Part shown: positions 1 to 64,000 of the stretch, piece after piece | Position numbering within the stretch: position 1 is the first letter of the stretch | Layout of the letters: each line of letters opens with the position of its first letter | Assembly: GCF_011578285.1 (NCBI RefSeq) | Contig: NZ_CP049916.1 | Coordinates: forward strand, 2,976,001 to 3,040,000 | DNA: 64,000 bases | Direction: 5' to 3' | Source of the DNA: Acinetobacter lanii | Lineage (GTDB): Bacteria; Pseudomonadota; Gammaproteobacteria; Pseudomonadales; Moraxellaceae | Position numbers and translations under genes: made by a program | Notes under the pieces: generated by a model | What the model saw: the letters and a program-made list of their open reading frames with translations, nothing else | Databases searched by the model: none | What the model was told of the DNA's origin: nothing

Positions 1-408
1 GAACTGTGAAGATTGATTCCATTGCCCTTGCTTTACCGCTTGGTCATAGCGCAGTACAGAAGTCGACAATGCCAACATTAACATGAGCGTATGCTGGGCA
101 ACTGCAGACGTGCCATAGGCCTGACAGTTGCAGACCACAATACCTTGGGCTTTGGCTTGAACCAAATCGACATTGTTGGTGCCGGTTGCTGAAATCAAAA
201 TCAATTTAAGCTGTGGGTTTTGTTTTAAGACTTCGGCATTGAGCAGCACTTTATTGCTGATTACCACCTCTGCGTCCTGAATCCGTTCAGCCACTTGCTC
301 GGCGGTCGTGGTCGGATAGGTCACCCAATCATCAAAGGCTGCTGTAAGTTGGCTAAAGTCCAAATCATCTTGATCGAGTGAATCAAAATCTAAAAATACC
401 GCTTTCAT
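1..408 (-). CDS. D-isomer-specific 2-hydroxyacid dehydrogenase, N-terminal part (runs off window)
   Basis: The first 136 codons of a minus-strand gene are present, starting at ATG 406-408 and open to base 1. The product begins MKAVFLDFDSLDQDD and contains the block ILISATGTNNVDL followed by SAVAQHTLMLMLAL. This is the substrate-domain pattern of NAD-dependent D-2-hydroxyacid dehydrogenases (glycerate/hydroxypyruvate reductase type). The NAD-binding Rossmann motif and the catalytic Arg/Glu/His lie outside the window. The exact substrate cannot be told from this part; D-glycerate/hydroxypyruvate is my best guess. It is transcribed in the same direction as the TetR gene behind it, across a 75-bp gap. 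Confidence 0.85.
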   Translation of the reverse strand, partial: MKAVFLDFDSLDQDDLDFSQLTAAFDDWVTYPTTTAEQVAERIQDAEVVISNKVLLNAEVLKQNPQLKLILISATGTNNVDLVQAKAQGIVVCNCQAYGTSAVAQHTLMLMLALSTSVLRYDQAVKQGQWNQSSQF

Positions 409-483
409 GAATCCTGACATCCTTGTTTAATACGCAAAAATTGAATCTATACCGATTGTTATGCCTGATCTATACATGAATAA

Positions 484-1137
484 TCAATTATCTTTAAGTT
501 GAAATGAACGATTATGTACCGCAACCAAATAGGCCAAACCAACACGATAGGCTTCTTGGCAAATCTCAGCTGAGATATAATGGTCGGTGTAATAGCCGTA
601 TTTCATACAGCTAAAAATCATTTCAATCAGAATGGTTAAGGTATCGGGATGTTGCGGTACATAATGATCGACTTTAAGCATGCGTAAAGCCTCTCGTACC
701 GCCGCACTAACTTTACTCAGTTCAACCTGATACTCCAAATAGGCATGTTGCGATGCTGCACCGCTTAAGATCAAAAGCGTAGCGATGGGTGAATCATTGT
801 GAAATTTTGCGGTATGCCGAATTAAGGCTGCCGTCAGTAATTTGGCATAGACCTGAATCTCTTGGTTCGGATGATCGGCAAAAACTTGGAGTGCAACCGC
901 TTTAAGTTCTATAATGAGCCTGTTGAGATGAATGAGTGAAATATGACGAATCAAATCATATTTCGTCGGAAAAAATTGATAGATACTTGCCCGTGGAACC
1001 TCAGATTCTTTGGCAACCTCAGGAATAGAAATTTTTTCTAAACCTCTCTCTAACAACATTTTTTCAGTGGTTTCGACCACACGTTCCATTCTTTTTTGGC
1101 TGCGTTCTTGTTTTGGCTGATTTAAAAGTTTGCTCAT
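484..1137 (-). CDS. TetR/AcrR-family transcriptional regulator
   Basis: A 217-residue protein with an N-terminal helix-turn-helix at about residues 20-66: the segment IPEVAKESEVPRASIYQFF followed by PTKYDLIRH is the classic TetR DNA-binding module. The remaining helical domain would bind a ligand and dimerise. The gene is divergent from a fatty-acid desaturase (start 1245), with a near-perfect 30-bp palindrome between them. I infer that it represses the desaturase and probably itself, responding to an acyl ligand as DesT or FabR do. The ligand is not deducible from sequence. Confidence 0.9.
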   Translation of the reverse strand: MSKLLNQPKQERSQKRMERVVETTEKMLLERGLEKISIPEVAKESEVPRASIYQFFPTKYDLIRHISLIHLNRLIIELKAVALQVFADHPNQEIQVYAKLLTAALIRHTAKFHNDSPIATLLILSGAASQHAYLEYQVELSKVSAAVREALRMLKVDHYVPQHPDTLTILIEMIFSCMKYGYYTDHYISAEICQEAYRVGLAYLVAVHNRSFQLKDN

Positions 1138-1185
1138 TTCTTATATTCAATAGTTGACGGGCTTTACCCCATCATATAACCTCAC

Positions 1186-1215
1186 TTAAAAATCCGACAT
1201 TTGTTGGATTTTTAA
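1186..1215. promoter_or_regulatory. Palindromic operator, probable TetR binding site
   Basis: The 14-base left arm TTAAAAATCCGACA (1186-1199) and right arm TGTTGGATTTTTAA (1202-1215) are reverse complements with a single mismatch, separated by TT. The site lies in the 107-bp gap between the divergent TetR and desaturase starts, 30 bp upstream of the desaturase ATG and 49 bp from the regulator ATG. A palindrome this long in the only shared promoter region is what a dimeric TetR protein would bind. Binding itself is inferred. Confidence 0.75.
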
Positions 1216-1244
1216 CCACTCTCCCTGCTATTTCCGTATCATAG

Positions 1245-2369
1245 ATGAAAATGGATATGAATTTACCCCTTTCGGACGTAAAAATGTCCAGTCAACAAAA
1301 ATTTAAATTGTTTGCCGACCCCGAAGATGAACAACGTATGCATCGCATTCGTAAGGGCATTTTGGAAGCGGGCAATCAATTCCGTGCCAAATATCCTTGG
1401 CTAGTCAAATACCAAGATCAAATTGGCATGAGTATTTTAATTGCTTCTGTGACCGGTATTCTGTTTAACATTATCCAATATGCACGTGGCAAAATGCCGT
1501 GGTATGTTGCGGTGACCTTGTCTGCATTTTGGATGTCGATTTTGCATGAATTAGAACATGATCTGATTCATCAAATGTATTACCGTAAAAATAAGAAAAT
1601 CAACAATGCCATGTTGGCAACGGTGTATGCCTTCCGTCCGAGTACCATCAGTCCTTGGGTACGTCGTGACATTCATTTACATCACCACAAGTCTTCAGGC
1701 ACCCCTTCAGATGTCGAAGAGCGTGGGATTAACAATGGTGACAAGTGGGGCATTAAACGCTTGATCATGACTGGCGATAACCTCTTGGCGATTGCATTAC
1801 GTCCGCTTGCAACGTGGAATGCCAGCGAAGAATATGTCAAAGCGCAAAAGAATTTAAGCTTAAAGGACAAGCTGAAAATCAAAGCCAAATTGGCTTTGGG
1901 TTATACCCCTTTAGGCAATGTGCATTATGGTTTGTGGTATAGCTTCTTGTTTATGGGTGTCGCCAAACTTGGCATGAAAGCCATGCATATTCAGCCACCG
2001 ACCAACCGCATTTGGCGCTTGGTCGACAAGACCACTAAGTTTTATGCGGTTGCGATTGCTGCACCGAACTACTTACGTACCTTGAGTCTGCATTTCACCA
2101 GTTCCAACATGCATTATTATGGCGATGTGGAAAATGGTAACGTGGTTCAGCAGTGTCAGATTTGGACCGATTGGCGGATGAAACCGCTACAAGCGTTCTG
2201 CTTTAACTTTGCGGGTACACATGCACTGCATCATTTTGTGGTACGCGATCCGTTCTATATTCGTCAGGCGATTGCAAAAAGCTGCTATCCACTGATGCGT
2301 GAAAATGGGGTTCGTTTTAATGACTTCGGCACCTTTAAACGTGCCAATCGTCGTTTTGAAACGGCGTAG
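1245..2369 (+). CDS. Membrane fatty-acid desaturase family protein
   Basis: A 374-residue di-iron membrane desaturase/hydroxylase-type protein. Three histidine boxes are visible: HELEHDLIH at 101-109, HLHHH at 144-148 and HALHH at 326-330, with extra histidines near 283 and 290. Hydrophobic segments lie at about 63-80, 86-100 and 225-245. Such enzymes put double bonds or hydroxyls into acyl chains at the inner membrane and need an electron donor, which is not encoded here. Several ATGs (1245, 1251, 1257, 1284) are possible starts; the first is kept. Control by the divergent TetR gene through the palindrome at 1186-1215 is inferred. A bidirectional terminator follows. Confidence 0.88.
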   Translation: MKMDMNLPLSDVKMSSQQKFKLFADPEDEQRMHRIRKGILEAGNQFRAKYPWLVKYQDQIGMSILIASVTGILFNIIQYARGKMPWYVAVTLSAFWMSILHELEHDLIHQMYYRKNKKINNAMLATVYAFRPSTISPWVRRDIHLHHHKSSGTPSDVEERGINNGDKWGIKRLIMTGDNLLAIALRPLATWNASEEYVKAQKNLSLKDKLKIKAKLALGYTPLGNVHYGLWYSFLFMGVAKLGMKAMHIQPPTNRIWRLVDKTTKFYAVAIAAPNYLRTLSLHFTSSNMHYYGDVENGNVVQQCQIWTDWRMKPLQAFCFNFAGTHALHHFVVRDPFYIRQAIAKSCYPLMRENGVRFNDFGTFKRANRRFETA

Positions 2370-2385
2370 TCAAATCGTAATAAAA

Positions 2386-2412
2386 AAGGCGCTTCATTAA
2401 AGCGCCTTTTTT
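2386..2412. terminator. Bidirectional rho-independent terminator
   Basis: Stem AAGGCGCTT (2386-2394) pairs perfectly with AAGCGCCTT (2400-2408) around a 5-base loop. It is flanked by a T run on the right and an A run on the left, so it can end both the desaturase gene and the convergent hydrolase gene. Confidence 0.85.
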
Positions 2413-2433
2413 ATGTCTAGAACGTATGCCGAG

Positions 2434-3696
2434 TTAAGCCACAATAAATTTGTGGGCATCGCTCAAACTGTCTGATTCAAATAAACAATTGCCCTGTTCA
2501 TCACAATGCATATAAAGCTGTTTATAGCTCACACTGTAAAAACCCATTCCTTTCTTAATCAGTAACGGATTCATATCTGAAGATAACTCATCTTCGGCTT
2601 TAAACAGCTTAGTGACACGGCGGTCATTCATACAAATCAGATAGGTTTGCTTTTTCACCACGACGGTTGCTAGACCTGTATGTTCTACATGCAAAGGAAT
2701 GATGTATTTACCATTTACATCAATCACCTGCTGATCATAACTTTCTAACTTCTGCGTGATCACATTAAACACCAGCACTTTGCCAAAGCTGTCTTGTAAC
2801 TGAGTTCGCTCTTCAAAAGGCAAATTGATCGCAATCCCGAGCTTTTGTAGATCTTGCTCATCCACCCGCTTATTGTTCAATAAAATGCGAGTAATGGTTT
2901 GCTTCAGGCTGGCATCGAAAAAACTGCTGTCGAGTTGTAAATCGATGGATTTCAGAATATCGCCCAAAGCTTCATTGTGTGCACCCAATGAATGTGCAAT
3001 CACACTGCGGTAATAAAACTTGCTGTTCTTTTTGACTGCACGAATCTGCTTGTAAAAATAAGTCGAGTCAAAAGGATGTTGAATAAAATCATGCAACAGT
3101 GCTGAATTGGCCAAAACCGCAATCGCATCATGGCCAGTATAAGGCAGATGCAAGGTATGTAACTGTGGAATCAGCGGTTTGATTTTTTCGTAATGCTCAC
3201 GATCCAAGTCAAAGTATGGGTCATAGACAATAATATATTCACAGTCAGCAACCACATCTTGCGCCTGAATGCGCATATCACCATTGACGTTGGCATCATA
3301 AAAATCGGTATAACGGCGGTCTTCGACCTCCAATGGATTAATCGAATACTGTGGCACCATCGCCACCACTCGATTCATACCAAAGGGTTTTGCATATTTA
3401 ATCGCAGCATATCCGCCCATGGAACCGCCATAGGACACAACACGCGTATACTCTGCCAAAATTCCCTGTACCGCGTTCAATACGCCCATCATACTGTCAT
3501 GAGGAAACCATGACTTTTGTTTGGGCATAATGCCAATCACACTATATTCGTACTTACTTAATGACTTTTCTGCATTGATTGAATTGCCTTTGGCACGAGT
3601 GATTAAATCCCCGAAAGACAATACCAAAGTATCAGAAGACCCTTTTAAATAAATTGCTCTGATGTGTTCGTCTTCAAATACTATTTGCTTATCCAT
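2434..3696 (-). CDS. Alpha/beta-hydrolase-fold protein of unknown substrate
   Basis: About 420 residues. The nucleophile-elbow motif YGGSMGG (Ser about residue 92) and a later YTGHDA block near residue 200 suggest a Ser/His hydrolase of the alpha/beta fold; an acidic residue probably lies in the YDPYFDLD region. There is no signal peptide, so it should be cytoplasmic. The C-terminal half (beyond about residue 230) is a separate region rich in short beta-like segments that I do not recognise. The open frame extends to ATG 3750, but I prefer ATG 3694-3696 (MDKQIVFEDEH), where the conserved-looking domain begins. It stands alone on the minus strand. The substrate is unknown. Confidence 0.65.
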   Translation of the reverse strand: MDKQIVFEDEHIRAIYLKGSSDTLVLSFGDLITRAKGNSINAEKSLSKYEYSVIGIMPKQKSWFPHDSMMGVLNAVQGILAEYTRVVSYGGSMGGYAAIKYAKPFGMNRVVAMVPQYSINPLEVEDRRYTDFYDANVNGDMRIQAQDVVADCEYIIVYDPYFDLDREHYEKIKPLIPQLHTLHLPYTGHDAIAVLANSALLHDFIQHPFDSTYFYKQIRAVKKNSKFYYRSVIAHSLGAHNEALGDILKSIDLQLDSSFFDASLKQTITRILLNNKRVDEQDLQKLGIAINLPFEERTQLQDSFGKVLVFNVITQKLESYDQQVIDVNGKYIIPLHVEHTGLATVVVKKQTYLICMNDRRVTKLFKAEDELSSDMNPLLIKKGMGFYSVSYKQLYMHCDEQGNCLFESDSLSDAHKFIVA

Positions 3697-3815
3697 TGCA
3701 ATTCCGACAAGGCTCTCATAACGTTTGTTTGCAAAATTAATAAATAGCAACTTGCCTATTCATCACACCAAATGCCATATTTTATAGATACGACTCAGAT
3801 TAGAAAGCGCAAAAT

Positions 3816-4589
3816 ATGACACATTCATTACATCCAGCTGCTGAGCAAGGGTTTAGTTCTGCCGCAGAACTTTATCAACGTGTCCGTCCAAATTACCCAC
3901 AAGAAATCGTACATTGGCTGATTGAAGATTTAAAAATAACACCGCATGCCACAGCCTTAGATTTAGGTGCGGGTACAGGAAAATTTTTAGATTATTTAAC
4001 CCAGGCAACGCCGAATGTGATTGCGGTTGAACCGATCGCAGAAATGCTGGAACAATTGAAAATAGTACATCCTGAAGTACAAGTCCAACAAGCCTCGAGT
4101 CATCAGATTCCACTAAAATCCAACAGTATTGACGCTATTTTATGCGCACAATCCTTTCATTGGTTTGCCAACCTTGAAACCTTGACAGAAATGCACCGTT
4201 TATTAAAACCGAATGCCAGCCTTGGTTTGATTTGGAACCAACGTGATGAAAGTGTAGATTGGGTTAAAGCTTTGGCTGATTTTCTGAAAGATTTCGAGGG
4301 AGACACGCCTCGTTTTCATAGCCACCAATGGCAAAAAGTATTTGAACAACAATCGCTGTTTAAATTTGAAGGACAAAAAGTCTTCTTTCAGCAACAGCGT
4401 GGTACGGTTGAAGAGGTGGTTTCCAATCGATTATTGTCGACCAGTTTCATTGCAGCGATGCCCGTACAGCAACAACGAGACATGAAGCGACAGTTTGAAG
4501 CTATTGTGCAGCAATATACAGGCAAAACAGCCCAAGATCAGATTGAGTTTCCTTATTTGACTTATGCATTTCACTATCAAGCACAATAA
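3816..4589 (+). CDS. Class I SAM-dependent methyltransferase
   Basis: A 257-residue protein with the S-adenosylmethionine-binding motif I LDLGAGTGKFL at about residues 49-59, an acidic motif II end at IAVEP and a motif IV-like block ILCAQSFHWF around residues 110-120. This pattern fits the UbiE/Coq5-like methyltransferase superfamily (Methyltransf_11 type). The substrate cannot be told. It is a single gene divergent from the hydrolase, with a 119-bp gap. No terminator is obvious downstream. Confidence 0.88.
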   Translation: MTHSLHPAAEQGFSSAAELYQRVRPNYPQEIVHWLIEDLKITPHATALDLGAGTGKFLDYLTQATPNVIAVEPIAEMLEQLKIVHPEVQVQQASSHQIPLKSNSIDAILCAQSFHWFANLETLTEMHRLLKPNASLGLIWNQRDESVDWVKALADFLKDFEGDTPRFHSHQWQKVFEQQSLFKFEGQKVFFQQQRGTVEEVVSNRLLSTSFIAAMPVQQQRDMKRQFEAIVQQYTGKTAQDQIEFPYLTYAFHYQAQ

Positions 4590-4795
4590 ATGATGCAATA
4601 TGAATAGACCCGTTGCTCAATCGGCTCAACACTCAAGATAAGAATAGGCACAATGATACAGGCAAGACGCCGCACAAGCTTAAATGCTTCATCTGAGCTT
4701 CAGCTTGCTCAATTAAACTGATCCTATCTGAACAACCGGTATTGATTTAAAATGAATCCAGATCATAAACACAATAACGCATCAAGGAGAGCAGC

Positions 4796-5356
4796 ATGAA
4801 TTTCAACCTTAACCCTCGACTGTTCATGGCAGTAGCGATCAGTAGTTGCTGCTTGATCAGCGCCTGCTCTTCTGAAAAAAATATTGCTGAACCTAAACAA
4901 GGCGCTGAGTCAGTCGATGCTTCGGATGAACTGAAACATCAAATTGAAACGAAACCCGTGAAAAAATTTGCAGTGACGCAGCAAGATGCGCATGATATTG
5001 CCTTGCTCAATGACTATGAGCAAAACTTTAATCGTATGACCAACGATTTAGAAAATGAACTCAAGCAACTTGAAGCACAGGGTAACTTGACCGATGAGAT
5101 GAATCATCAACGCAAGCGTGATTTGATTCAATCCTCCTTAAATATGCTCAAAGAATTGGAATTAAAAACCGAACAAGGACGTTATATCCAAGGTTTGTTC
5201 TATCAATACTGGGAAAACCAAGCCAAAGTCTATGAAGAATTACATCAAAGTGGTTCAAATGAACTGAAAAATCCAACCGATGCCATTGAAGGCATGGGCG
5301 ACTATTACACAGCACAAGCGCAGTTAAAACATTGGCAAGCACAGACCCCACAATAA
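4796..5356 (+). CDS. Hypothetical lipoprotein
   Basis: A 186-residue protein preceded by a strong AAGGAG ribosome-binding site at about 4784. Its signal peptide ends in the lipobox ISAC (Cys about 24), so it should be lipid-anchored to a membrane facing the periplasm. The mature part is charged, with long helical stretches (residues 60-150) and no motif I recognise. It is convergent with the chagasin-like lipoprotein gene and shares its terminator. Confidence 0.75.
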   Translation: MNFNLNPRLFMAVAISSCCLISACSSEKNIAEPKQGAESVDASDELKHQIETKPVKKFAVTQQDAHDIALLNDYEQNFNRMTNDLENELKQLEAQGNLTDEMNHQRKRDLIQSSLNMLKELELKTEQGRYIQGLFYQYWENQAKVYEELHQSGSNELKNPTDAIEGMGDYYTAQAQLKHWQAQTPQ

Positions 5357-5380
5357 CCAGCCGAAGCCAAGACATCAAAA

Positions 5381-5409
5381 AAGGGATCATCAGATCCCTT
5401 CATTTTTTA
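5381..5409. terminator. Bidirectional terminator
   Basis: AAGGGATC (5381-5388) and GATCCCTT (5393-5400) form a perfect 8-bp stem with a 4-base loop ATCA. An A-rich stretch lies to the left and TTTTTT to the right. It separates two convergent lipoprotein genes. Confidence 0.85.
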
Positions 5410-5429
5410 ATGTTGTCAGTCTTGCGTGA

Positions 5430-5837
5430 TTAATTCACCCGAATACGACATTGCCATTGTTGTTCAGGTTGTTTATGGGTTTCCCATGAACGGACATGCA
5501 CCAATTCTATTAACTCCTGTCCGGGTTGCTGTGCCACAAAACGGAAGGTTTTCTCTCCGCCTACACCAACCATGCCCTCTTCGGCTTCTTTTTGCTGATA
5601 GGTTTCTTCGGTTTTAAACAATTTTAACGGTTGTAACAATGTCCACTGATAACCTGTGGTTGGATTTTCAGGCACATTAAACTGTAGCACTTCGCCCACT
5701 TTCATGACCAATAAAGTCGGGCATTTTTGATTCAATGAATAATGATGGGTTTGTTCAAGTGCGTTGGTCGATGAGCTCTGACAGGCAGTCAGTCCCAAAC
5801 TCAATACCATTGTTGCCAACAACACCATACTTTTCAT
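5430..5837 (-). CDS. Chagasin-family (I42) peptidase-inhibitor lipoprotein
   Basis: A 135-residue lipoprotein (signal peptide ending LTAC, Cys 19). The mature domain shows the three loops of the chagasin/I42 cysteine-protease inhibitor fold in order: NPTTGYQW, a glycine-rich GVGGEKTFRF and the VRSWE block. These loops plug the active site of papain-like proteases in characterised members. A role in protecting the cell envelope from host or self cysteine proteases is inference. No partner protease is visible nearby. Confidence 0.85.
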   Translation of the reverse strand: MKSMVLLATMVLSLGLTACQSSSTNALEQTHHYSLNQKCPTLLVMKVGEVLQFNVPENPTTGYQWTLLQPLKLFKTEETYQQKEAEEGMVGVGGEKTFRFVAQQPGQELIELVHVRSWETHKQPEQQWQCRIRVN

Positions 5838-6175
5838 TTACATATACTCATCATTTTTTATTGAGGGAATGCTGAATCACGCGCCATCTCGATCAACCCT
5901 CACCACCACGACATTTACACATATCCCTAAACATCAGGATGATCTAAACCTATGACCGAATAAAGTTATGAGCGATTACATGCTGTTTCGAGAGCATTTC
6001 AGTGCTGTTTTGATGGCGCTGTCATCGGCTGAAGCATAGCAGTTTTTCTAAAATCGCTCAATTTTAAATCAATATAAGATTGAATTTACTCAAGATTAAA
6101 TTCGTACTGTCGGTTTAAATTAAGGGCATCCATGTATAACTTAAGACCCAATAGAATGACCTGTTAAGCATTGCC
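5838..6175. other. Intergenic gap, no gene seen
   Basis: 338 bases between two minus-strand genes. The part next to 5837 should hold the promoter of the chagasin-like gene. I see no open frame, strong hairpin or repeat. Confidence 0.5.
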
Positions 6176-6835
6176 TTAAATATTCTGCTTCTCGACCCAT
6201 TTGATTGAATCGACCCGCACCAATTTACATGCGCCATCGCCAACCCCATTCCAGTCCAAAGCCGATTTCCACACCAAGTCTTTGGCATTGACTTGAACCA
6301 ACTCTCCTTTAATCCGTACCAAATCTCCTCGTTTCACCTTTTTGATTTCTTTTGCCACTTCAGGATTCGCTGGAATAATATGCATATTACTCACCAACTG
6401 TGTCGCTAATTTCGGTGGAATCGGCGGTTTCGCCATCCGCCAATTCAGAAAACGGTCATACTGATTAATCGAGATTTGTCGTGCAATTTCCGGCTCGGTA
6501 AAAATACCGCGTGTGACTGCATAATCGATTGGTGAGAAACGCGCTTGGGCATCTTGGGTATAAATTTTTGAACCCAAAATACGAAATTCCCCTGAAAAAG
6601 GTTCAAGCACTGAAATCTTTTGATCTTTGGAAACGGGCGGAAGTCCATTGGCAATGTTAAATTCAGGCGTTTGCTGTGCCTGTACCGCAAAGGCAGTACA
6701 CGCCAAAGTGAGGGCATAGAAAAACTGCTGACTCCGCTGTTTAAGCTTTGATTTTGCTGAATAAGCCGATGTTGTTTCTACAGTGGCAGTCGCCTTGATG
6801 TGGGCTTTGATCTGTTGCTGGATGTTCATTTGCAT
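6176..6835 (-). CDS. Hypothetical exported protein
   Basis: A 219-residue protein of unknown function. About 35 polar residues precede a hydrophobic stretch FFYALTLACTAFAVQAQ at about 38-54, which looks like a late signal peptide (cleavage after VQA) or an anchor. Either the true start is internal or the N-terminal extension is real. The mature part contains the block KRGDLVRIKGELVQV, a small beta-barrel-like segment, and a WNGVGDGACKLVRVD end. A lone ATG at 6829 is an alternative start. It has no operon partner within 250 bp on either side. Confidence 0.65.
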   Translation of the reverse strand: MQMNIQQQIKAHIKATATVETTSAYSAKSKLKQRSQQFFYALTLACTAFAVQAQQTPEFNIANGLPPVSKDQKISVLEPFSGEFRILGSKIYTQDAQARFSPIDYAVTRGIFTEPEIARQISINQYDRFLNWRMAKPPIPPKLATQLVSNMHIIPANPEVAKEIKKVKRGDLVRIKGELVQVNAKDLVWKSALDWNGVGDGACKLVRVDSIKWVEKQNI

Positions 6836-7088
6836 GTTCCTTCCCCTTCAAACGCATTCGGACTTCAAAACAGTCGAATTACGATGACCTGCTTACACTT
6901 CGAAATTCACAATTTGCAATTTAAAATGACTTCAAATCTTGTCCTTTCAATATAGAAGCTAAAACGGAAATGAAAATAAGTAATACGTAACAATCTATTT
7001 GAGTTTAGTCGCTTTTTTGTCTGATGACTGACAAATTTGACGAAATATGCGCTGTGGCAAATGGAGCTGATAATGGCATCAGACTCCC

Positions 7089-7559
7089 TTAAACATCATC
7101 AAAATCGATACGAATAGTTTCAAAGCGCACCCGCCCCTCTCGAATCGCTTGCGCAATCGCAACTTGCCCTTTGGTCAACCGTGCGCCGCCACTTTTAATA
7201 TCAATCAAGACCACTTCAATATCTTCAGCCGAACCCTCGCCATCTCGAAAGTCGCTGTAGCCATCAAACACCACGTAATCGATTGGATCGCCTAAAAACT
7301 TAGCATCGCTGGGTAAATAACGAAACTCAGGCATAATCGGTGCCAGTTGCTCTGCCATTTTTCCTTTTAACACGGCACGACTGGTATTGACACTGCGTTT
7401 TTGCGCTGCCGTTAACGCCTGCTGATGCTCCAATTCAAGTTCTGCAATATACTGTTCATATTCTGCTTTTATTTTGCCATTGCGGGTGTTGGATAAAACC
7501 ATCGTGGTCAAGACCACACCGATACACGCCCCAATCAACATTGCCATCCAGATGGACAT
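7089..7559 (-). CDS. Membrane-anchored Endonuc_Holl-type nuclease-like protein
   Basis: A 156-residue protein. It has an N-terminal membrane segment (residues 4-22), a coiled-coil stretch (28-55), then a compact domain with FLGDPIDYVVFDG and, after a gap, VVLIDIKSG. The order D...(E/D)xK matches the PD-(D/E)xK nuclease core of proteins described as distantly related to archaeal Holliday-junction resolvases (Endonuc_Holl). Enzymatic activity is not proven for that family. It is divergent from a ParA-like gene 139 bp away. An alternative is a non-catalytic scaffold. Confidence 0.7.
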   Translation of the reverse strand: MSIWMAMLIGACIGVVLTTMVLSNTRNGKIKAEYEQYIAELELEHQQALTAAQKRSVNTSRAVLKGKMAEQLAPIMPEFRYLPSDAKFLGDPIDYVVFDGYSDFRDGEGSAEDIEVVLIDIKSGGARLTKGQVAIAQAIREGRVRFETIRIDFDDV

Positions 7560-7698
7560 GGTTCTTCTCTTTATACTTTAGACTCAAACTGGGCTTACTC
7601 TAAACAACAACGAATCTTTTGTCATGCATCGACTCTGTGCACAAATTTAGTGCTAAGCTAGAATCGACCCTTATTGGCTTATTGATATTTTGTAGCTC

Positions 7699-8343
7699 AT
7701 GAAAACAATACTCATCGCAAATCAAAAAGGTGGCTGCGGCAAAACAATAACAGCAATCAGTTTAGCCACCGCATTGGCACAAAAAGGCTATAAAGTCGCT
7801 TTGGCAGATGCCGACAATCAAAAATCAGCCTTGCAATGGTTGAAGCATCGACCTGCCACCGCCACACCGATTCAAAGTCTGGATTGGCGTCATGAAAAAT
7901 CAATTGGTGATGCGCCAAAAAATTTGGATTATTTGATTATTGATGCACCCGGTGCGGTGACAGGTGAACATGCCGAACAGTTGATCAGTGAATGCCATGC
8001 CATTGTGACCCCCCTACAACCCTCGTTTTTTGACATTGACAGTACCAAACGCTTCTTAAAACATATCCAAGACATTAAACGGATTCGTAAAGGTAAAGTG
8101 CAAGTATTTCTGTTGGCGAATCGGGTCAAACCTGCCGGTGCAAGTGCCAAAGATATTCAACAATTTTTTGCCAAAATTGAGCAACAGCCTGTGGCATGGA
8201 TTGCAGAACGCGCCGCATATGCTAATTTAGCCATGCAAGGTTTGAGTATTTTTGATAAAAATCAGAAAGTTTACTTAGCAATACAACAACAATGGCAACC
8301 GCTATTGGATGCTTTAATAGATGATCCAAGTGATTGGTTTTAA
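7699..8343 (+). CDS. ParA/MinD-family P-loop ATPase
   Basis: A 214-residue protein with a deviant Walker A KGGCGKT (residues 10-16), a switch I-like ADADNQKSALQW block (about 36-47) and a Walker B-like DYLIIDAPG (about 77-85). This is the ParA fold used to position plasmids, chromosomes or protein complexes. No parB or parS-like repeats are seen beside it, so it is probably an orphan ParA with a cell-positioning role rather than a plasmid remnant. Its divergent neighbour is the membrane-anchored nuclease-like gene. Confidence 0.85.
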   Translation: MKTILIANQKGGCGKTITAISLATALAQKGYKVALADADNQKSALQWLKHRPATATPIQSLDWRHEKSIGDAPKNLDYLIIDAPGAVTGEHAEQLISECHAIVTPLQPSFFDIDSTKRFLKHIQDIKRIRKGKVQVFLLANRVKPAGASAKDIQQFFAKIEQQPVAWIAERAAYANLAMQGLSIFDKNQKVYLAIQQQWQPLLDALIDDPSDWF

Positions 8344-8469
8344 AGTAGGATCTGTATTTAGATCTATGTTTCACCAGATTTTAAGATATGATGAAAATAA
8401 TATAATGCAGTCACGTTGCTTCATTTACTGAAAATGACGTGCGCTTGCTCAAAGAGATCAGAGACATCA

Positions 8470-9582
8470 GTGCAAGATTTTAATCCAACATTACAACGTG
8501 GCTTACTGTTTGGTTTGTTTTTCATACTCCTGTATTTGGGCTATGACATTATCAAATACTTTATTGTTCCTGTGCTGTGGGCGTGCATTATTGCCTATAT
8601 GACTTGGCCAATTTACAAACGGATTTTACGCCTGTGTGGAGAGCAACGCCCATCTTTAAGCGCTTTGCTGATGACCTCAATGTTGGTGCTGATTGTCGGT
8701 TTACCGTTTACCTTCGCAATTTTCTTGTTGCAACATGAAGGACGCAATCTGTTTTTTGATTTGCAACGTCAGCTTGCATCTGGGCATTTGGCCGTACCGG
8801 ATTTGATTCGTCAGTTGCCGATCGTGGGTAAAGAAATCAGTCGTGTGGTGCGTGACATCAATGCCGATCCAAGTTCGTTGTTTAGCAACATCAGTGTGTG
8901 GGTACAGGGGCATCTGAACTACGGTAAGTTTGTGTTGGGGGAAATCACGCGTAATTTGGTTAAACTCGGTTTCTCGATTATGTGTTTGTTCTTCTTTTAT
9001 CGAGATGGGCAAACCATTGTGCATCAAGTCAGTAAAGCCTTAGAAAAAGTCATTGGCCCACGTATTCAGCATTATATTGACACCATTTCTGAAACCACCC
9101 GTGCGGTGGTCTATGGCGTGGGTCTAACGGCGGTGGCGCAAGCGCTGTTGGCAGGCGTCAGTTATTACTTTGCCAGTGTACCGAATCCCATGGTGCTGAC
9201 CATTATGACCTTCTTGATGGCCCTGATTCCCTTTGGTCCTCCTTTGGCTTACGGTTCAGTCAGTCTATGGTTGTTCTCACAAGGGCATACCGTTGAAGCC
9301 TTTGGCGTGATGGCTTGGGGCGTGTGTATCGTCAGTACTGCCGATAACGTGATTCGTCCCTTGGTGATTTCAGGCGCAACCCAAATTCCGTTCTTGCTGA
9401 TTATGTTTGGGGTCTTGGGTGGTTTGGCCAGTTTTGGCTTGGTCGGTTTATTTATAGGGCCGGTGATTTTGGCGGTATTACTTGCGATTTGGCGTGAATG
9501 GTTGAATGAAACGGTTGAGCCTGAACCGATGCCGAAAGCCAGTATGATTTATGATGCGGATGATGAACCTGAACTGAAATAA
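8470..9582 (+). CDS. AI-2E/PerM family transporter
   Basis: About 370 residues with seven or eight hydrophobic segments. The C-terminal blocks SVPNPMVLTIMTFLMALIPF, DNVIRPLVISGATQIPFLL and GLFIGPVILAVLLAIW are typical of the AI-2E exporter (PerM/TqsA) family of inner-membrane permeases. The frame is open from TTG 8416, but the conserved reading VQDFNPTLQRG starts at GTG 8470, which I take as the start. The substrate is unknown; the family name comes from TqsA and does not prove autoinducer export. It is 126 bp downstream of the ParA-like gene and may share its transcript. Confidence 0.85.
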   Translation: MQDFNPTLQRGLLFGLFFILLYLGYDIIKYFIVPVLWACIIAYMTWPIYKRILRLCGEQRPSLSALLMTSMLVLIVGLPFTFAIFLLQHEGRNLFFDLQRQLASGHLAVPDLIRQLPIVGKEISRVVRDINADPSSLFSNISVWVQGHLNYGKFVLGEITRNLVKLGFSIMCLFFFYRDGQTIVHQVSKALEKVIGPRIQHYIDTISETTRAVVYGVGLTAVAQALLAGVSYYFASVPNPMVLTIMTFLMALIPFGPPLAYGSVSLWLFSQGHTVEAFGVMAWGVCIVSTADNVIRPLVISGATQIPFLLIMFGVLGGLASFGLVGLFIGPVILAVLLAIWREWLNETVEPEPMPKASMIYDADDEPELK

Positions 9583-9706
9583 TACAATGTGTTATTTAAA
9601 TGTGCAGATGTTAATAAACTCATACAATCCCCTCATGATTCGGGTTGTTTCAAGAGGTTTATTTTGTTTGAATCTAAATCATAGATAAGCACAATAAGGA
9701 TAGCTC

Positions 9707-10300
9707 ATGTTCTCTCAGTTTAAATCGGTATTCACCTCATCAAATCGTTTAAAAGTATCGGCACTATGTGCCTGTGTAGGTCTCGCATTGAGTGCTTGTA
9801 CCACTCCCACTCCCAATACCACGACTAAAACATCGCACGCACCTGTTCAAACCATTCACGTTAATGCGGTCAGTCCGGCAGGTGTTGGGGAAAAAATCGG
9901 TCAAATCAGCTTTCAAGACAGTACTGAAGGTCTCGTGATTAAAACCGATTTGAAAAACTTACCGGCAGGTTTCCACGGTTTTCATATTCATGAAAAAGGC
10001 TCATGTGACCCGGCTGAAAAGGATGGAAAAATCGGCGCAGCCTTTGCAGCGGGTGGTCATTTTAACCCTGAAAATGTAGCAGGACATGGCACGCCAAACG
10101 ATGGTCACATGGGTGACTTACCGGTACTGAATGTCGATTCAAACGGTGTAGCAAAAACCACAGTGATCGCACCTCGTTTAACTTTGGACAAAGTTCAAGG
10201 TTTAGCGATTATGGTACATGCCGGCGGTGACAACTACTCTGACCATCCAAAACCATTGGGCGGTGGCGGTGACCGTATTGCCTGTGGTGTGATTCGTTAA
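9707..10300 (+). CDS. sodC: Cu,Zn superoxide dismutase, lipoprotein
   Basis: A 197-residue periplasmic or outer-membrane Cu,Zn-SOD that dismutates superoxide. The metal-binding motifs are present in order: GFHGFHIHEKGSC, GGHFNP, GHMGDLP and MVHAGGDN, with the two disulfide cysteines (EKGSC and DRIACG). The N-terminal hydrophobic segment ends in LSAC, a lipobox, so the mature protein should be lipidated. A good AAGGATAG ribosome-binding site precedes the ATG. It is a single gene ended by the hairpin at 10377. Confidence 0.95.
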   Translation: MFSQFKSVFTSSNRLKVSALCACVGLALSACTTPTPNTTTKTSHAPVQTIHVNAVSPAGVGEKIGQISFQDSTEGLVIKTDLKNLPAGFHGFHIHEKGSCDPAEKDGKIGAAFAAGGHFNPENVAGHGTPNDGHMGDLPVLNVDSNGVAKTTVIAPRLTLDKVQGLAIMVHAGGDNYSDHPKPLGGGGDRIACGVIR

Positions 10301-10376
10301 TTGAAGCCATTAACCCTTACTCGATGATCAGCCAATTCAAGCTAAACACCCATTGATTCACTCGCAAAACACAATC

Positions 10377-10405
10377 AAAAAGCCCGATTCGTCGGGCTTT
10401 TTTTA
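10377..10405 (+). terminator. Terminator of sodC
   Basis: AGCCCGA (10381-10387), loop TTCG, TCGGGCT (10392-10398), followed by a run of seven T and preceded by A residues. A stable UUCG tetraloop stem. Confidence 0.9.
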
Positions 10406-10592
10406 TGCGCTATCGCTATTCAAATGATAAAAATAAACCTGAATTGCAGTCTATGACATGGTTATGGAATGATCTTTGTATATCAAATATCTGCTATATA
10501 TATATTTAAGCTTTAGATGGGCACTCAAGAGCAAACGAAAAAGTAAACGATAAAACCGAAGGCCAAATAAAAACTGAGAATACAGGATCAAT

Positions 10593-12770
10593 GTGAATCT
10601 AAAATCAATTGCGATTTTTAAAGCCAATTCCACTCTGCTGTACTGTTTGCAGATGCTGATTGTCCTGTCAGGCACTACGCTCGGCTTATTGTTTTTGGGT
10701 TTTGAACAACTCATTGTTCCGATCACCCTTGGCGCCATTGCAGCCGCCCTGACCGACTTTGATGATCGGCTGAGTCTTCGACTGCGTAACTTAAGCTATG
10801 TTTGCGTGTTGTTTTTTGCGGTGAGTAGCATTTTAGATCTACTGCATCCCTATAAACTTTTATTTCTGATTTATCTGTCTTTATCCAGTGCCGCTTTGAT
10901 GCTGATGGGCGCACTCGGACCACGTTATGCCACGATTTCCTTTGGTACGGTGTTGCTGTCGATTTATACCATGTTCGGTTTGGGTGAATATGCCGCATGG
11001 TATCTACAACCGAGTTATTTTGTCTGTGGTGCACTATGGTATGGACTGACCTCAATCCTATTTTATCTGCTCAAGCCCACCCAAGCAGTGCAGGACAATT
11101 TAGCAGCTTGCTTCAATGAAATTGCAACCTTACTGTTTGCCAAAGCCAAGCTGTTTGACCCTGACAATAAGGCCAATGTTGAACAACTGCTCTATGAGGT
11201 GTCTTTACAAAATAGCCAAGTCGTCCACAGCTTGAATCAAAGCAAAGCGTCTTTGATGACCCGACTCAAAGCCTCACGTGCCAATCAAAACACCATTTAC
11301 TGGCTGAATCTGTATTTCTTTGCCCAAGATATGCATGAACAAACCGCCTCAAACTATTTGCATTATGAACATATTCAGCACAATTTTAGTCGAACCGACC
11401 TGATCTATCGCTTTCAAAAAAACATTCGATTACAGGCATTGAATTGTCAGGCATTGGCACAGTCTATTTTAAACCAGCACGTGTTGCGCTTACCGCTCGA
11501 TGATGTAGAACCTTTAGCGAATTTGGAACACTCTTTAGCGGAGTGGATTCAACAAAATCCACAGAATATGGAAGTGAAAAATCTAGGCTTGGTGCTGAGT
11601 AATTTACGCAGTGTGCATCAGCAATTTGCCCATCTTGCAGAGCAGCAAAGCCTCAGTACAGCGCATAAAAATACAGAGATACAGCATTCGATTGACCCAA
11701 CACATTCAGCTCAAGATAATTTTCAACTGCTGGATGATGATCTGCACAGTGCCGAAGAGGTTTGGTACAGACTCAAACAGAACTTAAGCCCCCAGTCCGC
11801 ACTGTTTCGACATGCCGTGCGTATCGCCTTTGTATTCGCAGTCGGTTATGCAATCTCACTTTTACCCTTTGCCAAAAATGGCTATTGGATTTTGCTGACC
11901 AGTTTATTTGTCTGTCAGATCAGTTATTTTGCCACCAAAAGCCGTTTAAAAATGCGGACTTTGGGTACGCTTCTAGGGGTACTGCTCGGTATTCCACTGC
12001 TATATTTCGTGCCGAGTATTGAGGGGCAATTGGTACTGACCATTGTTGCAGGGGTGTATTTCTTCTATCTCAGAGCCAAGAAATACGCCATTGCCACCCT
12101 CATGGCGACACTGATGGTCTTGTTGATTTTCAACTTAAAAGGCGCAGGCTATAGCATTATTTTGCCGAGAATTATCGACACCCTCATTGGCTGTGGCTTG
12201 GCATGGTTTGCGGTCAGTTTTATTTGGCCGGACTGGAACTTCCGCAATATTTCCAAGACCATGAGCAAAAGTACCCAAGCCACTTTGGCTTATTTCAATG
12301 CGGTGATTGAGCAGTACCAAACAGGTCGTAACAATGGCACGGCGTATCGTGCTGCGCGGCGTAATGCGCACAATGCTCAGATTGAATTGTCGAGTATGAT
12401 TTCAAGTTTGAGTACTGAACCGAATCCCAATCAGGCGCTGATCCATACTGCTTTTCGCTATTTGGTCTATAGCCACAGTCAACTCAGTTATGTCTCGGCT
12501 TTGGGCAGTCACCGTGAACAAGTCAATGATGCTCAGATCCTTGAATTATTACAGGCCTGTCAAAGCACTTTGCAGCAGGCACTGATTCAGCATCAAGCTT
12601 TAGACATACCCACTCTTCAAGACACTTTAACTAAGATTCAACACCTCAGCCAAGTTACGAGTTTATCCGATAACCTGTTATTGGCACTCAAGCAGATTAG
12701 TTTACTCTTAGAAACACTACCTGAGCTGATCAAACTCAGAACCCATTTATTAGAATTAGAGATTAAATAA
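10593..12770 (+). CDS. yccS: YccS-type FUSC-family inner-membrane protein
   Basis: 725 residues. Two blocks of transmembrane segments (about 18-160 and 395-520) are each followed by a large cytoplasmic helical region. The segment TLGAIAAALTDFDDRLSLRL and the block GPRYATISFGTVLLSIYTM closely follow E. coli YccS, which is of similar length. FUSC-family proteins are linked to aromatic acid or fusaric acid efflux, but the function of YccS is unknown. The start is GTG 10593 with AGGATC upstream, because the ATG at 10591 runs straight into TGA. It overlaps the next gene by one base. Confidence 0.88.
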   Translation: MNLKSIAIFKANSTLLYCLQMLIVLSGTTLGLLFLGFEQLIVPITLGAIAAALTDFDDRLSLRLRNLSYVCVLFFAVSSILDLLHPYKLLFLIYLSLSSAALMLMGALGPRYATISFGTVLLSIYTMFGLGEYAAWYLQPSYFVCGALWYGLTSILFYLLKPTQAVQDNLAACFNEIATLLFAKAKLFDPDNKANVEQLLYEVSLQNSQVVHSLNQSKASLMTRLKASRANQNTIYWLNLYFFAQDMHEQTASNYLHYEHIQHNFSRTDLIYRFQKNIRLQALNCQALAQSILNQHVLRLPLDDVEPLANLEHSLAEWIQQNPQNMEVKNLGLVLSNLRSVHQQFAHLAEQQSLSTAHKNTEIQHSIDPTHSAQDNFQLLDDDLHSAEEVWYRLKQNLSPQSALFRHAVRIAFVFAVGYAISLLPFAKNGYWILLTSLFVCQISYFATKSRLKMRTLGTLLGVLLGIPLLYFVPSIEGQLVLTIVAGVYFFYLRAKKYAIATLMATLMVLLIFNLKGAGYSIILPRIIDTLIGCGLAWFAVSFIWPDWNFRNISKTMSKSTQATLAYFNAVIEQYQTGRNNGTAYRAARRNAHNAQIELSSMISSLSTEPNPNQALIHTAFRYLVYSHSQLSYVSALGSHREQVNDAQILELLQACQSTLQQALIQHQALDIPTLQDTLTKIQHLSQVTSLSDNLLLALKQISLLLETLPELIKLRTHLLELEIK

Positions 12771-13333
12771 TGCCTATAACAACTCACTTAAAGACATTAA
12801 TTAGCCCACTTGTGTTGACCGTTTCAATCCAAGCAATGGCTTCATCACATGACAGTTTTAGTACGGAAAATCTCAAAAATTTAATCGAATGCAAAGCCAG
12901 TGTCGATGACTTTAGAGCATTTACAGAAGACTATGAACAACATTTCAAGCAACTCGGTTGGCAACGTAAAGACGATGCCAATCAGCCCTTTTTGTATATT
13001 TATCAAAATAAACAGCCTTTAGATGTATATGGACATCCGACTCAAGAAGTTGCGCTTGCAGGTCAAGGTGTGGTGGCGGTCTATCGCAATACCGACTATC
13101 AACCTTTCGCCAAAGCATTAAGCATTCAAGAACATCCTGATTTTGTCGGTATTCCACTATTTAGAGGAGAGAAGCTGATAAAAACTGAGCCTGCCACAGC
13201 CGATCGTTTTACGTTTTATATCAAACAAGTGTTGTCTGAAATGACTGGAAAATCTCCCATGAGCATATTGGGCTGTACCTATGAGCCAAATAAAGCTGAA
13301 GTCGATGCGATGATGGGACAATTAGACAAATAA
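12770..13333 (+). CDS. Hypothetical secreted protein translationally coupled to yccS
   Basis: 187 residues. The ATG shares its A with the yccS stop (TAATG), implying translational coupling. A signal peptide ends near IQAMASS (cleavage about residue 25). The mature part holds two cysteines (IECKAS and LGCTYE) that could form a disulfide, and no motif I recognise. Coupling to a membrane transporter suggests a periplasmic accessory role, which is inference. A terminator follows at 13357. Confidence 0.75.
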   Translation: MPITTHLKTLISPLVLTVSIQAMASSHDSFSTENLKNLIECKASVDDFRAFTEDYEQHFKQLGWQRKDDANQPFLYIYQNKQPLDVYGHPTQEVALAGQGVVAVYRNTDYQPFAKALSIQEHPDFVGIPLFRGEKLIKTEPATADRFTFYIKQVLSEMTGKSPMSILGCTYEPNKAEVDAMMGQLDK

Positions 13334-13356
13334 ACAACTGAATTCGATCTCAATAA

Positions 13357-13384
13357 AAAACCACGTGATGACGTGGTTTTTTAC
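13357..13384. terminator. Bidirectional terminator
   Basis: AAAACCACGT (13357-13366), loop GATG, ACGTGGTTTT (13371-13380) with further T residues. It serves the plus-strand yccS operon and the convergent mdfA-like gene. Confidence 0.88.
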
Positions 13385-13407
13385 TTTTGCCTAGCAGATT
13401 CAGAAGA

Positions 13408-14637
13408 TTAAAACTGCCCTACTTCAGCTCGTTGTTGCATCACTTTTTTCAGCATCTGTCTTGGGAAGCTAAACCACATCAAAATTAAAGCTAAACACGC
13501 CAAACTAAAAGCAGGTAAATGGTAGGCTTCATACAGCATACGCACCACCTCAATAATGATAAAGAAGGCAAACATCATCAGCATCGACAGTGCTGAAGCC
13601 ACAGTGCCTTTGGAAACTTCTGAGGACATCAGAGCAAAGCGGTATAACACTGAAAAACTAATCCCTTCGGCAAAGCTGATACAGGTCATCCCAATAATCA
13701 ACGCCCACACAAAATAGTCAGGCACAAACAGTCCTGCAAAAATAATCAGTGTACCGATGAGCATCAAAGGAATGCCAAGCAAAATGGTTTGACCGAGTGC
13801 CCATTTGTCGATGATTTTCATCAGCACGATATTACCCAAGATCAAACCGCCCAATACCGGAAACTGCGCCAAACCATATTGCATGCTAGTGAGTTTTAAT
13901 TGCTCCACCAAAATCACAGGGGACAAGGCAATCCAAAGCATGAGCGGCATACAAATCATGGGAATGGATAAACTCAGCACCAAAAACTGTTTGTTCTTAT
14001 AGACCTGTTTAAAGTCATCCCAGACATAGCTTAAGGGTTGTTTCGGTCGACTGATATGCGGATCGGGCATTTTGGCTTTCAGTCCAAACCAACTGAGGCT
14101 GGCTAAAAAAGCAATGCCAATAAAGCCCCAATGCCACGAGACATGATCAATCATAAATGCACCCACCACAGGACCGAGCAATGGTGCAAGCAACGATACA
14201 TTGGCCATGAGTGCCATGACTTTAATCGCATCTCGTTCTTCAAAGGTTTCCTGAATGGCTGCATAACCCACTGCGCCAATGACACTCAGTCCAAAACCTT
14301 GTAAAAAGCGAAACACTAAAAAACTTTCAATGGTCGTGGTGAATAAAATCAGTAAACAACAGGCCACAAAGAACAGCACACCGCCCAACAGGACTTTTTT
14401 ACGTCCTAAGCGATCTGACATTGGACCGAGTAACCATGCGACACATGCCCCACCCAACAGGAAAAAGGACATAGAAGAAGGTGCCCAAGTGCTACTCACA
14501 CCAAACTCTTGGGTAATGGCGAGCATGGCAGGCTGAACCAAGTCATTGCAGATATAAACCGAAAATTCGAAAAGCACCAATGCCAATGGAAACATAAACG
14601 TGGCACGGTTTAGGGGTGTTGTTTTTGGACTTTGCAT
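13408..14637 (-). CDS. mdfA: MdfA-type MFS multidrug efflux transporter
   Basis: 409 residues with about 12 transmembrane segments. The first membrane helix reads LVLFEFSVYICNDLVQPAML, matching E. coli MdfA including the membrane-embedded acidic residues (Glu24 and Asp32 here, Glu26 and Asp34 in MdfA) that couple drug and proton transport. The MFS motif A is seen as GPMSDRLGRKK, and GAVGYAAIQETFEE is also MdfA-like. It should export lipophilic cationic and neutral drugs such as chloramphenicol from the cytoplasm. It stands alone, with a possible promoter in the 14640-14810 gap. Confidence 0.9.
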   Translation of the reverse strand: MQSPKTTPLNRATFMFPLALVLFEFSVYICNDLVQPAMLAITQEFGVSSTWAPSSMSFFLLGGACVAWLLGPMSDRLGRKKVLLGGVLFFVACCLLILFTTTIESFLVFRFLQGFGLSVIGAVGYAAIQETFEERDAIKVMALMANVSLLAPLLGPVVGAFMIDHVSWHWGFIGIAFLASLSWFGLKAKMPDPHISRPKQPLSYVWDDFKQVYKNKQFLVLSLSIPMICMPLMLWIALSPVILVEQLKLTSMQYGLAQFPVLGGLILGNIVLMKIIDKWALGQTILLGIPLMLIGTLIIFAGLFVPDYFVWALIIGMTCISFAEGISFSVLYRFALMSSEVSKGTVASALSMLMMFAFFIIIEVVRMLYEAYHLPAFSLACLALILMWFSFPRQMLKKVMQQRAEVGQF

Positions 14638-14813
14638 GAAAAAAAATTAAGCTCACTGCCCGATGCACATGATCAAATCGGGTCGTTATTGAAATATAGC
14701 AGGCAGTGTAGCAGAGTTGTGTTTTTTACTCTGTAAAATCAGTTGGTGGTCTATCGAACATAGACCTTTAAGATTCAATGTGCTTGTTGATTTTCAGAAT
14801 CAGTATGTTCTAT

Positions 14814-14890
14814 TTAATCCGTAGCTTTTTTAACTTTTAAAGCTTCAGCTAAAACTTTATTGGCTTCGGTCATTAATTTGATTTGCTCTA
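14814..14890 (-). pseudogene. Detached 3' end of the IS-interrupted coiled-coil membrane gene
   Basis: On the minus strand these bases encode EQIKLMTEANKVLAEALK then VKKATD and a TAA stop. Removing the IS at 14891-15742 together with one TA copy joins this segment in frame to the gene that starts at 16777. It is therefore the original C-terminus (24 residues), now cut off from its gene. Confidence 0.85.
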
Positions 14891-14900
14891 GGGTGTGTTC

Positions 14901-15407
14901 TCATTTGGCTTTACACCAAATAAATATACAGGCGAGTCTAAGCATGGCTTTATAATTTCTCGCTAATTTATCAAATCTTGTTGCTATGCTACGAAAATGC
15001 TTTAAGCGTGCGAAGGCATTTTCTACTAAATGGCGTAGCTTATATAAGTAAGCATCAAATTCAGGATTGCTTTTGGCGCTATTGGATTTTCTAGGAATAA
15101 CTGCAATCATGGCGTGATTTCTAGCATATTCTCTAATTTTTTCAGAGTCATAACCCTTATCTGCTACCAAATATTCAGCACTCCCAATCAAGTCAATTAA
15201 CCGCGGTGCAACTTGACTGTCGTGGACTTCACCTCCAGTGATTTCAAAATCAAGCGGATATCCATTGGCATCGGTGGCCAAGTGTATTTTTGTAGTTGCT
15301 CCGCCTCTTGAGCTTCCAATTGCTCTATTTTCACCGTACCTAGCTCCACTTGCATGCTGATGAGCGCGGATGTAGCTTCCATCAATGAATACCCATTCTG
15401 TATCCAA
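14901..15407 (-). CDS. IS427-like transposase, second frame (catalytic domain)
   Basis: 168 residues from the internal ATG at 15407. It carries the DDE nuclease core: the first Asp in WVFIDGSYIRAH, the second in YLVADKGYDS, and the glutamate in LVENAFARLKHF. The C-terminal half ends about 10 bp inside the IS. The frame is entered from the first frame by a -1 shift on the eight consecutive T residues of the coding strand (15423-15430), so the working enzyme is a fusion of the two frames. Confidence 0.9.
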   Translation of the reverse strand: MDTEWVFIDGSYIRAHQHASGARYGENRAIGSSRGGATTKIHLATDANGYPLDFEITGGEVHDSQVAPRLIDLIGSAEYLVADKGYDSEKIREYARNHAMIAVIPRKSNSAKSNPEFDAYLYKLRHLVENAFARLKHFRSIATRFDKLARNYKAMLRLACIFIWCKAK

Positions 15408-15652
15408 TGTTCCTCGTAAGCTAAAAAAAACTTATCCCACAAGCCCTTAATAGCCCAACGATTAAATCGATTATAAGCCGTTTGCCAAGGACATAAGTCT
15501 TCAGGGATATCGCGCCAAGTTGCTCCAGTGCGCAGCTTCCAAAATATGGCTTCCATGATATTTCTACTGTTTTTAGAGCGGTAACATCCATAAAGCTGCA
15601 TTGTTTCTTGTAATTGCAACCATATATCATCTGTTATAACTCGGCGTGTCAT
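15197..15652 (-). CDS. IS427-like transposase, first frame (N-terminal domain)
   Basis: It starts at ATG 15650-15652 (MTRRVITDDIWLQLQ). It contains the conserved block EAIFWKLRTGATWRDIPED, the N-terminal helical domain of IS5-group transposases (DUF4096-like). True coding follows this frame to about 15423, where a T8 run allows a -1 shift into the catalytic frame; the rest of this frame to 15197 is a read-on tail without family resemblance. An upstream TTG at 15658 is open but less likely. Confidence 0.88.
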   Translation of the reverse strand: MTRRVITDDIWLQLQETMQLYGCYRSKNSRNIMEAIFWKLRTGATWRDIPEDLCPWQTAYNRFNRWAIKGLWDKFFLAYEEHWIQNGYSLMEATSALISMQVELGTVKIEQLEAQEAEQLQKYTWPPMPMDIRLILKSLEVKSTTVKLHRG

Positions 15653-15688
15653 GTTCAAAATATCAATAAAATGAATAAGAAGTAGATT

Positions 15689-16777
15689 TTACACTGATCG
15701 AATTATGCTTACACCATCATTATTTGAAATGAGAACACGCCCTAATGAATTATCTGAAGAAGTTGAATTTTTCACATCGCTATAGAGTTCCTGTCCAAAG
15801 AAACGATCTGCTAATTGTTTTCGAAGTTCTAATCGATCCTCATCTTTGAATTCACGCACATACAGTGGAAAAGAAGCAAGCTCTGTCCCTAACATCTGTG
15901 CTTTATAAGCTACTTTCCGATGTTTTGAAGATTCACGAGTCAGATACCAAGCGGGGGTGGTTAAGCTGAATAGCATTAGAGTTTTGATTAAGCTTTCCCA
16001 ACCCAATGGAATATGTATATAACTACTATCTTTTAAATGATTCCAATTTTGAATAGAAATATTCATAAAACCTAGTACGAGAATGATTCCAACTATTGCA
16101 AAAATACCTAATGCCCAATTTCTGTACAGATCTGCTAACGTCTTTTCGTCCTCATGAATTTTGTCATATAACGTTTTAATCTCGCTATTCGTTATTTCAT
16201 CTGTGAGATTATTTAAAAATGCTTTCTTATCTTTTAGATCTTTTAATATATCTTCACTTTCGGTAAGACTAGAACTTAAAGAATTTTTTATTCTTTCTAA
16301 GTTGTCATTTTCTACATTCAAATTATTTAAAGTATTTGTAACTTTACTAATTTCTTTTTTAAAATCATTTAGCTCTGTTGTTAGGAATCTAAAATTTTTA
16401 TATTGACGTAAATATTTTGTTAAATCAGAAGCAAACTTCAAATCATCAGAGCTAATTTCTTCTATATTCAGAGACTCTTGTATTAGCGCAAGTAATTTCC
16501 TTGAAACTAATTCTAATTTTTCTAAAATTGGTTTTAACTCTGAAGGCTTTTTAACATCAATTTGATAATAAATCTCTGACAAAACATCTAGCCAGTCTCT
16601 TAAGCCTGTCTTATTTCCTAAGTGATATAAATATTTCCATTCATTGTCAGGATTGGTAAGTTGTCGCTCTATTTTTCGAATAGTAGGATAATTTTCAAGC
16701 TCTTTTTCTAATTCCACAAATACAATAGACTTTTCATTAATCTCACGAATTATTTCGTTAATTTCTAATTGTTTCAT
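15689..16777 (-). pseudogene. Coiled-coil membrane protein gene interrupted by an IS
   Basis: The native 5' part runs from ATG 16777 to 15743 (345 codons); the present frame then reads 17 codons into the IS end and stops at 15689. The protein has long helical coiled-coil stretches (about residues 120-215), a membrane segment FAIVGIILVLGFM (about 230) and a second hydrophobic stretch (about 265-285). I do not recognise the family. Joined to 14814-14890 it would be 369 residues. The sequence is more AT-rich than its neighbours, suggesting acquired DNA. ATG 16777 (GGGGAC site upstream) is preferred over ATG 16831, which would overlap a terminator. The shortened protein may still be made. Confidence 0.8.
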
Positions 16778-16793
16778 AGAGTCCCCAAAATGC

Positions 16794-16822
16794 AAAAAGC
16801 GCACCAATATTGATACGCTTTT
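16794..16822 (-). terminator. Probable terminator of the 16878-17261 lipoprotein gene
   Basis: AAAAGCG and CGCTTTT arms frame a long loop (about 14 bases). Read on the minus strand the hairpin is followed by T-rich sequence. It lies between the lipoprotein gene and the start of the coiled-coil gene. Confidence 0.5.
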
Positions 16823-16877
16823 ATGCGACATAATCGCTTAATTTACAAGCATTATTTCTTGAGCTTTTTAAACCAAA

Positions 16878-17261
16878 TCAAGGACATCGATTGGTTTGGA
16901 AACCTTTATTCGAGCCACGATTACATTGGTACTCTTTCTTGGTATTCACCAACTTCCAGTCATCTTGAATATGTTTAAAACTATAGACTGTACGAATTGA
17001 ACGAACCGAATCATCCAATAAACCCGTTTCTGTCACTTTCACTTCTGCGGCTGTTGGCGACTCAACATTGTTAAAGTACTGACGGATTTCAACCGTACTT
17101 AAATTCTTACGTAAATCTGAGCGCTCTTTTAAGACTTGTGCCAATGGCGTATCCGAACTACTTACTTTACTGACTAAATTCTGCGTAGTGGCACAGCCCG
17201 ACAACATACCCAAACACATTGCCGACACAGCAACTAAACGAAACATCATCCTAAAATCCAT
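16878..17261 (-). CDS. Hypothetical lipoprotein
   Basis: 127 residues. The signal peptide ends in the lipobox LSGC (Cys about 23), predicting lipid anchoring. The mature part is small and polar, with two C-terminal cysteines (EYQCNRG and TNRCP) that could pair. ATGs at codons 5 and 6 are alternative starts. No known family is recognised. Terminators are seen on both sides, so it is probably monocistronic. Confidence 0.75.
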   Translation of the reverse strand: MDFRMMFRLVAVSAMCLGMLSGCATTQNLVSKVSSSDTPLAQVLKERSDLRKNLSTVEIRQYFNNVESPTAAEVKVTETGLLDDSVRSIRTVYSFKHIQDDWKLVNTKKEYQCNRGSNKGFQTNRCP

Positions 17262-17353
17262 TCTTTATCAAATCTATCCCCCTAGCTTGCCTTGTTTTGC
17301 ACAAGAACAAAAGTGCGAGTTTGTTTGATTTATTTAGCCTCATAAAAAATAAA

Positions 17354-17377
17354 AAGCGCATTTCGAAAAATGCGCTT
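17354..17377 (-). terminator. Terminator of the FAD-dependent dehydrogenase gene
   Basis: AAGCGCATTT (17354-17363), loop CGAA, AAATGCGCTT (17368-17377): a perfect 10-bp stem. On the minus strand it is followed by TTTTTATTTTTTATG. Confidence 0.88.
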
Positions 17378-17405
17378 ATGCGTAAACAACGTTTACGAGG
17401 TGATC

Positions 17406-18815
17406 TTATAGATCGAATAACTTACCTGGGTTCATAATGCCATTTGGATCGAACACTTGTTTTAAGGCTTTCATGTATCCAATTTCTTCTGCTGAACGGG
17501 TGTAATCAAGGTAAGGCTTTTTGGTCATACCGACACCATGTTCTGCTGAAATTGAACCATCGTATTTTTTCACGGTTTCAAACACGTATTTGTTCACCAC
17601 CTGACATTTGCCAAAGAATTCATCTTTACTCAAGTTTTCAGGTTTTAAGATGTTTAAGTGCAAGTTACCGTCACCAATATGACCGAACCAGCAAATTTCA
17701 AAGTCAGGGTAGTTCTCATTCACAATCGCATCAATTTCTTTAATGAATGCAGGCACGTGCGTGATCAGCACTGAAATGTCATTTTTGTATGGGGTAAATG
17801 GTGCAATCGACTCAGAAATGTCTTCACGTAAACGCCATAAACTTTCCACTTGATCAAGGCTCTGGCTTAACACGCCATCAAGCACCCAACCCTGTTCCAT
17901 GCAGTGCTCAAAAATTTCCATCGCCTTGTCCATAATTGGCTCAAACGGCGCTTCAAACTCAAGCAATACATAGAAAGGACATTCAGTTTCAAACGGACGT
18001 TGAACATGACCATTTGCCAACACTTTTTGCATCGCAAGTTCACCAAAGAACTCGAACGCTGTTAAATCAATTTTCGCTTGGAATGCATGTAGCAGCGGCA
18101 TAATTGCATCAAAGTCAGGCACACCGAGTACCATCACTTGTAAGTCTTGCGGTTGACGCTCTAACTTGATTTCCGCTTCAGTCACTAAGCCCAGTGTACC
18201 TTCACCACCGATGAATAAGTGTTGCAGTGCATAACCGGTTGCGTTCTTGATCATGCCTTTGTTTAGACGAAGCACATCACCTTTACCCGTAACCACAGTC
18301 AGACCGAGCACCCAGTTACGGGTCATGCCATATTTGATCACTTTAATCCCACCGGCATTAGTGCCGATGTTACCGCCAATTTGTGATGAACCCGCAGAAG
18401 CAAAATCGACTGGATAATACATGCCCTGATCGGAAGCATAGTTCTGAAGCTGTTCAGTCACCACACCCGCTTGCACACGCACCATACGATCTGCTGGGAA
18501 GAATTCCAAGATTTGGTTCATCTTATCCATACTCACCACGATTTCACCATTGGCTGCAACCGCACCCGCCGATAAACCGGTACGACCGCCACTTGGTGTG
18601 ACAGCGACATTAAACGCATTGGCAAGTTTAACAATCGCTTGCACTTGTTCTGTTGAGGATGGGAAAACGATCACCGATGGATTTGGATCGAAGTGCTTGG
18701 TATGGTCACGACCCCAATTTTGCAGACTGTCTGCATCAGTTTTAATACGGTTTTCACCCACAATTGCAGTTAATTGGGTAAGCAACTCAGGAGTTAAAGT
18801 GACTGGAGCATTCAT
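17406..18815 (-). CDS. FAD-dependent D-2-hydroxyacid (D-2-hydroxyglutarate-type) dehydrogenase
   Basis: 469 residues from ATG 18815 (MNAPVTLTPE; an in-frame TTG lies at 18833). The N-terminal FAD_binding_4 (PCMH) domain shows the blocks VTPSGGRTGLSAGAV and GGNIGTNAGGIKVIKYG. The C-terminal FAD-oxidase domain has WFGHIGDGNLHLN and ISAEHGVG, whose histidines bind metal and substrate. Glycolate oxidase GlcD, D-lactate dehydrogenase and D-2-hydroxyglutarate dehydrogenase share this layout. Placement back to back with serA favours D-2-hydroxyglutarate dehydrogenase, because SerA reduces 2-oxoglutarate to D-2-hydroxyglutarate as a side reaction that this enzyme reverses. Confidence 0.82.
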   Translation of the reverse strand: MNAPVTLTPELLTQLTAIVGENRIKTDADSLQNWGRDHTKHFDPNPSVIVFPSSTEQVQAIVKLANAFNVAVTPSGGRTGLSAGAVAANGEIVVSMDKMNQILEFFPADRMVRVQAGVVTEQLQNYASDQGMYYPVDFASAGSSQIGGNIGTNAGGIKVIKYGMTRNWVLGLTVVTGKGDVLRLNKGMIKNATGYALQHLFIGGEGTLGLVTEAEIKLERQPQDLQVMVLGVPDFDAIMPLLHAFQAKIDLTAFEFFGELAMQKVLANGHVQRPFETECPFYVLLEFEAPFEPIMDKAMEIFEHCMEQGWVLDGVLSQSLDQVESLWRLREDISESIAPFTPYKNDISVLITHVPAFIKEIDAIVNENYPDFEICWFGHIGDGNLHLNILKPENLSKDEFFGKCQVVNKYVFETVKKYDGSISAEHGVGMTKKPYLDYTRSAEEIGYMKALKQVFDPNGIMNPGKLFDL

Positions 18816-19167
18816 CGTTTTCAGACCTTGCAAGAAGTAAACAAGTGAGGATTTGCGGTCAAATTTGCATGCAATTTAGACAAAAGAACATGAAAAATAT
18901 TCAACAATTGTGGCGTTATTTTCAGCACAATTTACGCTTAAACAACCACGGCGCAATATTATAAGGCATTTTTCTGATTTTCTTTAAAAAAAAAGCGAAT
19001 TTTGATAAAAACCTTTGAAAATACACAGTTAATTCAACCAAAATCAGCAATTTTATTGATAAGTGTATCTAAAATACCTGATGTGTACGCAATAAAGGAA
19101 ATGTAAATCTGCTCAACTCCTATGCTATAGTATCGCCACTAAATTTGGCCTTTGTAGCGGAGCCGTA
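18816..19167. promoter_or_regulatory. Divergent promoter region, FAD dehydrogenase / serA
   Basis: 352 bases without a gene between two divergent starts. The right part holds CTATGCTATAGTATCG around 19121-19136, a plausible extended -10 for serA about 35 bp from its ATG. The middle is AT-rich with A and T runs. No clear operator palindrome was found. Confidence 0.5.
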
Positions 19168-20400
19168 ATGAGCCAACATCTTTCTCTTCCTAAAGATAAA
19201 ATTCGTTTCTTGTTATTAGAAGGCGTACACCAAAACGCGATCGACACATTAAACGCTGCTGGATACACCAACATTGACTATCGTAAAACTGCGCTTGAGG
19301 GTGAAGCGCTGAAAGAAGCGATCAAAGATGCACACTTCATTGGTATTCGTTCCCGTACTCAATTGACTGAAGAAGTTTTTGAAGCGGCGAACAAACTGAT
19401 TGCGGTCGGTTGTTTCTGTATCGGTACAAACCAAGTGAACTTGGATGCTGCGATGCGCCGTGGTATTCCGGTATTCAACGCACCATATTCAAATACACGT
19501 TCTGTAGCAGAACTTGTGCTTGCTGAAGCGATTCTTCTTCTTCGCCGTGTACCTGAAAAATCAACAGATACGCATGCAGGCGGTTGGAACAAATCTGCGG
19601 TGGGTTCGTATGAAACACGTGGTAAAACTTTAGGGATTGTGGGTTACGGTTCAATCGGTTCTCAACTGTCTGTCCTTGCTGAAAGCTTGGGTATGAAAGT
19701 CATCTACTTCGACACAGTGACCAAATTACCTTTGGGTAACGCACGTCAAGTCGGTAGCCTAGATGAACTTCTTGCAAATGCTGATGTGGTGTCTTTACAT
19801 GTGCCAGATGTTCCATCTACACGTAACTTCATGACCAAAGAAAAATTTGCACAAATGAAACAAGGTGCAATTTTCATCAACGCAGCACGTGGTACCTGTG
19901 TGGTGATTGAAGACTTAGCGGATGCATTGAAATCAGGCCACCTTGCGGGTGCTGCGGTTGACGTGTTCCCGAAAGAGCCGAAAGCCAATGGTGAAGAATT
20001 CGTTTCTCCACTACGTAATATTCCAAACGTGATTTTGACACCGCACGTCGGTGGTTCAACCATCGAAGCGCAAGCCAATATCGGTTTAGAAGTGGGCGAA
20101 AAATTTGTGGCTTACTCTGACAAAGGCATGACCTTGTCTGCAGTGAACTTCCCAGAAATCGCATTGCCATTGACTGAAGGTAAACACCGTTTACTGCATA
20201 TCCATAAAAACGTACCGGGTGTATTGTCTAAGATCAACAACTTGTTTGCTGAACATGGCATCAACATTTCAGGTCAGTCTTTAATGACCAAAGGTGATGT
20301 GGGTTACTTAGTCATGGACGTTGATGCAACGGCTTCTGCTGAAGCGCTTGATACACTTCATAACGTTGAAGGTACAATCCGTTCACGCGTATTGTTCTAA
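19168..20400 (+). CDS. serA: D-3-phosphoglycerate dehydrogenase
   Basis: 410 residues, the same length as E. coli SerA. It commits 3-phosphoglycerate to serine synthesis with NAD. The NAD-binding motif is GIVGYGSIGSQL, the catalytic block is INAARGTCVVIEDL, and the active-site histidine follows in LTPHVGGST. A C-terminal ACT domain (about residues 335-410, HKNVPGVLSKINNLF) provides serine feedback control in characterised enzymes. It ends at a strong hairpin (20463). Pairing with the divergent D-2-hydroxyglutarate-type dehydrogenase is functionally meaningful. Confidence 0.97.
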   Translation: MSQHLSLPKDKIRFLLLEGVHQNAIDTLNAAGYTNIDYRKTALEGEALKEAIKDAHFIGIRSRTQLTEEVFEAANKLIAVGCFCIGTNQVNLDAAMRRGIPVFNAPYSNTRSVAELVLAEAILLLRRVPEKSTDTHAGGWNKSAVGSYETRGKTLGIVGYGSIGSQLSVLAESLGMKVIYFDTVTKLPLGNARQVGSLDELLANADVVSLHVPDVPSTRNFMTKEKFAQMKQGAIFINAARGTCVVIEDLADALKSGHLAGAAVDVFPKEPKANGEEFVSPLRNIPNVILTPHVGGSTIEAQANIGLEVGEKFVAYSDKGMTLSAVNFPEIALPLTEGKHRLLHIHKNVPGVLSKINNLFAEHGINISGQSLMTKGDVGYLVMDVDATASAEALDTLHNVEGTIRSRVLF

Positions 20401-20462
20401 GCTACTTATAAGCTACTTAGACGAATGAATATGTCGTCTTAAGCGTCATCGCTTTAGACCAG

Positions 20463-20491
20463 ACCACAGCTTTCGAGCTGTGGTTTTTTTA
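20463..20491 (+). terminator. Terminator of serA
   Basis: ACCACAGCT (20463-20471), loop TTCG, AGCTGTGGT (20476-20484), followed by seven T residues. Confidence 0.92.
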
Positions 20492-20562
20492 TTGGGTGTT
20501 TTGCATATAGCGACTGCTCTTTCCCCCATCAACACGCAACTGTTTGAGCCTGAATTGATTCA

Positions 20563-21444
20563 ATGTTAAATCTTAAAAACCAACCGCATCTGCATGCGTT
20601 ATTGCTGTTGTTTATTGCCATGATCAGTGTGCAAAGTAGCGGCTCGCTTGCCAAAGTCTTGTTTGCGCAATTTCCGGTGCTCAGCGTTGCAGCGATGCGC
20701 CTATTGCTCAGCGCTGTCATTCTTGCAGTGATCTTTAAGATTTGGACAATCGACTTTAAAGCGGTGAAATGGAAAGCAATCATCAGTTATGGCATTGCGC
20801 TTGCAGGTATGAATGCGCTGTTTTACTTGTCGATTAAACGTTTACCCCTTGGCGTTGCGGTATCGTTTGAATTTATTGGCCCTTTAAGTGTGGCACTGTT
20901 TTATGCACGGCAAAAATTTGATTTCGTTTGGGTGGGATTGGCGATTTTGGGTTTGGTGCTGCTGTTTCCCTTTGATCAAGCCAGCCAAAGCTTAGACTGG
21001 ATTGGAGTAGCTTTTGCCTTAGGGGCAGGCGCATGTTGGGCGCTGTATATCGTGGCGGGTCAAAAACCTTCCGGCATTTCAGGCAATCATACCGTCTGCC
21101 TCGGCATGTTTATTGGGATGCTGTGCTTGATGCCGATTGCACTCTTTTCCGGCATGTCGCTCAATGTTTTCCAACCATCTAATTTAGGCTATTTTATTGC
21201 CTTAGCGATTCTGGCCAGTGCCCTACCCTTTAGCCTAGAAATGATTGCACTACGTAATTTAACCGCACTGAGTTTTGGAACGCTCATGAGTGTTGAACCT
21301 GCGATTGCAGCACTGTCCGGCTTTATCTTCTTAGCTGAAGAACTGCTATGGAATCAGTGGTTGGCACTGGCGACGATTATTAGCGCATCGATTGGTTGTA
21401 CATATACCACCCAACAGGCCAAGAAAAAAGCCCACGCTGAATGA
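20563..21444 (+). CDS. rhtA: RhtA-type EamA exporter, copy 1
   Basis: 293 residues with ten hydrophobic helices in two EamA repeats. The blocks LPLGVAVSFEFIGPL, ALGAGACWALYIVAGQ and LPFSLEMIALRNL follow E. coli RhtA, the inner-membrane threonine/homoserine exporter, almost position by position. It is followed 113 bp later by a second, related gene, indicating a tandem duplication. Substrate assignment rests on similarity only. Confidence 0.82.
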   Translation: MLNLKNQPHLHALLLLFIAMISVQSSGSLAKVLFAQFPVLSVAAMRLLLSAVILAVIFKIWTIDFKAVKWKAIISYGIALAGMNALFYLSIKRLPLGVAVSFEFIGPLSVALFYARQKFDFVWVGLAILGLVLLFPFDQASQSLDWIGVAFALGAGACWALYIVAGQKPSGISGNHTVCLGMFIGMLCLMPIALFSGMSLNVFQPSNLGYFIALAILASALPFSLEMIALRNLTALSFGTLMSVEPAIAALSGFIFLAEELLWNQWLALATIISASIGCTYTTQQAKKKAHAE

Positions 21445-21557
21445 GCCTAATCAACCACCTTGAAGGGTGATTTTTTATTGAAGTCGACTGCATTCAACAA
21501 AGCCTTGCCACTGTAAAAATGCTAGAATTTTAACCATTCTTTTTTTCATTCAATTGC

Positions 21558-22445
21558 ATGCGAAATTCCCAACTCAACGCTGTGCTGTTTATGGTTTTGT
21601 CGATGCTGGCCTATCAAATCAGCGCCTCCTTTGCCAAACAGTTGATTGCCGTACTCGACCCCATCACCGTCGTCACCTTGCGACTATGCTTTGCATCGAT
21701 TCTGATTGTTCTAATGTTCCGCTCATGGAAAATCATTAAACGCCTACCGCATCTAAAATGGTCAGATTTACTGCTGTACAGTGCATCGGTATGTTGTATG
21801 AATGCCTTGTTCTATGCGTCTTTGGGCAAACTGCCCCAAGGGATTGCGGTGGGTTTAGAGTTTTTAGGTCCACTGACCTTGGCATTGCTTTCTATTCAAT
21901 ACAAAAGCGATTATGTCTGGGTGATCCTCGCAATTGTTGGCGTTGCGCTAATGGTGCCTTGGCAAGAGGCCAATGCCAGTAACTTCTCTTTTCTCGGTGC
22001 TGCCATGGCAATAGGTGCCGGAATCTGTTGGGCGTTCTATATTTATTTTGGGCAAAAAGTGGTGCGACAAAACATTGGCATGCATGCCTTAAGCATTGCG
22101 ATTGTGTTGTCAGCGTTGGTGATGTTACCGATCAGTGCGCTACATGATGCTTCAGCCTTAGTACAATTTGAATATTGGCCTCAAGCACTGACCATTGCCC
22201 TACTTGCAACAGCTATTCCTTATGCACTCGATCTGATGGCACTGAAAAACTTAAGCAAACTGAGCTATGGCACGCTTTCAAGTTTATCTCCGGCCTTAGG
22301 CGCATTGGCAGGATGGGCCTTACTAAAAGAACAGATCAGCCTGCTACAAAGTATTGCACTTTTGTGCATTATGATTGCCTCCGTGGGCGTGACCTATCGT
22401 GCACATCAACGTGCGAAAAGCTTGAATAGCAAAGCAGTGGAATAA
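21558..22445 (+). CDS. RhtA-like EamA exporter, copy 2
   Basis: 295 residues with ten hydrophobic helices. It is recognisably related to the upstream RhtA-like protein (LPQGIAVGLEFLGPL, IGAGICWAFYIYFGQ, IPYALDLMALKNL), but many positions differ, so the duplication is not recent. It probably exports an amino acid or similar metabolite; the different loop residues suggest a different substrate. ATG 21558 (RNSQLNAVLFMV follows) is the natural start. A bidirectional terminator follows. Confidence 0.82.
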   Translation: MRNSQLNAVLFMVLSMLAYQISASFAKQLIAVLDPITVVTLRLCFASILIVLMFRSWKIIKRLPHLKWSDLLLYSASVCCMNALFYASLGKLPQGIAVGLEFLGPLTLALLSIQYKSDYVWVILAIVGVALMVPWQEANASNFSFLGAAMAIGAGICWAFYIYFGQKVVRQNIGMHALSIAIVLSALVMLPISALHDASALVQFEYWPQALTIALLATAIPYALDLMALKNLSKLSYGTLSSLSPALGALAGWALLKEQISLLQSIALLCIMIASVGVTYRAHQRAKSLNSKAVE

Positions 22446-22468
22446 AGCATTTAAATGCTAGACATAAA

Positions 22469-22494
22469 AAAAGAGGGTCGATGCCCTCTTTTTT
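22469..22494. terminator. Bidirectional terminator
   Basis: AAAAGAGGG (22469-22477), loop TCGATG, CCCTCTTTT (22484-22492). It lies between convergent genes. Confidence 0.88.
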
Positions 22495-22509
22495 GCTTCA
22501 GACTTAGGA

Positions 22510-22968
22510 TTAAACCAAGCTGTCTTTTTCAATCTTTTTATACTTTTTATATTCGGCTTTGTATTTCTTGGCCAAGCTTTCTTTTTCTTTATCTTCTAAG
22601 ATTTTACCGGCCTGTTGGAAAAAGCCATGCTCTTCTTCTTGCAAATGGTGATGTACGGTTTCAGAGAGTTTTTTGGCAATCGCAAGCCAACCCGGATTAC
22701 TAAATTCGGTTTCAGTCAGTTGCTCTAGCAGTTCATCCATTTCATGGTGTTCAGCCAAAGCATGACGGGTAATATTCAGCCCTGAATCGGTCATCATCAG
22801 TGGGATATAAAAATAACGGTCTTCTGCGACTGCATGCGCGAACAATTCATTTTTCAGTTGATCGAACAATTCACGGCGTTCTGGTGTATCCCCTGAAGTT
22901 TTGACCAGCTTTTCAGCCAATTCACGTTGAATATCGTGACTTTCTCTGAGTGCTTCAAAAATATTCAT
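22510..22968 (-). CDS. Hemerythrin-domain (HHE) protein
   Basis: 152 residues, all helical. The hemerythrin ligand pattern is present: His in LRESHDIQ (residue 11), HAVAEDRYFY (about 50-59), ALAEHHEMDELL (about 75-86) and the HHHLQEEEHGFFQ block (about 114-126). Such cytoplasmic di-iron proteins bind oxygen or NO, or help in repair of iron-sulfur proteins. The lysine-rich C-terminus is of low complexity. It is a single gene; no Fur or NsrR-like site was recognised upstream. Confidence 0.88.
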   Translation of the reverse strand: MNIFEALRESHDIQRELAEKLVKTSGDTPERRELFDQLKNELFAHAVAEDRYFYIPLMMTDSGLNITRHALAEHHEMDELLEQLTETEFSNPGWLAIAKKLSETVHHHLQEEEHGFFQQAGKILEDKEKESLAKKYKAEYKKYKKIEKDSLV

Positions 22969-23046
22969 CTTATTGTTCCTTTATTTTTGACTTGATGATT
23001 TTGGATTGATCATTTTGGCTTTGCTTTTTTTAGACGCACAAAAAAA

Positions 23047-23121
23047 ACTGCATGATTCATGCGATTTGCTGTGTTCCATCTTAAGTAAAAATGGGCACAG
23101 CGCACAGCCTGATCATGCAGT
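23047..23121 (-). terminator. Long stem-loop downstream of the TSUP gene
   Basis: The outer arms ACTGCATGAT (23047-23056) and ATCATGCAGT (23112-23121) are exact reverse complements; the inner arms GCTGTG (23068-23073) and CACAGC (23096-23101) also pair. On the minus strand the structure runs straight into a T7 run (23040-23046), so it can act as a terminator for the TSUP/truB transcript. It is unusually long, and a small structured RNA is an alternative. Confidence 0.6.
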
Positions 23122-23155
23122 GATTTGTATGAATAAGTTTATTATTGAGAATGAC

Positions 23156-23923
23156 TTACATTAAAAACATCTGATAAGCCAAACGACAAATCAGCACACT
23201 GACCAAAATTAAAAACAGAATACGGATAAAACCACTACCGTATTTGAGTGCCATTTTCACGCCCAAAATCGAACCGCAAACATTGGCGACTGCCATCATC
23301 AGTCCCAAACTAAACAGCACATGCCCGGTCGGAATAAAAAAGCTGAGTGCAGCAAAATTGGTCATAAAATTACCAATTTTTGACAACGCCGATGCATGCA
23401 AAAAATCAACTTTTAAATATTTAATGAAAAAGAAGATAAAGAAACTGCCTGTGCCCGGTCCAAAAATACCGTCATAAAAGCCGATCAATACCCCGCCAAT
23501 ACCGGCAGTGATCAACATTTTTCGAGACAGTTCTTGTTGAAAATGCACTTGTCCAAACTGCTTTTTCATTAAGGTATACAGTGCAATCACGATCAGCATA
23601 AACAACACAAAAGGTCGTAACACATGCTGAGGAATCATGGCAACGCATGCCGCCCCACCAAAGGAGCTGATACATGCGGTGACTGCAATCACCGCCAGCA
23701 GCTTCCACTCCAATTTAACTTGGCGCATATAGGTAAATGCAGCCGATGCCGTACCACAAATCGATGCGAGTTTATTGGTGCCAAATATAGTTGCTGTCGC
23801 AGTATGCGGTAATGCCCCCATGAGTGCCGGAATCTGAATCAGCCCCCCACCACCCACCGCAGCATCGATTGCTCCGGCTGTGAATGCAAAAAAAATCAAA
23901 CTCAGGATGACTTCCATTTCCAT
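23156..23923 (-). CDS. TSUP (TauE/SafE) family membrane permease
   Basis: 255 residues with about eight membrane helices. The repeats GAIDAAVGGGGLIQIPALM near the N-terminus and GFYDGIFGPGTGSFFIF at mid-protein are the paired signature of the TSUP (sulfite exporter TauE/SafE) family. Members move sulfonates, sulfite or other small organic anions across the inner membrane. The substrate is unknown. It starts 15 bp after the truB stop, so the two are probably co-transcribed, an unusual pairing. Confidence 0.88.
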   Translation of the reverse strand: MEMEVILSLIFFAFTAGAIDAAVGGGGLIQIPALMGALPHTATATIFGTNKLASICGTASAAFTYMRQVKLEWKLLAVIAVTACISSFGGAACVAMIPQHVLRPFVLFMLIVIALYTLMKKQFGQVHFQQELSRKMLITAGIGGVLIGFYDGIFGPGTGSFFIFFFIKYLKVDFLHASALSKIGNFMTNFAALSFFIPTGHVLFSLGLMMAVANVCGSILGVKMALKYGSGFIRILFLILVSVLICRLAYQMFLM

Positions 23924-23938
23924 GGTTTTTTGCTCACA

Positions 23939-24844
23939 TTAGAGGTTAAGAACACGTTTGGGCACAAGGCGTTTTTTATCGGTAATTTCAGCCATACCGA
24001 GACATACTTCACCGTCGAACACCAATACTTGTGCTTCGGCAGCATGTTCAATATTACTTTCCATCCCATTTTTAAAATAAGCCGCACGTCCTTCAGGCAC
24101 TTGAATGTGTGGAAAATGTTGCACCGGTGCATAGACAGGCAGCAACAAAGCATCACGCTGTTCTAGGGTCAGACTTTCTAAATATTCAAGGGTGTATTCA
24201 GGCACAATTTCAAACAATCCGGTCTGGATGCGATGCAATGCGATTAAATGCCCTTGGGTGCCTAAGGATTTGGCAATATCTTCACCCACTACACGAATGT
24301 AGGTGCCTTTGGAGCAGGTAATATCTAAAGTAATGCTGTCCATCGTGAACGAGATCAGTTGAATCGCAGATAAATGAATCGGACGAGCTTCACGCTCAAT
24401 CTCAATGCCCTGACGAGCCAACTCATACAGTGGACGACCTTGTTTTTTCAGCGCAGAATACATCGGTGGAATTTGCGTGCTATCACCCATAAAAGACTGA
24501 ATCACGTTTAGAATCTTCTGCTCAGTCAATTCAGGCACTGGACTTTCCAATAGCACTTCACCTTCAACATCACCGGTGGTGGTGCTGTGTCCCAACTGAA
24601 TCGTAGTTTGGTAGCGTTTGGTGGAATCGAGCAGATAATGCGAAAACTTGGTCGACTCGCCTAAACAAATCGGCAACAGGCCTGATGCCAAAGGATCGAG
24701 TGCGCCGGTATGTCCACCCTTTTCAGCCCGAAATAAACCACGTACACGTTGTAGGGCTGAGTTTGAACTGATACCTAAAGGTTTATTGAGCAGGAACACA
24801 CCACTGACATGGCGTCGAGCAATTTTGGGAGATTTAGCAGACAT
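23939..24844 (-). CDS. truB: tRNA pseudouridine-55 synthase
   Basis: About 301 residues from ATG 24844 (an in-frame TTG lies at 24850). The catalytic motif [20 protein letters not shown] contains the nucleophilic Asp (residue 50), and [17 protein letters not shown] follows as in E. coli TruB. It converts U55 of the tRNA T-loop to pseudouridine. Unlike the common infB-rbfA-truB arrangement it stands here with a TSUP permease gene downstream. Confidence 0.96.
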
Positions 24845-24987
24845 ACACAAAATTCGTGAAGGATTTAGGTCGCTATCTTAGCAAATCCATAGGTCAGTTT
24901 TTACAAAATTCCATTTGGTTTTTCATACAGCTATGGCAAATTACTTTGACATTAGAAAAATAAACCAAAGATTTCAAAGGATTTGAA

Positions 24988-26028
24988 ATGCAATACACGC
25001 GTAAAACATGGATTGGTCTTTCTCTTGCTGTGATTGTGCTATTGATCATCGCTTTGATTTTTTGGCTGAAACCCCAAGATGCTCAAACTCAAGATGTCGA
25101 ACAGACACGTGATGTCAATGTCGCAGATGCAGGCGCAAGCCCCGCTTCACAAGCGCTCAGCACGCAAAATGGGATGCCCTTTGCCAGTCCCAGTCAGCAA
25201 GATGTGCAAATCAATTGCCAGCTAAAAATGGATGCCTCTAATCGTCTGATCGTAAATGAAGGGACCAAAAACTGCTTTGAGTTTTTCATTACCCAATATG
25301 GTGAGAAAACCATTGAACAGATTAAAACGGACTTTGTGAACTATGCCAAAGCCAGCTATCAAGAGCCTTTGCTTGGACAACTGACCGATCTGTGGACACG
25401 TTATATCCAATACCGTGAACAATTGGGCAGCCTTGAAGCCCCAAATATCGACAAAGAACAAGCCGGCTATTACAAAGCGATTTTTAGCAACATGAAGAAC
25501 CTACGCAAAAAGTTCTTTTCCAACTATGAAATTGAAGGCTTGTTTGGCATTGAAGACATCTATAACGATTACACCCTTGCCCGTATGGCGGTGTTAGATG
25601 ACAAGAGTTTAACTGCAACGGAAAAGGCCAAAAAACTCAAAGAACTGTTTGAACAATTGCCTGAAGATTGGAAAGAAAATCTCAAACAACTGTCGCAACT
25701 TGAAGACTTACGCAAATTGACCGCTGAAATTAAAGCTCGTGGCGGTAGCCCTGAAGAACTGCGACAAATGCGCACGCAATTGGTGGGCGCAGAAGCCACA
25801 CAACGCTTGGAAAGCTTGGATACTGAACGCAGCAACTTTAAAAGCAATGTCAGCAATTACCTCAATGAACGAGACAGTATTATAAAAAGCAATATGAGTG
25901 ATGCTGCCAAAGAAGCAGCTATTCAACAGTTAAGGTCAAAAACCTTTAGCAATCCTCAAGAACAATTACGACTTCAAACCTTCGAAAGCCTACATGATCA
26001 AGGAGGAAAATTACCTTTTGCTGATTAG
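24988..26028 (+). CDS. lifO: Lipase-specific foldase (lipase chaperone)
   Basis: 346 residues. One N-terminal membrane helix (residues 9-26) anchors it to the inner membrane; a variable Gln/Ala-rich linker follows, then a long, charged, all-helical body as in Pseudomonas and Burkholderia Lif. The segment NCFEFFITQYGE corresponds to the conserved RxxFDYxLSxxGE region of the family. It folds secreted family I lipases in the periplasm. It sits directly upstream of three lipase genes, the foldase-first order known for Acinetobacter lipase loci. Confidence 0.9.
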   Translation: MQYTRKTWIGLSLAVIVLLIIALIFWLKPQDAQTQDVEQTRDVNVADAGASPASQALSTQNGMPFASPSQQDVQINCQLKMDASNRLIVNEGTKNCFEFFITQYGEKTIEQIKTDFVNYAKASYQEPLLGQLTDLWTRYIQYREQLGSLEAPNIDKEQAGYYKAIFSNMKNLRKKFFSNYEIEGLFGIEDIYNDYTLARMAVLDDKSLTATEKAKKLKELFEQLPEDWKENLKQLSQLEDLRKLTAEIKARGGSPEELRQMRTQLVGAEATQRLESLDTERSNFKSNVSNYLNERDSIIKSNMSDAAKEAAIQQLRSKTFSNPQEQLRLQTFESLHDQGGKLPFAD

Positions 26029-26176
26029 TTGGAAGTTGAGATATTGATCAGTCATTGTGTACTGCACAGATAGATTAAAAACGACTGATCGAAAAACAGC
26101 TCAAAACATTGTTTAACAAGGGCTCAACTAGCTGACCACAGCTTAAAATAAAGTATAAATGACATTAAAATTCAGG

Positions 26177-26214
26177 CTCTGATCATACTCAATTGAAGTC
26201 TAGTATGATCAGAG
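26177..26214. promoter_or_regulatory. 13-bp perfect inverted repeat upstream of the first lipase
   Basis: CTCTGATCATACT (26177-26189) and AGTATGATCAGAG (26202-26214) are exact reverse complements around a 12-base spacer, about 60 bp before the lipase ATG. The following TTTGAAAAC is a poor T tract, so an operator or an attenuating or processing hairpin between foldase and lipase is more likely than a plain terminator. Confidence 0.6.
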
Positions 26215-26273
26215 TTTGAAAACTTAAACTGTTCAAAATGGATTGAACAGCACACCCAAAAGGAAAATAAAAA

Positions 26274-27239
26274 ATGAAATTAAAAACAATAATCACCAGT
26301 TTAATCTGCGTAGCCGGTATCAGTACGACCCATGCCAGTGGCTTACAAAGCGTGACGGTCAACAAACCCAATTCAGACTATGCAAAAACCAAATACCCGA
26401 TTGTGTTTAATCATGGCATGTTCGGTTTTACCCGCTTAGGCACAACCAGTCTCGGGGTCGATTATTTTTATCAAGTGTTGCCTGATTTAGCGCGTAATGG
26501 TGCAACCGTCTATGCTACCCAAGTCTCACCTTTAGAAAGCACCGAATTACGTGGTGAACAGTTACTGCAACAAGTCGATGAAGTGTTGGCATTGACGGGG
26601 GCTGAAAAGGTCAATTTGATTGGTCATAGCCATGGTGGTCCGACTATTCGTTATATTGAAATTGTGGCACCTGAAAAAGTGGCCTCTCTCACCGCGGTTG
26701 CAGGAACCTTCAAAGGCTCTAAAGTGGCCGATGATCTATTGGGCAATGCCCCACTCAAAGCCATGTTAACGGTTTTGGGGCAATACATTATCGCCCCCTT
26801 AGAAACCTTACTTGAAGGTAATCCGAGCCTACCCAATAATCTCAACCGTTCTTTAATCAGTTTGAGTGAAAAAGGTTCTGCTGAATTTAATGCTAAATAC
26901 CCAAGCGCTGCCATTCCAAATGATTGCGGTCATGGTCAAAACCTCACCAGTAATGGGGTATATCATTATTCTTGGACAGGCGTAGCTCAAGCCACCAATG
27001 TGCTCGATGCGGTCGATTTAGCCATTTCTCAACTCGCTCCATTGTCCTATAAAAACAAAGACAATGACGGTTTAGTCAGTCGTTGTAATGCCCATTTTGG
27101 TCAAGTGATTCGTGATGATTACAAGCAAACCCATCTGGATGAAATCAATCAATTACTCAGTTTACGCAGTGTATTTGCACCTGATCCGGTGTCTTTATAC
27201 CGTCAACAAGCGAATCGGTTAAAGTTACAAGGCCTATAA
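26274..27239 (+). CDS. lipA: Secreted triacylglycerol lipase, copy 1
   Basis: 321 residues with AAGGAAA before the ATG. A signal peptide (cleavage near THA-S) is followed by the family I lipase core: KYPIVFNHGMFGF supplies the oxyanion region, GHSHGG holds the nucleophile Ser119, the acid is Asp265 in NDGLV, and His287 is in THLDE. Cys218 and Cys271 should form the conserved disulfide. It hydrolyses long-chain triglycerides outside the cell after foldase-assisted folding and type II secretion. First of three tandem paralogues. Confidence 0.92.
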   Translation: MKLKTIITSLICVAGISTTHASGLQSVTVNKPNSDYAKTKYPIVFNHGMFGFTRLGTTSLGVDYFYQVLPDLARNGATVYATQVSPLESTELRGEQLLQQVDEVLALTGAEKVNLIGHSHGGPTIRYIEIVAPEKVASLTAVAGTFKGSKVADDLLGNAPLKAMLTVLGQYIIAPLETLLEGNPSLPNNLNRSLISLSEKGSAEFNAKYPSAAIPNDCGHGQNLTSNGVYHYSWTGVAQATNVLDAVDLAISQLAPLSYKNKDNDGLVSRCNAHFGQVIRDDYKQTHLDEINQLLSLRSVFAPDPVSLYRQQANRLKLQGL

Positions 27240-27416
27240 TTTCGATTTATTTTTCGCCGTTCTTTATTTTTCTACGTTCTTTATGCCCACAGCGCCATAA
27301 TGAACGTGCTTTCCTACATGATTAGGCCATACGTTTCATCTGGTATTGATTGTTTTTCAATCACTACAATGCTTAATTAGATGCACAATAAAAATCATGC
27401 TGCAAAAGGATTGCTT

Positions 27417-28382
27417 ATGAAAAATAAACTGATCATCTCTGCTCTACTCGCAACATCAGCACTGACTACCGTACAGGCCTCGAATGTCTCGCAAGTGACC
27501 GCAAAAGCCAGTAGCAGTTATGCCAAAACCAAATATCCGATTGTGTTTAACCACGGGATGTCCGGTTTTATTCGTATTGGTACGGATGACTTAGGCTTGG
27601 ATTATTGGTATCAGATCCTCCCTGACTTGGCGCGTAATGGTGGCAATGTGTGGGCAACACGTGTCTCTCCATTTAACTCCACAGAAGTACGTGGCGAACA
27701 ATTGGTACAACAAGTCGAAGAAATTTTGGCTGTGACTGGGGCTGAAAAAGTCAATCTCATTGGACATTCGCATGGTGGACCAACCATTCGTTATGCCACC
27801 GGTGTAATCCCCACTAAAGTTGCTTCAGCGACCTCTGTCGCGGGCCCAAATAAAGGCTCAGATGTGGCTGATTTAATTTTAAGAGTCGAAGGGACTTTTG
27901 CAGAAAATACTGTGGTATCGGCAGTGAACTTTCTCTCTAAATTTATTACCTTCGCCCAAGGCTTAGACCCCAATAGCTATCCGCATGATTCCTTGGCCAG
28001 TGGTAAAAGCTTAACCATTGCAGGTTCGAATCAGTTTAATGCCAAATTCCCAATGGGCATGCCAAGTACGGCTTGCGGTGAAGGGGCTTATCAACAAAAT
28101 GGTATTCAGTTCTATTCGTTCACAGGTGTCGGTACAGCGACCAATCTACTTGATCCTGACGCTGCTTTAAAGCTGACCAGTTTACTGATCAACGGCGGTA
28201 AAGATAATGATGGTTTAGTGCCACGCTGTAGTGCCAAATTTGGCAAGACCATTCGTGATGACTATAACTGGAATCATTTGGATGAAGTCAATCAAGTGCT
28301 CGGCTTACGCCATGTCTTTGCACCCGATCCGGTTTCTGTCTATCGCCAACATGCCAATCGTTTAAAGCTACAAGGACTTTAA
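27417..28382 (+). CDS. Secreted triacylglycerol lipase, copy 2
   Basis: 321 residues from ATG 27417 (MKNKLIISALL, with AAGGAT upstream); the frame is open from ATG 27381 but the signal peptide starts at 27417. It shares KYPIVFNHGMSGFIR, GHSHGGPTIRYA, KDNDGLVPRC and NHLDEVN with copy 1, so all catalytic residues and both disulfide cysteines are kept. The lid region (about 150-200) differs strongly from copy 1. It ends with NRLKLQGL like its paralogues. Its own promoter may lie in the 177-bp gap before it. Confidence 0.92.
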   Translation: MKNKLIISALLATSALTTVQASNVSQVTAKASSSYAKTKYPIVFNHGMSGFIRIGTDDLGLDYWYQILPDLARNGGNVWATRVSPFNSTEVRGEQLVQQVEEILAVTGAEKVNLIGHSHGGPTIRYATGVIPTKVASATSVAGPNKGSDVADLILRVEGTFAENTVVSAVNFLSKFITFAQGLDPNSYPHDSLASGKSLTIAGSNQFNAKFPMGMPSTACGEGAYQQNGIQFYSFTGVGTATNLLDPDAALKLTSLLINGGKDNDGLVPRCSAKFGKTIRDDYNWNHLDEVNQVLGLRHVFAPDPVSVYRQHANRLKLQGL

Positions 28383-28389
28383 GGTTAAA

Positions 28390-28422
28390 GGAAACATGCT
28401 CTCTATGCGAAAGCATGTTTCC
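28390..28422 (+). other. Intercistronic hairpin between lipase copies 2 and 3
   Basis: GGAAACATGCT (28390-28400) and AGCATGTTTCC (28412-28422) pair perfectly over 11 bp with an 11-base loop. There is no T run after it, so it is more likely an mRNA stabiliser or processing site, or a weak rho-independent signal, than a canonical terminator. Confidence 0.55.
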
Positions 28423-28646
28423 GACCAATAACAGCTGTTGTAGTCTCGACAATTAGCCTATTTTTCAACTTTTATTTTTTTATATCTATTTGATGTAAAT
28501 AAATATTTACCCAAAAAGTAAACAAAATTATATGTAGCAGCCACTTTATGGCTATTTTTTAACCATTGTGCATCACTTCAAATTTACCTAAGTTATTCAT
28601 TGCGCTAACCAATTGGACGGTTAAGCATTTTATACAGGGTAAAATA

Positions 28647-29630
28647 ATGAAAAAAATGTTCATACTCGCAGGGCTCATCTCTGCCTTAGGAATGGGGAGC
28701 ATGTCCACGCATGCCTCTCAAGCACAACAGATAAAATCCAATTTTGTTCAGTCTGATTATGCCAAAACTAAATATCCGATTGTGTTCGCACACGGCATGG
28801 TCGGTTTTATTCGTTTAGGCACTGAATCTTTAGGCATGGATTATTGGTATCAAATTTTGCCTGATTTGGCACGAAATGGTGCCAACACATGGGCTGCACG
28901 CATGTCCCCTTTCAATTCTGCTGAAATACGAGGGGAACAATATGTGCAACAATTACAAGAGATTATGGCCATTACTGGGGCAGACAAAGTCAACCTGATT
29001 GGACATAGTCACGGTGCGCATGCAGTACGTTATGCTGCGGGTGTCATTCCTGAACATATTGCATCAGTAATGACTGTTGCAGGTGCGAATAAAGGCACTG
29101 TAGTGGCATCTGACGCACTGAAAGTGGCCAATGCTACAGGCACCTCTGAATTATTGAATGTCCTGATCAGCAACTTTGGCAAAGTGATTATGTGGGCACA
29201 AGGCTTAAATGCAAATGCTTTTCCACATGATGCAATGGCAGCAGGCTTGAGTACTTCTGTCGAAGGGACCGCAGTATTTAATCAGAAATTCACCATTGGT
29301 TTACCAAAAACAGCGTGTGGTGAAGGTGCATATAAAGAAAATGGCATTTTACTGTACTCTATGACGGGCAATAAACCGCTGACCAATCCACTCGATCCCG
29401 GTGACTCAGTCATGGTACTTTTAGACAAATTATCTGCCTATAAAGCCGGGAAAAATGATGGCATTGTTCCTGTCTGTAGTGCACATTTTGGCAAGACCAT
29501 TCGTGATGACTACCCATGGAATCATTTAGATGAGGTTAATCTACTCTTGGGGATTAAGGGAATCTTCGCTCCTGATCCGGTCGCAAGTTACCGCCAACAT
29601 GCCAATCGTTTAAAGCTCCAAGGTCTATAA
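28647..29630 (+). CDS. Secreted triacylglycerol lipase, copy 3
   Basis: 327 residues from ATG 28647 (MKKMFILAG, with AGGG upstream); the frame extends to a TTG at 28566 that would place polar sequence before the signal peptide. The core motifs are KYPIVFAHGMVGFIR, GHSHGAHAVRYAAG, KNDGIVPVC and NHLDEVN, so the Ser-Asp-His triad and the cysteines are retained. Ala-His replaces Gly-Pro after the nucleophile elbow. The lid region is again distinct. It is closer to copy 2 than to copy 1 by eye. A shared terminator with rplS follows. Confidence 0.92.
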   Translation: MKKMFILAGLISALGMGSMSTHASQAQQIKSNFVQSDYAKTKYPIVFAHGMVGFIRLGTESLGMDYWYQILPDLARNGANTWAARMSPFNSAEIRGEQYVQQLQEIMAITGADKVNLIGHSHGAHAVRYAAGVIPEHIASVMTVAGANKGTVVASDALKVANATGTSELLNVLISNFGKVIMWAQGLNANAFPHDAMAAGLSTSVEGTAVFNQKFTIGLPKTACGEGAYKENGILLYSMTGNKPLTNPLDPGDSVMVLLDKLSAYKAGKNDGIVPVCSAHFGKTIRDDYPWNHLDEVNLLLGIKGIFAPDPVASYRQHANRLKLQGL

Positions 29631-29646
29631 ATCAAAATTTAGACAT

Positions 29647-29676
29647 AAAAAAATGCGCCTAAAGGCGCATTTTTTA
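29647..29676. terminator. Bidirectional terminator, lipase copy 3 / rplS
   Basis: AAAATGCGCC (29650-29659), loop TAAA, GGCGCATTTT (29664-29673), with A and T runs on either side. Confidence 0.92.
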
Positions 29677-29702
29677 ACTCGTGATAAAACTTAACTTTAA
29701 AA

Positions 29703-30077
29703 TTAAGCTTTAACTTTACGAGCTGGTAATTTTTCGCGGATACGCGCAGCTTTACCAGACAATTCACGTAGGTAGTAAAGTTTAGCACGACGAACGTCAC
29801 CACGACGTTTAACTTCGATTTTAGCAACGATTGGAGAGTGAGTTTGGAAAACACGCTCAACACCAACACCGCTCGAAATTTTACGTACTGTGAACGCAGA
29901 GTTCAAACCACGGTTTTTGATTGCGATTACAACGCCTTCAAAAGCCTGAAGACGTTCGCGATCGCCCTCTTTAACTTTTACAGATACAACAACTGTATCA
30001 CCTGGTGCAAAAGCTGGGATGTCTTGTTTAAGCTGAGCATTTTCTACAGCTTGTACTAAAGGATGCTTACCGCTCAT
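29703..30077 (-). CDS. rplS: 50S ribosomal protein L19
   Basis: 124 residues. It reads [40 protein letters not shown] and [12 protein letters not shown], the standard L19 sequence. L19 sits at the 30S-50S interface. It is the last gene of rpsP-rimM-trmD-rplS, 141 bp after trmD, and ends at the shared hairpin with lipase copy 3. Confidence 0.98.
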
Positions 30078-30218
30078 GGGGTATCTCCGATTAGTGCGGT
30101 TCAGAAGAGGTCTGATCTCCGCGGGGTATAGAGGCTAAAGCGCATGTTACCCATTTAACTTTCTCTTTATGCTTGACCACTTCAATGCATAAAGAGCCTA
30201 TTTAAAGTCTCTAAATGA

Positions 30219-30959
30219 TTAGAAACTTGAATCTTTTAGCCATTTTTTTTGCTGCTTGGTCAGTTCGACTTGTTCCACCAACTCTGGGCGGCGCTCAAGT
30301 GTACGCTGATAGCGTTGCAAAAACCGCCATTTTTCAATATTGGCATGATGCCCTGATTTTAACACTTCAGGCACATCCAACCCTTGAAAATGATCAGGCT
30401 TGGTATATTGCGGGCAATCTAAAAGACCATCCACAAAAGAGTCTTGCACATGTGATTGCTCATCAGACATTGCACCCGGAAGTCTCCGAATAATACTGTC
30501 CAATAAAACCATCGCAGGAAGTTCACCACCCGACAATACGTAATCCCCTATGGACCATTCCTGATCAACATATTTTTGGATCAAACGCTCATCGACACCC
30601 TCATAACGTCCACACAGTACAATCAATCCATCATATTCAACAAACTGTTTTACTGCAGGTTCATTTAAGGTTTTACCTTGCGGTGACATATACACCACAG
30701 GTACGTTGATACATCCCGCTTGCGTTGCAAGCTGTTTGGCATGTTCGATTGCTTGAGACAACGGCTCAGCCATCATGACCATACCCGGACCACCCCCAAA
30801 TGGACGTTCATCCACTCGTTTATAGTTGCCCGTTGCAAAATCACGAGGATTAATACAAGTGACTTGTATCAAATTCGCTTTTGCTGCACGCCCGCTAATA
30901 CCGTAGGCTGTAATCGCTTCAAACATTTCAGGAAAAAGCGTAATGACTGCAAAAAACAT
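30219..30959 (-). CDS. trmD: tRNA (guanine-N1)-methyltransferase
   Basis: 246 residues starting [13 protein letters not shown]. The SPOUT trefoil-knot elements are visible: [24 protein letters not shown] and [19 protein letters not shown]. It methylates G37 next to the anticodon and prevents frameshifting, using S-adenosylmethionine. It lies third in the rpsP operon, 45 bp after rimM. Confidence 0.98.
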
Positions 30960-31004
30960 CGCAGACTCCTCTATTTTCCTGCTGCGTCTAAATCTCTTTT
31001 GAGT

Positions 31005-31553
31005 TTAGTAATCTACGCCCCAATTCACGTAAATACGACCAGCTTCAAGATCAACACGCTGTACCACATCTTTATGCCATGGAATCATACGCTCTTCGGC
31101 ATCAACGCTATCCGGTGTTGCGTGAACCACCATCACATCGTTTGCGCCGGTCTCAAACATTTCATGGATTTTACCGAGATTTACTTCTTGTTCAGCATCA
31201 TCCAAACCTAACACGGTTAAGCCTTTCAAATCTGACCAGTAAAACTCATCCATACCTGCTTTCGGAAGTTGCGTTTTTGAAATCCATACATCTGTTCCAA
31301 CCAAGCCATCTGCTGCAGTGCGATCACTCACACCTTTAAGCGAAACAACCAAGCCTTTACCGTGCGGTTTCCAACGTTTTACATCGACACTTTGCCAACC
31401 GTCTTTGGTTTCAATATACCAAGGAAGATAGTCAAAGATGTTGCTCATAGGTTCTGTATTGGAATAGATCCAGAGCCACCCATTTAATCCATAGGCTGAA
31501 CGTAACTGTCCAATCTGAATACGATCTTCGGGAACATTCTGTACTGGTGTCAT
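31005..31553 (-). CDS. rimM: 16S rRNA maturation factor RimM
   Basis: 182 residues. The N-terminal RimM barrel begins IQIGQLRSAYGLNGWLWI, and a C-terminal PRC-barrel includes EFYWSDLKGLTVL. It assists assembly of the 30S head by binding S19. It lies between rpsP (27 bp upstream) and trmD, the usual order. Confidence 0.96.
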   Translation of the reverse strand: MTPVQNVPEDRIQIGQLRSAYGLNGWLWIYSNTEPMSNIFDYLPWYIETKDGWQSVDVKRWKPHGKGLVVSLKGVSDRTAADGLVGTDVWISKTQLPKAGMDEFYWSDLKGLTVLGLDDAEQEVNLGKIHEMFETGANDVMVVHATPDSVDAEERMIPWHKDVVQRVDLEAGRIYVNWGVDY

Positions 31554-31580
31554 GGGCTTCTACTACTTAATTTGTAAAAA

Positions 31581-31838
31581 TTACGCAGCAGCTGCAGCTT
31601 TCTTAGCTTGAGCAGCTAAAGAAGCAACACGTTCAGACGGTTGAGCGCCTTGAGCAACCCAATGAGCAAAACGGTCAGCATCTAAACGAAGTTTTTCTGC
31701 TTTACCTTGAGCTGTAGGGTTAAAGAAACCAATACGTTCGATGAAACGACCGTCACGCGCATTGCGGCTATCAGTAACGATTACTTGATAGAAAGGACGT
31801 TTTTTAGCACCACCGCGTGCTAGACGAATTACAACCAT
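31581..31838 (-). CDS. rpsP: 30S ribosomal protein S16
   Basis: 85 residues starting [20 protein letters not shown], with [12 protein letters not shown]: canonical S16. It is the first gene of the ribosomal operon; its promoter should lie in the 143-bp gap before the pilin gene at 31982, which holds no other visible feature. The Ala/Lys-rich tail is common in this family. Confidence 0.98.
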
Positions 31839-31981
31839 GATAGAACCTTATAGTTTTTACGGATTATTCACGCACCGACCACCGGCACATTTCAAACCCC
31901 TTTCATAGAGGGCGATATTTTACGTTATCTTGCGTTTGAAAGAAAGATTAAATTTTGGTTATCCACAATTTTGAATTTAGC

Positions 31982-32401
31982 TTATCGGCCATCCCAATTG
32001 GATGTAAAACTCAATTCACAAGCTGTTGTTGATGCAATCCAACATTTTCGACCCTCACTATCAAGTTTGACTACACCGCGTTTTGCTTGCAATGGCGTCG
32101 CTGTTAGAGTCCAACTTTGACCTGATGCATCTAGGTCAAGTGCAATTGTATATTTTGCTTTACCCGATAGTGGATAGATTTGTTGCAATGAGCCATTATC
32201 CAAACTTGCATCATTGAAGCTATGTTTCATCAATGCATAACGTTGTAAATTTTGTGCAATTTGCATCAGTTCAGTTTGTACATCTACACGCTCTGTTCGA
32301 ACTATATAGCTTTGGTAACTTGGATATGAGATAGCAGCAAGAACACCAATAATGGCAACCACGATCATCAATTCAATCAGCGTAAAAGCGTTTTCTTTCA
32401 T
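31982..32401 (-). CDS. pilE: Type IV pilin-like protein PilE (cluster 1, second copy)
   Basis: 139 residues, last gene of pilus cluster 1. The hydrophobic helix [19 protein letters not shown] with Glu5 is that of type IV prepilins, but the leader MKENA ends in Ala instead of the Gly that prepilin peptidase PilD prefers. Two C-terminal cysteines (GRKCW and TTACEL) should form the pilin disulfide loop, and the end FTSNWDGR matches the cluster-2 homologue. It is expected to be a minor pilin assembled by the inner-membrane pilus machine. Its start A overlaps the stop of the gene upstream. Confidence 0.88.
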
Positions 32402-32961
32402 TACCAGACTTCACTCAAATCATTGTCTCCACACTGTGCTTGTCCACTAATAACATCAGCGATTACACCTGATACTTTGCTCATACAACGTATATCTTGA
32501 CTGGTCAGACCCAAATCATAATTTTTGGGTTGTTTCGGCAAATCTTTCTCAGTCGTTCGTAATACCGTCATGCCCCAAGATAAGCCAGTAACGTTAGGAT
32601 TAGCTGTTGCGTAATCAGTATTGTCACCCCCCTGTTTTAAAGGTTGTTTGGTATCGAAATCAAAGAGTGATAATACAAATTTCGCATTTTCTGCTGTACT
32701 GCCGACCGGAATCAGCATTTGCCCTGTTTGCACGACATAACTGGGATATAAGTAACTTGGATCAAAGTTTTTATAACTAAAATTTTTGCCCTTAAAACGC
32801 TCTAACTCTGCTGCAATCCTTAAGGCTTCTTGCTTCGCAGTACTGAGATCTTTTCTCTCCATATAATTCATATAATTTGGAATTGCGATGGCTGCTAAAA
32901 TCGCAACCATAACTATAGTAACCATCAGTTCTACGAGCGTAAATCCTATATTTCTGTTCAT
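32401..32961 (-). CDS. pilE: Type IV pilin-like protein PilE (cluster 1, first copy)
   Basis: About 186 residues from ATG 32961 (leader MNRNIG, with AGGG upstream); the ATG at 32982 would overlap pilY1. The mature helix [19 protein letters not shown] has Glu5. The globular part is longer than its cluster-2 counterpart and ends with two cysteines (IRCMSK and AQCGDN). It acts as a minor pilin or pseudopilin in the pilus tip or priming complex. It directly follows pilY1 and overlaps the next pilin gene by one base. Confidence 0.88.
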
Positions 32962-32968
32962 AACAACC

Positions 32969-35900
32969 CTATTGAGATTCATACCAACGAAGCTGTTTTA
33001 AGCTGACTTTATTATTAAAAATCTGACACTGTGGCAAATTTTTATTTTCAGGTTTCATACAATCCGACCCAGTGGCATCATCCCGATTAACAACCAAGCC
33101 GACTGTATTGTTTGCATTATTATAGCCTTGACCAAAGCCGGTTCCTAAAATACCTGCACCTAGTTTTACTGAGTAAGGCTTAGTGATCGTTGAAGGATAA
33201 AAATCACACTTTCCAGATGGTAAACAGAATTGATAAAGATGAGAGTCGCCTGTTACACCAGCACCACATGATCCGCCAATACCTGCTCCATCCTTATCAA
33301 AAACATTGACGTAGAGCATATTATCGAGCGCGTATAATTCATTCATCCCCTTATAACGCCCGGCAATGTCAGAATAATGATATTTCCATCCTCCGTTGTA
33401 TTGACCGTTACTATTTTTACGAGAGATGCCTGTACTTAACACTAACGAGTCTAAAGTCACATTCTGTGTAATTAAAGTATTGCTATTAAGCAAATCAGCA
33501 CGGGTCACATCATTATCAAATACGACAAAAACACCGTCATTGGCACTATTGGCGTGATCAACCAATGGTGAACTACGATTACCTGAACTAAATGCGGCAA
33601 CAACAAAATAGTCTCCATCCTCTTTATGGACTGAAATACTTGGCATTTCATAAAAACGAGGACTAGTTCCAACATCTCGGTGCTGACTAAAAAGAAGCAC
33701 TACTCTTTTTGCAAAGTTTTTAGCATCTTGTTGGCTATTGTCTAAATCTACTCGAAATGCTTGACCACCCAAGTCACCGAAATACAAATGATCGACTAGA
33801 CCATCTGCATCTCGATCTATGGCATTGATTTGAGTGACTACACTATATTTTAAATCGTTGTGAAGAGTTTGTTGGTCTGCTCCTGTCGCAGCAGTCGAAC
33901 TTGCCCACCACAGTAATTCGCCATTTTCAGCATCGAACATATACACCCCATTGCCTTTTGAGGTATTTGGGTTATTCAGTGCTTGTTCATATGCAGTGTC
34001 ATAGCCACCTCCAACAAACATGACCAATTTTTTCTCACCTTTCCATTTAACATAAGCAAGAGTCGGTTTTGACCAACTTTGCCCCATTTGCTGTAAGGCT
34101 AAAGATGCATCTTGAGCATCCGGGTCGATATGAAATTTTAGACTCGGTTTTTCAATATCAGACAGGTCTAATGCGTAATAACTACGCCCCCCCATGCGTA
34201 AACCGCCGTAGACCCATTGTAGTCCTTTGACATTGAGACTATCACTATCATCGGTTTTTTTACGCTCTGCATCGTGCACGGTCAGCGTTCCATCAGCTTT
34301 TGAAACGTATTGAGTAAATGCAGTCCATGGCCCATCAATCCCATAAAATAAATGTTCCTTACCGCCATTGCTCAGATTTTCAGCGATAAATGCTTCCTTT
34401 TGCTTTTCCATCATTTCATGGGGAACAAAAGCAAAGACTTCCTCACCATGACCATTTAAAACATGCAAGACACCCTGAGTACTGCCAAACATTAAATAGT
34501 CTTTACGAGCATTCGTGCTTATCTCTCCATGAGCGTATTCAATTTTTCCTTCTTGGGTAAGCAACAATGGCGTAGAGTGCATCACACTACCTATTTGACG
34601 TAATTCACTTTTTCTCAATAAATCTTGCAGACTTAATGCGGTATCTTCGATATCAACTTTATAACCAAGCAGGTTTAACCAGTAGTTTTTTGCTGGATCA
34701 TTAGCATAGTCAGCCTGATCATTGACACCAAATAGACTCAATAAATTTACTTCTGCTAAGCTATTTTTTTCATTCACAACACCCGCAGCATCTATGACTC
34801 TATTGGTTAAAATTCTACGCTTTGAAGTTTGAGCTAAGCTGGTGCCCAATTTGAGTTGTTGTAGGGCGCCACCGCTCCATAGACCCTCTATATTTTGATT
34901 GATTGCTCCAGTTGAGGTGATTAAAGATGTAAATTTAATGTTGCCTTCACCATCTTTAGCTGTTATTCGACCTAATTCGCCATTATAAATATCGTATTTA
35001 TTTAAATTACCCACCCACAGTTGATATTTTTCTTGTGGCTTCGGTGTGAATGAAGAATAGTATCCATAGGGCTGTAGTTGAACAGGATTTAAACTATCTA
35101 CAGGAATAGAGGGAGACCCGGTTGCAACAGGATCAATCGTAACTTCGGTCTTTTTTACGAAATCAATGATACTTTTTTTAATATCTTCTGAATTTTCTGC
35201 ATAATAGAATCCGCCATCACCGTATTCAGAGCTTCCCCATAGACATGCATTTTTAGCATCTAGATTAGGCGCTGAATCACAATTAAAGGTGCCATCAGCA
35301 TTCTTTGACATACCTGCAAATGACGATCCAAAACCGACTACTGCAGTTTTGATATTCATATCCATTTGATTTTTTTGTGTATCATTGCTACTGGTTCGAT
35401 TACGCATTTTTTTTGCATATTCACCAATATATTCCCACCCCCCAGTCTCTCCAGCAAATAAACCTGATTGTAGGGTTGGGGACACCAATACTCCAGTTCC
35501 TGAAGGTTTACCTAAAAATTGATAATTGGTACCTAAAGTTTGATTCATAATGGTTTTAGCCATGTCATCTTTGGTGGAATTGGGTGCACCATCCGTTAAA
35601 AAGTAGATGCCATTACCATCACAAACATTTGTTGAGCCGCCAGCCCTATAGACTGCACCATTCTTAATATCGGTTGAGTTAGAGAAAGCAAATCCACCAA
35701 TTAAACTATCTATCGTTCCACTCACCAAAAATGGATTGGTTCGATAAGATACAATGCCAATTGTACCGCCAGCATATCCTGTCCAAACAGTGCCTACGAT
35801 TGGCTCAATATCTAAGGGTTCATTTGCCACTCTCATCCACCCCCCATAGCGCCAACCCAAAGGTAGTTTGCTGAAGGTCTCCCAACCTGACTCCATATTA

Positions 35901-36982
35901 CCCACTTCGCTTTTGAAGGCATTTTGAGTATAAACCTGCAACCACCCTCCTTTACCATCAGGCTTGTACACTTTCCCTGATATCGTTCCGGTAGTTACCG
36001 TCTTATTAGCACTATCATATGCAGGCCAATTATTTACACATTGCTTTACCGTTGCACCCAATGTTGTGGTATTCGTGTTCCCTACTTCAACACAGTTAAA
36101 ATAGACTTGTGATGTTCCATTTTGCATCACCATATAGCCATCATAAATGGTTGAAACTTTGCCAGTATTTGTACCAGCATTGCCTGTCCCAGCACCCATC
36201 ATGTAGGCACCCGCTTCTGCATATGCGTGTGCAGTGGGTGTACCACTGGATGCTTTCGTTACATTTGGATAGTTACTACTTGATAACTTCAGATTAGCAT
36301 TTGGTGTGCCATCCTCATTTGTTGTTGTGTCAAGTGATTTTATAAGCGCAATTTCTTGAGCAATTTTGATACGTTGATTGTTATCTAGAGGCTTATTGGC
36401 GACCAAAATTCGACCAGAATGTCCATCGGTTAATCGATTAGAAGCAGTACCAATAGTCAATTCAGTTTTTGAAGAAAACTGGCCCAATCCCATAATGACA
36501 TTATCGTCTAACTCATTACTGGCCAGTAATGGCAGGATTGCATCTTTTAAACGTGAAAGACGATCATATTGCGTAATACCATCCTTAGTACAACCACGAA
36601 CATAATATGGAATTACAGTCGTACCAATCGTGACCGTCTTTTTAATGGCTGTATGATTGGTGTTCGGTGCTTTTAAATTATAAGCCCATTCATATATTTT
36701 ATACGTTGCAGATCCACTGGTTTTCTCATCGACCTCTACACGTCCGCACAGCGACTTATCAACATCGCCCGGGCTACCATATAAATTATTTTTGGGCAGA
36801 ACCAAAGAGCTAATTCCCATACTTCCTGAAGTATCAAGCATAAGCAGGATAGAAGTTTTACCTTTTTGAGCATCTTTATAGATTTCAATATCACTGGCAA
36901 AGGCCAACATACTACCGCATAAACCCAAAGTCATTAGTGCGGATACAGTTGCTGAAAGTACTTTTTTATTCAAAGTTTTCAT
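32969..36982 (-). CDS. pilY1: PilY1-type pilus tip adhesin (cluster 1)
   Basis: 1337 residues. The signal peptide ends AFA-S (residue 29). A von Willebrand A domain follows with the metal-site motif MLDTSGSMG (Asp50 onward). The C-terminal half is a PilY1 beta-propeller (GSTQGVLHVL, GGRSYYALDL, GVYMFDAENGELLWW) with a calcium loop DRDADGLVD at about 1055-1063 and then YFGDLGGQ. PilY1 sits at the pilus tip, promotes extension and binds surfaces, and in Pseudomonas transmits surface sensing. The N-terminal half is strongly different from the second copy at 50035. Confidence 0.93.
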   Translation of the reverse strand: MKTLNKKVLSATVSALMTLGLCGSMLAFASDIEIYKDAQKGKTSILLMLDTSGSMGISSLVLPKNNLYGSPGDVDKSLCGRVEVDEKTSGSATYKIYEWAYNLKAPNTNHTAIKKTVTIGTTVIPYYVRGCTKDGITQYDRLSRLKDAILPLLASNELDDNVIMGLGQFSSKTELTIGTASNRLTDGHSGRILVANKPLDNNQRIKIAQEIALIKSLDTTTNEDGTPNANLKLSSSNYPNVTKASSGTPTAHAYAEAGAYMMGAGTGNAGTNTGKVSTIYDGYMVMQNGTSQVYFNCVEVGNTNTTTLGATVKQCVNNWPAYDSANKTVTTGTISGKVYKPDGKGGWLQVYTQNAFKSEVGNMESGWETFSKLPLGWRYGGWMRVANEPLDIEPIVGTVWTGYAGGTIGIVSYRTNPFLVSGTIDSLIGGFAFSNSTDIKNGAVYRAGGSTNVCDGNGIYFLTDGAPNSTKDDMAKTIMNQTLGTNYQFLGKPSGTGVLVSPTLQSGLFAGETGGWEYIGEYAKKMRNRTSSNDTQKNQMDMNIKTAVVGFGSSFAGMSKNADGTFNCDSAPNLDAKNACLWGSSEYGDGGFYYAENSEDIKKSIIDFVKKTEVTIDPVATGSPSIPVDSLNPVQLQPYGYYSSFTPKPQEKYQLWVGNLNKYDIYNGELGRITAKDGEGNIKFTSLITSTGAINQNIEGLWSGGALQQLKLGTSLAQTSKRRILTNRVIDAAGVVNEKNSLAEVNLLSLFGVNDQADYANDPAKNYWLNLLGYKVDIEDTALSLQDLLRKSELRQIGSVMHSTPLLLTQEGKIEYAHGEISTNARKDYLMFGSTQGVLHVLNGHGEEVFAFVPHEMMEKQKEAFIAENLSNGGKEHLFYGIDGPWTAFTQYVSKADGTLTVHDAERKKTDDSDSLNVKGLQWVYGGLRMGGRSYYALDLSDIEKPSLKFHIDPDAQDASLALQQMGQSWSKPTLAYVKWKGEKKLVMFVGGGYDTAYEQALNNPNTSKGNGVYMFDAENGELLWWASSTAATGADQQTLHNDLKYSVVTQINAIDRDADGLVDHLYFGDLGGQAFRVDLDNSQQDAKNFAKRVVLLFSQHRDVGTSPRFYEMPSISVHKEDGDYFVVAAFSSGNRSSPLVDHANSANDGVFVVFDNDVTRADLLNSNTLITQNVTLDSLVLSTGISRKNSNGQYNGGWKYHYSDIAGRYKGMNELYALDNMLYVNVFDKDGAGIGGSCGAGVTGDSHLYQFCLPSGKCDFYPSTITKPYSVKLGAGILGTGFGQGYNNANNTVGLVVNRDDATGSDCMKPENKNLPQCQIFNNKVSLKQLRWYESQ

Positions 36983-37007
36983 AATAAGTATTTTGATTCC
37001 TGTATAA

Positions 37008-37694
37008 CTAAGACACTAATTCTGGTTTTCCACCCACCACATAATCTGCATGTTGTGTGTTATATGGAATACTCAGATTCGAAAAGCATACTGATACTTC
37101 AGAAGATAATTTTTTAAAACATTGCTCTATTTCAGCTGTTGAAACATGTGCGAAACTAGGAAGTGTGGATATGACAGTCACACTGATATGATTCGATACC
37201 ACAGGCAAATTACTTTGACCAAGACTAGTACCTGAGGCAAAGTGTGAAAAAGGCACTGCGCTCTCTAAATTTTTCTTGATATACACTTGAGAAATAATCG
37301 CAGAGCGTCCAGTTGAAAATTGATTTGCCTTGCAAAACCCATCCAAGCCAATCTTAGAAATGTCTCCAGAATGAGAAATTGCACTGGCTTTACTCATGGA
37401 GAAAAAATTATTTTCAGAAGCCCGATAACAAAACACCAATTCATCTGTCGCATGATCCGCGGCATTAAAATAGCTGAACATGCCATCCTGTGCGAGTTGC
37501 CTTGAAATTTGATTTGGATCTTCGATATTAAATAGAGCTGCATTACTATTTTCTAAGAGTAAGATTTGAATCTGACTATTGGTGGCTAACCTTAATCCTA
37601 AAATCCCTGAGCGAACCGCCATTGTTCCAACTAACACGATGAGTAGAAGAATAATCAAGGTGACAATCAGTGTAGAACCTCTTTGTTCAATCAT
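37008..37694 (-). CDS. pilX: Minor pilin PilX (cluster 1)
   Basis: 228 residues. Leader MIEQRG then STLIVTLIILLLIVLVGTMA, a PilX_N-type helix. Position 5 is Val rather than Glu, as expected for this GspK-like component that caps the minor-pilin complex. The block GILGLRLATNSQIQILL continues the helix. It overlaps pilW by four bases (ATGA) and lies 25 bp before pilY1. Confidence 0.88.
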   Translation of the reverse strand: MIEQRGSTLIVTLIILLLIVLVGTMAVRSGILGLRLATNSQIQILLLENSNAALFNIEDPNQISRQLAQDGMFSYFNAADHATDELVFCYRASENNFFSMSKASAISHSGDISKIGLDGFCKANQFSTGRSAIISQVYIKKNLESAVPFSHFASGTSLGQSNLPVVSNHISVTVISTLPSFAHVSTAEIEQCFKKLSSEVSVCFSNLSIPYNTQHADYVVGGKPELVS

Positions 37695-38722
37695 GAGATT
37701 GCTCCCAATGTATTTCTTAACCCCACCGCCTGACTAATCACCTGTCTTAATTGAGAAACTGAAGTCTTCATTAAATCTAATTCAATCTCAGATCCAGCCA
37801 ATTGAAAAGAGACCTGCTTATTTAACTGCGCTTCTGGGGAGGCTAATGCAGAATGTGCTCTTGCTAGAAGACCGACTTCGATTGAAATCACGTTATAAAA
37901 TTCAGAAGAGTGCTTAATGCTGTCCGGCATCAGTTTTATATATTGATCAATGCTCATGTAGCTCAAGTTTTTATTGGGCGCTTGTACCCCAAGTTGAATA
38001 CGAAATGCATCAATGTCTCGCATCAATACTTGAGCATTTTCTCCCAAACCTTGAATCTGAGTATCATCATTGCTGTAGTAGCCATAATCACAATAAAGAG
38101 CATAACGTTTGTCCGTATTTTTTTGGATTTCAACCGTTGTTTGAGGCAGTGCCTGTAGAAAATAACGCTGCACAATAATCGGTTTTAAGGCTGATGATTG
38201 TGTATCTTCATTATTGGTTCTTTTAATTTCAAACTTAATTTCATTGCCTTCGCAGTTATAAATACCTGATTTGGTCACAATAGAACCTGCTTGACTAGCT
38301 TGCTCATCAGACGATTTGTCTAGCGTTTCCTCAACGCGATATTGCGGCATAAATTGGATAGTAATTTGGTCACTTTTGGACTGGGTTACATCTTCATCTT
38401 TGGCTTGTTTAGAGAGTAAATTGACATCTGTGCCACTTAAACGAGCAGGTAAATTATTTAAATTAAAAATAATACCAGAGCCAGTGTCTTTATTATTCAC
38501 TCTTTGTTCTGTCGGCACATTTAAGTTAGCATGCCTGAGATCATGGGTAAGTTGCGACAACCCAAAATTGGCATTTTGCTGCACCTCACCAACACCGATT
38601 TGCACCCCCATAGAGCGTTGTGCATTTAGAAATACGGCAGTCCCTGCTGCAACAATAATCAATCCCAAGACCATAGCGATCATGAGTTCAATCAAAGTAA
38701 ATCCAGACTGCGGTTTATTCAT
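37691..38722 (-). CDS. pilW: Minor pilin PilW (cluster 1)
   Basis: 343 residues. Leader MNKPQSG then [20 protein letters not shown] with Glu5. The body includes QQNANFGLSQLTHDLRHANL, typical of PilW. It should bind PilX, PilV and FimT in the tip complex beneath PilY1. It overlaps pilV by eight bases and pilX by four, so the block is translated as one operon. Cysteines at IYNCEGN and LYCDYG are matched in the cluster-2 copy. Confidence 0.9.
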   Translation of the reverse strand: MNKPQSGFTLIELMIAMVLGLIIVAAGTAVFLNAQRSMGVQIGVGEVQQNANFGLSQLTHDLRHANLNVPTEQRVNNKDTGSGIIFNLNNLPARLSGTDVNLLSKQAKDEDVTQSKSDQITIQFMPQYRVEETLDKSSDEQASQAGSIVTKSGIYNCEGNEIKFEIKRTNNEDTQSSALKPIIVQRYFLQALPQTTVEIQKNTDKRYALYCDYGYYSNDDTQIQGLGENAQVLMRDIDAFRIQLGVQAPNKNLSYMSIDQYIKLMPDSIKHSSEFYNVISIEVGLLARAHSALASPEAQLNKQVSFQLAGSEIELDLMKTSVSQLRQVISQAVGLRNTLGAIS

Positions 38723-39200
38723 AATTGTAAGTCTCTACAATAATACATTGTGCTTTAGGCGCATACGCCGTCCCCTTAGTACAATCACGATCAGACTCAT
38801 TATTTGTAGCCGTGGTAGTTCCCCAAGCAACATAAACACACTGACGTTTTAAAATCGCGCCTGGACAATCCAAAATCTTTATAGACATACCTAAGTCAAT
38901 TGCACGTCGATTGACTTGATCAAAATCATACGTCGCCATTTGCTCAGCATTACAAAATACATTCAAACAAGACTCGACCTGTTTTTGAGTTTTTCCATAA
39001 AATTTAAAACCATCCCGATTCATTCGCATACGTTCAGATAAATCATGCGCCAAATTGGTGGCCAAGACTATTTGACTTGCTTCTGCACTCGAGGAAATTG
39101 CTCGCATCTGAAGTGCAATAAAACCGATTACCCCTATTGCCAACAAAATCAAGGAAACCAAAACTTCAATCAAACCTACACCTTGTTGATATTTAGTCAT
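38715..39200 (-). CDS. pilV: Minor pilin PilV (cluster 1)
   Basis: 161 residues. Leader MTKYQQG then VGLIEVLVSLILLAIGVIGF. The segments ARDL-like AHDLSERMRMNRD and YVAWGTTTATNNE mark PilV, with cysteines in pairs (SCLNVFC; DCPGAILKRQC). It is part of the priming complex with FimT, PilW and PilX. It lies 10 bp after fimT. Confidence 0.9.
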   Translation of the reverse strand: MTKYQQGVGLIEVLVSLILLAIGVIGFIALQMRAISSSAEASQIVLATNLAHDLSERMRMNRDGFKFYGKTQKQVESCLNVFCNAEQMATYDFDQVNRRAIDLGMSIKILDCPGAILKRQCVYVAWGTTTATNNESDRDCTKGTAYAPKAQCIIVETYNYE

Positions 39201-39210
39201 AGTTCAATCC

Positions 39211-39642
39211 TCAACTGAATTCTGGGCATGAACTACGCGATCGATCGTAATCAATAGCCCCATTTTTATTCACCACAATGACTGCTTTGTAGGAGGTGTC
39301 ACTTTTATGTTGGATCACAAAACATTGTGAACTTTCAACTAAAGCACCGAACATATTGAAAGTGATTGTTTGAATAGGGATACTGTCCCACTCGGTATGT
39401 TTACCGAGTTGAGCTAAATGATGTATAGATTGCCCATTGAAACTAACTTGGTAGTTTTTCCTGAGCAGAATTGCTTCCGAACGGTATCCAATAAGGGATT
39501 CAACAATAGCTCTAGCATCGCTCGCAAGCTGCTGTTTTCTGATCAATTTGACCATAGAAGGGGTAACAATCGTGGTGAGTATGACGATAACACTAATCGT
39601 TACGATTAACTCTATTAGCGTAAAACCTTGAGCTCTATTCAT
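39211..39642 (-). CDS. fimT: FimT/GspH-family minor pilin (cluster 1)
   Basis: About 143 residues from ATG 39642 (MNRAQG then FTLIELIVTISVIVILTTI); the open frame reaches ATG 39660. It has the GspH-like body with VESLIGYRSEAILLRKNY and a late ITFNMFGALVESSQCF strand. It is the first gene of cluster 1, so the AT-rich gap 39661-39876, which ends at an IS, must contain or have contained its promoter. Type IV pilus assembly needs the other pil loci elsewhere in the genome. Confidence 0.87.
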   Translation of the reverse strand: MNRAQGFTLIELIVTISVIVILTTIVTPSMVKLIRKQQLASDARAIVESLIGYRSEAILLRKNYQVSFNGQSIHHLAQLGKHTEWDSIPIQTITFNMFGALVESSQCFVIQHKSDTSYKAVIVVNKNGAIDYDRSRSSCPEFS

Positions 39643-39876
39643 TAAAAAAAATATAATCAATAACCGGCATGCAATATATTCATGAAAAAATTAAAATAAA
39701 TAAAAAAACGATGAGTGGTAATATTTAAGGGTTAAAACAGAATAATCGCATAAAAAATAATCTCAATATTTTTATATCATTGATTAATCTTATAAGTAAA
39801 TATGCAAAAGCAATCAATAAACATACTCAACCACACTGGTTTATAAAATAAATAAATCAGAATATATTTAAAAAAT

Positions 39877-40759
39877 AGACCTCTTGCGAAAGTAAAAACT
39901 ATCCTCATATAAATGTCATGAGATATCAGAAATTAAACCATTTTTCAGATTCTGAATTCAAACGCTTGGTTGGCGTACCTCGGCAAGTTTTTACTGAAAT
40001 GGTCGAGGTGTTAGCAAAAGCAGAATCACTTAAAAAGAAATCAGGGCGTCCTCATACATTAGCGCTTGAGGATCAATTGTTGTTAACGCTCAATTACTTA
40101 AGAAACTACAACACTCAGCTAGAATTGGCGGCGCATTATCATATTGCTGAGAGTAACGTGAATCGAACCATTAAAAAGGTTGAGGATGCGTTGATGAAAT
40201 CAAGGCGTTTTACGCTTCCGAAACGATCTATCACCACAGCAGATGAACACTTTAATTGGGTTATTATTGATGCAACAGAATGTTCAATAGAACGTCCCCA
40301 AAAAAAATCAGAGTAAGTTTTACAGTGGTAAAAAGAAGAAACATACGCTCAAAGCGCAAGTGATCTATCATCCAAAGAGCAAACAAATCATAGGTCTAGA
40401 TCTATCGAGTGGTAGTCAACATGACATTAAATTGGCAAGAAAAACGATTGCAAAATTCAAGCATTGTGAATATGTGATTACTGATTTAGGGTATCATGGA
40501 CTAGAGGAGCGTGGATTTAAGCTATTGACTCCTATTAAGAAAAAGAAGAATTATGCCTTATCTGATATTGAGAAAAAGTACAATAAAATCATTGGAGAAA
40601 TACGAATTGTGATTGAACACATCAATCGTCAATTAAAAACATTTAGAATATTAAGTGAACGCTATCGAAATAGACGGAAAAGATTCGGTTTACGCATTAA
40701 CTTAATAGCTGCACTGGCAAACCGGATAAACTTGCAATAACGACTTTCGCAAGAGGTCT
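39877..40759 (+). mobile_element. IS5-family element (HTH_4/DDE_4 type), 883 bp
   Basis: Perfect 17-bp inverted repeats: AGACCTCTTGCGAAAGT (39877-39893) and its complement (40743-40759). It is flanked by an identical 11-base direct repeat ATTTAAAAAAT (39866-39876 and 40760-40770); the true duplication may be shorter because the region is AT-rich. One transposase is split over two phases. This is the outermost element of the island on the cluster-1 side. Confidence 0.9.
39918..40740 (+). CDS. IS5-family transposase in two phases
   Basis: The first part (39918-40316) has the N-terminal HTH domain (KSGRPHTLALEDQLLLTLNY) and the first catalytic Asp in WVIIDATE. The second part (to 40740) has YVITDLGYHG and the glutamate in IVIEHINRQLKTF. 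The phase changes by +1 at a run of eight A residues (about 40299-40306): removing one A restores ERPQKNQSKFYSGKKKKHT. The related fragment at 46961 changes phase in the same way at the same protein position, so programmed slippage is as likely as mutation. Confidence 0.82.
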
Positions 40760-40878
40760 ATTTAAAAAATATAAGCTTATTTTGATTATATTAAAAATAA
40801 ACTTTGATCAAATAACATGCTTGATGTATTTTTTTATACAGGGTGAACTATTTTAACTTAAGAAAAAAAATATAATTT

Positions 40879-40983
40879 AACCCGAATCGCGGATAAAAAA
40901 TTAACTTGCAAAATAAGAGGACTAGAGCCATCAGTTGAGTTACCACACAAAACTTAAAACTCTAATCCCGATGTTTAATAGTA
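40879..40983 (+). mobile_element. IS982-family left-end fragment
   Basis: Begins AACCCGAATCGCGGAT and follows the first about 105 bases of the IS982 at 41087 with few differences, including CCATCAGTTGAGTTACCACA and GATGTTTAATAGTA. It stops at a TA where an IS630-type end begins. It is a remnant of a second IS982 copy. Confidence 0.85.
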
Positions 40984-41086
40984 TAGCTAAATAAAAAACA
41001 TAAGCTACATCATTTTAAAGACGATATCTAAAACTTCCTGAAGGGTTTTATTATTCTGAGTAATCGTGTGTCTGAGTTCACTTTTT
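40984..41086 (-). mobile_element. IS630-family end fragment
   Basis: Starts TAGCTAAATAAAAAACATAA and resembles the first about 100 bases of the IS630 at 41762 (TAGCTAAGTATAAAATATAA, then AGCTACATCAT), but has diverged. The part coding the transposase C-terminus is cut by the start of the next IS982. Confidence 0.82.
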
Positions 41087-41782
41087 AACCTGAATCGCGG
41101 ATAAGAAATTAACTTGAAAAATAGAAGGGCTAGAGCCATCAGTTGAGTTACCACACAAAACTCACAACTCTAGTCCCGATGTTTAATAGTACCGAATTAT
41201 TCTGCTTAATTGATGATTTCTTTCTCAAATTTGAAGCAACCTATTGGAATTTTCTTAAGCAAAGTAATCGTTCCTTAAGAATCAGAACTGCTCATTTAAC
41301 CATTTCAGAAATCTGTTTTATCGCTATTTGGTATAAATGTTCTCATTTCAATAATTTCAAAGCATTTTTCATTTGGTTAAAAGAAGATAAAAACCATTTA
41401 TTTAAGTATTTGCCTTGCTATCAAAGGATGATTCATCTGATCAATATGCACCAATTGGCTCTACACGCTTTACATGTAGTGCTGATGAAAGACCAAGGTA
41501 CACAATATTTATGGATTGATTCAACGACTTTGCCAGTTTGTAAAAATCAACGTATTCAACGCCATAAATCTTTAGCTAAAATTGCATCTCGTGGTAAAAG
41601 TTCAATGGGCTGGTTTTATGGCTGTAAATTGCACATTGCAATGAACCAATTTGGGGAAATTGCTTGTTCTGCTTTATCCAGTGGACATGTTGCTGACATA
41701 AAAATGGTTGAGAGACTCGTTAAAGAGATGGAAGCAAAGTTATATGGAGATCGTGGCTATATAGCTAAGTATAAAATATAAG

Positions 41783-42301
41783 CTACATCATCTTAAATGC
41801 AATATCCAAAGCGTCGGGAAGTGTTTGATTGCTAAGGGCAACCATATGTCTGACTTTGCTTTTTAGGACAGACCATGCTCTCTCAATAGGATTTAGATCA
41901 GGACTATATGCCGGTAGATAAACAATTCTTATCTGATATCGTGCTGCCAAGTCATCAATTACTCGACCTTTATGAATGGATGTATTATCTAGAATCAGCA
42001 AATAACTCTTAGTCTGATCATCCTTTTGCTTTAAATCCTGCAACAAATATTCCAACCAACAGACAAAAATATTCCGATCACACGAACCGTGAAAAACTAA
42101 AGGTTGAGTAAACTTGAATGGTGCATTTGATCTGACCGCACTGATCATACTGAGTCTCGTGCCATGCCCACCTGACTTAAATGCATGACAACGTTGACCT
42201 TTTGGAGACCAACCGTATTCTGCGGTTTCATTGGTATTGATGCCTGATTCATCGATATAAAGAATGTGATCTTCACCATATTGCTGCTTCCACTGAGGCA
42301 A
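41783..42301 (-). CDS. IS630 transposase, catalytic part
   Basis: Carries the IS630/Tc1-mariner DDE triad: Asp in LYIDESGINTN, Asp in YLLILDNTSIHKG, and Glu in AYSPDLNPIERAWSVLKSK. From its frame the sequence continues upstream of ATG 42301 as KQACKLSRAVFEW, joining the N-terminal frame by a -1 shift. The DDE-type transposase moves the element by cut and paste into TA sites. Confidence 0.9.
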   Translation of the reverse strand: MPQWKQQYGEDHILYIDESGINTNETAEYGWSPKGQRCHAFKSGGHGTRLSMISAVRSNAPFKFTQPLVFHGSCDRNIFVCWLEYLLQDLKQKDDQTKSYLLILDNTSIHKGRVIDDLAARYQIRIVYLPAYSPDLNPIERAWSVLKSKVRHMVALSNQTLPDALDIAFKMM

Positions 42302-42324
42302 ACACCATTCAAATACAGCACGGC

Positions 42325-42702
42325 TTAACTTGCAGGCTTGTTTGTAGAGAAAACTCTTTTTTTACGCGTCCAACCCATCTTATTTAGAGCTTTTAAAATG
42401 ACATGATAGCCAACGCTATAACCGAATTTCTGTTCAAACAAAGGAATAAGATCTTTAGCTTGGGTAAATGGCGTTGTTTTTACAAATGCATCAAAAGCTT
42501 GCAGGTCCAGAATCTTTGAGGGACGTCCTACATTTGGAGACTTAGGTTGTTTGAGTTGACCAGTCTGCTGTTCGATCAGGATCCAATCATCGAGCGTGGT
42601 TCTGGCAATATTAAATATTTCGCACGTCTTCGATTTATGCTTTGACTCTTTATAAAACTGCATGGCTTTTTCGCGTAAATCGACAGAATATGTTTTTGGC
42701 AT
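42325..42702 (-). CDS. IS630 transposase, DNA-binding part
   Basis: 125 residues from ATG 42702 (MPKTYSVDLREKAMQFYKE), with HTH blocks SKTCEIFNIARTTLDDWI and NVGRPSKILD. The frame runs over CGT AAA AAA AGA; the A7G string (42357-42363 on the minus strand) is a classic -1 slippery site that leads into the catalytic frame. The last about 10 codons here are probably not used in the fusion protein. Confidence 0.88.
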   Translation of the reverse strand: MPKTYSVDLREKAMQFYKESKHKSKTCEIFNIARTTLDDWILIEQQTGQLKQPKSPNVGRPSKILDLQAFDAFVKTTPFTQAKDLIPLFEQKFGYSVGYHVILKALNKMGWTRKKRVFSTNKPAS

Positions 42703-43119
42703 GATCTTAAAGATTAGAGTTTTTTCTATTGTAGCTCATCTTAAGTTTTTAGCTATATTAGTCAAGAACTGAAGATTAGATTAAAAGAGCAAGGCATTGA
42801 TTTAATTACCTATCATCGAAAAAATATGCAGGCTATACAACTTTCTGAGTCAGATAAATATCACTTAAAACAGCGCAATAAGATAGAGACTTTATTCAGT
42901 TTATTGAAAGGTCAGTACAATTTAGTGACAAGCAAAGCACGTAGTGTTCATGGATTTCTAGGAGGGATTTACGCGTCCTTGTGTGCATATCAACTGATCC
43001 ATAAAAATAAGCCAACAATTCAAATTATGGAGTCATCGGCTTAAACAGGATTCGGGTTAAAATAAAAAATTTCCCTCTAAAACGATCAATGAAACATTCC
43101 ATGAATAGCCACCAAAATT

Positions 43120-43992
43120 CTAGACACACATAACCATCTTTTGATGGGCCTTTTCATAATCTAATGGAGAACGCTGACCATTGGAACCATGCCTGCGTTT
43201 TGAATTGTAGAACATCTCAATATATTCAAAGATATCAGACCTAGCCTCAGTTCTTGATGCATATATTTTCTTTTTGATCCTCTCTCGTTTTAACAGTTGA
43301 AAAAAGCTCTCGGCAACAGCATTGTCATGGCAATTTCCTCGTCTACTCATACTACTTTCAAGATTATGATGCTTGAGAAATGTCTGCCATTCATGACTGG
43401 TGTATTGGCTGCCTTAGTCAGAATGGATCAGCACTTTGTTCTTTGGATTCCTTCGCCACAAAGCCATCAGTAGTGCATCTAAAACTAGATCTGTTGTGAT
43501 TCTAGATTTCATTGACCAGCCAACAACAAGACGTGAAAACAAGTCAATCACAACTGCAAGATATAACTATCCTTCATGAGTACGGACATAAGTGATGTCA
43601 GTCACCCACAGTTGATTGGGATGAGTTGGGTTAAACTGTCGGTCTAAAGTGTTTGCGGCAATGACAGATGGCGTACCAGCATGAGCTCTAGGTTTACGAT
43701 AGCCACGCTGCGATTTAAGACCATTCGCCTTCATGAGTCGATGTACTCGATTAATCCCACAACTTTCGCCAACATCTTTCAAATCACAGTGAATCTTGCG
43801 ATAGCCGTAAACTCCACCAGATTCCAGCCAGAATTGTTTAATCAATCCTGAAAGCTGTTGCCGTTTCTTGGCAGTTTTACTGGTAGGTTGCTTTAGCCAT
43901 GCATAGTAACCACTGTGATGAACATCCAGAGCTGAACATAAACGACGGACAGGCCATATGTTCTGATTGTCCTGAATAAAGGCGTACCTCAT
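43120..43992 (-). pseudogene. IS3 transposase OrfB, two nonsense codons
   Basis: The N-terminal part (43992 down to 43570) reads MRYAFIQDNQNIWPV and LWVTDITYVRTHEG with the first catalytic Asp. TAG at 43567-43569 then stops it. The frame continues [16 protein letters not shown] to a second stop, TAA at 43414-43416, in the place of the usual Gln or Arg in HSD-GSQY. The rest has NCHDNAVAESFFQLLKRE with the catalytic Glu. Both stops are single-base changes, so this is decay and not programmed shifting. Confidence 0.9.
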
Positions 43993-44183
43993 TTGGACTG
44001 GCTTGCGAAGTACACCGCGGCCTTTTTTAGAATATCCCTTTCTTCAGTGACCCTTTGCAGCTCTTTTTTTAATTTCGCTAATTCTGTCCTTGGATCACTA
44101 GATTCTATTGTTTTTGGTTGCTGTGGATCATAACGTTTAATCCAGGCATACAGACTATGAGTGGTGGTTCCTAAACGTGCAGC
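43989..44183 (-). pseudogene. IS3 OrfA, 3' part (5' part at 46745-46828)
   Basis: Encodes the leucine-zipper half of OrfA: AARLGTTTHSLYAWIKRYDP and ELAKLKKELQRVTEERDIL. Its true N-terminus (MSSKRYPEEFKIEAVKQF) is at 46745-46828 on the far side of the IS66. The pieces join exactly at one CGTGCAGC copy to give 92 codons. The open frame that continues to 44240 is a chimera, since its first 19 codons come from the IS66 end. Confidence 0.9.
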
Positions 44184-44264
44184 GTAAGCGTCCGCTGAGC
44201 CCCACTTTTCCTGACTCATTAATACCGCGATAGTGTCCACTAAAATTTAAGTGGACACCTATTT

Positions 44265-44693
44265 ATGGATTTAAAGACAGTTATAGACACTGCACCAACG
44301 CTAAAAAAGCCCCGTCGAACCTTCACGGCTGAATTTAAACATCAACTTATTCAGCAATGCCAGCAGCCAGATACATCGGTGGCTAAGGTCGCAATGCAAC
44401 ATCAGATCAATGCCAATCTGTTGCATAAATGGATTCGTCAGTCCAGATCAATGGTTCCATCATTAACAATCTCATCCATTCCACAGACCGACTTCCTTCC
44501 CGTCATTCTTCACCCGACGCCAGTCAAACAAGAAGCACCTCCGCCACCTGTGCCAGAGAAGAAAGCTACCGCTCATATCAGGATTCCATTACATGATGAA
44601 CAAGGTTCCGTAAGGGATCAGATGATCGAAATCGAATGGCCGGTGGAGTCTGCAACTGAATTACTGCTTTTACTTCAGGGCTTGATCAAATGA
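44265..44693 (+). CDS. tnpA: IS66 accessory protein TnpA
   Basis: 142 residues with an N-terminal HTH of the transposase_8 type (RRTFTAEFKHQLIQQC, INANLLHKWI), the usual first gene of IS66 elements. It overlaps tnpB by four bases (ATGA). It probably binds the element ends. The Pro-rich middle is not conserved. Confidence 0.9.
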   Translation: MDLKTVIDTAPTLKKPRRTFTAEFKHQLIQQCQQPDTSVAKVAMQHQINANLLHKWIRQSRSMVPSLTISSIPQTDFLPVILHPTPVKQEAPPPPVPEKKATAHIRIPLHDEQGSVRDQMIEIEWPVESATELLLLLQGLIK

Positions 44694-45025
44694 TCCGTAT
44701 CGATGAAATCTGGTTGTCTACCCAGCCCATGGACATGCGTGCGGGTATGGATACGGCCATGGCGCAGATTATGAAAGCCTTTGGCTCAATCAAACCGCAT
44801 TGCGCCTACCTGTTCTGTAATAAACGTGGTCATCGTATGAAAGTGCTGGTACATGATGGACTGGGCATCTGGCTGTGTGCCAGGCGGCTGGAACAGGGAA
44901 AATTCCACTGGGCTAAAGTTCACCAGGGTGAAAACGTAGCTCTCAGTCCAGAACAGTTACAGGCACTAATTCAGGGTTTGCCCTGGCAGCGCATTGGACG
45001 ACAGCAAGTGGTAACAATGCTCTAA
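44690..45025 (+). CDS. tnpB: IS66 accessory protein TnpB
   Basis: 111 residues with the IS66_Orf2 pattern WLSTQPMDMRAGMDTAMAQI, LFCNKRGHRMKVLVHDG and GIWLCARRLEQGKFHW. It is intact and of normal length. It is required for transposition in characterised IS66 elements although its mechanism is unclear. Confidence 0.95.
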   Translation: MIRIDEIWLSTQPMDMRAGMDTAMAQIMKAFGSIKPHCAYLFCNKRGHRMKVLVHDGLGIWLCARRLEQGKFHWAKVHQGENVALSPEQLQALIQGLPWQRIGRQQVVTML

Positions 45026-45099
45026 ACTAGGCTGCTACATTCTGCTATTCTCCAAACGTTCTATTTCCTCTGCGTCATGACCTCAGGCATACTGCGGTC

Positions 45100-46705
45100 A
45101 TGAAAATGCTGCCTGATTTAAGCCAACTCACCCATGAACAACTGCTGGAATTTACCCGGCAGTTGGCGATGCAGCATAAGTCTCTGGCACAATCAAATCA
45201 AGAATTAGAAAAATCAAACCAGCAATTGGATGCCAAAGTTCAGCATCTTTCTATTCTCAATCAAAAATACGAGCATGAACTGGCGCTGTTTAAAAATCAT
45301 AAATTCGGCAGTAAAAACGAACATCTTACCGCAAAACAAATCCATCTATGGGACGAAGCGGTCGAAGAAGATATCGCAGCGCGTTGATCTAGAATTAGAA
45401 CGATTAAATGCAGATAAAACCGATGCAGTGACACAGAAAGCCACAGTCAACAAACCTAAACGTCGACTGCTGCCAGATCATCTACACACCATCCGTATTG
45501 AGCATGAACCTGCATCAACCCAATGCAGTTGTGGCTGCCAGTTACGTCGTATCGGCGAAGATATCAGTGAAAAACTGCATTTCAGACCGGCACAGTTCTA
45601 CAAGGAACAGCATGTCCGTGGCAAATGGGTCTGTGATCAGTGCGACACTCTGACTCAGCAAGCGATGCCTGCCTATGTGATTGATAAAGGCATTGCTTCA
45701 CCTGAATTGCTCAGCCATGTGCTGGTATCGAAGTATGCCGATCATTTGCCGCTGTACCGTCAGCGCCTGATCTATCAGCGGGCGGGCATTGATCTGTCCA
45801 GATCTACTTTATCTGACTGGATTGGTCGCTGCGGTGTGGAACTGGAACCTCTGGCCAATGCCTTAAAACAGGTGGTGCTGCAACAGCGGGTGATCCATGC
45901 CGATGAAACGCCGGTCACCATCATGCGGATGGGTGATGATGAGAAAAAACCGAAGAAAGGTTATGTCTGGGCCTATGCCACTACACAGTACAATCCAGTT
46001 CAGGCAGTGATCTATGACTTTCAGGATAGTCGTTCAGGTCAGCATGCTGAAGCGTTCCTGAATGGCTGGCAGGGTCATCTGGTCTGTGATGATTACAGTG
46101 GTTATAAAGCACGCTTTAAATCAGGCCAGGTCATTGAGGTGGGCTGCATGGCACATGCACGTCGTAAATTCCATGAACTGTATGTGACCGGGAAAAGTCA
46201 GATCGCTGAACAGGCATTAGTGCTGATTCAGAAACTGTATGCCATAGAAGCAGAACTCAGGAAAAAGACCGATGGTACAGCAGAACATCGCCGCGAATAC
46301 CGGCAACAGCATAGCCAAACGGTGATGCAACAACTGTATGAATGGCTCAGCCAACATTATCTGGCGGTGCCATCGAGTTCTCCAACTGCCAAGGCGATCA
46401 ATTACAGCCTAAAACGTTGGCAGGCACTCTGCCGCTATCTGGATGATGGCAATTTGCCTATAGATAATAACTGGATTGAAAATCAGATGCGCCCCTGGGC
46501 GTTGGGACGTAAGAACTGGCTGTTTGCTGGCTCGCTGCGCAGCGGCCAACGAGCTGCCAATATCATGACTTTAATCCAGTCAGCAAAGCTGAATGGACTG
46601 GATCCGTATGCCTATTTAAGTGATGTGCTGAAAAGGCTGCCGACGCATAAAGTCACCCAAATAGAAGAATTACTGCCACACCGCTGGAAATCCGACCAAA
46701 ATTAA
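45100..46705 (+). pseudogene. tnpC: IS66 transposase TnpC, frameshifted
   Basis: The N-terminal part (from ATG 45100, a coiled coil of LAQSNQELEKSNQQLDAKV type, then KFGSKNEHLTAKQ) ends early at TGA 45385-45387. The frame one base later continues VDLELERLNADKT to 46705, with the zinc-binding block CSCGCQLRRIG, HADETPV (first Asp) and DDYSGYKARF (second Asp). One extra base near GCAGCGCGTTGAT explains the break. The joined protein would be about 535 residues, normal for TnpC. Confidence 0.88.
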
Positions 46706-46744
46706 AAAATAGGCATGGGATTCAGCGGACGCTTACCGTGCAGC

Positions 46745-46828
46745 AACTTCAGCCACACTATGACCTTTCTCAGTGAATTGTTTTACTGCTTCAATTTTGA
46801 ATTCTTCAGGATATCGTTTACTGCTCAT
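46745..46828 (-). pseudogene. IS3 OrfA, 5' part
   Basis: From ATG 46828 (GAGGTG ribosome-binding site upstream) it encodes MSSKRYPEEFKIEAVKQF and TEKGHSVAEV, 28 codons, then meets the IS66 duplication. It continues in frame at 44183. Confidence 0.9.
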
Positions 46829-46910
46829 AAGCACCTCGTTAATTAGCCATTTTATCTAACTAAAGGGTGTCTACGAAATCGGTGGCTATTCACCACTAAT
46901 GTTTAAATAG

Positions 46911-46960
46911 AGCCAAACTTAAAATTAGAACTACTTTGTTTTTAAATTAGAACAATTAAT
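46911..46960. repeat. About 50-bp divergent direct repeat, copy A
   Basis: AGCCAAACTTAAAATTAGAA followed by CTACTTTGTTTTTAAATTAG resembles 48926-48972 (AGCCAAACGCAAACTTAGAG, CTACTTTTTTTAAATTAAAA) at roughly four of five positions. It sits between the IS3 end and an IS5 fragment. Possibly a remnant of native spacer. Confidence 0.5.
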
Positions 46961-47454
46961 AGAGCTCTTTCATAAGTCATTTTTCACTCAGTTCCATGTT
47001 GTAGATTCCAGCAATTAAATTGAATCTTAAGCCTAGTCTTTTGCCTCGATTACGATATCGCTCAGCAAGGATTTTAAAGGTTTTCAAACTGCCAAATACA
47101 TGCTCAATTCCAATTCTTCTTTTATTGATTTCTTGATTGTAAATTTTTAGCTCGGGATCTAGTTTGCAGTGCTTCTTTGCTTTTAGAGGCAATAAGCTAT
47201 TCGGATATACTGCATAAATCCCTTGATAGCCTTTATCTGCAAGGATAAAGGCACCTGCCGGAATCTGATGCAAGTTTCGCTTGAAAAGTTCGAAATCATG
47301 TACAGCACCACGACTTGTGCATAAACTCAGAACTTGCTGAGTTCTATAATGAATGATGGCCTGTACTTTGAAAGTATGTGCCTTCTTCTTCCCACTATAG
47401 CTTTTCTTCTGTTTTTTTAGGTCTTTGTATTGGGATTTCTGTGGCATCTACGAT
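46961..47454 (-). mobile_element. Truncated IS5-family element
   Basis: The end AGAGCTCTTTCATAAGT (46961) resembles the AGACCTCTTGCGAAAGT repeat of the element at 39877. The other end is missing, cut at 47455 by an IS3. It is related to but clearly different from the 39877 copy. Confidence 0.85.
46977..47454 (-). pseudogene. IS5-family transposase, 5' truncated
   Basis: The coding remnant begins IVDATEIPIQRPKK (first catalytic Asp) in one phase and continues QKKSYSGKKKAHTFKVQ in the next phase after a run of seven A residues, then FILADKGYQGIYAVYP (second Asp) and GIEHVFGSLKTFKILAERY (Glu). The N-terminal HTH domain is lost. The phase change at the A run is at the same place as in the element at 39918. 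Confidence 0.85.
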
Positions 47455-47492
47455 TGAACCGTACCGGGTTTGTCGGAGACTTTTTATTTAAG

Positions 47493-48395
47493 TTAGGCCA
47501 CCTGACCTAACGGGTTAATCTTATCATAGTAGATTACTTCAAAATCAAAAGGTGATACATAACCCAGTGCACTATGTACACGTTCTTTATTGAACCAATC
47601 TACCCAATTTAGTGTCGCAAGTTGTACATCCGCTAAACCTTGCCAATCTGCTTTTAAATATTCAATCACCTCTGTTTTGTATAAGCCATTCATCGTTTCA
47701 GCCAAAGCATTATCGTATGAATCACCGGTCGTACCGACTGATGCTCGTAAATTTGCTGCTTCTAAACGATTGGTATAACGAATGGAAAGATATTGCACGC
47801 CTCTGTCACTATGATGAATCACGTTCTTTGGCATGCCTCGATCATGCAATGCTTGCTCCAGTGCATCGAGCACCATGTCTGTATTCATACGTGTTGATAC
47901 TTTCCATCCAACAATTGCTCGTGAGAACACATCAATAATAAAGGCGGTATAGACCCAGCCTGAATTTGTTTGAATATACGTGAAGTCAGCGACCCACAGC
48001 TGGTCAGGCTGATCAGCACTAAAATTGCGTTTCACCAAGTCATCTGCTCGTTTTTGATCATCCCGGCTACGGGTCGTTTGTTTATTCTTACCTCGCCAAA
48101 CACCTTGTATACCTAGCTTTTGCATCAATCGAGCAACTGTACAGCGCGCAATAATATAGCCTTCACGTTTCAGTTTTTGCCAAACTTTACGTACACCATA
48201 TCGACCTGAACTTTCCTTCCAAATTCGTTTAATTTGTTCAGCATGATGCAAGTCATGTAAATCTCGTTTCGCTCGATGTTCTGGATTGTCCGCGAGGTCT
48301 AAAGTTCGGTAATAGGTTGAAGGTGCGATAGGTAAAATTCTACAAATCGCCTCGACTCCGTACAGCTCTTTATTATTATGGATAAAATCCACCAT
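47493..48395 (-). CDS. IS3-family transposase OrfB
   Basis: 300 residues, intact. The HTH_21 region includes SSGRYGVRKVWQKLKREG, and the rve integrase core has Asp in LWVADFTYIQ, Asp in HHSDRGVQY and Glu in NALAETMNGLYKTEV. The start shares its A with the OrfA stop (TAATG), so it can be made by reinitiation or as a frameshift fusion. Confidence 0.93.
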   Translation of the reverse strand: MVDFIHNNKELYGVEAICRILPIAPSTYYRTLDLADNPEHRAKRDLHDLHHAEQIKRIWKESSGRYGVRKVWQKLKREGYIIARCTVARLMQKLGIQGVWRGKNKQTTRSRDDQKRADDLVKRNFSADQPDQLWVADFTYIQTNSGWVYTAFIIDVFSRAIVGWKVSTRMNTDMVLDALEQALHDRGMPKNVIHHSDRGVQYLSIRYTNRLEAANLRASVGTTGDSYDNALAETMNGLYKTEVIEYLKADWQGLADVQLATLNWVDWFNKERVHSALGYVSPFDFEVIYYDKINPLGQVA

Positions 48396-48712
48396 TATTT
48401 GTGTGGGCGGTCGAGCTCCGCCTGGGCGAAAAAAGCGGCTGCTTTGCGTAGAATTTCATTGGCTCGTTGCAGTTCTTTATTTTCGCGTTCAAGTTGTTTA
48501 ATGCGTTCTTGGTCTGAAAGCTGCTGTACTTTGATTGGATTCTGTTGATTCAAATACTTCTGATGCCAGGAACGTAGTGTTTCAGGAGTACAGCCAATCT
48601 TAGGTGCAATTGCTGTGATTGCAGCCCAAGTAGAAGGATAATCTTTTTCAGATTCAATCAATAATTGAACCGCTCTTTCTCTGATTTCAGGGGTATATTT
48701 TGGTTTTGTCAT
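48395..48712 (-). CDS. IS3-family transposase OrfA
   Basis: 105 residues: an HTH_Tnp_1 domain (TPEIRERAVQLL, CTPETLRSWHQKYL) followed by a leucine-zipper region (QERIKQLERENKELQRA). It binds the element ends and multimerises. It is distinct from the OrfA of the IS3 at 43102. Confidence 0.92.
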   Translation of the reverse strand: MTKPKYTPEIRERAVQLLIESEKDYPSTWAAITAIAPKIGCTPETLRSWHQKYLNQQNPIKVQQLSDQERIKQLERENKELQRANEILRKAAAFFAQAELDRPHK

Positions 48713-48760
48713 TGGGACATTCTCTCAAGAAAGTTGGTCTCCGACAAACCCGGTACGGTT

Positions 48761-48853
48761 CATGTTGAAAATATCAATAAAATGAATAAGAAGTAGATTT
48801 TACACTGATCGAATTATGCTTACACCATCATTCTTTGAAATGAGAACACGCCC
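48761..48853 (-). mobile_element. Right-end remnant of the IS427-like element
   Basis: 93 bases matching 15650-15742 with two differences, ending AAATGAGAACACGCCC followed by TA, in the same orientation. The transposase part is missing, cut by the IS3 at 48762 just before the OrfA start codon. Confidence 0.93.
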
Positions 48854-48925
48854 TAGGCTTATTTATATGCATCCCGGCCATCACCCTAAAAGCTTTTCAA
48901 ATGATTTATCAGAAACCCTATGTAT

Positions 48926-48972
48926 AGCCAAACGCAAACTTAGAGCTACTTTTTTTAAATTAAAACATTTAA
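48926..48972. repeat. About 50-bp divergent direct repeat, copy B
   Basis: Partner of 46911-46960. It lies in the 255-bp non-coding stretch 48854-49108 between the island and pilus cluster 2, in which nothing else is seen. Confidence 0.5.
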
Positions 48973-49108
48973 TATCAGTGATTTAAGTGTTTTTAAATAT
49001 AACCTAGAACTTTAATCTAGCTATATTAACTTGGCATCAAATCTCAGATGTTCAATAAAAAGCTGGCAATTTAATATCAACCAAAATGAAAAGATAAATG
49101 CCCTAATA

Positions 49109-49567
49109 TCATTTCCCATCCCAGTTCGATGTGGCTGAAAGTGTGCAAGTCGTTTGAGCCTTAACCCAACATTTTTCGCCCTTATTATTTAATTTCAATA
49201 CACCATTTCCCGCCTGAATCGTATTGGTCATCGGTATTGCCGTTAGAGTCCAACTATTTTGTGTTACATCAGACAATGTCACGCTGTATAGCGAATCTCC
49301 ACTAGCAGGAATTTGAGTGGAATGACCAACATCTGATAACTCTATAGGAACCCGTGTTCCACCTAAATTTTTTAAAAAACTAAAATTAGCAATTTTATAA
49401 CGTTGTAGTGTGCCTGAGAGCTCAACAAGCTCCGTTTGAGCTTCTACCCTTTTGGTTTTAACCACATATTGTTGATATGAGGGATAAGCAATCGCCGCCA
49501 AAATACCAATTACAGCCACCACAATCATCAATTCAATCAATGTAAATCCTTTTATTATTTTTACCAT
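49109..49567 (-). CDS. pilE: Type IV pilin-like protein PilE (cluster 2, second copy)
   Basis: 152 residues. Normal prepilin leader MVKIIKG then [20 protein letters not shown] with Glu5. The C-terminal cysteines (GEKCWVK and TTCTLS) and the end ATSNWDGK match the cluster-1 homologue, from which it differs at about half of the positions. It is the last gene of cluster 2 and overlaps its neighbour by seven bases. Minor pilin or pseudopilin. Confidence 0.9.
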
Positions 49568-50025
49568 TGCTCAGCCCCAGCACAATCTAATGCAATTGTT
49601 GTTCCTTTCTTTTTACATTTTAAATCTTTGCTATTCATTACATAACTGTGTAATTGTGGGTCAGTTGCTACTGCTCTCATCACCCAACTGTGTCCTGTTG
49701 CAGTCGAATCTTTCAAGGAAACGGCGTTATTGTCACCATCATAGACGGATATCTCATATTTTATTTCCGTACCCGTTGCGCCTTTAGGCAATACAGTTTG
49801 ATCGGTATTAATACTAAAGCCCAAATAGTTAAAGTTTCTTGACTTATGACGCTCGAGATTTGTCGCAATATCTTGCATCATTTGTCTTGCTGTGGCTTCG
49901 CTGTTCCTACGGATATAGGTTTGATAGCTCGGAATTGCAATCGCAGCTAAAATTGCAAGAATAACGACCACAACCATTAACTCAATCAGCGTAAAGCCTT
50001 TAGAAAATTCATTGTTATTTTTCAT
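49561..50025 (-). CDS. pilE: Type IV pilin-like protein PilE (cluster 2, first copy)
   Basis: 154 residues. Leader [10 protein letters not shown] then [20 protein letters not shown] with Glu5. The globular domain is shorter than in the cluster-1 counterpart and ends with two cysteines (LKCKKK and LDCAGAEQW). It follows pilY1 by nine bases. Same expected role in the tip or priming complex. Confidence 0.9.
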
Positions 50026-50034
50026 ATCTAGACT

Positions 50035-53000
50035 CTACTTAAATGCTTGATACCAGCGTTGTGGGATTAAACACATTTTTGAATCTACTTTGCCTGTTAC
50101 ACCTGTTTTATGGGTTAGTCCTATTTGACCCGCCGATAAACAATAATTACCGTTATCTTGTGAACTGGTAGTAGGGTTAGCACCACCTACATCTGTGCAG
50201 GACTCTCCTACACATTTGGTTGGTACCACTGCAGTGGCTTGCAAACCTGCCCCGATTGAACAACCATCTCCGGTTGTACATTCAACTTCATTGTTGTTCT
50301 GATTAGGTTCTTCGCCCACTGGCGTTGCATATTTTTTACACTGACCATATGGCATGCAGAAAGTATTTAGGAAACTTTCACCTTTAATGCCCGCACCACA
50401 CTGCCCACCAATCCCCGCTTTACTTGAATCGAAAATTGACACATATAATCTATAATTGGCTACAACCGGCGAAGAAATCACTTTTGCACTTTGTATAGCT
50501 GTGCCATTTTTAAATTTGTAATACCAACCATTTGCCGTATAAGGAGCAACTGAAGTTGTATCATCAATACGATTTTCTTGAGTAATTTCATTAAGATCTG
50601 TTTTTCTCAAGATGGTTTTTAAGGTATAGCCTTGCGTATATAAACCACTTGCGGTGACATCTTTATCGTAAATATTATAAATTGCATCGTAGTCATAGCT
50701 CGAACTCGTTGAATACTCTTGCATAGGTAGACTACGGTTACCACTGCCGATCGAAACTACTGCAAAACTTTTACCTGCTTCATCATAAATGGAGAAAGCT
50801 GGCATTTCATAAAAGCGTGGACTTTTAGCCCCATCATGTAAATCCAATAGCGTGTGAACATTCTGAACAAATGCGCCAAGTGTGCCAGCTTGATTATTCA
50901 AATCTATTCTAAAGACTTGCCCACCTAAATCACCAAAATAAAGATGATCTGTTAAGCCGTCACTATTGCGATCTTCCGTTCGAATCTCACTGACCACACT
51001 GTATTTTAAATTTGGACTCTCGGTACCAATCACACCTGAATTGGCTTCTTTTGAACTCGTAACAGCAGATGCACTTGTCCACCACAGCAAATCACCATTT
51101 TCGGCATCAAACATATACACACCAGCACCTTGCGCAAGTGTCGGGTTATAGTTCGGATTTTCATAACCCGCATAAGCAAGCTTGTTTCCGAAACTATCAC
51201 GAGCATCCCCATCTACGCCACCTGCATCATAGCCGCCACCCACGAACATAACACGTTTACGTGAATTGCCCCACTTCACCCAAGCAATGGTAGGTTTAGA
51301 CCAACTCTGTCCCATATAGTGCAGCTCATTAAAAGTTTTACTACTACCGTTGTAATAAACTTTTTTATCTGCAGGTGAAATATGGAACATCAATTTTGGG
51401 GCATTCATATTTTGTAAATCAAGTGCATAATAGCTGCGCCCACCCATCCTTAAACCACCATAAACATGCTGTTTACCTGACTTATTTTCTTTACCCTTCG
51501 CTACCGTTAAACTACCATCTGTTGCAATGACATATTCAGTATAGGACGTCCAAGGGCCATCAATTCCATAAAAAAGTTTATCCAAACCACCAGTGGTTAA
51601 ATCAGATTTAAGAAATGCCTCTTTCTGATTTTCAACCATTTCATTCGGAACAAAGGCAAATTTTTCTTCACCAGTCTCAGCATCAACCACATGTAAAAGA
51701 CCTTGGGTTGAACCAAATAAAATATAATCTTCACGTTGTTTTGTCGTAATCAACTGTTGATCATAGTCATAGACAACTTCACCCTTATTGGTCAGCAGCA
51801 AGGGAGACGAATGCATCACCGCACCAATCTGCCTAAGTTCAGGATTCGGTTGACTCAAGTTTATATTGTTCAAATTTGTTGGGTCTACGCTATAGCCCAA
51901 TAATGAAATTAAATGAGCTCGGCTAGGATCAGCTTTATATGCTGAATCTAGAGCATTTAAGTCACTTACGCGTATTTGTCGGAGTGTCGTTCCCCCTTTA
52001 AATTGAGCTGCATCTTTTGAATCAACAATTCGATTGGTGAGGACTTTACGATTTTCTGTATTTTTATCATTCAGCTTTAATTTAAGCTGCGACCAAACAC
52101 CACCCTTTAAGGCAAATTTTCTGCTCCCGATAGTATTTTCGTCACCATCTGCGGCACTTGGGCTGATGGATGTAGACCATAAATCAAAATGATCTATTAG
52201 ATTTCCATGGGTATCTAAAATTGTATTTTTATTTTTATCGATTAATTGACCATTATCATTAATATCGTATTTTTTAAGATTTCCAATCCACGTTTGATAG
52301 CTTTTATCAGGGGTCGGCTGAAATTGAGGATAGTAGGCGGTTGACTGTAGAACAGACGGGTTGAGTGAGTCTTTTGCGACCGTCGGTGAGCCTGTGGTTA
52401 CAGATGGAATATCTGCAGAAATCGAATCGATAAGCGCTTGAATACTATTAACAATATCTTCTGATTTACTGCCTGAATACCATCCGCCTTTACCTCTAAT
52501 ACCCAGCTTAGCTGCATTTTTTACACTTGCACTTACGCCTGTGACAGCATCTACTTCTTGCTCAGTAGTAACAGAGGACGGTATTCCATTGAAATCATTA
52601 CCAAAACCGACCATCGCCGTCTTAAATGAAACTTTCGCTGGATTACGCGAGGCGTCAACTAAAATCTCAGCTAGCTTTAAACTACAATCACTGCCTGAAT
52701 CACTATCAGTACACATTAATTCTGAGGCTTTATTCCCAAGAGCTGATCTGATCACATAAGAACTATCCGAACCATTATTCGGCTCTCCATCTGTAAGCAT
52801 ATAGATGGCTTGTCCATGACAAGCTTTATCAGAATCCTCGTAATCTAATTGTTTATTAATAGAACTAGGATTTGAATACCTTGATTTATCTGTAACTTTT
52901 GCAGTATCGGTGGAGTAAGCAAATCCTGAGATTACATCAATGGCGTTGCGCTGTCTTTCAGTTGGATCGAACCAAAGTTCGCGTCCTGACGAAGCGTAAT

Positions 53001-53910
53001 CAGATAATCTAACCAGAGGCGGATTATAAGAAGATGCTTGTGGGTTCCAACTACTGTTTGGTCCATCTTGACACCATGCAATATCAATGTTCTGACCTGC
53101 TAAAGCACCGTCTGTCGCTTTATAGGTTCTATAATCATTCGCAGTATTGGTTAATGGAGATTTACAAGACCATGGATCACTTCCATCTAATTTCCTATTC
53201 CCCATACTCTGATAATATTTGCGCATCAATATATTTGAATTCGTATTTGTACCTAACAAATACGCTGCAACTTCTGCAAAAGAGCGGGCTGTAGGTGTTG
53301 CAGAAACACCTTTAAGTTTTGCTACCTCCTCAACCATCAAATCACGTTGAGTTTTGCCTGATGTTGCATCAATAATTTCGTTAAGAGGACGTGCAGGCAC
53401 GACTACCACACCCGCCCCCCCTTTGGAATGACCTAATGTTGATAGCCCTATAATATATTTACCATCTAATGCCGTAATTTTTTTTTGGGTATTCCCTAAT
53501 AGCACATCAATCATTGCATCTTTAACACGTGTTATTCGATCATAATATTGTTTTTGGTCACTTCCTAGACAGTGCACTCGATTCATCGATGTGACAAATT
53601 TATTATCTTTGCCATGTGTAATATTAACGGTATTGGTAATTCCCAATCCTGTATCTGTAACCCCCTTCGGTAAATCACAGGCATACCCGGATCCACTAAC
53701 TGTATCTACAGATCGATCCATGGATGTTGAAACGTCCAGCAAAAACATCAGCGTACGATCGCCCTCTTTGGCTTTTTGGTAGATTTCAATATCACTGGCT
53801 TGTACAGCACTGGTTAAAACTAAACCAGATAAAATAGCACTCATACTCGCAACTAAGACTTGGCGGGGTAAAAGTCTAGTCATCGATTCTAAAGTTAATT
53901 TTTTTTTCAT
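50035..53910 (-). CDS. pilY1: PilY1-type pilus tip adhesin (cluster 2)
   Basis: About 1291 residues from ATG 53910 (GGGGAAG upstream); the frame also opens at 53922. The signal peptide ends AVQA-S, then SDIEIYQKAKEGDRT as in copy 1. The von Willebrand A site is LLDVSTSMD (Asp59 onward). The C-terminal propeller keeps GSTQGLLHVV, GGRSYYALDL, GVYMFDAENGDLLWW and the calcium loop DRNSDGLTD at about 978-986. The tail is cysteine-rich (TTGDGCSIG, PTKCVGESCTD). It is a surface adhesin and extension factor with a head unlike copy 1. Confidence 0.93.
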   Translation of the reverse strand: MKKKLTLESMTRLLPRQVLVASMSAILSGLVLTSAVQASDIEIYQKAKEGDRTLMFLLDVSTSMDRSVDTVSGSGYACDLPKGVTDTGLGITNTVNITHGKDNKFVTSMNRVHCLGSDQKQYYDRITRVKDAMIDVLLGNTQKKITALDGKYIIGLSTLGHSKGGAGVVVVPARPLNEIIDATSGKTQRDLMVEEVAKLKGVSATPTARSFAEVAAYLLGTNTNSNILMRKYYQSMGNRKLDGSDPWSCKSPLTNTANDYRTYKATDGALAGQNIDIAWCQDGPNSSWNPQASSYNPPLVRLSDYASSGRELWFDPTERQRNAIDVISGFAYSTDTAKVTDKSRYSNPSSINKQLDYEDSDKACHGQAIYMLTDGEPNNGSDSSYVIRSALGNKASELMCTDSDSGSDCSLKLAEILVDASRNPAKVSFKTAMVGFGNDFNGIPSSVTTEQEVDAVTGVSASVKNAAKLGIRGKGGWYSGSKSEDIVNSIQALIDSISADIPSVTTGSPTVAKDSLNPSVLQSTAYYPQFQPTPDKSYQTWIGNLKKYDINDNGQLIDKNKNTILDTHGNLIDHFDLWSTSISPSAADGDENTIGSRKFALKGGVWSQLKLKLNDKNTENRKVLTNRIVDSKDAAQFKGGTTLRQIRVSDLNALDSAYKADPSRAHLISLLGYSVDPTNLNNINLSQPNPELRQIGAVMHSSPLLLTNKGEVVYDYDQQLITTKQREDYILFGSTQGLLHVVDAETGEEKFAFVPNEMVENQKEAFLKSDLTTGGLDKLFYGIDGPWTSYTEYVIATDGSLTVAKGKENKSGKQHVYGGLRMGGRSYYALDLQNMNAPKLMFHISPADKKVYYNGSSKTFNELHYMGQSWSKPTIAWVKWGNSRKRVMFVGGGYDAGGVDGDARDSFGNKLAYAGYENPNYNPTLAQGAGVYMFDAENGDLLWWTSASAVTSSKEANSGVIGTESPNLKYSVVSEIRTEDRNSDGLTDHLYFGDLGGQVFRIDLNNQAGTLGAFVQNVHTLLDLHDGAKSPRFYEMPAFSIYDEAGKSFAVVSIGSGNRSLPMQEYSTSSSYDYDAIYNIYDKDVTASGLYTQGYTLKTILRKTDLNEITQENRIDDTTSVAPYTANGWYYKFKNGTAIQSAKVISSPVVANYRLYVSIFDSSKAGIGGQCGAGIKGESFLNTFCMPYGQCKKYATPVGEEPNQNNNEVECTTGDGCSIGAGLQATAVVPTKCVGESCTDVGGANPTTSSQDNGNYCLSAGQIGLTHKTGVTGKVDSKMCLIPQRWYQAFK

Positions 53911-53921
53911 ATTCTTCCCCA

Positions 53922-54686
53922 TTAAGAAAACTCTTGAGTAATGGTGTATTCAGTGACATGTGTTGTAAAAGGAACGTTCAGTTCTGTAAGGCATTGGTTC
54001 ACATTTTTTCTTGTAACGGATGAGGCTGAAACCGTAGTCCCCTGAGGAATGCTCACTTCACTCATTCTTTCTTGCAAACAGGTATTCAGTTTTGTTCGAT
54101 CACCACTGTACAAACTCGGGATCAAAGAAACAGCAAAAATTTTTACGCGTTTTGCTTCTTCGACTTTACTTTGTTTTGGATCTGAACCTCGTTGTCGATC
54201 ACTAAAAGGTTCATTACGACCGGATGTAGAAAATTTCACAGAAACTTGGGTCATGACTACTTTACGCATACTGGTAAAGAAATTTGATCCAGTATTATTT
54301 GCATCACAATATCCATCTTTACCAATAGAAGCATTGGTTGGTGCTTGCTTACCCGGTTCCCACTCAATTAAAGAGGCTTTGCCTAATTTAAAGAATTCCT
54401 TTTGATCCCCTCTAAAACAAAAAACTAATTCTTTATCAATATCATGGTCATTATTAATATAACCAAACATACCACTCGTGCTTAAACTCTGTACAAAATT
54501 TTCTGTATTTTCTACATTGAAAAAAGTAGCATCTGAGCTTTGATTGAGTAGCTGTTGGGCTTGACTGCTGGTTGCAATATTGAGCACCATTGAACTTTGT
54601 CTCATTGCCAATGTTCCAATCACCGTTAGAATCAACAGTACGAATAACACCACAATTAAGGTTGCGCCTTTCTGTTTAAACATCAT
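53922..54686 (-). CDS. pilX: Minor pilin PilX (cluster 2)
   Basis: 254 residues. Leader MMFKQKG then ATLIVVLFVLLILTVIGTLA, position 5 Val, PilX_N type. MRQSSMVLNIATSSQAQQLL follows. Two C-terminal cysteines (LNTCLQER and VNQCLTEL) may form a disulfide. It overlaps pilW by four bases and lies 11 bp before the preferred pilY1 start. Confidence 0.9.
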   Translation of the reverse strand: MMFKQKGATLIVVLFVLLILTVIGTLAMRQSSMVLNIATSSQAQQLLNQSSDATFFNVENTENFVQSLSTSGMFGYINNDHDIDKELVFCFRGDQKEFFKLGKASLIEWEPGKQAPTNASIGKDGYCDANNTGSNFFTSMRKVVMTQVSVKFSTSGRNEPFSDRQRGSDPKQSKVEEAKRVKIFAVSLIPSLYSGDRTKLNTCLQERMSEVSIPQGTTVSASSVTRKNVNQCLTELNVPFTTHVTEYTITQEFS

Positions 54687-55756
54687 TTTCCGCGCTCCCC
54701 AATTGCATTTCTTAAAGCAACATTTTGTGTGATAACACGTCTTATATATTTTGTTGTGACTTCTGGGTCTGTTTTTATGACGACATTTTGATCTAGAACT
54801 TTGAAATTTTGGTCATTTTTGATCACCTGCTCTCGACCTACAGTATCCAATGACCGAGCAAGGATCCCCAGTTGAACCGCAATGATTCTCGGTCGAGGAC
54901 TGGCCAATTTCATATATTCGTCTACAGAGATATACTGACGTGTATTGTCATGATGTTGAATACTTAACAGAAAATGAAAATGATCCACACGACTCATAAT
55001 CACTTCACCAGCATCCCCATAATTATTAATGGCTGTTGGCTCGCCAGATTTTGAGTAGTAGCCCGCATCACATGCCAATGCCAGAGCATCATTAGGCTCA
55101 TTAGATTGTTTATTACTGGTTCTTAAAAAATAGCGTTGAACTACAACTTGTTCACCAAAATCACCTTCGTCTCGTTTAAGTAAAGGGAAATTTAAGCTAT
55201 TGCCTTCACAATCAAATCCACCAATCAACTCATCATCGTTCTGATTTGCAGTGCCTTTATCATCTAGTTGATATTGTGGTAAATATTGAATCACCAATTG
55301 ATCACTTAACACATCAGTTGAACTCGAGGCATCTTTAACATTCGATTTACCTGTCCATTCAGGAGCACTCCCTTGCTCAGCTGCACCATGACTTCTAGAA
55401 AGCAAATTGACTGAAGCCGTTGCTCCTGTAATGGTTTGATATAAATTACTTAAAGGTGTTGAAATCTCATCCTTAACATCCATCGTGGCATTTTCAGAAG
55501 AGGTTAAAACAATGCCACCATATGCTGTTTCATCATTAATCACTGATTTTTGCGTATTTAAGTTCGCCAATCGAATATCTTTAGTGATGTAGTTCAAACC
55601 AAAGTTAGCGTTATCCTGTAAGTTGGCAAGACCTTGTTGCATTGAATAGCTTTTTTGCCCCGTCATCAGCATTAATATCGCTGCAGCCGAAACCAATAAA
55701 CCTAATGCTAAGGCAAGCATCAACTCAATTAAGGTAAATCCAGCATTATGTTTCAT
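54683..55756 (-). CDS. pilW: Minor pilin PilW (cluster 2)
   Basis: About 357 residues from ATG 55756 (MKHNAG then FTLIELMLALALGLLVSAAA), preferred over ATG 55783 because the short leader is normal and a GGAGG site lies ten bases upstream. QDNANFGLNYITKDIRLANL matches cluster-1 PilW. The cysteines GGFDCEGN and ALACDAGYY are conserved between the copies. It begins two bases after the pilV stop. Confidence 0.9.
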   Translation of the reverse strand: MKHNAGFTLIELMLALALGLLVSAAAILMLMTGQKSYSMQQGLANLQDNANFGLNYITKDIRLANLNTQKSVINDETAYGGIVLTSSENATMDVKDEISTPLSNLYQTITGATASVNLLSRSHGAAEQGSAPEWTGKSNVKDASSSTDVLSDQLVIQYLPQYQLDDKGTANQNDDELIGGFDCEGNSLNFPLLKRDEGDFGEQVVVQRYFLRTSNKQSNEPNDALALACDAGYYSKSGEPTAINNYGDAGEVIMSRVDHFHFLLSIQHHDNTRQYISVDEYMKLASPRPRIIAVQLGILARSLDTVGREQVIKNDQNFKVLDQNVVIKTDPEVTTKYIRRVITQNVALRNAIGERGK

Positions 55757-55758
55757 CC

Positions 55759-56253
55759 TCAATATGCCTCCATAATCAGGCATGTTGAATTATTATTGTA
55801 AGCATTATCATGTGTACAATCGCCAGTGCCTTCGCCATTGGTTGCACTGGTATCCCCCCAAGCCACATAGATACATTGTAAATCGTTGGTGTTATTTGGG
55901 CATTTCATGATGTTCATAGACATCCCCAAGGCTTGCGCCTTAGTCACCACTTGTGCCACATCGAAGTCAGCCATAGCTGTTTGATTGCATTTTGCTGAGT
56001 CACAATCGGTTTCAGAACGAGCTTGGCTTTGAGGGTCAGCCAATTGTGTTTTATAGGTATTAAAAGCGGTCCGATTGACGCGTATTCTTTCTGCTAAGTC
56101 TCGTGCTAAAGACACTGCCTCGACTCTTGAAGCTCCTTCTTCAGTGGCATCTAAGGCTTTATATTGCAAAGCAACATATCCCAATACCGCTATAGCCAAC
56201 AGCAATAAGGCAACCAGAACTTCAACTAAACCTACCCCTCTTTGATCTAGCAT
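55759..56253 (-). CDS. pilV: Minor pilin PilV (cluster 2)
   Basis: 164 residues. Leader MLDQRG then VGLVEVLVALLLLAIAVLGY. LARDLAERIRVNRTAF and YVAWGDTSATNGE mirror cluster-1 PilV, as do the paired cysteines (DCDSAKC; KCPNNTNDLQC). It overlaps fimT by seven bases. Component of the minor-pilin priming complex. Confidence 0.92.
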   Translation of the reverse strand: MLDQRGVGLVEVLVALLLLAIAVLGYVALQYKALDATEEGASRVEAVSLARDLAERIRVNRTAFNTYKTQLADPQSQARSETDCDSAKCNQTAMADFDVAQVVTKAQALGMSMNIMKCPNNTNDLQCIYVAWGDTSATNGEGTGDCTHDNAYNNNSTCLIMEAY

Positions 56254-56690
56254 GAAGCGTTCTCCTTAATCGCATCGACTCCCCCTAAAACACTGACCGT
56301 TAATACTTTTTTTAAGGCGTTGTCTGATTTATGAGTAATAGCAATACAACCATTTGTTGGACGTGTCTTTAAACGCCCCAACATATCGAATTGAATACTA
56401 CTCGGTGACTTTATTTCAGCCTTTTTGGCATCCCAAAAAAAATGGGTTGTTGTTGTCTCATCGTTATCTGATTTATTGAAATTCAATGTGACGTCTTTTT
56501 TTAAAATAATCGCTTGTGTTCTTGCCTCGGCCATAAGTGCGAGTACATCTTTAGTTTCATGATTAAACTGAATTTTTGAGATTTGACTATTAAAATTGGG
56601 CATTGCGATGACTGAAATAATAGCCAAGATACTGATCGTGACCATCAGTTCAATCAGTGTAAAACCCCGATTTATTGAATTCATCTTCAT
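56247..56690 (-). CDS. fimT: FimT/GspH-family minor pilin (cluster 2)
   Basis: 147 residues. Leader MKMNSINRG then [20 protein letters not shown] with Glu5; ATG 56684 is an alternative start. The GspH-type body includes VLALMAEARTQAIILKKDV and SIQFDMLGRLKTR, with two cysteines (TNGCIAIT and ENASC). It heads cluster 2, so the promoter lies in the AT-rich gap upstream. Confidence 0.9.
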   Translation of the reverse strand: MKMNSINRGFTLIELMVTISILAIISVIAMPNFNSQISKIQFNHETKDVLALMAEARTQAIILKKDVTLNFNKSDNDETTTTHFFWDAKKAEIKSPSSIQFDMLGRLKTRPTNGCIAITHKSDNALKKVLTVSVLGGVDAIKENASC

Positions 56691-57090
56691 ATTCTTCTGA
56701 ATTTTTATTTTATAAAAACAATATACTTGGCAATCAGATCAAATCAATTCAGTCTTGATAAAGCGTCTTAAACAGCAGATAAACGGGATACAGTTAACAC
56801 TAATCATTGTTTTTGTGTAATCATTTGTTAAATTTATTTATAAATCATTAAGATTTGGTTTACTTTTCACCTTTTTTTATTTTTTAAGAAAAATTAAAAC
56901 AAGGTCATTAAGCCATCTCTAGAAGTTCGTTTAAAATTTTTTATATTTCATTATTAAACACTTAGATTTTAAAAGATTCCGTGAAATAAAATATCTAACA
57001 ATTTTCTAAAGATGCTCGAGCCAATATAAAAAGTTGAAAAAATACGAAAAAAGTAACGTTTCATTGCTGCTTAAATTTAACTTTGATAAT
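56691..57090. promoter_or_regulatory. AT-rich gap upstream of pilus cluster 2
   Basis: 400 bases without a gene, rich in A and T runs. It must carry the promoter of the fimT-pilE operon. I see no clear sigma-54 GG-N10-GC element or long palindrome. Confidence 0.5.
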
Positions 57091-57120
57091 AAAAAAGCCA
57101 AGGCGTTGGCCTCGGCTTTT
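57091..57120 (-). terminator. Terminator of ispH
   Basis: AAAAGCC (57093-57099) pairs with GGCTTTT (57114-57120) and AGGC with GCCT inside, with one mismatch. Read on the minus strand it is followed by a T run. Confidence 0.85.
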
Positions 57121-57134
57121 AAAGTCTTTCCAGA

Positions 57135-58085
57135 TTAAGCTTGGATTACATTAATCCGTAATTCTTTCGGTAAACTAAAAGTAATATTTTCTTCGCGACC
57201 ATCAAGCTCTTTAGGTACATTGGCACCCCAATCTTGAAGACGCTGTAACACTTGTTTAATCAAAATTTCTGGGGCAGAAGCACCTGCTGTTACACCCACT
57301 TTTTCAACATTTTCAAACCAAGACAGTTGCAACTCATCGGCATTATCGACCAAGTGCGCTTGTTTACCCATGCGTTCAGCCAATTCACGTAGACGGTTTG
57401 AATTAGATGAATTTGGCGAACCCACCACCAACACTACATCACATTGATTGGATAAATCGCGTACTGCATCTTGACGATTTTGCGTTGCATAGCAAATATC
57501 ATCTTTACGCGGGCCTTGAATATGCGGGAACTTGCTCCGCAGTGCATCGATCACTTTAGCGGTATCATCAATCGACAAGGTGGTTTGAGTGACAAAAGCC
57601 AATTTCTCAGGATTATTGACCACAAGATTTTCGACATCTTGTTCATCTTCCACCAAATAAATATCACCACCATTCTTTTTATCATATTGACCCATGGTGC
57701 CTTCCACTTCAGGGTGCCCTTCATGACCAATTAAAATCGCTTCAGTGCCTTCACGGGCATATTTGGTCACTTCAATATGCACTTTGGTCACCAATGGACA
57801 GGTCGCATCAAAGACTTTTAAGCCACGACGCGCAGCTTCTTGTTGAACCGCTTTCGATACCCCATGGGCGCTAAAAATCACAATATTATCATCCGGCACT
57901 TCATCCAGCTCATCGACAAAAATCGCGCCACGCTGACGTAAATCATCGACCACAAATTTATTATGTACCACCTCATGGCGAACATAGATCGGTGGATTGA
58001 AGCATTCAAGCGCACGATTGACAATCGCAATGGCACGGTCTACACCTGCACAAAAACCACGGGGGTTGGCCAATACAATTTCCAT
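57135..58085 (-). CDS. ispH: 4-hydroxy-3-methylbut-2-enyl diphosphate reductase
   Basis: 316 residues. The three iron-sulfur cysteines are Cys12 ([12 protein letters not shown]), Cys96 ([12 protein letters not shown]) and Cys198 ([11 protein letters not shown]). The substrate-binding motifs [12 protein letters not shown] and [12 protein letters not shown] are also present. It makes IPP and DMAPP in the last step of the MEP isoprenoid pathway. It is divergent from gmk across 132 bp and marks the return to core genome after the pilus region. Confidence 0.98.
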
Positions 58086-58217
58086 AAGATCCTCAGTTCA
58101 CTTCATTTGAATGGACGATATACAATAAATTTGCAAACTAAATGCGAATTGCTATTTAGTTTAAAACTCGTCTGCTCTAAAATAGAGAAGATATTTTATC
58201 ATATCAGGAAAAATATC

Positions 58218-58838
58218 ATGTCGGGTCTCTTGTTTGTCGTTTCAGCTGCATCTGGAACAGGCAAAACATCATTAGTTAAAGCCCTACTTGAGCGCGTAAG
58301 CAACTTACACGTTTCTGTGTCGCATACGACACGTGGACAACGTCCAGGTGAACTTGAAGGTGTTCACTATCATTTTACCAGCAAAGACACATTCTTAGAG
58401 CAAGTGCAACAAGGTGGTTTTATTGAATACGCTGAAGTATTTGGTAACTACTATGGTACCTCTCAAGAAACAGTGCAGAAGCAACTTTCCAAAGGTCACG
58501 ACGTTTTACTGGAAATTGATTGGCAAGGTGCTGAACAGGTTCGTAAACTTTTTCCTGAATCTAAACAAATTTTTATCTTACCGCCAACACAGTTCGATTT
58601 GCGCCAACGTTTGTCAAATCGAGGCACCGACTCAGTCGAAGTGATTGAACATCGTTTGAGCTGTGCGGTCGAAGATATGCAACAATATGTAAACTTTGAT
58701 TACATCATTTTAAATGATGATTTTAATAAAGCGTTGCATGATTTAGAGTCTGTGATTAACGCCAATCGTTTGTCTTTGGCACAACAGGCCGTACGTCATC
58801 AAGAGTTGATTCAAAAATTAATCACACCGAAAGCGTGA
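58218..58838 (+). CDS. gmk: Guanylate kinase
   Basis: 206 residues from ATG 58218 with AGGAAA upstream; the long upstream open frame to 57963 is antisense to ispH and is not used. The P-loop is SAASGTGKTSL, and the GMP-binding region has SHTTRGQRPGE with GVHYHFTS, then LEIDWQGAEQV. It phosphorylates GMP and dGMP. First of gmk-rpoZ-spoT, which ties nucleotide supply to the stringent response. Confidence 0.97.
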   Translation: MSGLLFVVSAASGTGKTSLVKALLERVSNLHVSVSHTTRGQRPGELEGVHYHFTSKDTFLEQVQQGGFIEYAEVFGNYYGTSQETVQKQLSKGHDVLLEIDWQGAEQVRKLFPESKQIFILPPTQFDLRQRLSNRGTDSVEVIEHRLSCAVEDMQQYVNFDYIILNDDFNKALHDLESVINANRLSLAQQAVRHQELIQKLITPKA

Positions 58839-58913
58839 TTAAACTTGAGTCTATAGGCGAAGCAATTTATACTGCGCAGTCTATTGAAATAAATTTTATT
58901 ACTGAGAAGTCTT

Positions 58914-59195
58914 ATGGCACGCGTAACCGTTGAAGATTGTTTAGACCATGTAGACAACCGCTTTGAGCTTGTACTAGTGGCAAGCAAGCGCGCGCGTCAA
59001 CTGGCTCGTCAAGGTATCGAACCAACTGTAGAGTGGGATAACGACAAACCGACTGTTGTCGCTTTACGTGAAATCGCTGAAGGTCATGTCAGCAAAGATA
59101 TTCTTAAACAACGTGATCAAGATTACCAAACGTCAAGCTTGGATCTTGCACTTTCTGCAAACAGCTTAAACTTAGATGGTTTTTCTTTCCAATAA
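58914..59195 (+). CDS. rpoZ: RNA polymerase omega subunit
   Basis: 93 residues: [28 protein letters not shown] and [13 protein letters not shown] are the omega signature. It stabilises the beta-prime subunit and takes part in ppGpp response. It lies 75 bp after gmk and is followed by a terminator, so spoT may have its own promoter. Confidence 0.97.
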
Positions 59196-59210
59196 GTTTG
59201 AACTGTTTTA

Positions 59211-59241
59211 AAAAAGCCTAGTTTACATACTAGGCTTTTTT
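59211..59241 (+). terminator. Terminator of rpoZ
   Basis: AAAAAGCCTAGT (59211-59222), loop TTACAT, ACTAGGCTTTTT (59229-59240): a perfect 12-bp stem ending in T residues. Confidence 0.92.
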
Positions 59242-59397
59242 ATTCTTTATTTTTAGAGAATGATTCGACAAAAATCGAAAAATTTGTTAAAAAAAATAAT
59301 TGTTTTTTTATTAGAAAATTTACACATTAAACGATATGCTTTTTTAAACAAAGCCGATGGTTTTTTCTGTAAATTGAGCAACATCTAAAGGTGTCAT

Positions 59398-61503
59398 ATG
59401 CCAGGCCCAATGGTCAGCCAAGCCAAGCAACAATTGAAAGCGATTATCGACGCATATTTAGCAGAATCTGATGTCGAGCGGGTGCTTGTGGCTTGTGATT
59501 ATGCTGACATTGCGCATGATGGCATTACCCGTAAAAGCGGTGAACCCTATATTCTTCACCCGATTGCGGTGACATGTATCCTTGCACATATGCGACTCGA
59601 TGCAGAAACCTTAATGGCTGCCTTGTTGCATGACGTGATTGAAGACACTGACTTTAATAAAGAAGACATCGCTGGCAAATTTGGCATCACCGTTTCCGAA
59701 CTGGTTGATGGTGTGACCAAACTCAGTCATTCAAGCGATAAAGAATATAATAAAGCCGCTTCATTCCGAAAAATTCTGCAAGCGACCTTACAAGATCCTC
59801 GTGTCATTATTATTAAATTGGCAGATCGCTACCATAACATGACCACACTGGAAGCTTTGCGTCCAGATAAGCGCGCGCGTATTGCCCAAGAAACTTTTGA
59901 TATTTTTGTACCGATGGCGCGTCTAGTTGGTATGAATGAAATGGGTGATAACTTAGAACATCTGTGTTATCAAAACCTTGACCTGGATATGTTTAACGAT
60001 GTGCAAGAAGCCCTGTTACAAACCAAACCTGAACGTTGCAAATATCAATCCACGTGGGAACAGAAGCTTACCAACTTACTAACCGCATATAGTGTTCCAG
60101 GTCGAATCAAAAAGAAAAACAACAATATTGAACTGCTTCGCCACTTTGTTAAAAATGAAATCGACTTACAAGAACTCACCCATAGCCACGCCTTTGAAAT
60201 TATTTTACAAAGCATTGCCGACTGTGATCGTTTGGTCGACATTTTAAAAGAAAATTTCCAAGTCCTCAGTTATCAAGATCATATTCGTCGCCCGCTTCCG
60301 GGAGGCAACCAGTCTTTAATGTTGCGTTTAAAAGGTGAAAAGACCACGCTGTCTTTAACCATTCAAACCGAACTGATGCGTAAAGCGGCACGTTTTGGTG
60401 TGGTGCTGGGAGAAAATGCACCGCAAGCCTGCCGCTCTGCCATTCAAGCCTCGATGCAAAACTTAAATACTTTGGTCGGTGGCGATTGTGCCAAAACTAC
60501 CTTTAGCGATTTATTGGATTATTTACATCAAGAAAAAATTTGGGTGTATACCCCACATGGTCAGTTGCATGAACTTCCACAGGGAGCAACCGCGGTTGAT
60601 TTTGCCTACTCTGCCAGTTTGTTCTTGGGCAATCATGCAGTCGGTGCCAAAGTGAATGGGGAAACCAAACCGCTTTCTACCCCACTTATGAGCGGTCAAG
60701 TGGTGGAAGTGATTACCGATGTTCTCGCCTCTCCAAACCCAGATTGGCTTAGTTTCATTAACACCCAAAAAGCCCGTCGCTCCATTCAAAATATTTTAAA
60801 AGATCAAGATATTGAAGAACAGCGTTTGGTCGGACAGCAAGCCTTAAATCGTGCTTTAAAATTGTTTAATCTTTCAATTAAAGACTTGTCTGAAGATGAT
60901 TGGATTGAGCTGTTACAATGGCGTCATATTCCAACTAAAGATCGTCTATTTGAACAAATTGCGGTAGGTGACTTACTTCCGCAATTGGTGGCAAACCACT
61001 TATTTGCTCAAGATCAGAATGAGCAAAGTGTAGTATCTAATCGCCTAATTTTGGGCACAGACGGCATTGATGTAAAATATGCACATTGTTGTAACCCTGT
61101 ATTTGGTGACCCGATTCAAGGGCATTTATCGCGTCGTGGTTTGATCGTGCATCGTGCACGTTGTCACAACTTACTACATGAGCAAAATCTTCATCCCGAA
61201 AATATTATGGCTTTACATTGGTCGAGCGAAGAAGATGATGAAATCAACTTCAATGCTTTCCTCAGCATTGACCTTTTACTCGATGATGAACAAGTCTCTG
61301 AAATGATTTATATTTGTCGTAAATCTAAGATCGGCATTGAAAATGTACGTAAACACGAGCAAAAAACCTATCTCAATATCGTGGTGAATAATCGTAAGCA
61401 AATTGCCAAAATCATTCGAGAACTGCGGATGCAATTTGGTTTCCCGCGCATCTCACGTATGGCAATGCCGCTCACGGTTGAAGAAGTCTCAAAAGCGGGC
61501 TAA
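59398..61503 (+). CDS. spoT: SpoT-type (p)ppGpp hydrolase with degenerate synthetase domain
   Basis: 701 residues. The N-terminal HD hydrolase domain is intact: ILHPIAV (His54) and LLHDVIEDT (His78-Asp79), then IIIKLADRYHNM. The next region (about 220-345) should be the ppGpp synthetase but lacks its signatures: the G-loop reads PGRIKKKNNNIELLRHF, the expected YDL block is HAFEIILQSIA, and the expected NGYQSLHT is GGNQSLMLRL. A TGS domain (IWVYTPHGQLHELP, about 380), a zinc/CC region (YAHCCNPVFGD) and a C-terminal ACT domain follow. It should degrade ppGpp but probably not make it, leaving synthesis to RelA. Confidence 0.95.
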   Translation: MPGPMVSQAKQQLKAIIDAYLAESDVERVLVACDYADIAHDGITRKSGEPYILHPIAVTCILAHMRLDAETLMAALLHDVIEDTDFNKEDIAGKFGITVSELVDGVTKLSHSSDKEYNKAASFRKILQATLQDPRVIIIKLADRYHNMTTLEALRPDKRARIAQETFDIFVPMARLVGMNEMGDNLEHLCYQNLDLDMFNDVQEALLQTKPERCKYQSTWEQKLTNLLTAYSVPGRIKKKNNNIELLRHFVKNEIDLQELTHSHAFEIILQSIADCDRLVDILKENFQVLSYQDHIRRPLPGGNQSLMLRLKGEKTTLSLTIQTELMRKAARFGVVLGENAPQACRSAIQASMQNLNTLVGGDCAKTTFSDLLDYLHQEKIWVYTPHGQLHELPQGATAVDFAYSASLFLGNHAVGAKVNGETKPLSTPLMSGQVVEVITDVLASPNPDWLSFINTQKARRSIQNILKDQDIEEQRLVGQQALNRALKLFNLSIKDLSEDDWIELLQWRHIPTKDRLFEQIAVGDLLPQLVANHLFAQDQNEQSVVSNRLILGTDGIDVKYAHCCNPVFGDPIQGHLSRRGLIVHRARCHNLLHEQNLHPENIMALHWSSEEDDEINFNAFLSIDLLLDDEQVSEMIYICRKSKIGIENVRKHEQKTYLNIVVNNRKQIAKIIRELRMQFGFPRISRMAMPLTVEEVSKAG

Positions 61504-61580
61504 AAGTTTTTCTCTAATATGACTTTCACGATGCGATCTCATCCTTTATGATGAAATGAGATGAAATAAAGGAGAAATCG

Positions 61581-61964
61581 ATGTCCCGCCAAGTGATTCA
61601 TACTGAAAATGCACCTGCTGCAATTGGTACTTACTCTCAAGCAATTTTAGTAAACGATACACTTTATCTTTCTGGTCAAATTGGTTTAGACCCATATAGC
61701 ATGGAATTGGTTGAAGGAATCGAAGCTCAAATTCGTCGTGTATTTGACAACCTTAAAGCAGTATGTGAAGCAGCCGGTGGAAGCTTAGCAGATATCGCAA
61801 AACTCAATATTTTCCTGACTGACCTGTCCCATTTCCAATTGGTCAACCAAATTATGGGCGAGTATTTTGCTCAACCTTACCCAGCTCGTGCAGCCTTAGG
61901 TGTGGCAAGCTTGCCAAAAGGCGCATTGGTTGAAATGGATGGCGTTGTGATCATCTCAAAATAA
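61581..61964 (+). CDS. ridA: RidA-family reactive imine deaminase
   Basis: 127 residues: [28 protein letters not shown] and [19 protein letters not shown] with the catalytic arginine and the end VVIISK. RidA hydrolyses 2-aminoacrylate and related enamines released by PLP enzymes such as threonine/serine dehydratase. AGGAGA lies before the ATG. It follows spoT by 77 bp and ends in a terminator. Confidence 0.95.
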
Positions 61965-62014
61965 TCCATTCATTGAATTACTTTACTATCAAATAGATAG
62001 CTAGATAATTAATC

Positions 62015-62073
62015 AGACCACCGAATGCGCAAGTTTGAGCAAAACTCATTTTTCCGCTTAGGTGGTCTTTTTT
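62015..62073 (+). terminator. Terminator of ridA
   Basis: AGACCACC (62015-62022) pairs with GGTGGTCT (62061-62068) and is followed by TTTTTT. The 38-base loop holds a second small hairpin (AGTTT...AAACT). Confidence 0.75.
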
Positions 62074-62128
62074 AATTAAAAAACTCAATCGGCTTAAATC
62101 GAATTTTAAATGAATGTCATTGACAAAC

Positions 62129-62141
62129 GATAATAATTATC
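62129..62141 (+). promoter_or_regulatory. Fur-box core upstream of bfd
   Basis: GATAATAATTATC is a perfect 6-1-6 inverted repeat (GATAAT, A, ATTATC), the minimal Fur recognition pattern, 44 bp before the bfd ATG. Partial repeats (ATCAATAATATC) continue to the right. Confidence 0.75.
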
Positions 62142-62184
62142 AATAATATCAACTATCGCATTTACTTTGTGGTTTAAAGCTCTT

Positions 62185-62379
62185 ATGTACGTTTGTTTAT
62201 GTCGCGGGATTACCGATCAAGATATTAAAGATGCTATGGCAAATGGCGCTGAATCCTACCGTGAAGTACGCGAATTATTAGACTTAGGCACATGTTGTGG
62301 TCGATGTGCACCTGAAGCAAAAAGCATTATCAATGAAGAGTTAGCTCAAATCGCTGCACGCATCTCCATCGCTGCATAA
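62185..62379 (+). CDS. bfd: Bacterioferritin-associated ferredoxin
   Basis: 64 residues from ATG 62185 (the frame opens at a TTG, 62167). The [2Fe-2S] ligands are MYVCLCRG (Cys4, Cys6) and TCCGRC (Cys38, Cys41), spaced exactly as in E. coli Bfd. It delivers electrons to bacterioferritin heme to release stored iron under starvation. A Fur box lies just upstream, so it should be induced when iron is low. The bfr gene follows after a terminator, so the two are regulated separately. Confidence 0.96.
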   Translation: MYVCLCRGITDQDIKDAMANGAESYREVRELLDLGTCCGRCAPEAKSIINEELAQIAARISIAA

Positions 62380-62445
62380 CTTTTTACCCTCTAAATGGCT
62401 TTTTTAAGCATTCATACATAATAATAGGTTTAATCCAGTTACTCC

Positions 62446-62478
62446 CCCCGCTCAGACTCAAAGCGGGGATATTTTTTT
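62446..62478 (+). terminator. Terminator of bfd
   Basis: CCCCGCT (62446-62452), 9-base loop, AGCGGGG (62462-62468), then ATATTTTTTT. Confidence 0.88.
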
Positions 62479-62653
62479 ATTCTTATTTTTTCTTTTATTT
62501 AAGCACTTAGTCGGGTTAAATCCCTTAATTGTATTTGATTGCGATTTTCATTTGCCGTTCAATAAATCACTCGTCAGTTTTGCCATGATTCAGGTAAGAT
62601 AGTGCTTAGGATCGCCTTATTTGAAAGGCAAAAAACAGATTTGGAGCATGACA

Positions 62654-63118
62654 ATGAAAGGCAACCGTGACGTGATCAATCAACTCAATCAAGTGCTTTA
62701 TCATCATTTGACCGCGATTAACCAATACTTCTTACACTCTCGTATGTTTAATGATTGGGGCATTGAGAAATTGGGTTCTGCTGAATATAAAGAATCGATT
62801 CGCCAAATGAAGCATGCCGATAAAATCATTGAACGTATTTTATTTTTAGAAGGTTTACCGAATTTACAACATTTGGGTAAATTGTATATCGGTCAACACA
62901 CGGCTGAAGTACTGAATTGTGATGTACGTAAAGTTAAAGAAAATATTGAGGCACTACAAAAAGCAGTCGCGCTTGCAGAACAACAGCTCGACTACGTAAC
63001 ACGTGATTTGGTTCAAGAAATTCTGGAGAAAGAAGAAGAGTATTGGGACTGGACCACGACTCAACTCGATTTGATTGAGAATGTCGGGATCGAAAACTAT
63101 ATTCAAAGCCAAATCTAA
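62654..63118 (+). CDS. bfr: Bacterioferritin, heme-type subunit lacking most ferroxidase ligands
   Basis: 154 residues from ATG 62654, with GGAG seven bases upstream; TTG 62621 and ATG 62648 are open but worse placed. It aligns without gaps to E. coli Bfr (MKGxxxVINxLN, AINQYFLHxRMF, MKHADxxIERILFLEGLPNLQ). The heme ligand Met52 is present. Of the six ferroxidase residues only His54 and Glu127 remain; Glu18 is His, Glu51 Gln, Glu94 Val and His130 Tyr. It probably forms mixed shells with a ferroxidase-competent Bfr encoded elsewhere and supplies heme for Bfd-driven iron release. Confidence 0.95.
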   Translation: MKGNRDVINQLNQVLYHHLTAINQYFLHSRMFNDWGIEKLGSAEYKESIRQMKHADKIIERILFLEGLPNLQHLGKLYIGQHTAEVLNCDVRKVKENIEALQKAVALAEQQLDYVTRDLVQEILEKEEEYWDWTTTQLDLIENVGIENYIQSQI

Positions 63119-63138
63119 TAAAGCCAAATATTTGATAT

Positions 63139-63168
63139 AAAAAATCCCTCCATTTGAGGGATTTTTTA
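63139..63168. terminator. Bidirectional terminator
   Basis: AAATCCCTC (63142-63150), loop CATTT, GAGGGATTT (63156-63164) with A and T runs on either side. It lies between bfr and the convergent ligase gene. Confidence 0.9.
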
Positions 63169-63188
63169 TGTTTTAACATCTACCAAAA

Positions 63189-64000
63189 TTAATCTTTGAA
63201 TAAACCATCATAACTATTCTTTTGACCATGAAGTTTTTCTAGAATCCACAGTTGATGTTCTGCTTCTTGCTTTTTACCGTTAAAGGCGAGGACTTGCGCA
63301 TATTTATACAAGTCATATTTAGAAGCTAAATTTGCCACCATACGACCTACATGCACCAATTGCTCATCTGTCATTTTGGTTTTCGGGTCTAAATCAATCC
63401 ACCACACTCGTTCTTTAAATTGAGTCAGTAAAATAATCTGTTGATTCATCACCTGTTGCTGTTGGCTAGACAGCGCATGTTCTTGACTCGCAATCGCACT
63501 TTGTTGTTTATACAATAGATAATCACGTACTGTGATCCCACAACCCACGATGCATAAAATCGCAATAATACTGGTGATTTTTGAGCTGATTTGTAGGCTT
63601 GGTAAATTGCGATATTGTGCTTGTATAATGCCAAGCAAAAAACCTGCTGGCAACAAAAAGTAAGCATAATGCAGTGGAAACTCAAGCATGCCATGTATCA
63701 ATATGGCACAGACCATCAGCGTTGCGACGATGGATACCGTGTCTTTCACGCCTTTATTCAGCCAATACAGCCAAGCGATCACATACAGAATAATCAAACT
63801 GCCGATTGGAATACCGTTCCAAACCAATAGGTCAAGCAGCATGTTATGTGCGCTCTTGTACCAGAGTGGCACTTGGTAAGCATCAAAGACCATGTACTGT
63901 GCAAACCCTGTCTGATTCCAACCATAGCCAAACCATGGCTGTTGCTGAATCGCAACCCACATTTGCTTCCACATCTCGAGGCGAATATCTCCACTGCCCT
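63189..64000 (-). CDS. PglL/Wzy-type O-oligosaccharyltransferase, C-terminal part (runs off window)
   Basis: The frame is open to base 64000, reading GDIRLEMWKQM before an internal ATG at 63974. GDIR-x-MW, PWFGYGWNQTG, AHNMLLDLLVWNGIP and EFPLHYAYFLLPAGFLLG mark the Wzy_C family with the Wzy_C_2 C-terminal domain of PglL/TfpO protein O-glycosylases. At least four membrane helices are followed by a periplasmic tail. It transfers lipid-linked glycans to pilin or other envelope proteins. The N-terminal half is outside the window. Confidence 0.85.
   Translation of the reverse strand, partial: GSGDIRLEMWKQMWVAIQQQPWFGYGWNQTGFAQYMVFDAYQVPLWYKSAHNMLLDLLVWNGIPIGSLIILYVIAWLYWLNKGVKDTVSIVATLMVCAILIHGMLEFPLHYAYFLLPAGFLLGIIQAQYRNLPSLQISSKITSIIAILCIVGCGITVRDYLLYKQQSAIASQEHALSSQQQQVMNQQIILLTQFKERVWWIDLDPKTKMTDEQLVHVGRMVANLASKYDLYKYAQVLAFNGKKQEAEHQLWILEKLHGQKNSYDGLFKD

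Follow-up and report, generated by a model that had tools for sequence, protein, structure and literature searches.

Two divergent pilus-tip operons between ispH and rpsP in Acinetobacter lanii, and the probable exchange and stacking of tip cassettes at this locus

Introduction

Why would one chromosome carry two complete minor-pilin/PilY1 operons, one behind the other, whose partner proteins are only 34-55% identical? This is the question raised by a 64,000-nucleotide stretch of DNA, here called the window, from Acinetobacter lanii (GCF_011578285.1, NZ_CP049916.1, positions 2,976,001-3,040,000); all coordinates below are those of the window. Between ispH and rpsP lie two complete fimU-pilV-pilW-pilX-pilY1-pilE-pilE operons, both on the minus strand: cluster A on the ispH side (56690-49109) and cluster B on the rpsP side (39642-31982). 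A preliminary description of the sequence had noted both sets and their shared order and strand, and had considered them an old or horizontally mixed duplication. The origin of the two operons, their frequency in the genus and their possible roles are considered here.

Results

Two complete operons within intact borders

All 14 genes of the two clusters are open and are found at the expected places in the expected order (Table 1). Three genes of the downstream border are presumably rpsP, rimM and rplS, judging by their sequence. Both borders are intact and 8.9 kb of insertion sequences (IS) separate the operons, so that the preliminary description holds for the two gene sets, for their borders and for the roughly 9 kb of IS elements between them. 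It had also dismissed an assembly artefact, which is indeed unlikely because the chromosome is a single contig of 3,408,300 bases and matches to the PilY1 family in the whole genome are limited to the pilY1 frames of clusters A and B. The name fimT that it gave to the first gene is better replaced by fimU; in A. baylyi, fimT is unlinked to the tip operon according to the available portions of PMC5542475.

Table 1. Genes and mobile elements of the ispH-rpsP interval, in window positions
Feature	Position	Strand	Basis or remark
ispH	57135-58085	-	upstream border, intact
Cluster A fimU, minor pilin	56247-56690	-	N_methyl
Cluster A pilV	55759-56253	-	TIGR02523 above cut-off
Cluster A pilW (comB)	54683-55783	-	PF16074
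Cluster A pilX	53922-54686	-	PF14341 below cut-off; operon position
Cluster A pilY1 (comC), tip adhesin, 1295 aa	50035-53922	-	PF05567; weak 3HX6 match; motifs
Cluster A first pilE (comE)	49561-50025	-	PF16732
Cluster A second pilE (comF)	49109-49567	-	PF16732
IS island, A-B junction	about 39866-48762		8.9 kb
IS3-family element	47455-48762	-	26-base perfect inverted repeats
IS5-family fragment	46958-47454	-	within the island
IS66-type element (presumed)	44184-46736	+	two further full genome copies at 100%
IS982-family element	41080-43059	+	interrupted by IS630-family element 41759-42757
IS5-family element	39877-40759	+	transposase in two frames; 17-base terminal inverted repeats
Cluster B fimU	39211-39642	-	no Shine-Dalgarno match
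Cluster B pilV	38715-39200	-	TIGR02523 above cut-off
Cluster B pilW	37691-38722	-	PF16074
Cluster B pilX	37008-37694	-	PF14341 below cut-off; position
Cluster B pilY1, 1337 aa	32969-36982	-	PF05567; weak 3HX6 match; motifs
Cluster B first pilE	32401-32982	-	N_methyl; PF16732 below cut-off
Cluster B second pilE	31982-32401	-	PF16732
rpsP-rimM-trmD-rplS	29703-31838	-	downstream border, intact

The Pfam domain N_methyl is present in every pilin of both clusters except the two PilX proteins. These match PilX_N with scores under the cut-off, and the PilX of cluster A has a pilin start without Glu5, as read from the sequence. Both PilW proteins have the PilW domain, PilV has a Tt1218-like domain and all four pilE products match ComP_DUS, one of them under the cut-off. 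The propeller domain PF05567 is above the cut-off in both PilY1 proteins, and both keep a DxSxS motif and a calcium-site-like loop. In cluster A these are DVSTS at residue 63 and DRNSDGLTD at residue 984, with TDGEPN at 377; in cluster B they are DTSGS at residue 50 and DRDADGLVD at residue 1056, with TDGAPN at 463. Both pilY1 genes also have G7 tracts, candidates for homopolymer switching, which are not longer than those in many relatives. Protein identity between the clusters is 34% for fimU and pilX, 37% for pilW, 39% for pilY1 and the first pilE, 48% for pilV and 55% for the second pilE.

Ancestry of the two operons

Two adjacent operons of the same order on the same strand are what an in-place tandem duplication followed by divergence would leave behind. 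Such an origin is extremely improbable here. When the PilY1 proteins of clusters A and B were constrained as sisters the log-likelihood fell by 813 and the arrangement was rejected by the AU test (p = 2.8e-85). This test was run on PilY1 with the LG+G4 model; for the remaining six genes the judgement comes from best hits only, among 85-108 clusters per gene. By these measures the copies are not each other's closest relatives for any gene, and the best matches of the two sets are in different species. For cluster A, all seven genes have their best match in one two-cluster species (G099_A), with which this set groups. Cluster B groups mainly with single-cluster species: one of these (G133) is the best match for fimU, pilV, pilW and pilX, pilY1 is closest to G012 and the pilE pair to G054 and G058. 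Movement of the seven genes as a single block fits cluster A (7/7 genes with the same best match) better than cluster B (4/7), and the two halves of the cluster B PilY1 differ in their kin. Since the PilY1 proteins are not sisters and have their kin in different species, clusters A and B are best regarded as two horizontally sourced cassette alleles. Of the two origins first considered, horizontal mixing stands and duplication in place does not.

The history of the cassette departs from the species tree. G086, the sister genome of A. lanii by rpoB, carries a single cluster whose PilY1 is unrelated, and across 40 single-cluster genomes PilY1 distances do not follow those of rpoB (Mantel rho -0.01, p = 0.53). 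In the same comparison of single-cluster genomes pilV, fimU and the first pilE are not significant, and pilW (0.16, p = 0.04) and pilX (0.12, p = 0.04) are weakly positive. The nearest relatives found for the two PilY1 proteins are only 70% and 68% identical, with dS saturated for this pair. When the A-B junctions were searched for remnants of the ispH or rpsP flank that would show how stacking comes about, short matches only were obtained (15-60 bases, best 43 bits).

Two clusters across Acinetobacter

The locus was surveyed in one genome per species, in the 161 genomes with a linked ispH-trmD interval. Two clusters are present in 27 of them, about one in six, and two clusters between ispH and rpsP are a recurring state in the genus. 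The statement in the preliminary description that known Acinetobacter chromosomes carry one cluster is therefore wrong for these 27 species. It had also allowed that two clusters might prove normal in the genus; for the genus as a whole they are not, but in the clade around A. haemolyticus 22 of the 29 sampled species have two clusters and 7 have one. In these 22 species the cassette next to rpsP forms a single conserved lineage, and the one next to ispH is shuffled. A. baylyi DSM 14961 has one cluster.

The IS island

The island is a patchwork of partly nested elements. The element at 44184-46736, which we take to be of the IS66 type from the order of its ORFs, sits within an IS3-family element with inverted repeats at 43102-43127 and 46867-46892. 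The other IS3-family element has an ALIL pseudoknot at 48321-48437 and seven more copies in the genome, six at 100% and one at 91%. For the IS5-family element next to cluster B no second copy was found in the genome among the matches listed.

The 9 kb of IS that separate the two sets might suggest that the second set was brought in by flanking elements as a composite transposon. This would need matching IS at both outer ends, and no IS reading frame is found at the ispH-A or the B-rpsP border. In other two-cluster genomes the operons abut, with gaps of 224-357 bases in the 25 with a second fimU called and of 303 bases in G020, and the island is absent from all 26 of them. Transposition of the second set is thus very improbable. 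Because several of the island elements have 96-100% identical copies elsewhere in the same genome, the island appears to be a recent, late insertion and not the cause of the stacking; it looks incidental to the two-cluster state.

The 5' end of cluster B

The 5' end of the cluster B operon looks weak in A. lanii. The IS5-family element starts about 235 bases ahead of its fimU, for which no Shine-Dalgarno match was found; it is one of 25 such genes among the 100 fimU genes scored. A motif picked by eye lies, with up to 2 mismatches, before 52 of 73 fimU genes of A and single clusters, where shuffles would give about 5, and is weakly enriched before second clusters (6/23; about 2 expected); it is only a lead because it was chosen from the same, partly homologous sequences. 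This motif, found in most ispH-side spacers, is not detectable before cluster B of A. lanii, where the best candidate has 3 mismatches and lies inside the IS. Gibbs sampling before second-cluster fimU genes recovered mainly the common ribosome-binding region of one clade, and scans for sigma-70 sites were uninformative, the sites being rarer than in shuffles (20 vs 26.5; 16 vs 27.3). Among the spacers compared, the approximately 223 bases ahead of cluster B fimU have no convincing relative (best 31 bits).

Could cluster B be a silent or dying passenger, stacked by chance, deprived of its leader by the IS insertion and bound for deletion, as seems to have occurred in relatives? The weak-looking upstream region would fit, as would decay at related loci: one second cluster is preceded by 1218 bases up to pilV with no intact fimU frame and no IS-sized frame (G119), one single cluster is accompanied by a lone pilE pair (L079, G064), one pilW is interrupted by an insert (L081, G105) and two loci have incomplete clusters (L077 and L078). 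In A. lanii itself, all seven cluster B reading frames are open across 7.7 kb and the DxSxS and calcium-site-like motifs of both PilY1 are intact. Among other two-cluster species, six pairs give a dN/dS of 0.01-0.31 for sampled genes of A and B, well under 1 in both clusters. A passenger is therefore judged unlikely.

Discussion

The explanation that we consider probable is that the interval between ispH and rpsP is a hot spot for the exchange of whole pilus-tip cassettes among Acinetobacter species, and that A. lanii gained a second, unrelated cassette by addition instead of replacement, IS elements entering the spacer between the operons afterwards. The tip complex would consist of the minor pilins and the PilY1 adhesin. 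Both sets, if both operons are expressed, would use one type IVa pilus machine, each assembling as a cognate set, and the outcome may be pili of two tip specificities or tips that are used conditionally. Natural transformation may be the route of exchange; because this is the tip of the DNA-uptake pilus, that organelle would import the replacements of, and additions to, its own tip. Above the cut-offs the genome has a single PilQ gene and three genes of the PilT family, and a second secretin-like frame is far under the PilQ cut-off. Two alternative tip complexes are likely the best functional guess for the double operon.

It has also been considered that the two tips divide the labour, one serving DNA uptake and the other twitching or adhesion. 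The paralogous sets of Xylella fastidiosa have mostly opposing movement and competence phenotypes, as reported in the available part of PMC9956873, and among the 22 two-cluster species of the clade the second pilE is absent from the second cluster, which also evolves unlike the first cluster. In A. lanii neither set lacks any of the seven genes, so that gene content separates no tasks, and this division seems rather doubtful, if somewhat less so than a dying passenger. It overlaps with the idea of two alternative tips and states it more sharply.

More tentatively, the interval may be a stacking site at which a lineage can add a second tip cassette and keep both under selection, a proposal that has slightly less than an even chance of being right. 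The A. haemolyticus clade would then have a two-slot system, in which the conserved cassette adjoins rpsP and the freely exchanged one adjoins ispH. Why should one cassette be shielded from exchange? With 22 two-cluster and 7 one-cluster species in one clade, the role of a second tip is directly testable by deletion. Use of both tips would allow a single cell to display two pilus-tip adhesins, which would be relevant to adhesion, to phage receptors and to DNA uptake in a genus to which hospital pathogens belong.

Comparison with known systems

In the titles and abstract beginnings of open-licence papers, among the matches listed, two stacked Acinetobacter clusters are undescribed. In A. baumannii, the available sections of PMC10374093 describe fimU-pilV-comB-pilX-comC-comE-comF as an 'evolutionary cassette' with variants Var1-1, Var1-2 and Var2 and report recombination of the whole block between lineages, flanks excluded, at this locus. 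The gene set is identical and, by gene order, this is the same operon. Cassettes replace each other in A. baumannii, whereas two unrelated ones stand side by side in A. lanii; the available sections of PMC10374093 do not mention a second cluster, and 'duplicat' and 'paralog' occur 0 times each in its main text. Cassette exchange at the locus is thus known from A. baumannii; in A. lanii two cassettes are stacked. The fimU-comF operon of A. baylyi ADP1 has the gene order of A. lanii but is single copy; in the portions available of PMC5542475, transformation requires comC, pilV, comB and pilX, and twitching requires comB, pilX, comE and comF.

X. fastidiosa likewise has paralogous tip operons in one genome (pilE/V/W/X, fimT and pilY1-1 to -3), but these are in two different genome regions, and the part of PMC9956873 that was available does not describe whole alleles being exchanged at a single locus. 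Myxococcus xanthus has several FimU-PilV-PilW-PilX-PilY1 sets (clusters 1-3) with one machine, and cluster 1 or cluster 3 alone is enough for pili, according to the accessible portions of PMC7541494 and PMC13190605. With two sets of PilY1 and minor pilins and one machine, A. lanii has a gene complement of the Myxococcus kind. In M. xanthus, as those portions describe them, the clusters are separate, whereas the Acinetobacter clusters are stacked at one exchange site and include a pilE pair.

Content and ancestry of the two operons

The window holds two complete fimU-pilV-pilW-pilX-pilY1-pilE-pilE sets in the same order and on the same strand, as the preliminary description had claimed, and all 14 frames are open. 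That description named the first gene fimT, but fimU is the better name because it is fimU that heads the A. baylyi operon, to which fimT is not linked (PMC5542475). The PilV name is backed by TIGR02523 (NCBIfam), PilW by PF16074, PilY1 by PF05567 (Pfam) and pilE by PF16732, with one of the four pilE genes below the cut-off. PilX is identified by a Pfam match below the cut-off and by position only, and fimU by a prepilin motif and position only. Close to its N-terminus each PilY1 protein carries DxSxS, and both also have TDGxPN and a loop resembling a calcium site; their sole solved-structure match at E 0.01, weak for both, is the Pseudomonas PilY1 propeller (3HX6). Protein identity between clusters A and B is, in gene order, 34, 48, 37, 34, 39, 39 and 55 percent. 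The genome consists of two contigs, the window lying within one of 3,408,300 bases, and a PilY1 family search of the genome gave three matches, all within two open frames, the pilY1 of A and that of B. As far as can be told from the assembled sequence alone, the two clusters are not an assembly artefact.

Positions of features in the window and in fetched ispH-trmD loci (L handles) of surveyed Acinetobacter species genomes (G handles)
Feature	Sequence	Position	Strand	Remark
Cluster A	window	56690-49109	minus	adjoins ispH
Cluster B	window	39642-31982	minus	adjoins rpsP
IS island	window	~39866-48762		between the clusters
ALIL pseudoknot	window	48321-48437	minus	inside complete IS3
ispH-fimU spacer	window	56690-57135		
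Gene pair, presumably lipase-like	window	27381-29630	plus	beside rplS
Third tip cluster, G020	L045	1931-9248	reverse	beyond trmD
Stretch ahead of second-cluster pilV, G119	L072	7802-9020		no intact fimU frame
Lone pilE pair, G064	L079	8833-9687		between cluster and rpsP
Split pilW, G105	L081	1249-3459		inserted frame, ~1 kb
Run of ten G, G054	L099	near 5521		within PilY1

From the fetched loci 108 clusters were extracted (29 first, 29 second and 50 single). Both clusters of the window group with other species: in both PilY1 trees, the second a careful one of 25 rows picked by the author, A joins the first cluster of G099, and B joins the single cluster of G133 and then that of G012, with strong support. 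The earlier idea of an old or horizontally mixed duplication holds as to mixed sources, but A and B PilY1 as sisters are rejected, since forcing them together in the 25-row tree lowers the log-likelihood by 813 units (AU p = 2.8e-85). The best matches of cluster A are in the first cluster of G099 for all seven genes. Those of cluster B are spread over single clusters, with fimU, pilV, pilW and pilX matching G133, pilY1 matching G012, the first pilE G054 and the second G058. Cluster B PilY1 has a mosaic kinship, residues 1-600 resembling the second cluster of G020 (50-75 percent per 100 residues) and the second half being closer to the single cluster of G063. By rpoB, the genome closest to A. 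lanii among the 80 in the sample is G086, at 91 percent; its single cluster encodes an unrelated PilY1. In a large protein collection, of which the best 7998 candidates were scored, B and A have their next PilY1 at 70 and 68 percent identity, respectively; proteins of A. baumannii and A. lactucae, at 61 percent, are among the relatives of B. A and B are of separate ancestry, by tree and AU test for PilY1 and by best match for the other genes.

The ispH-fimU spacer of the window, 468 bases counted to the prepilin glycine, is about 300 longer than usual and gave no convincing match over most of its length; 72 of the 73 spacers measured elsewhere are 112-238 bases, the other being 1724 (L080). 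Another tandem pair lies nearby, beside rplS: two adjacent, similar genes of 333 and 354 aa, which we take to be lipase-like.

Occurrence of two clusters in the genus

Known Acinetobacter chromosomes had been taken to carry one cluster; this does not hold for roughly one in six of the species surveyed, which have two. The ispH-trmD interval was measured in 175 genomes, one per species, and the two genes lie close together on one contig in 161. The interval is 6.0-10.5 kb in 132 of these, 16.3-18.0 kb in 26 and 26.2 kb in A. lanii; the odd ones are G144 (14.5 kb, two PilY1) and G076 (21 kb, one PilY1 and extra pilE genes). In the other 14, ispH and trmD are on separate contigs, far apart or missing, and one of them, G087, carries two clusters next to trmD, the first of which runs off the end of its contig. 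All 26 long-interval genomes were fetched; two PilY1 frames are present in every one, and the window has two as well. The one-cluster class was frame-checked in part, through the 50 single PilY1 clusters, which include G076 and an extra region of G020. Two clusters are present in A. haemolyticus CIP 64.3 (L064), Acinetobacter sp. NIPH 2699 (L065) and NIPH 298 (L066), and in A. sichuanensis (L057, where the first is truncated); A. baylyi, A. soli, A. portensis, A. ihumii, A. gerneri and A. lwoffii S246-3 have one. With its third cluster, G020 has three PilY1 sets in ~27 kb.

Two kinds of two-cluster genome can be told apart. An rpoB tree covered 80 genomes, of which 26 bear the two-cluster label (G144 counted as one; G020 and G087 absent). 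On it the label needs nine changes, seven of them forced by well-supported branches. One clade of 29 contains 22 of the 26, including the genome taken as A. haemolyticus. In none of the 22 is the second pilY1 followed by a called second pilE (G032 has neither pilE called), and their second PilY1 proteins form one lineage with the single cluster of G089. Median identity within the 22 is 61-77 percent for second-cluster proteins versus 35-51 percent for first-cluster ones. First-cluster proteins do not agree with rpoB (Mantel rho -0.24 to 0.00, six genes), whereas second-cluster pilW (0.43), pilV (0.46), fimU (0.44) and first pilE (0.63, 21 species) do, all at p < 0.01. This clade appears to have a conserved second slot, mostly tracking rpoB, and a shuffled first slot; the second is not purely vertical, because PilY1 (0.20, p = 0.052) and pilX (0.14, p = 0.14) fall short of significance. 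In the remaining genomes (A. lanii, G099, G119, G151, G087, G020 and partly G144), the second PilY1 comes from various parts of the tree. The second clusters of G037 (L048) and G132 (L074) are alike in pilW (87%) and first pilE (95%) but not in pilX (63%) and pilY1 (44%), and the operon middle seems to have been replaced.

Selection was assessed by Nei-Gojobori dN/dS over pilW, pilX, pilY1 and first pilE in six pairs selected from the other two-cluster species (G087 first cluster without pilW and pilX, owing to the contig end). Values are 0.01-0.31 in both A and B, with several dS near or above 1. Compared with their nearest relatives, the window's own clusters have saturated synonymous sites, and for them the test is indirect.

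The IS island

The IS elements described as filling the middle are present, but they are absent from the other two-cluster junctions. The operon gap is 224-357 bases in the 25 other two-cluster genomes with a second fimU called (24 of the 26, and G087) and 303 bases in G020, up to a frame reading as fimU. In G119, 1218 bases precede pilV and hold no IS-sized frame; its second cluster is open from pilV through the second pilE. A hairpin and T run lie 3' of the first operon in all six junctions inspected by eye, and none was found directly 3' of cluster A. The island comprises IS5-, IS982-, IS630-, IS3- and IS66-type elements, part nested. Among 40 of 72 candidates scored genome-wide, the complete IS3 has at least six further copies at 100 percent and at least one at 91 percent, IS66 at least two further full copies at 100 percent, and IS630 at least 13 near-full-length copies at 96-99 percent; among these matches no further full copy was listed of the IS5 adjoining cluster B or of the interrupted IS3. 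The ALIL pseudoknot fits an active IS3 element. Could the IS elements have created the two sets? This is unlikely, because the elements with near-identical copies elsewhere are recent, the sets are at 34-55 percent identity, and no IS frame occurs at the outer border of either cluster. The island appears to be secondary.

Loss and variation in relatives

Cassette sets are also lost: the lone pilE pair beside the single cluster of G064, not of the kind in its relative G119, looks like the remnant of a lost second cassette. The single cluster of G105 has a split pilW. Two of the shortest intervals hold incomplete clusters, G102 (L077) with fimU, a 150-codon PilY1 piece and the pilE pair, and G147 (L078) with pilV, pilX, a pilW broken in two and a PilY1 of reduced length. 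Besides the G run of G054, runs of eight G lie just ahead of fimU in G133 (L105) and G043 (L110); all three are possible phase-variable tracts.

Comparison with known systems

The genome possesses a pilus machine, with one PilQ and three PilT-family genes over the family cut-offs. M. xanthus carries three clusters that each code for one PilY1 plus four minor pilins, and either cluster 1 or cluster 3 by itself is enough for pili and motility (PMC7541494); in Xylella, the paralogue sets mostly act in opposite ways on twitching and competence (PMC9956873); and in A. baumannii a seven-gene block was exchanged whole at least twice, flanks excluded (PMC10374093). Cassettes could be transferred through natural transformation, the tip subunits may assemble as cognate sets, and both tips would be used in A. 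lanii. The weak point of the two-tips reading is the 5' end of cluster B, as fimU there lacks both a Shine-Dalgarno match and any recognisable motif upstream. That a genome can hold several tip clusters, and that cassettes are exchanged at this locus, was known before. In the literature searched (titles and abstract starts), no account was found of two exchanged cassettes stacked at one site, of recurrence of stacking in about one sixth of the surveyed species, or of conserved and shuffled slots in one clade. From the machine genes and the M. xanthus, Xylella and A. baumannii precedents, the locus is read here as two cassettes of the kind exchanged in A. baumannii (PMC10374093), but stacked.
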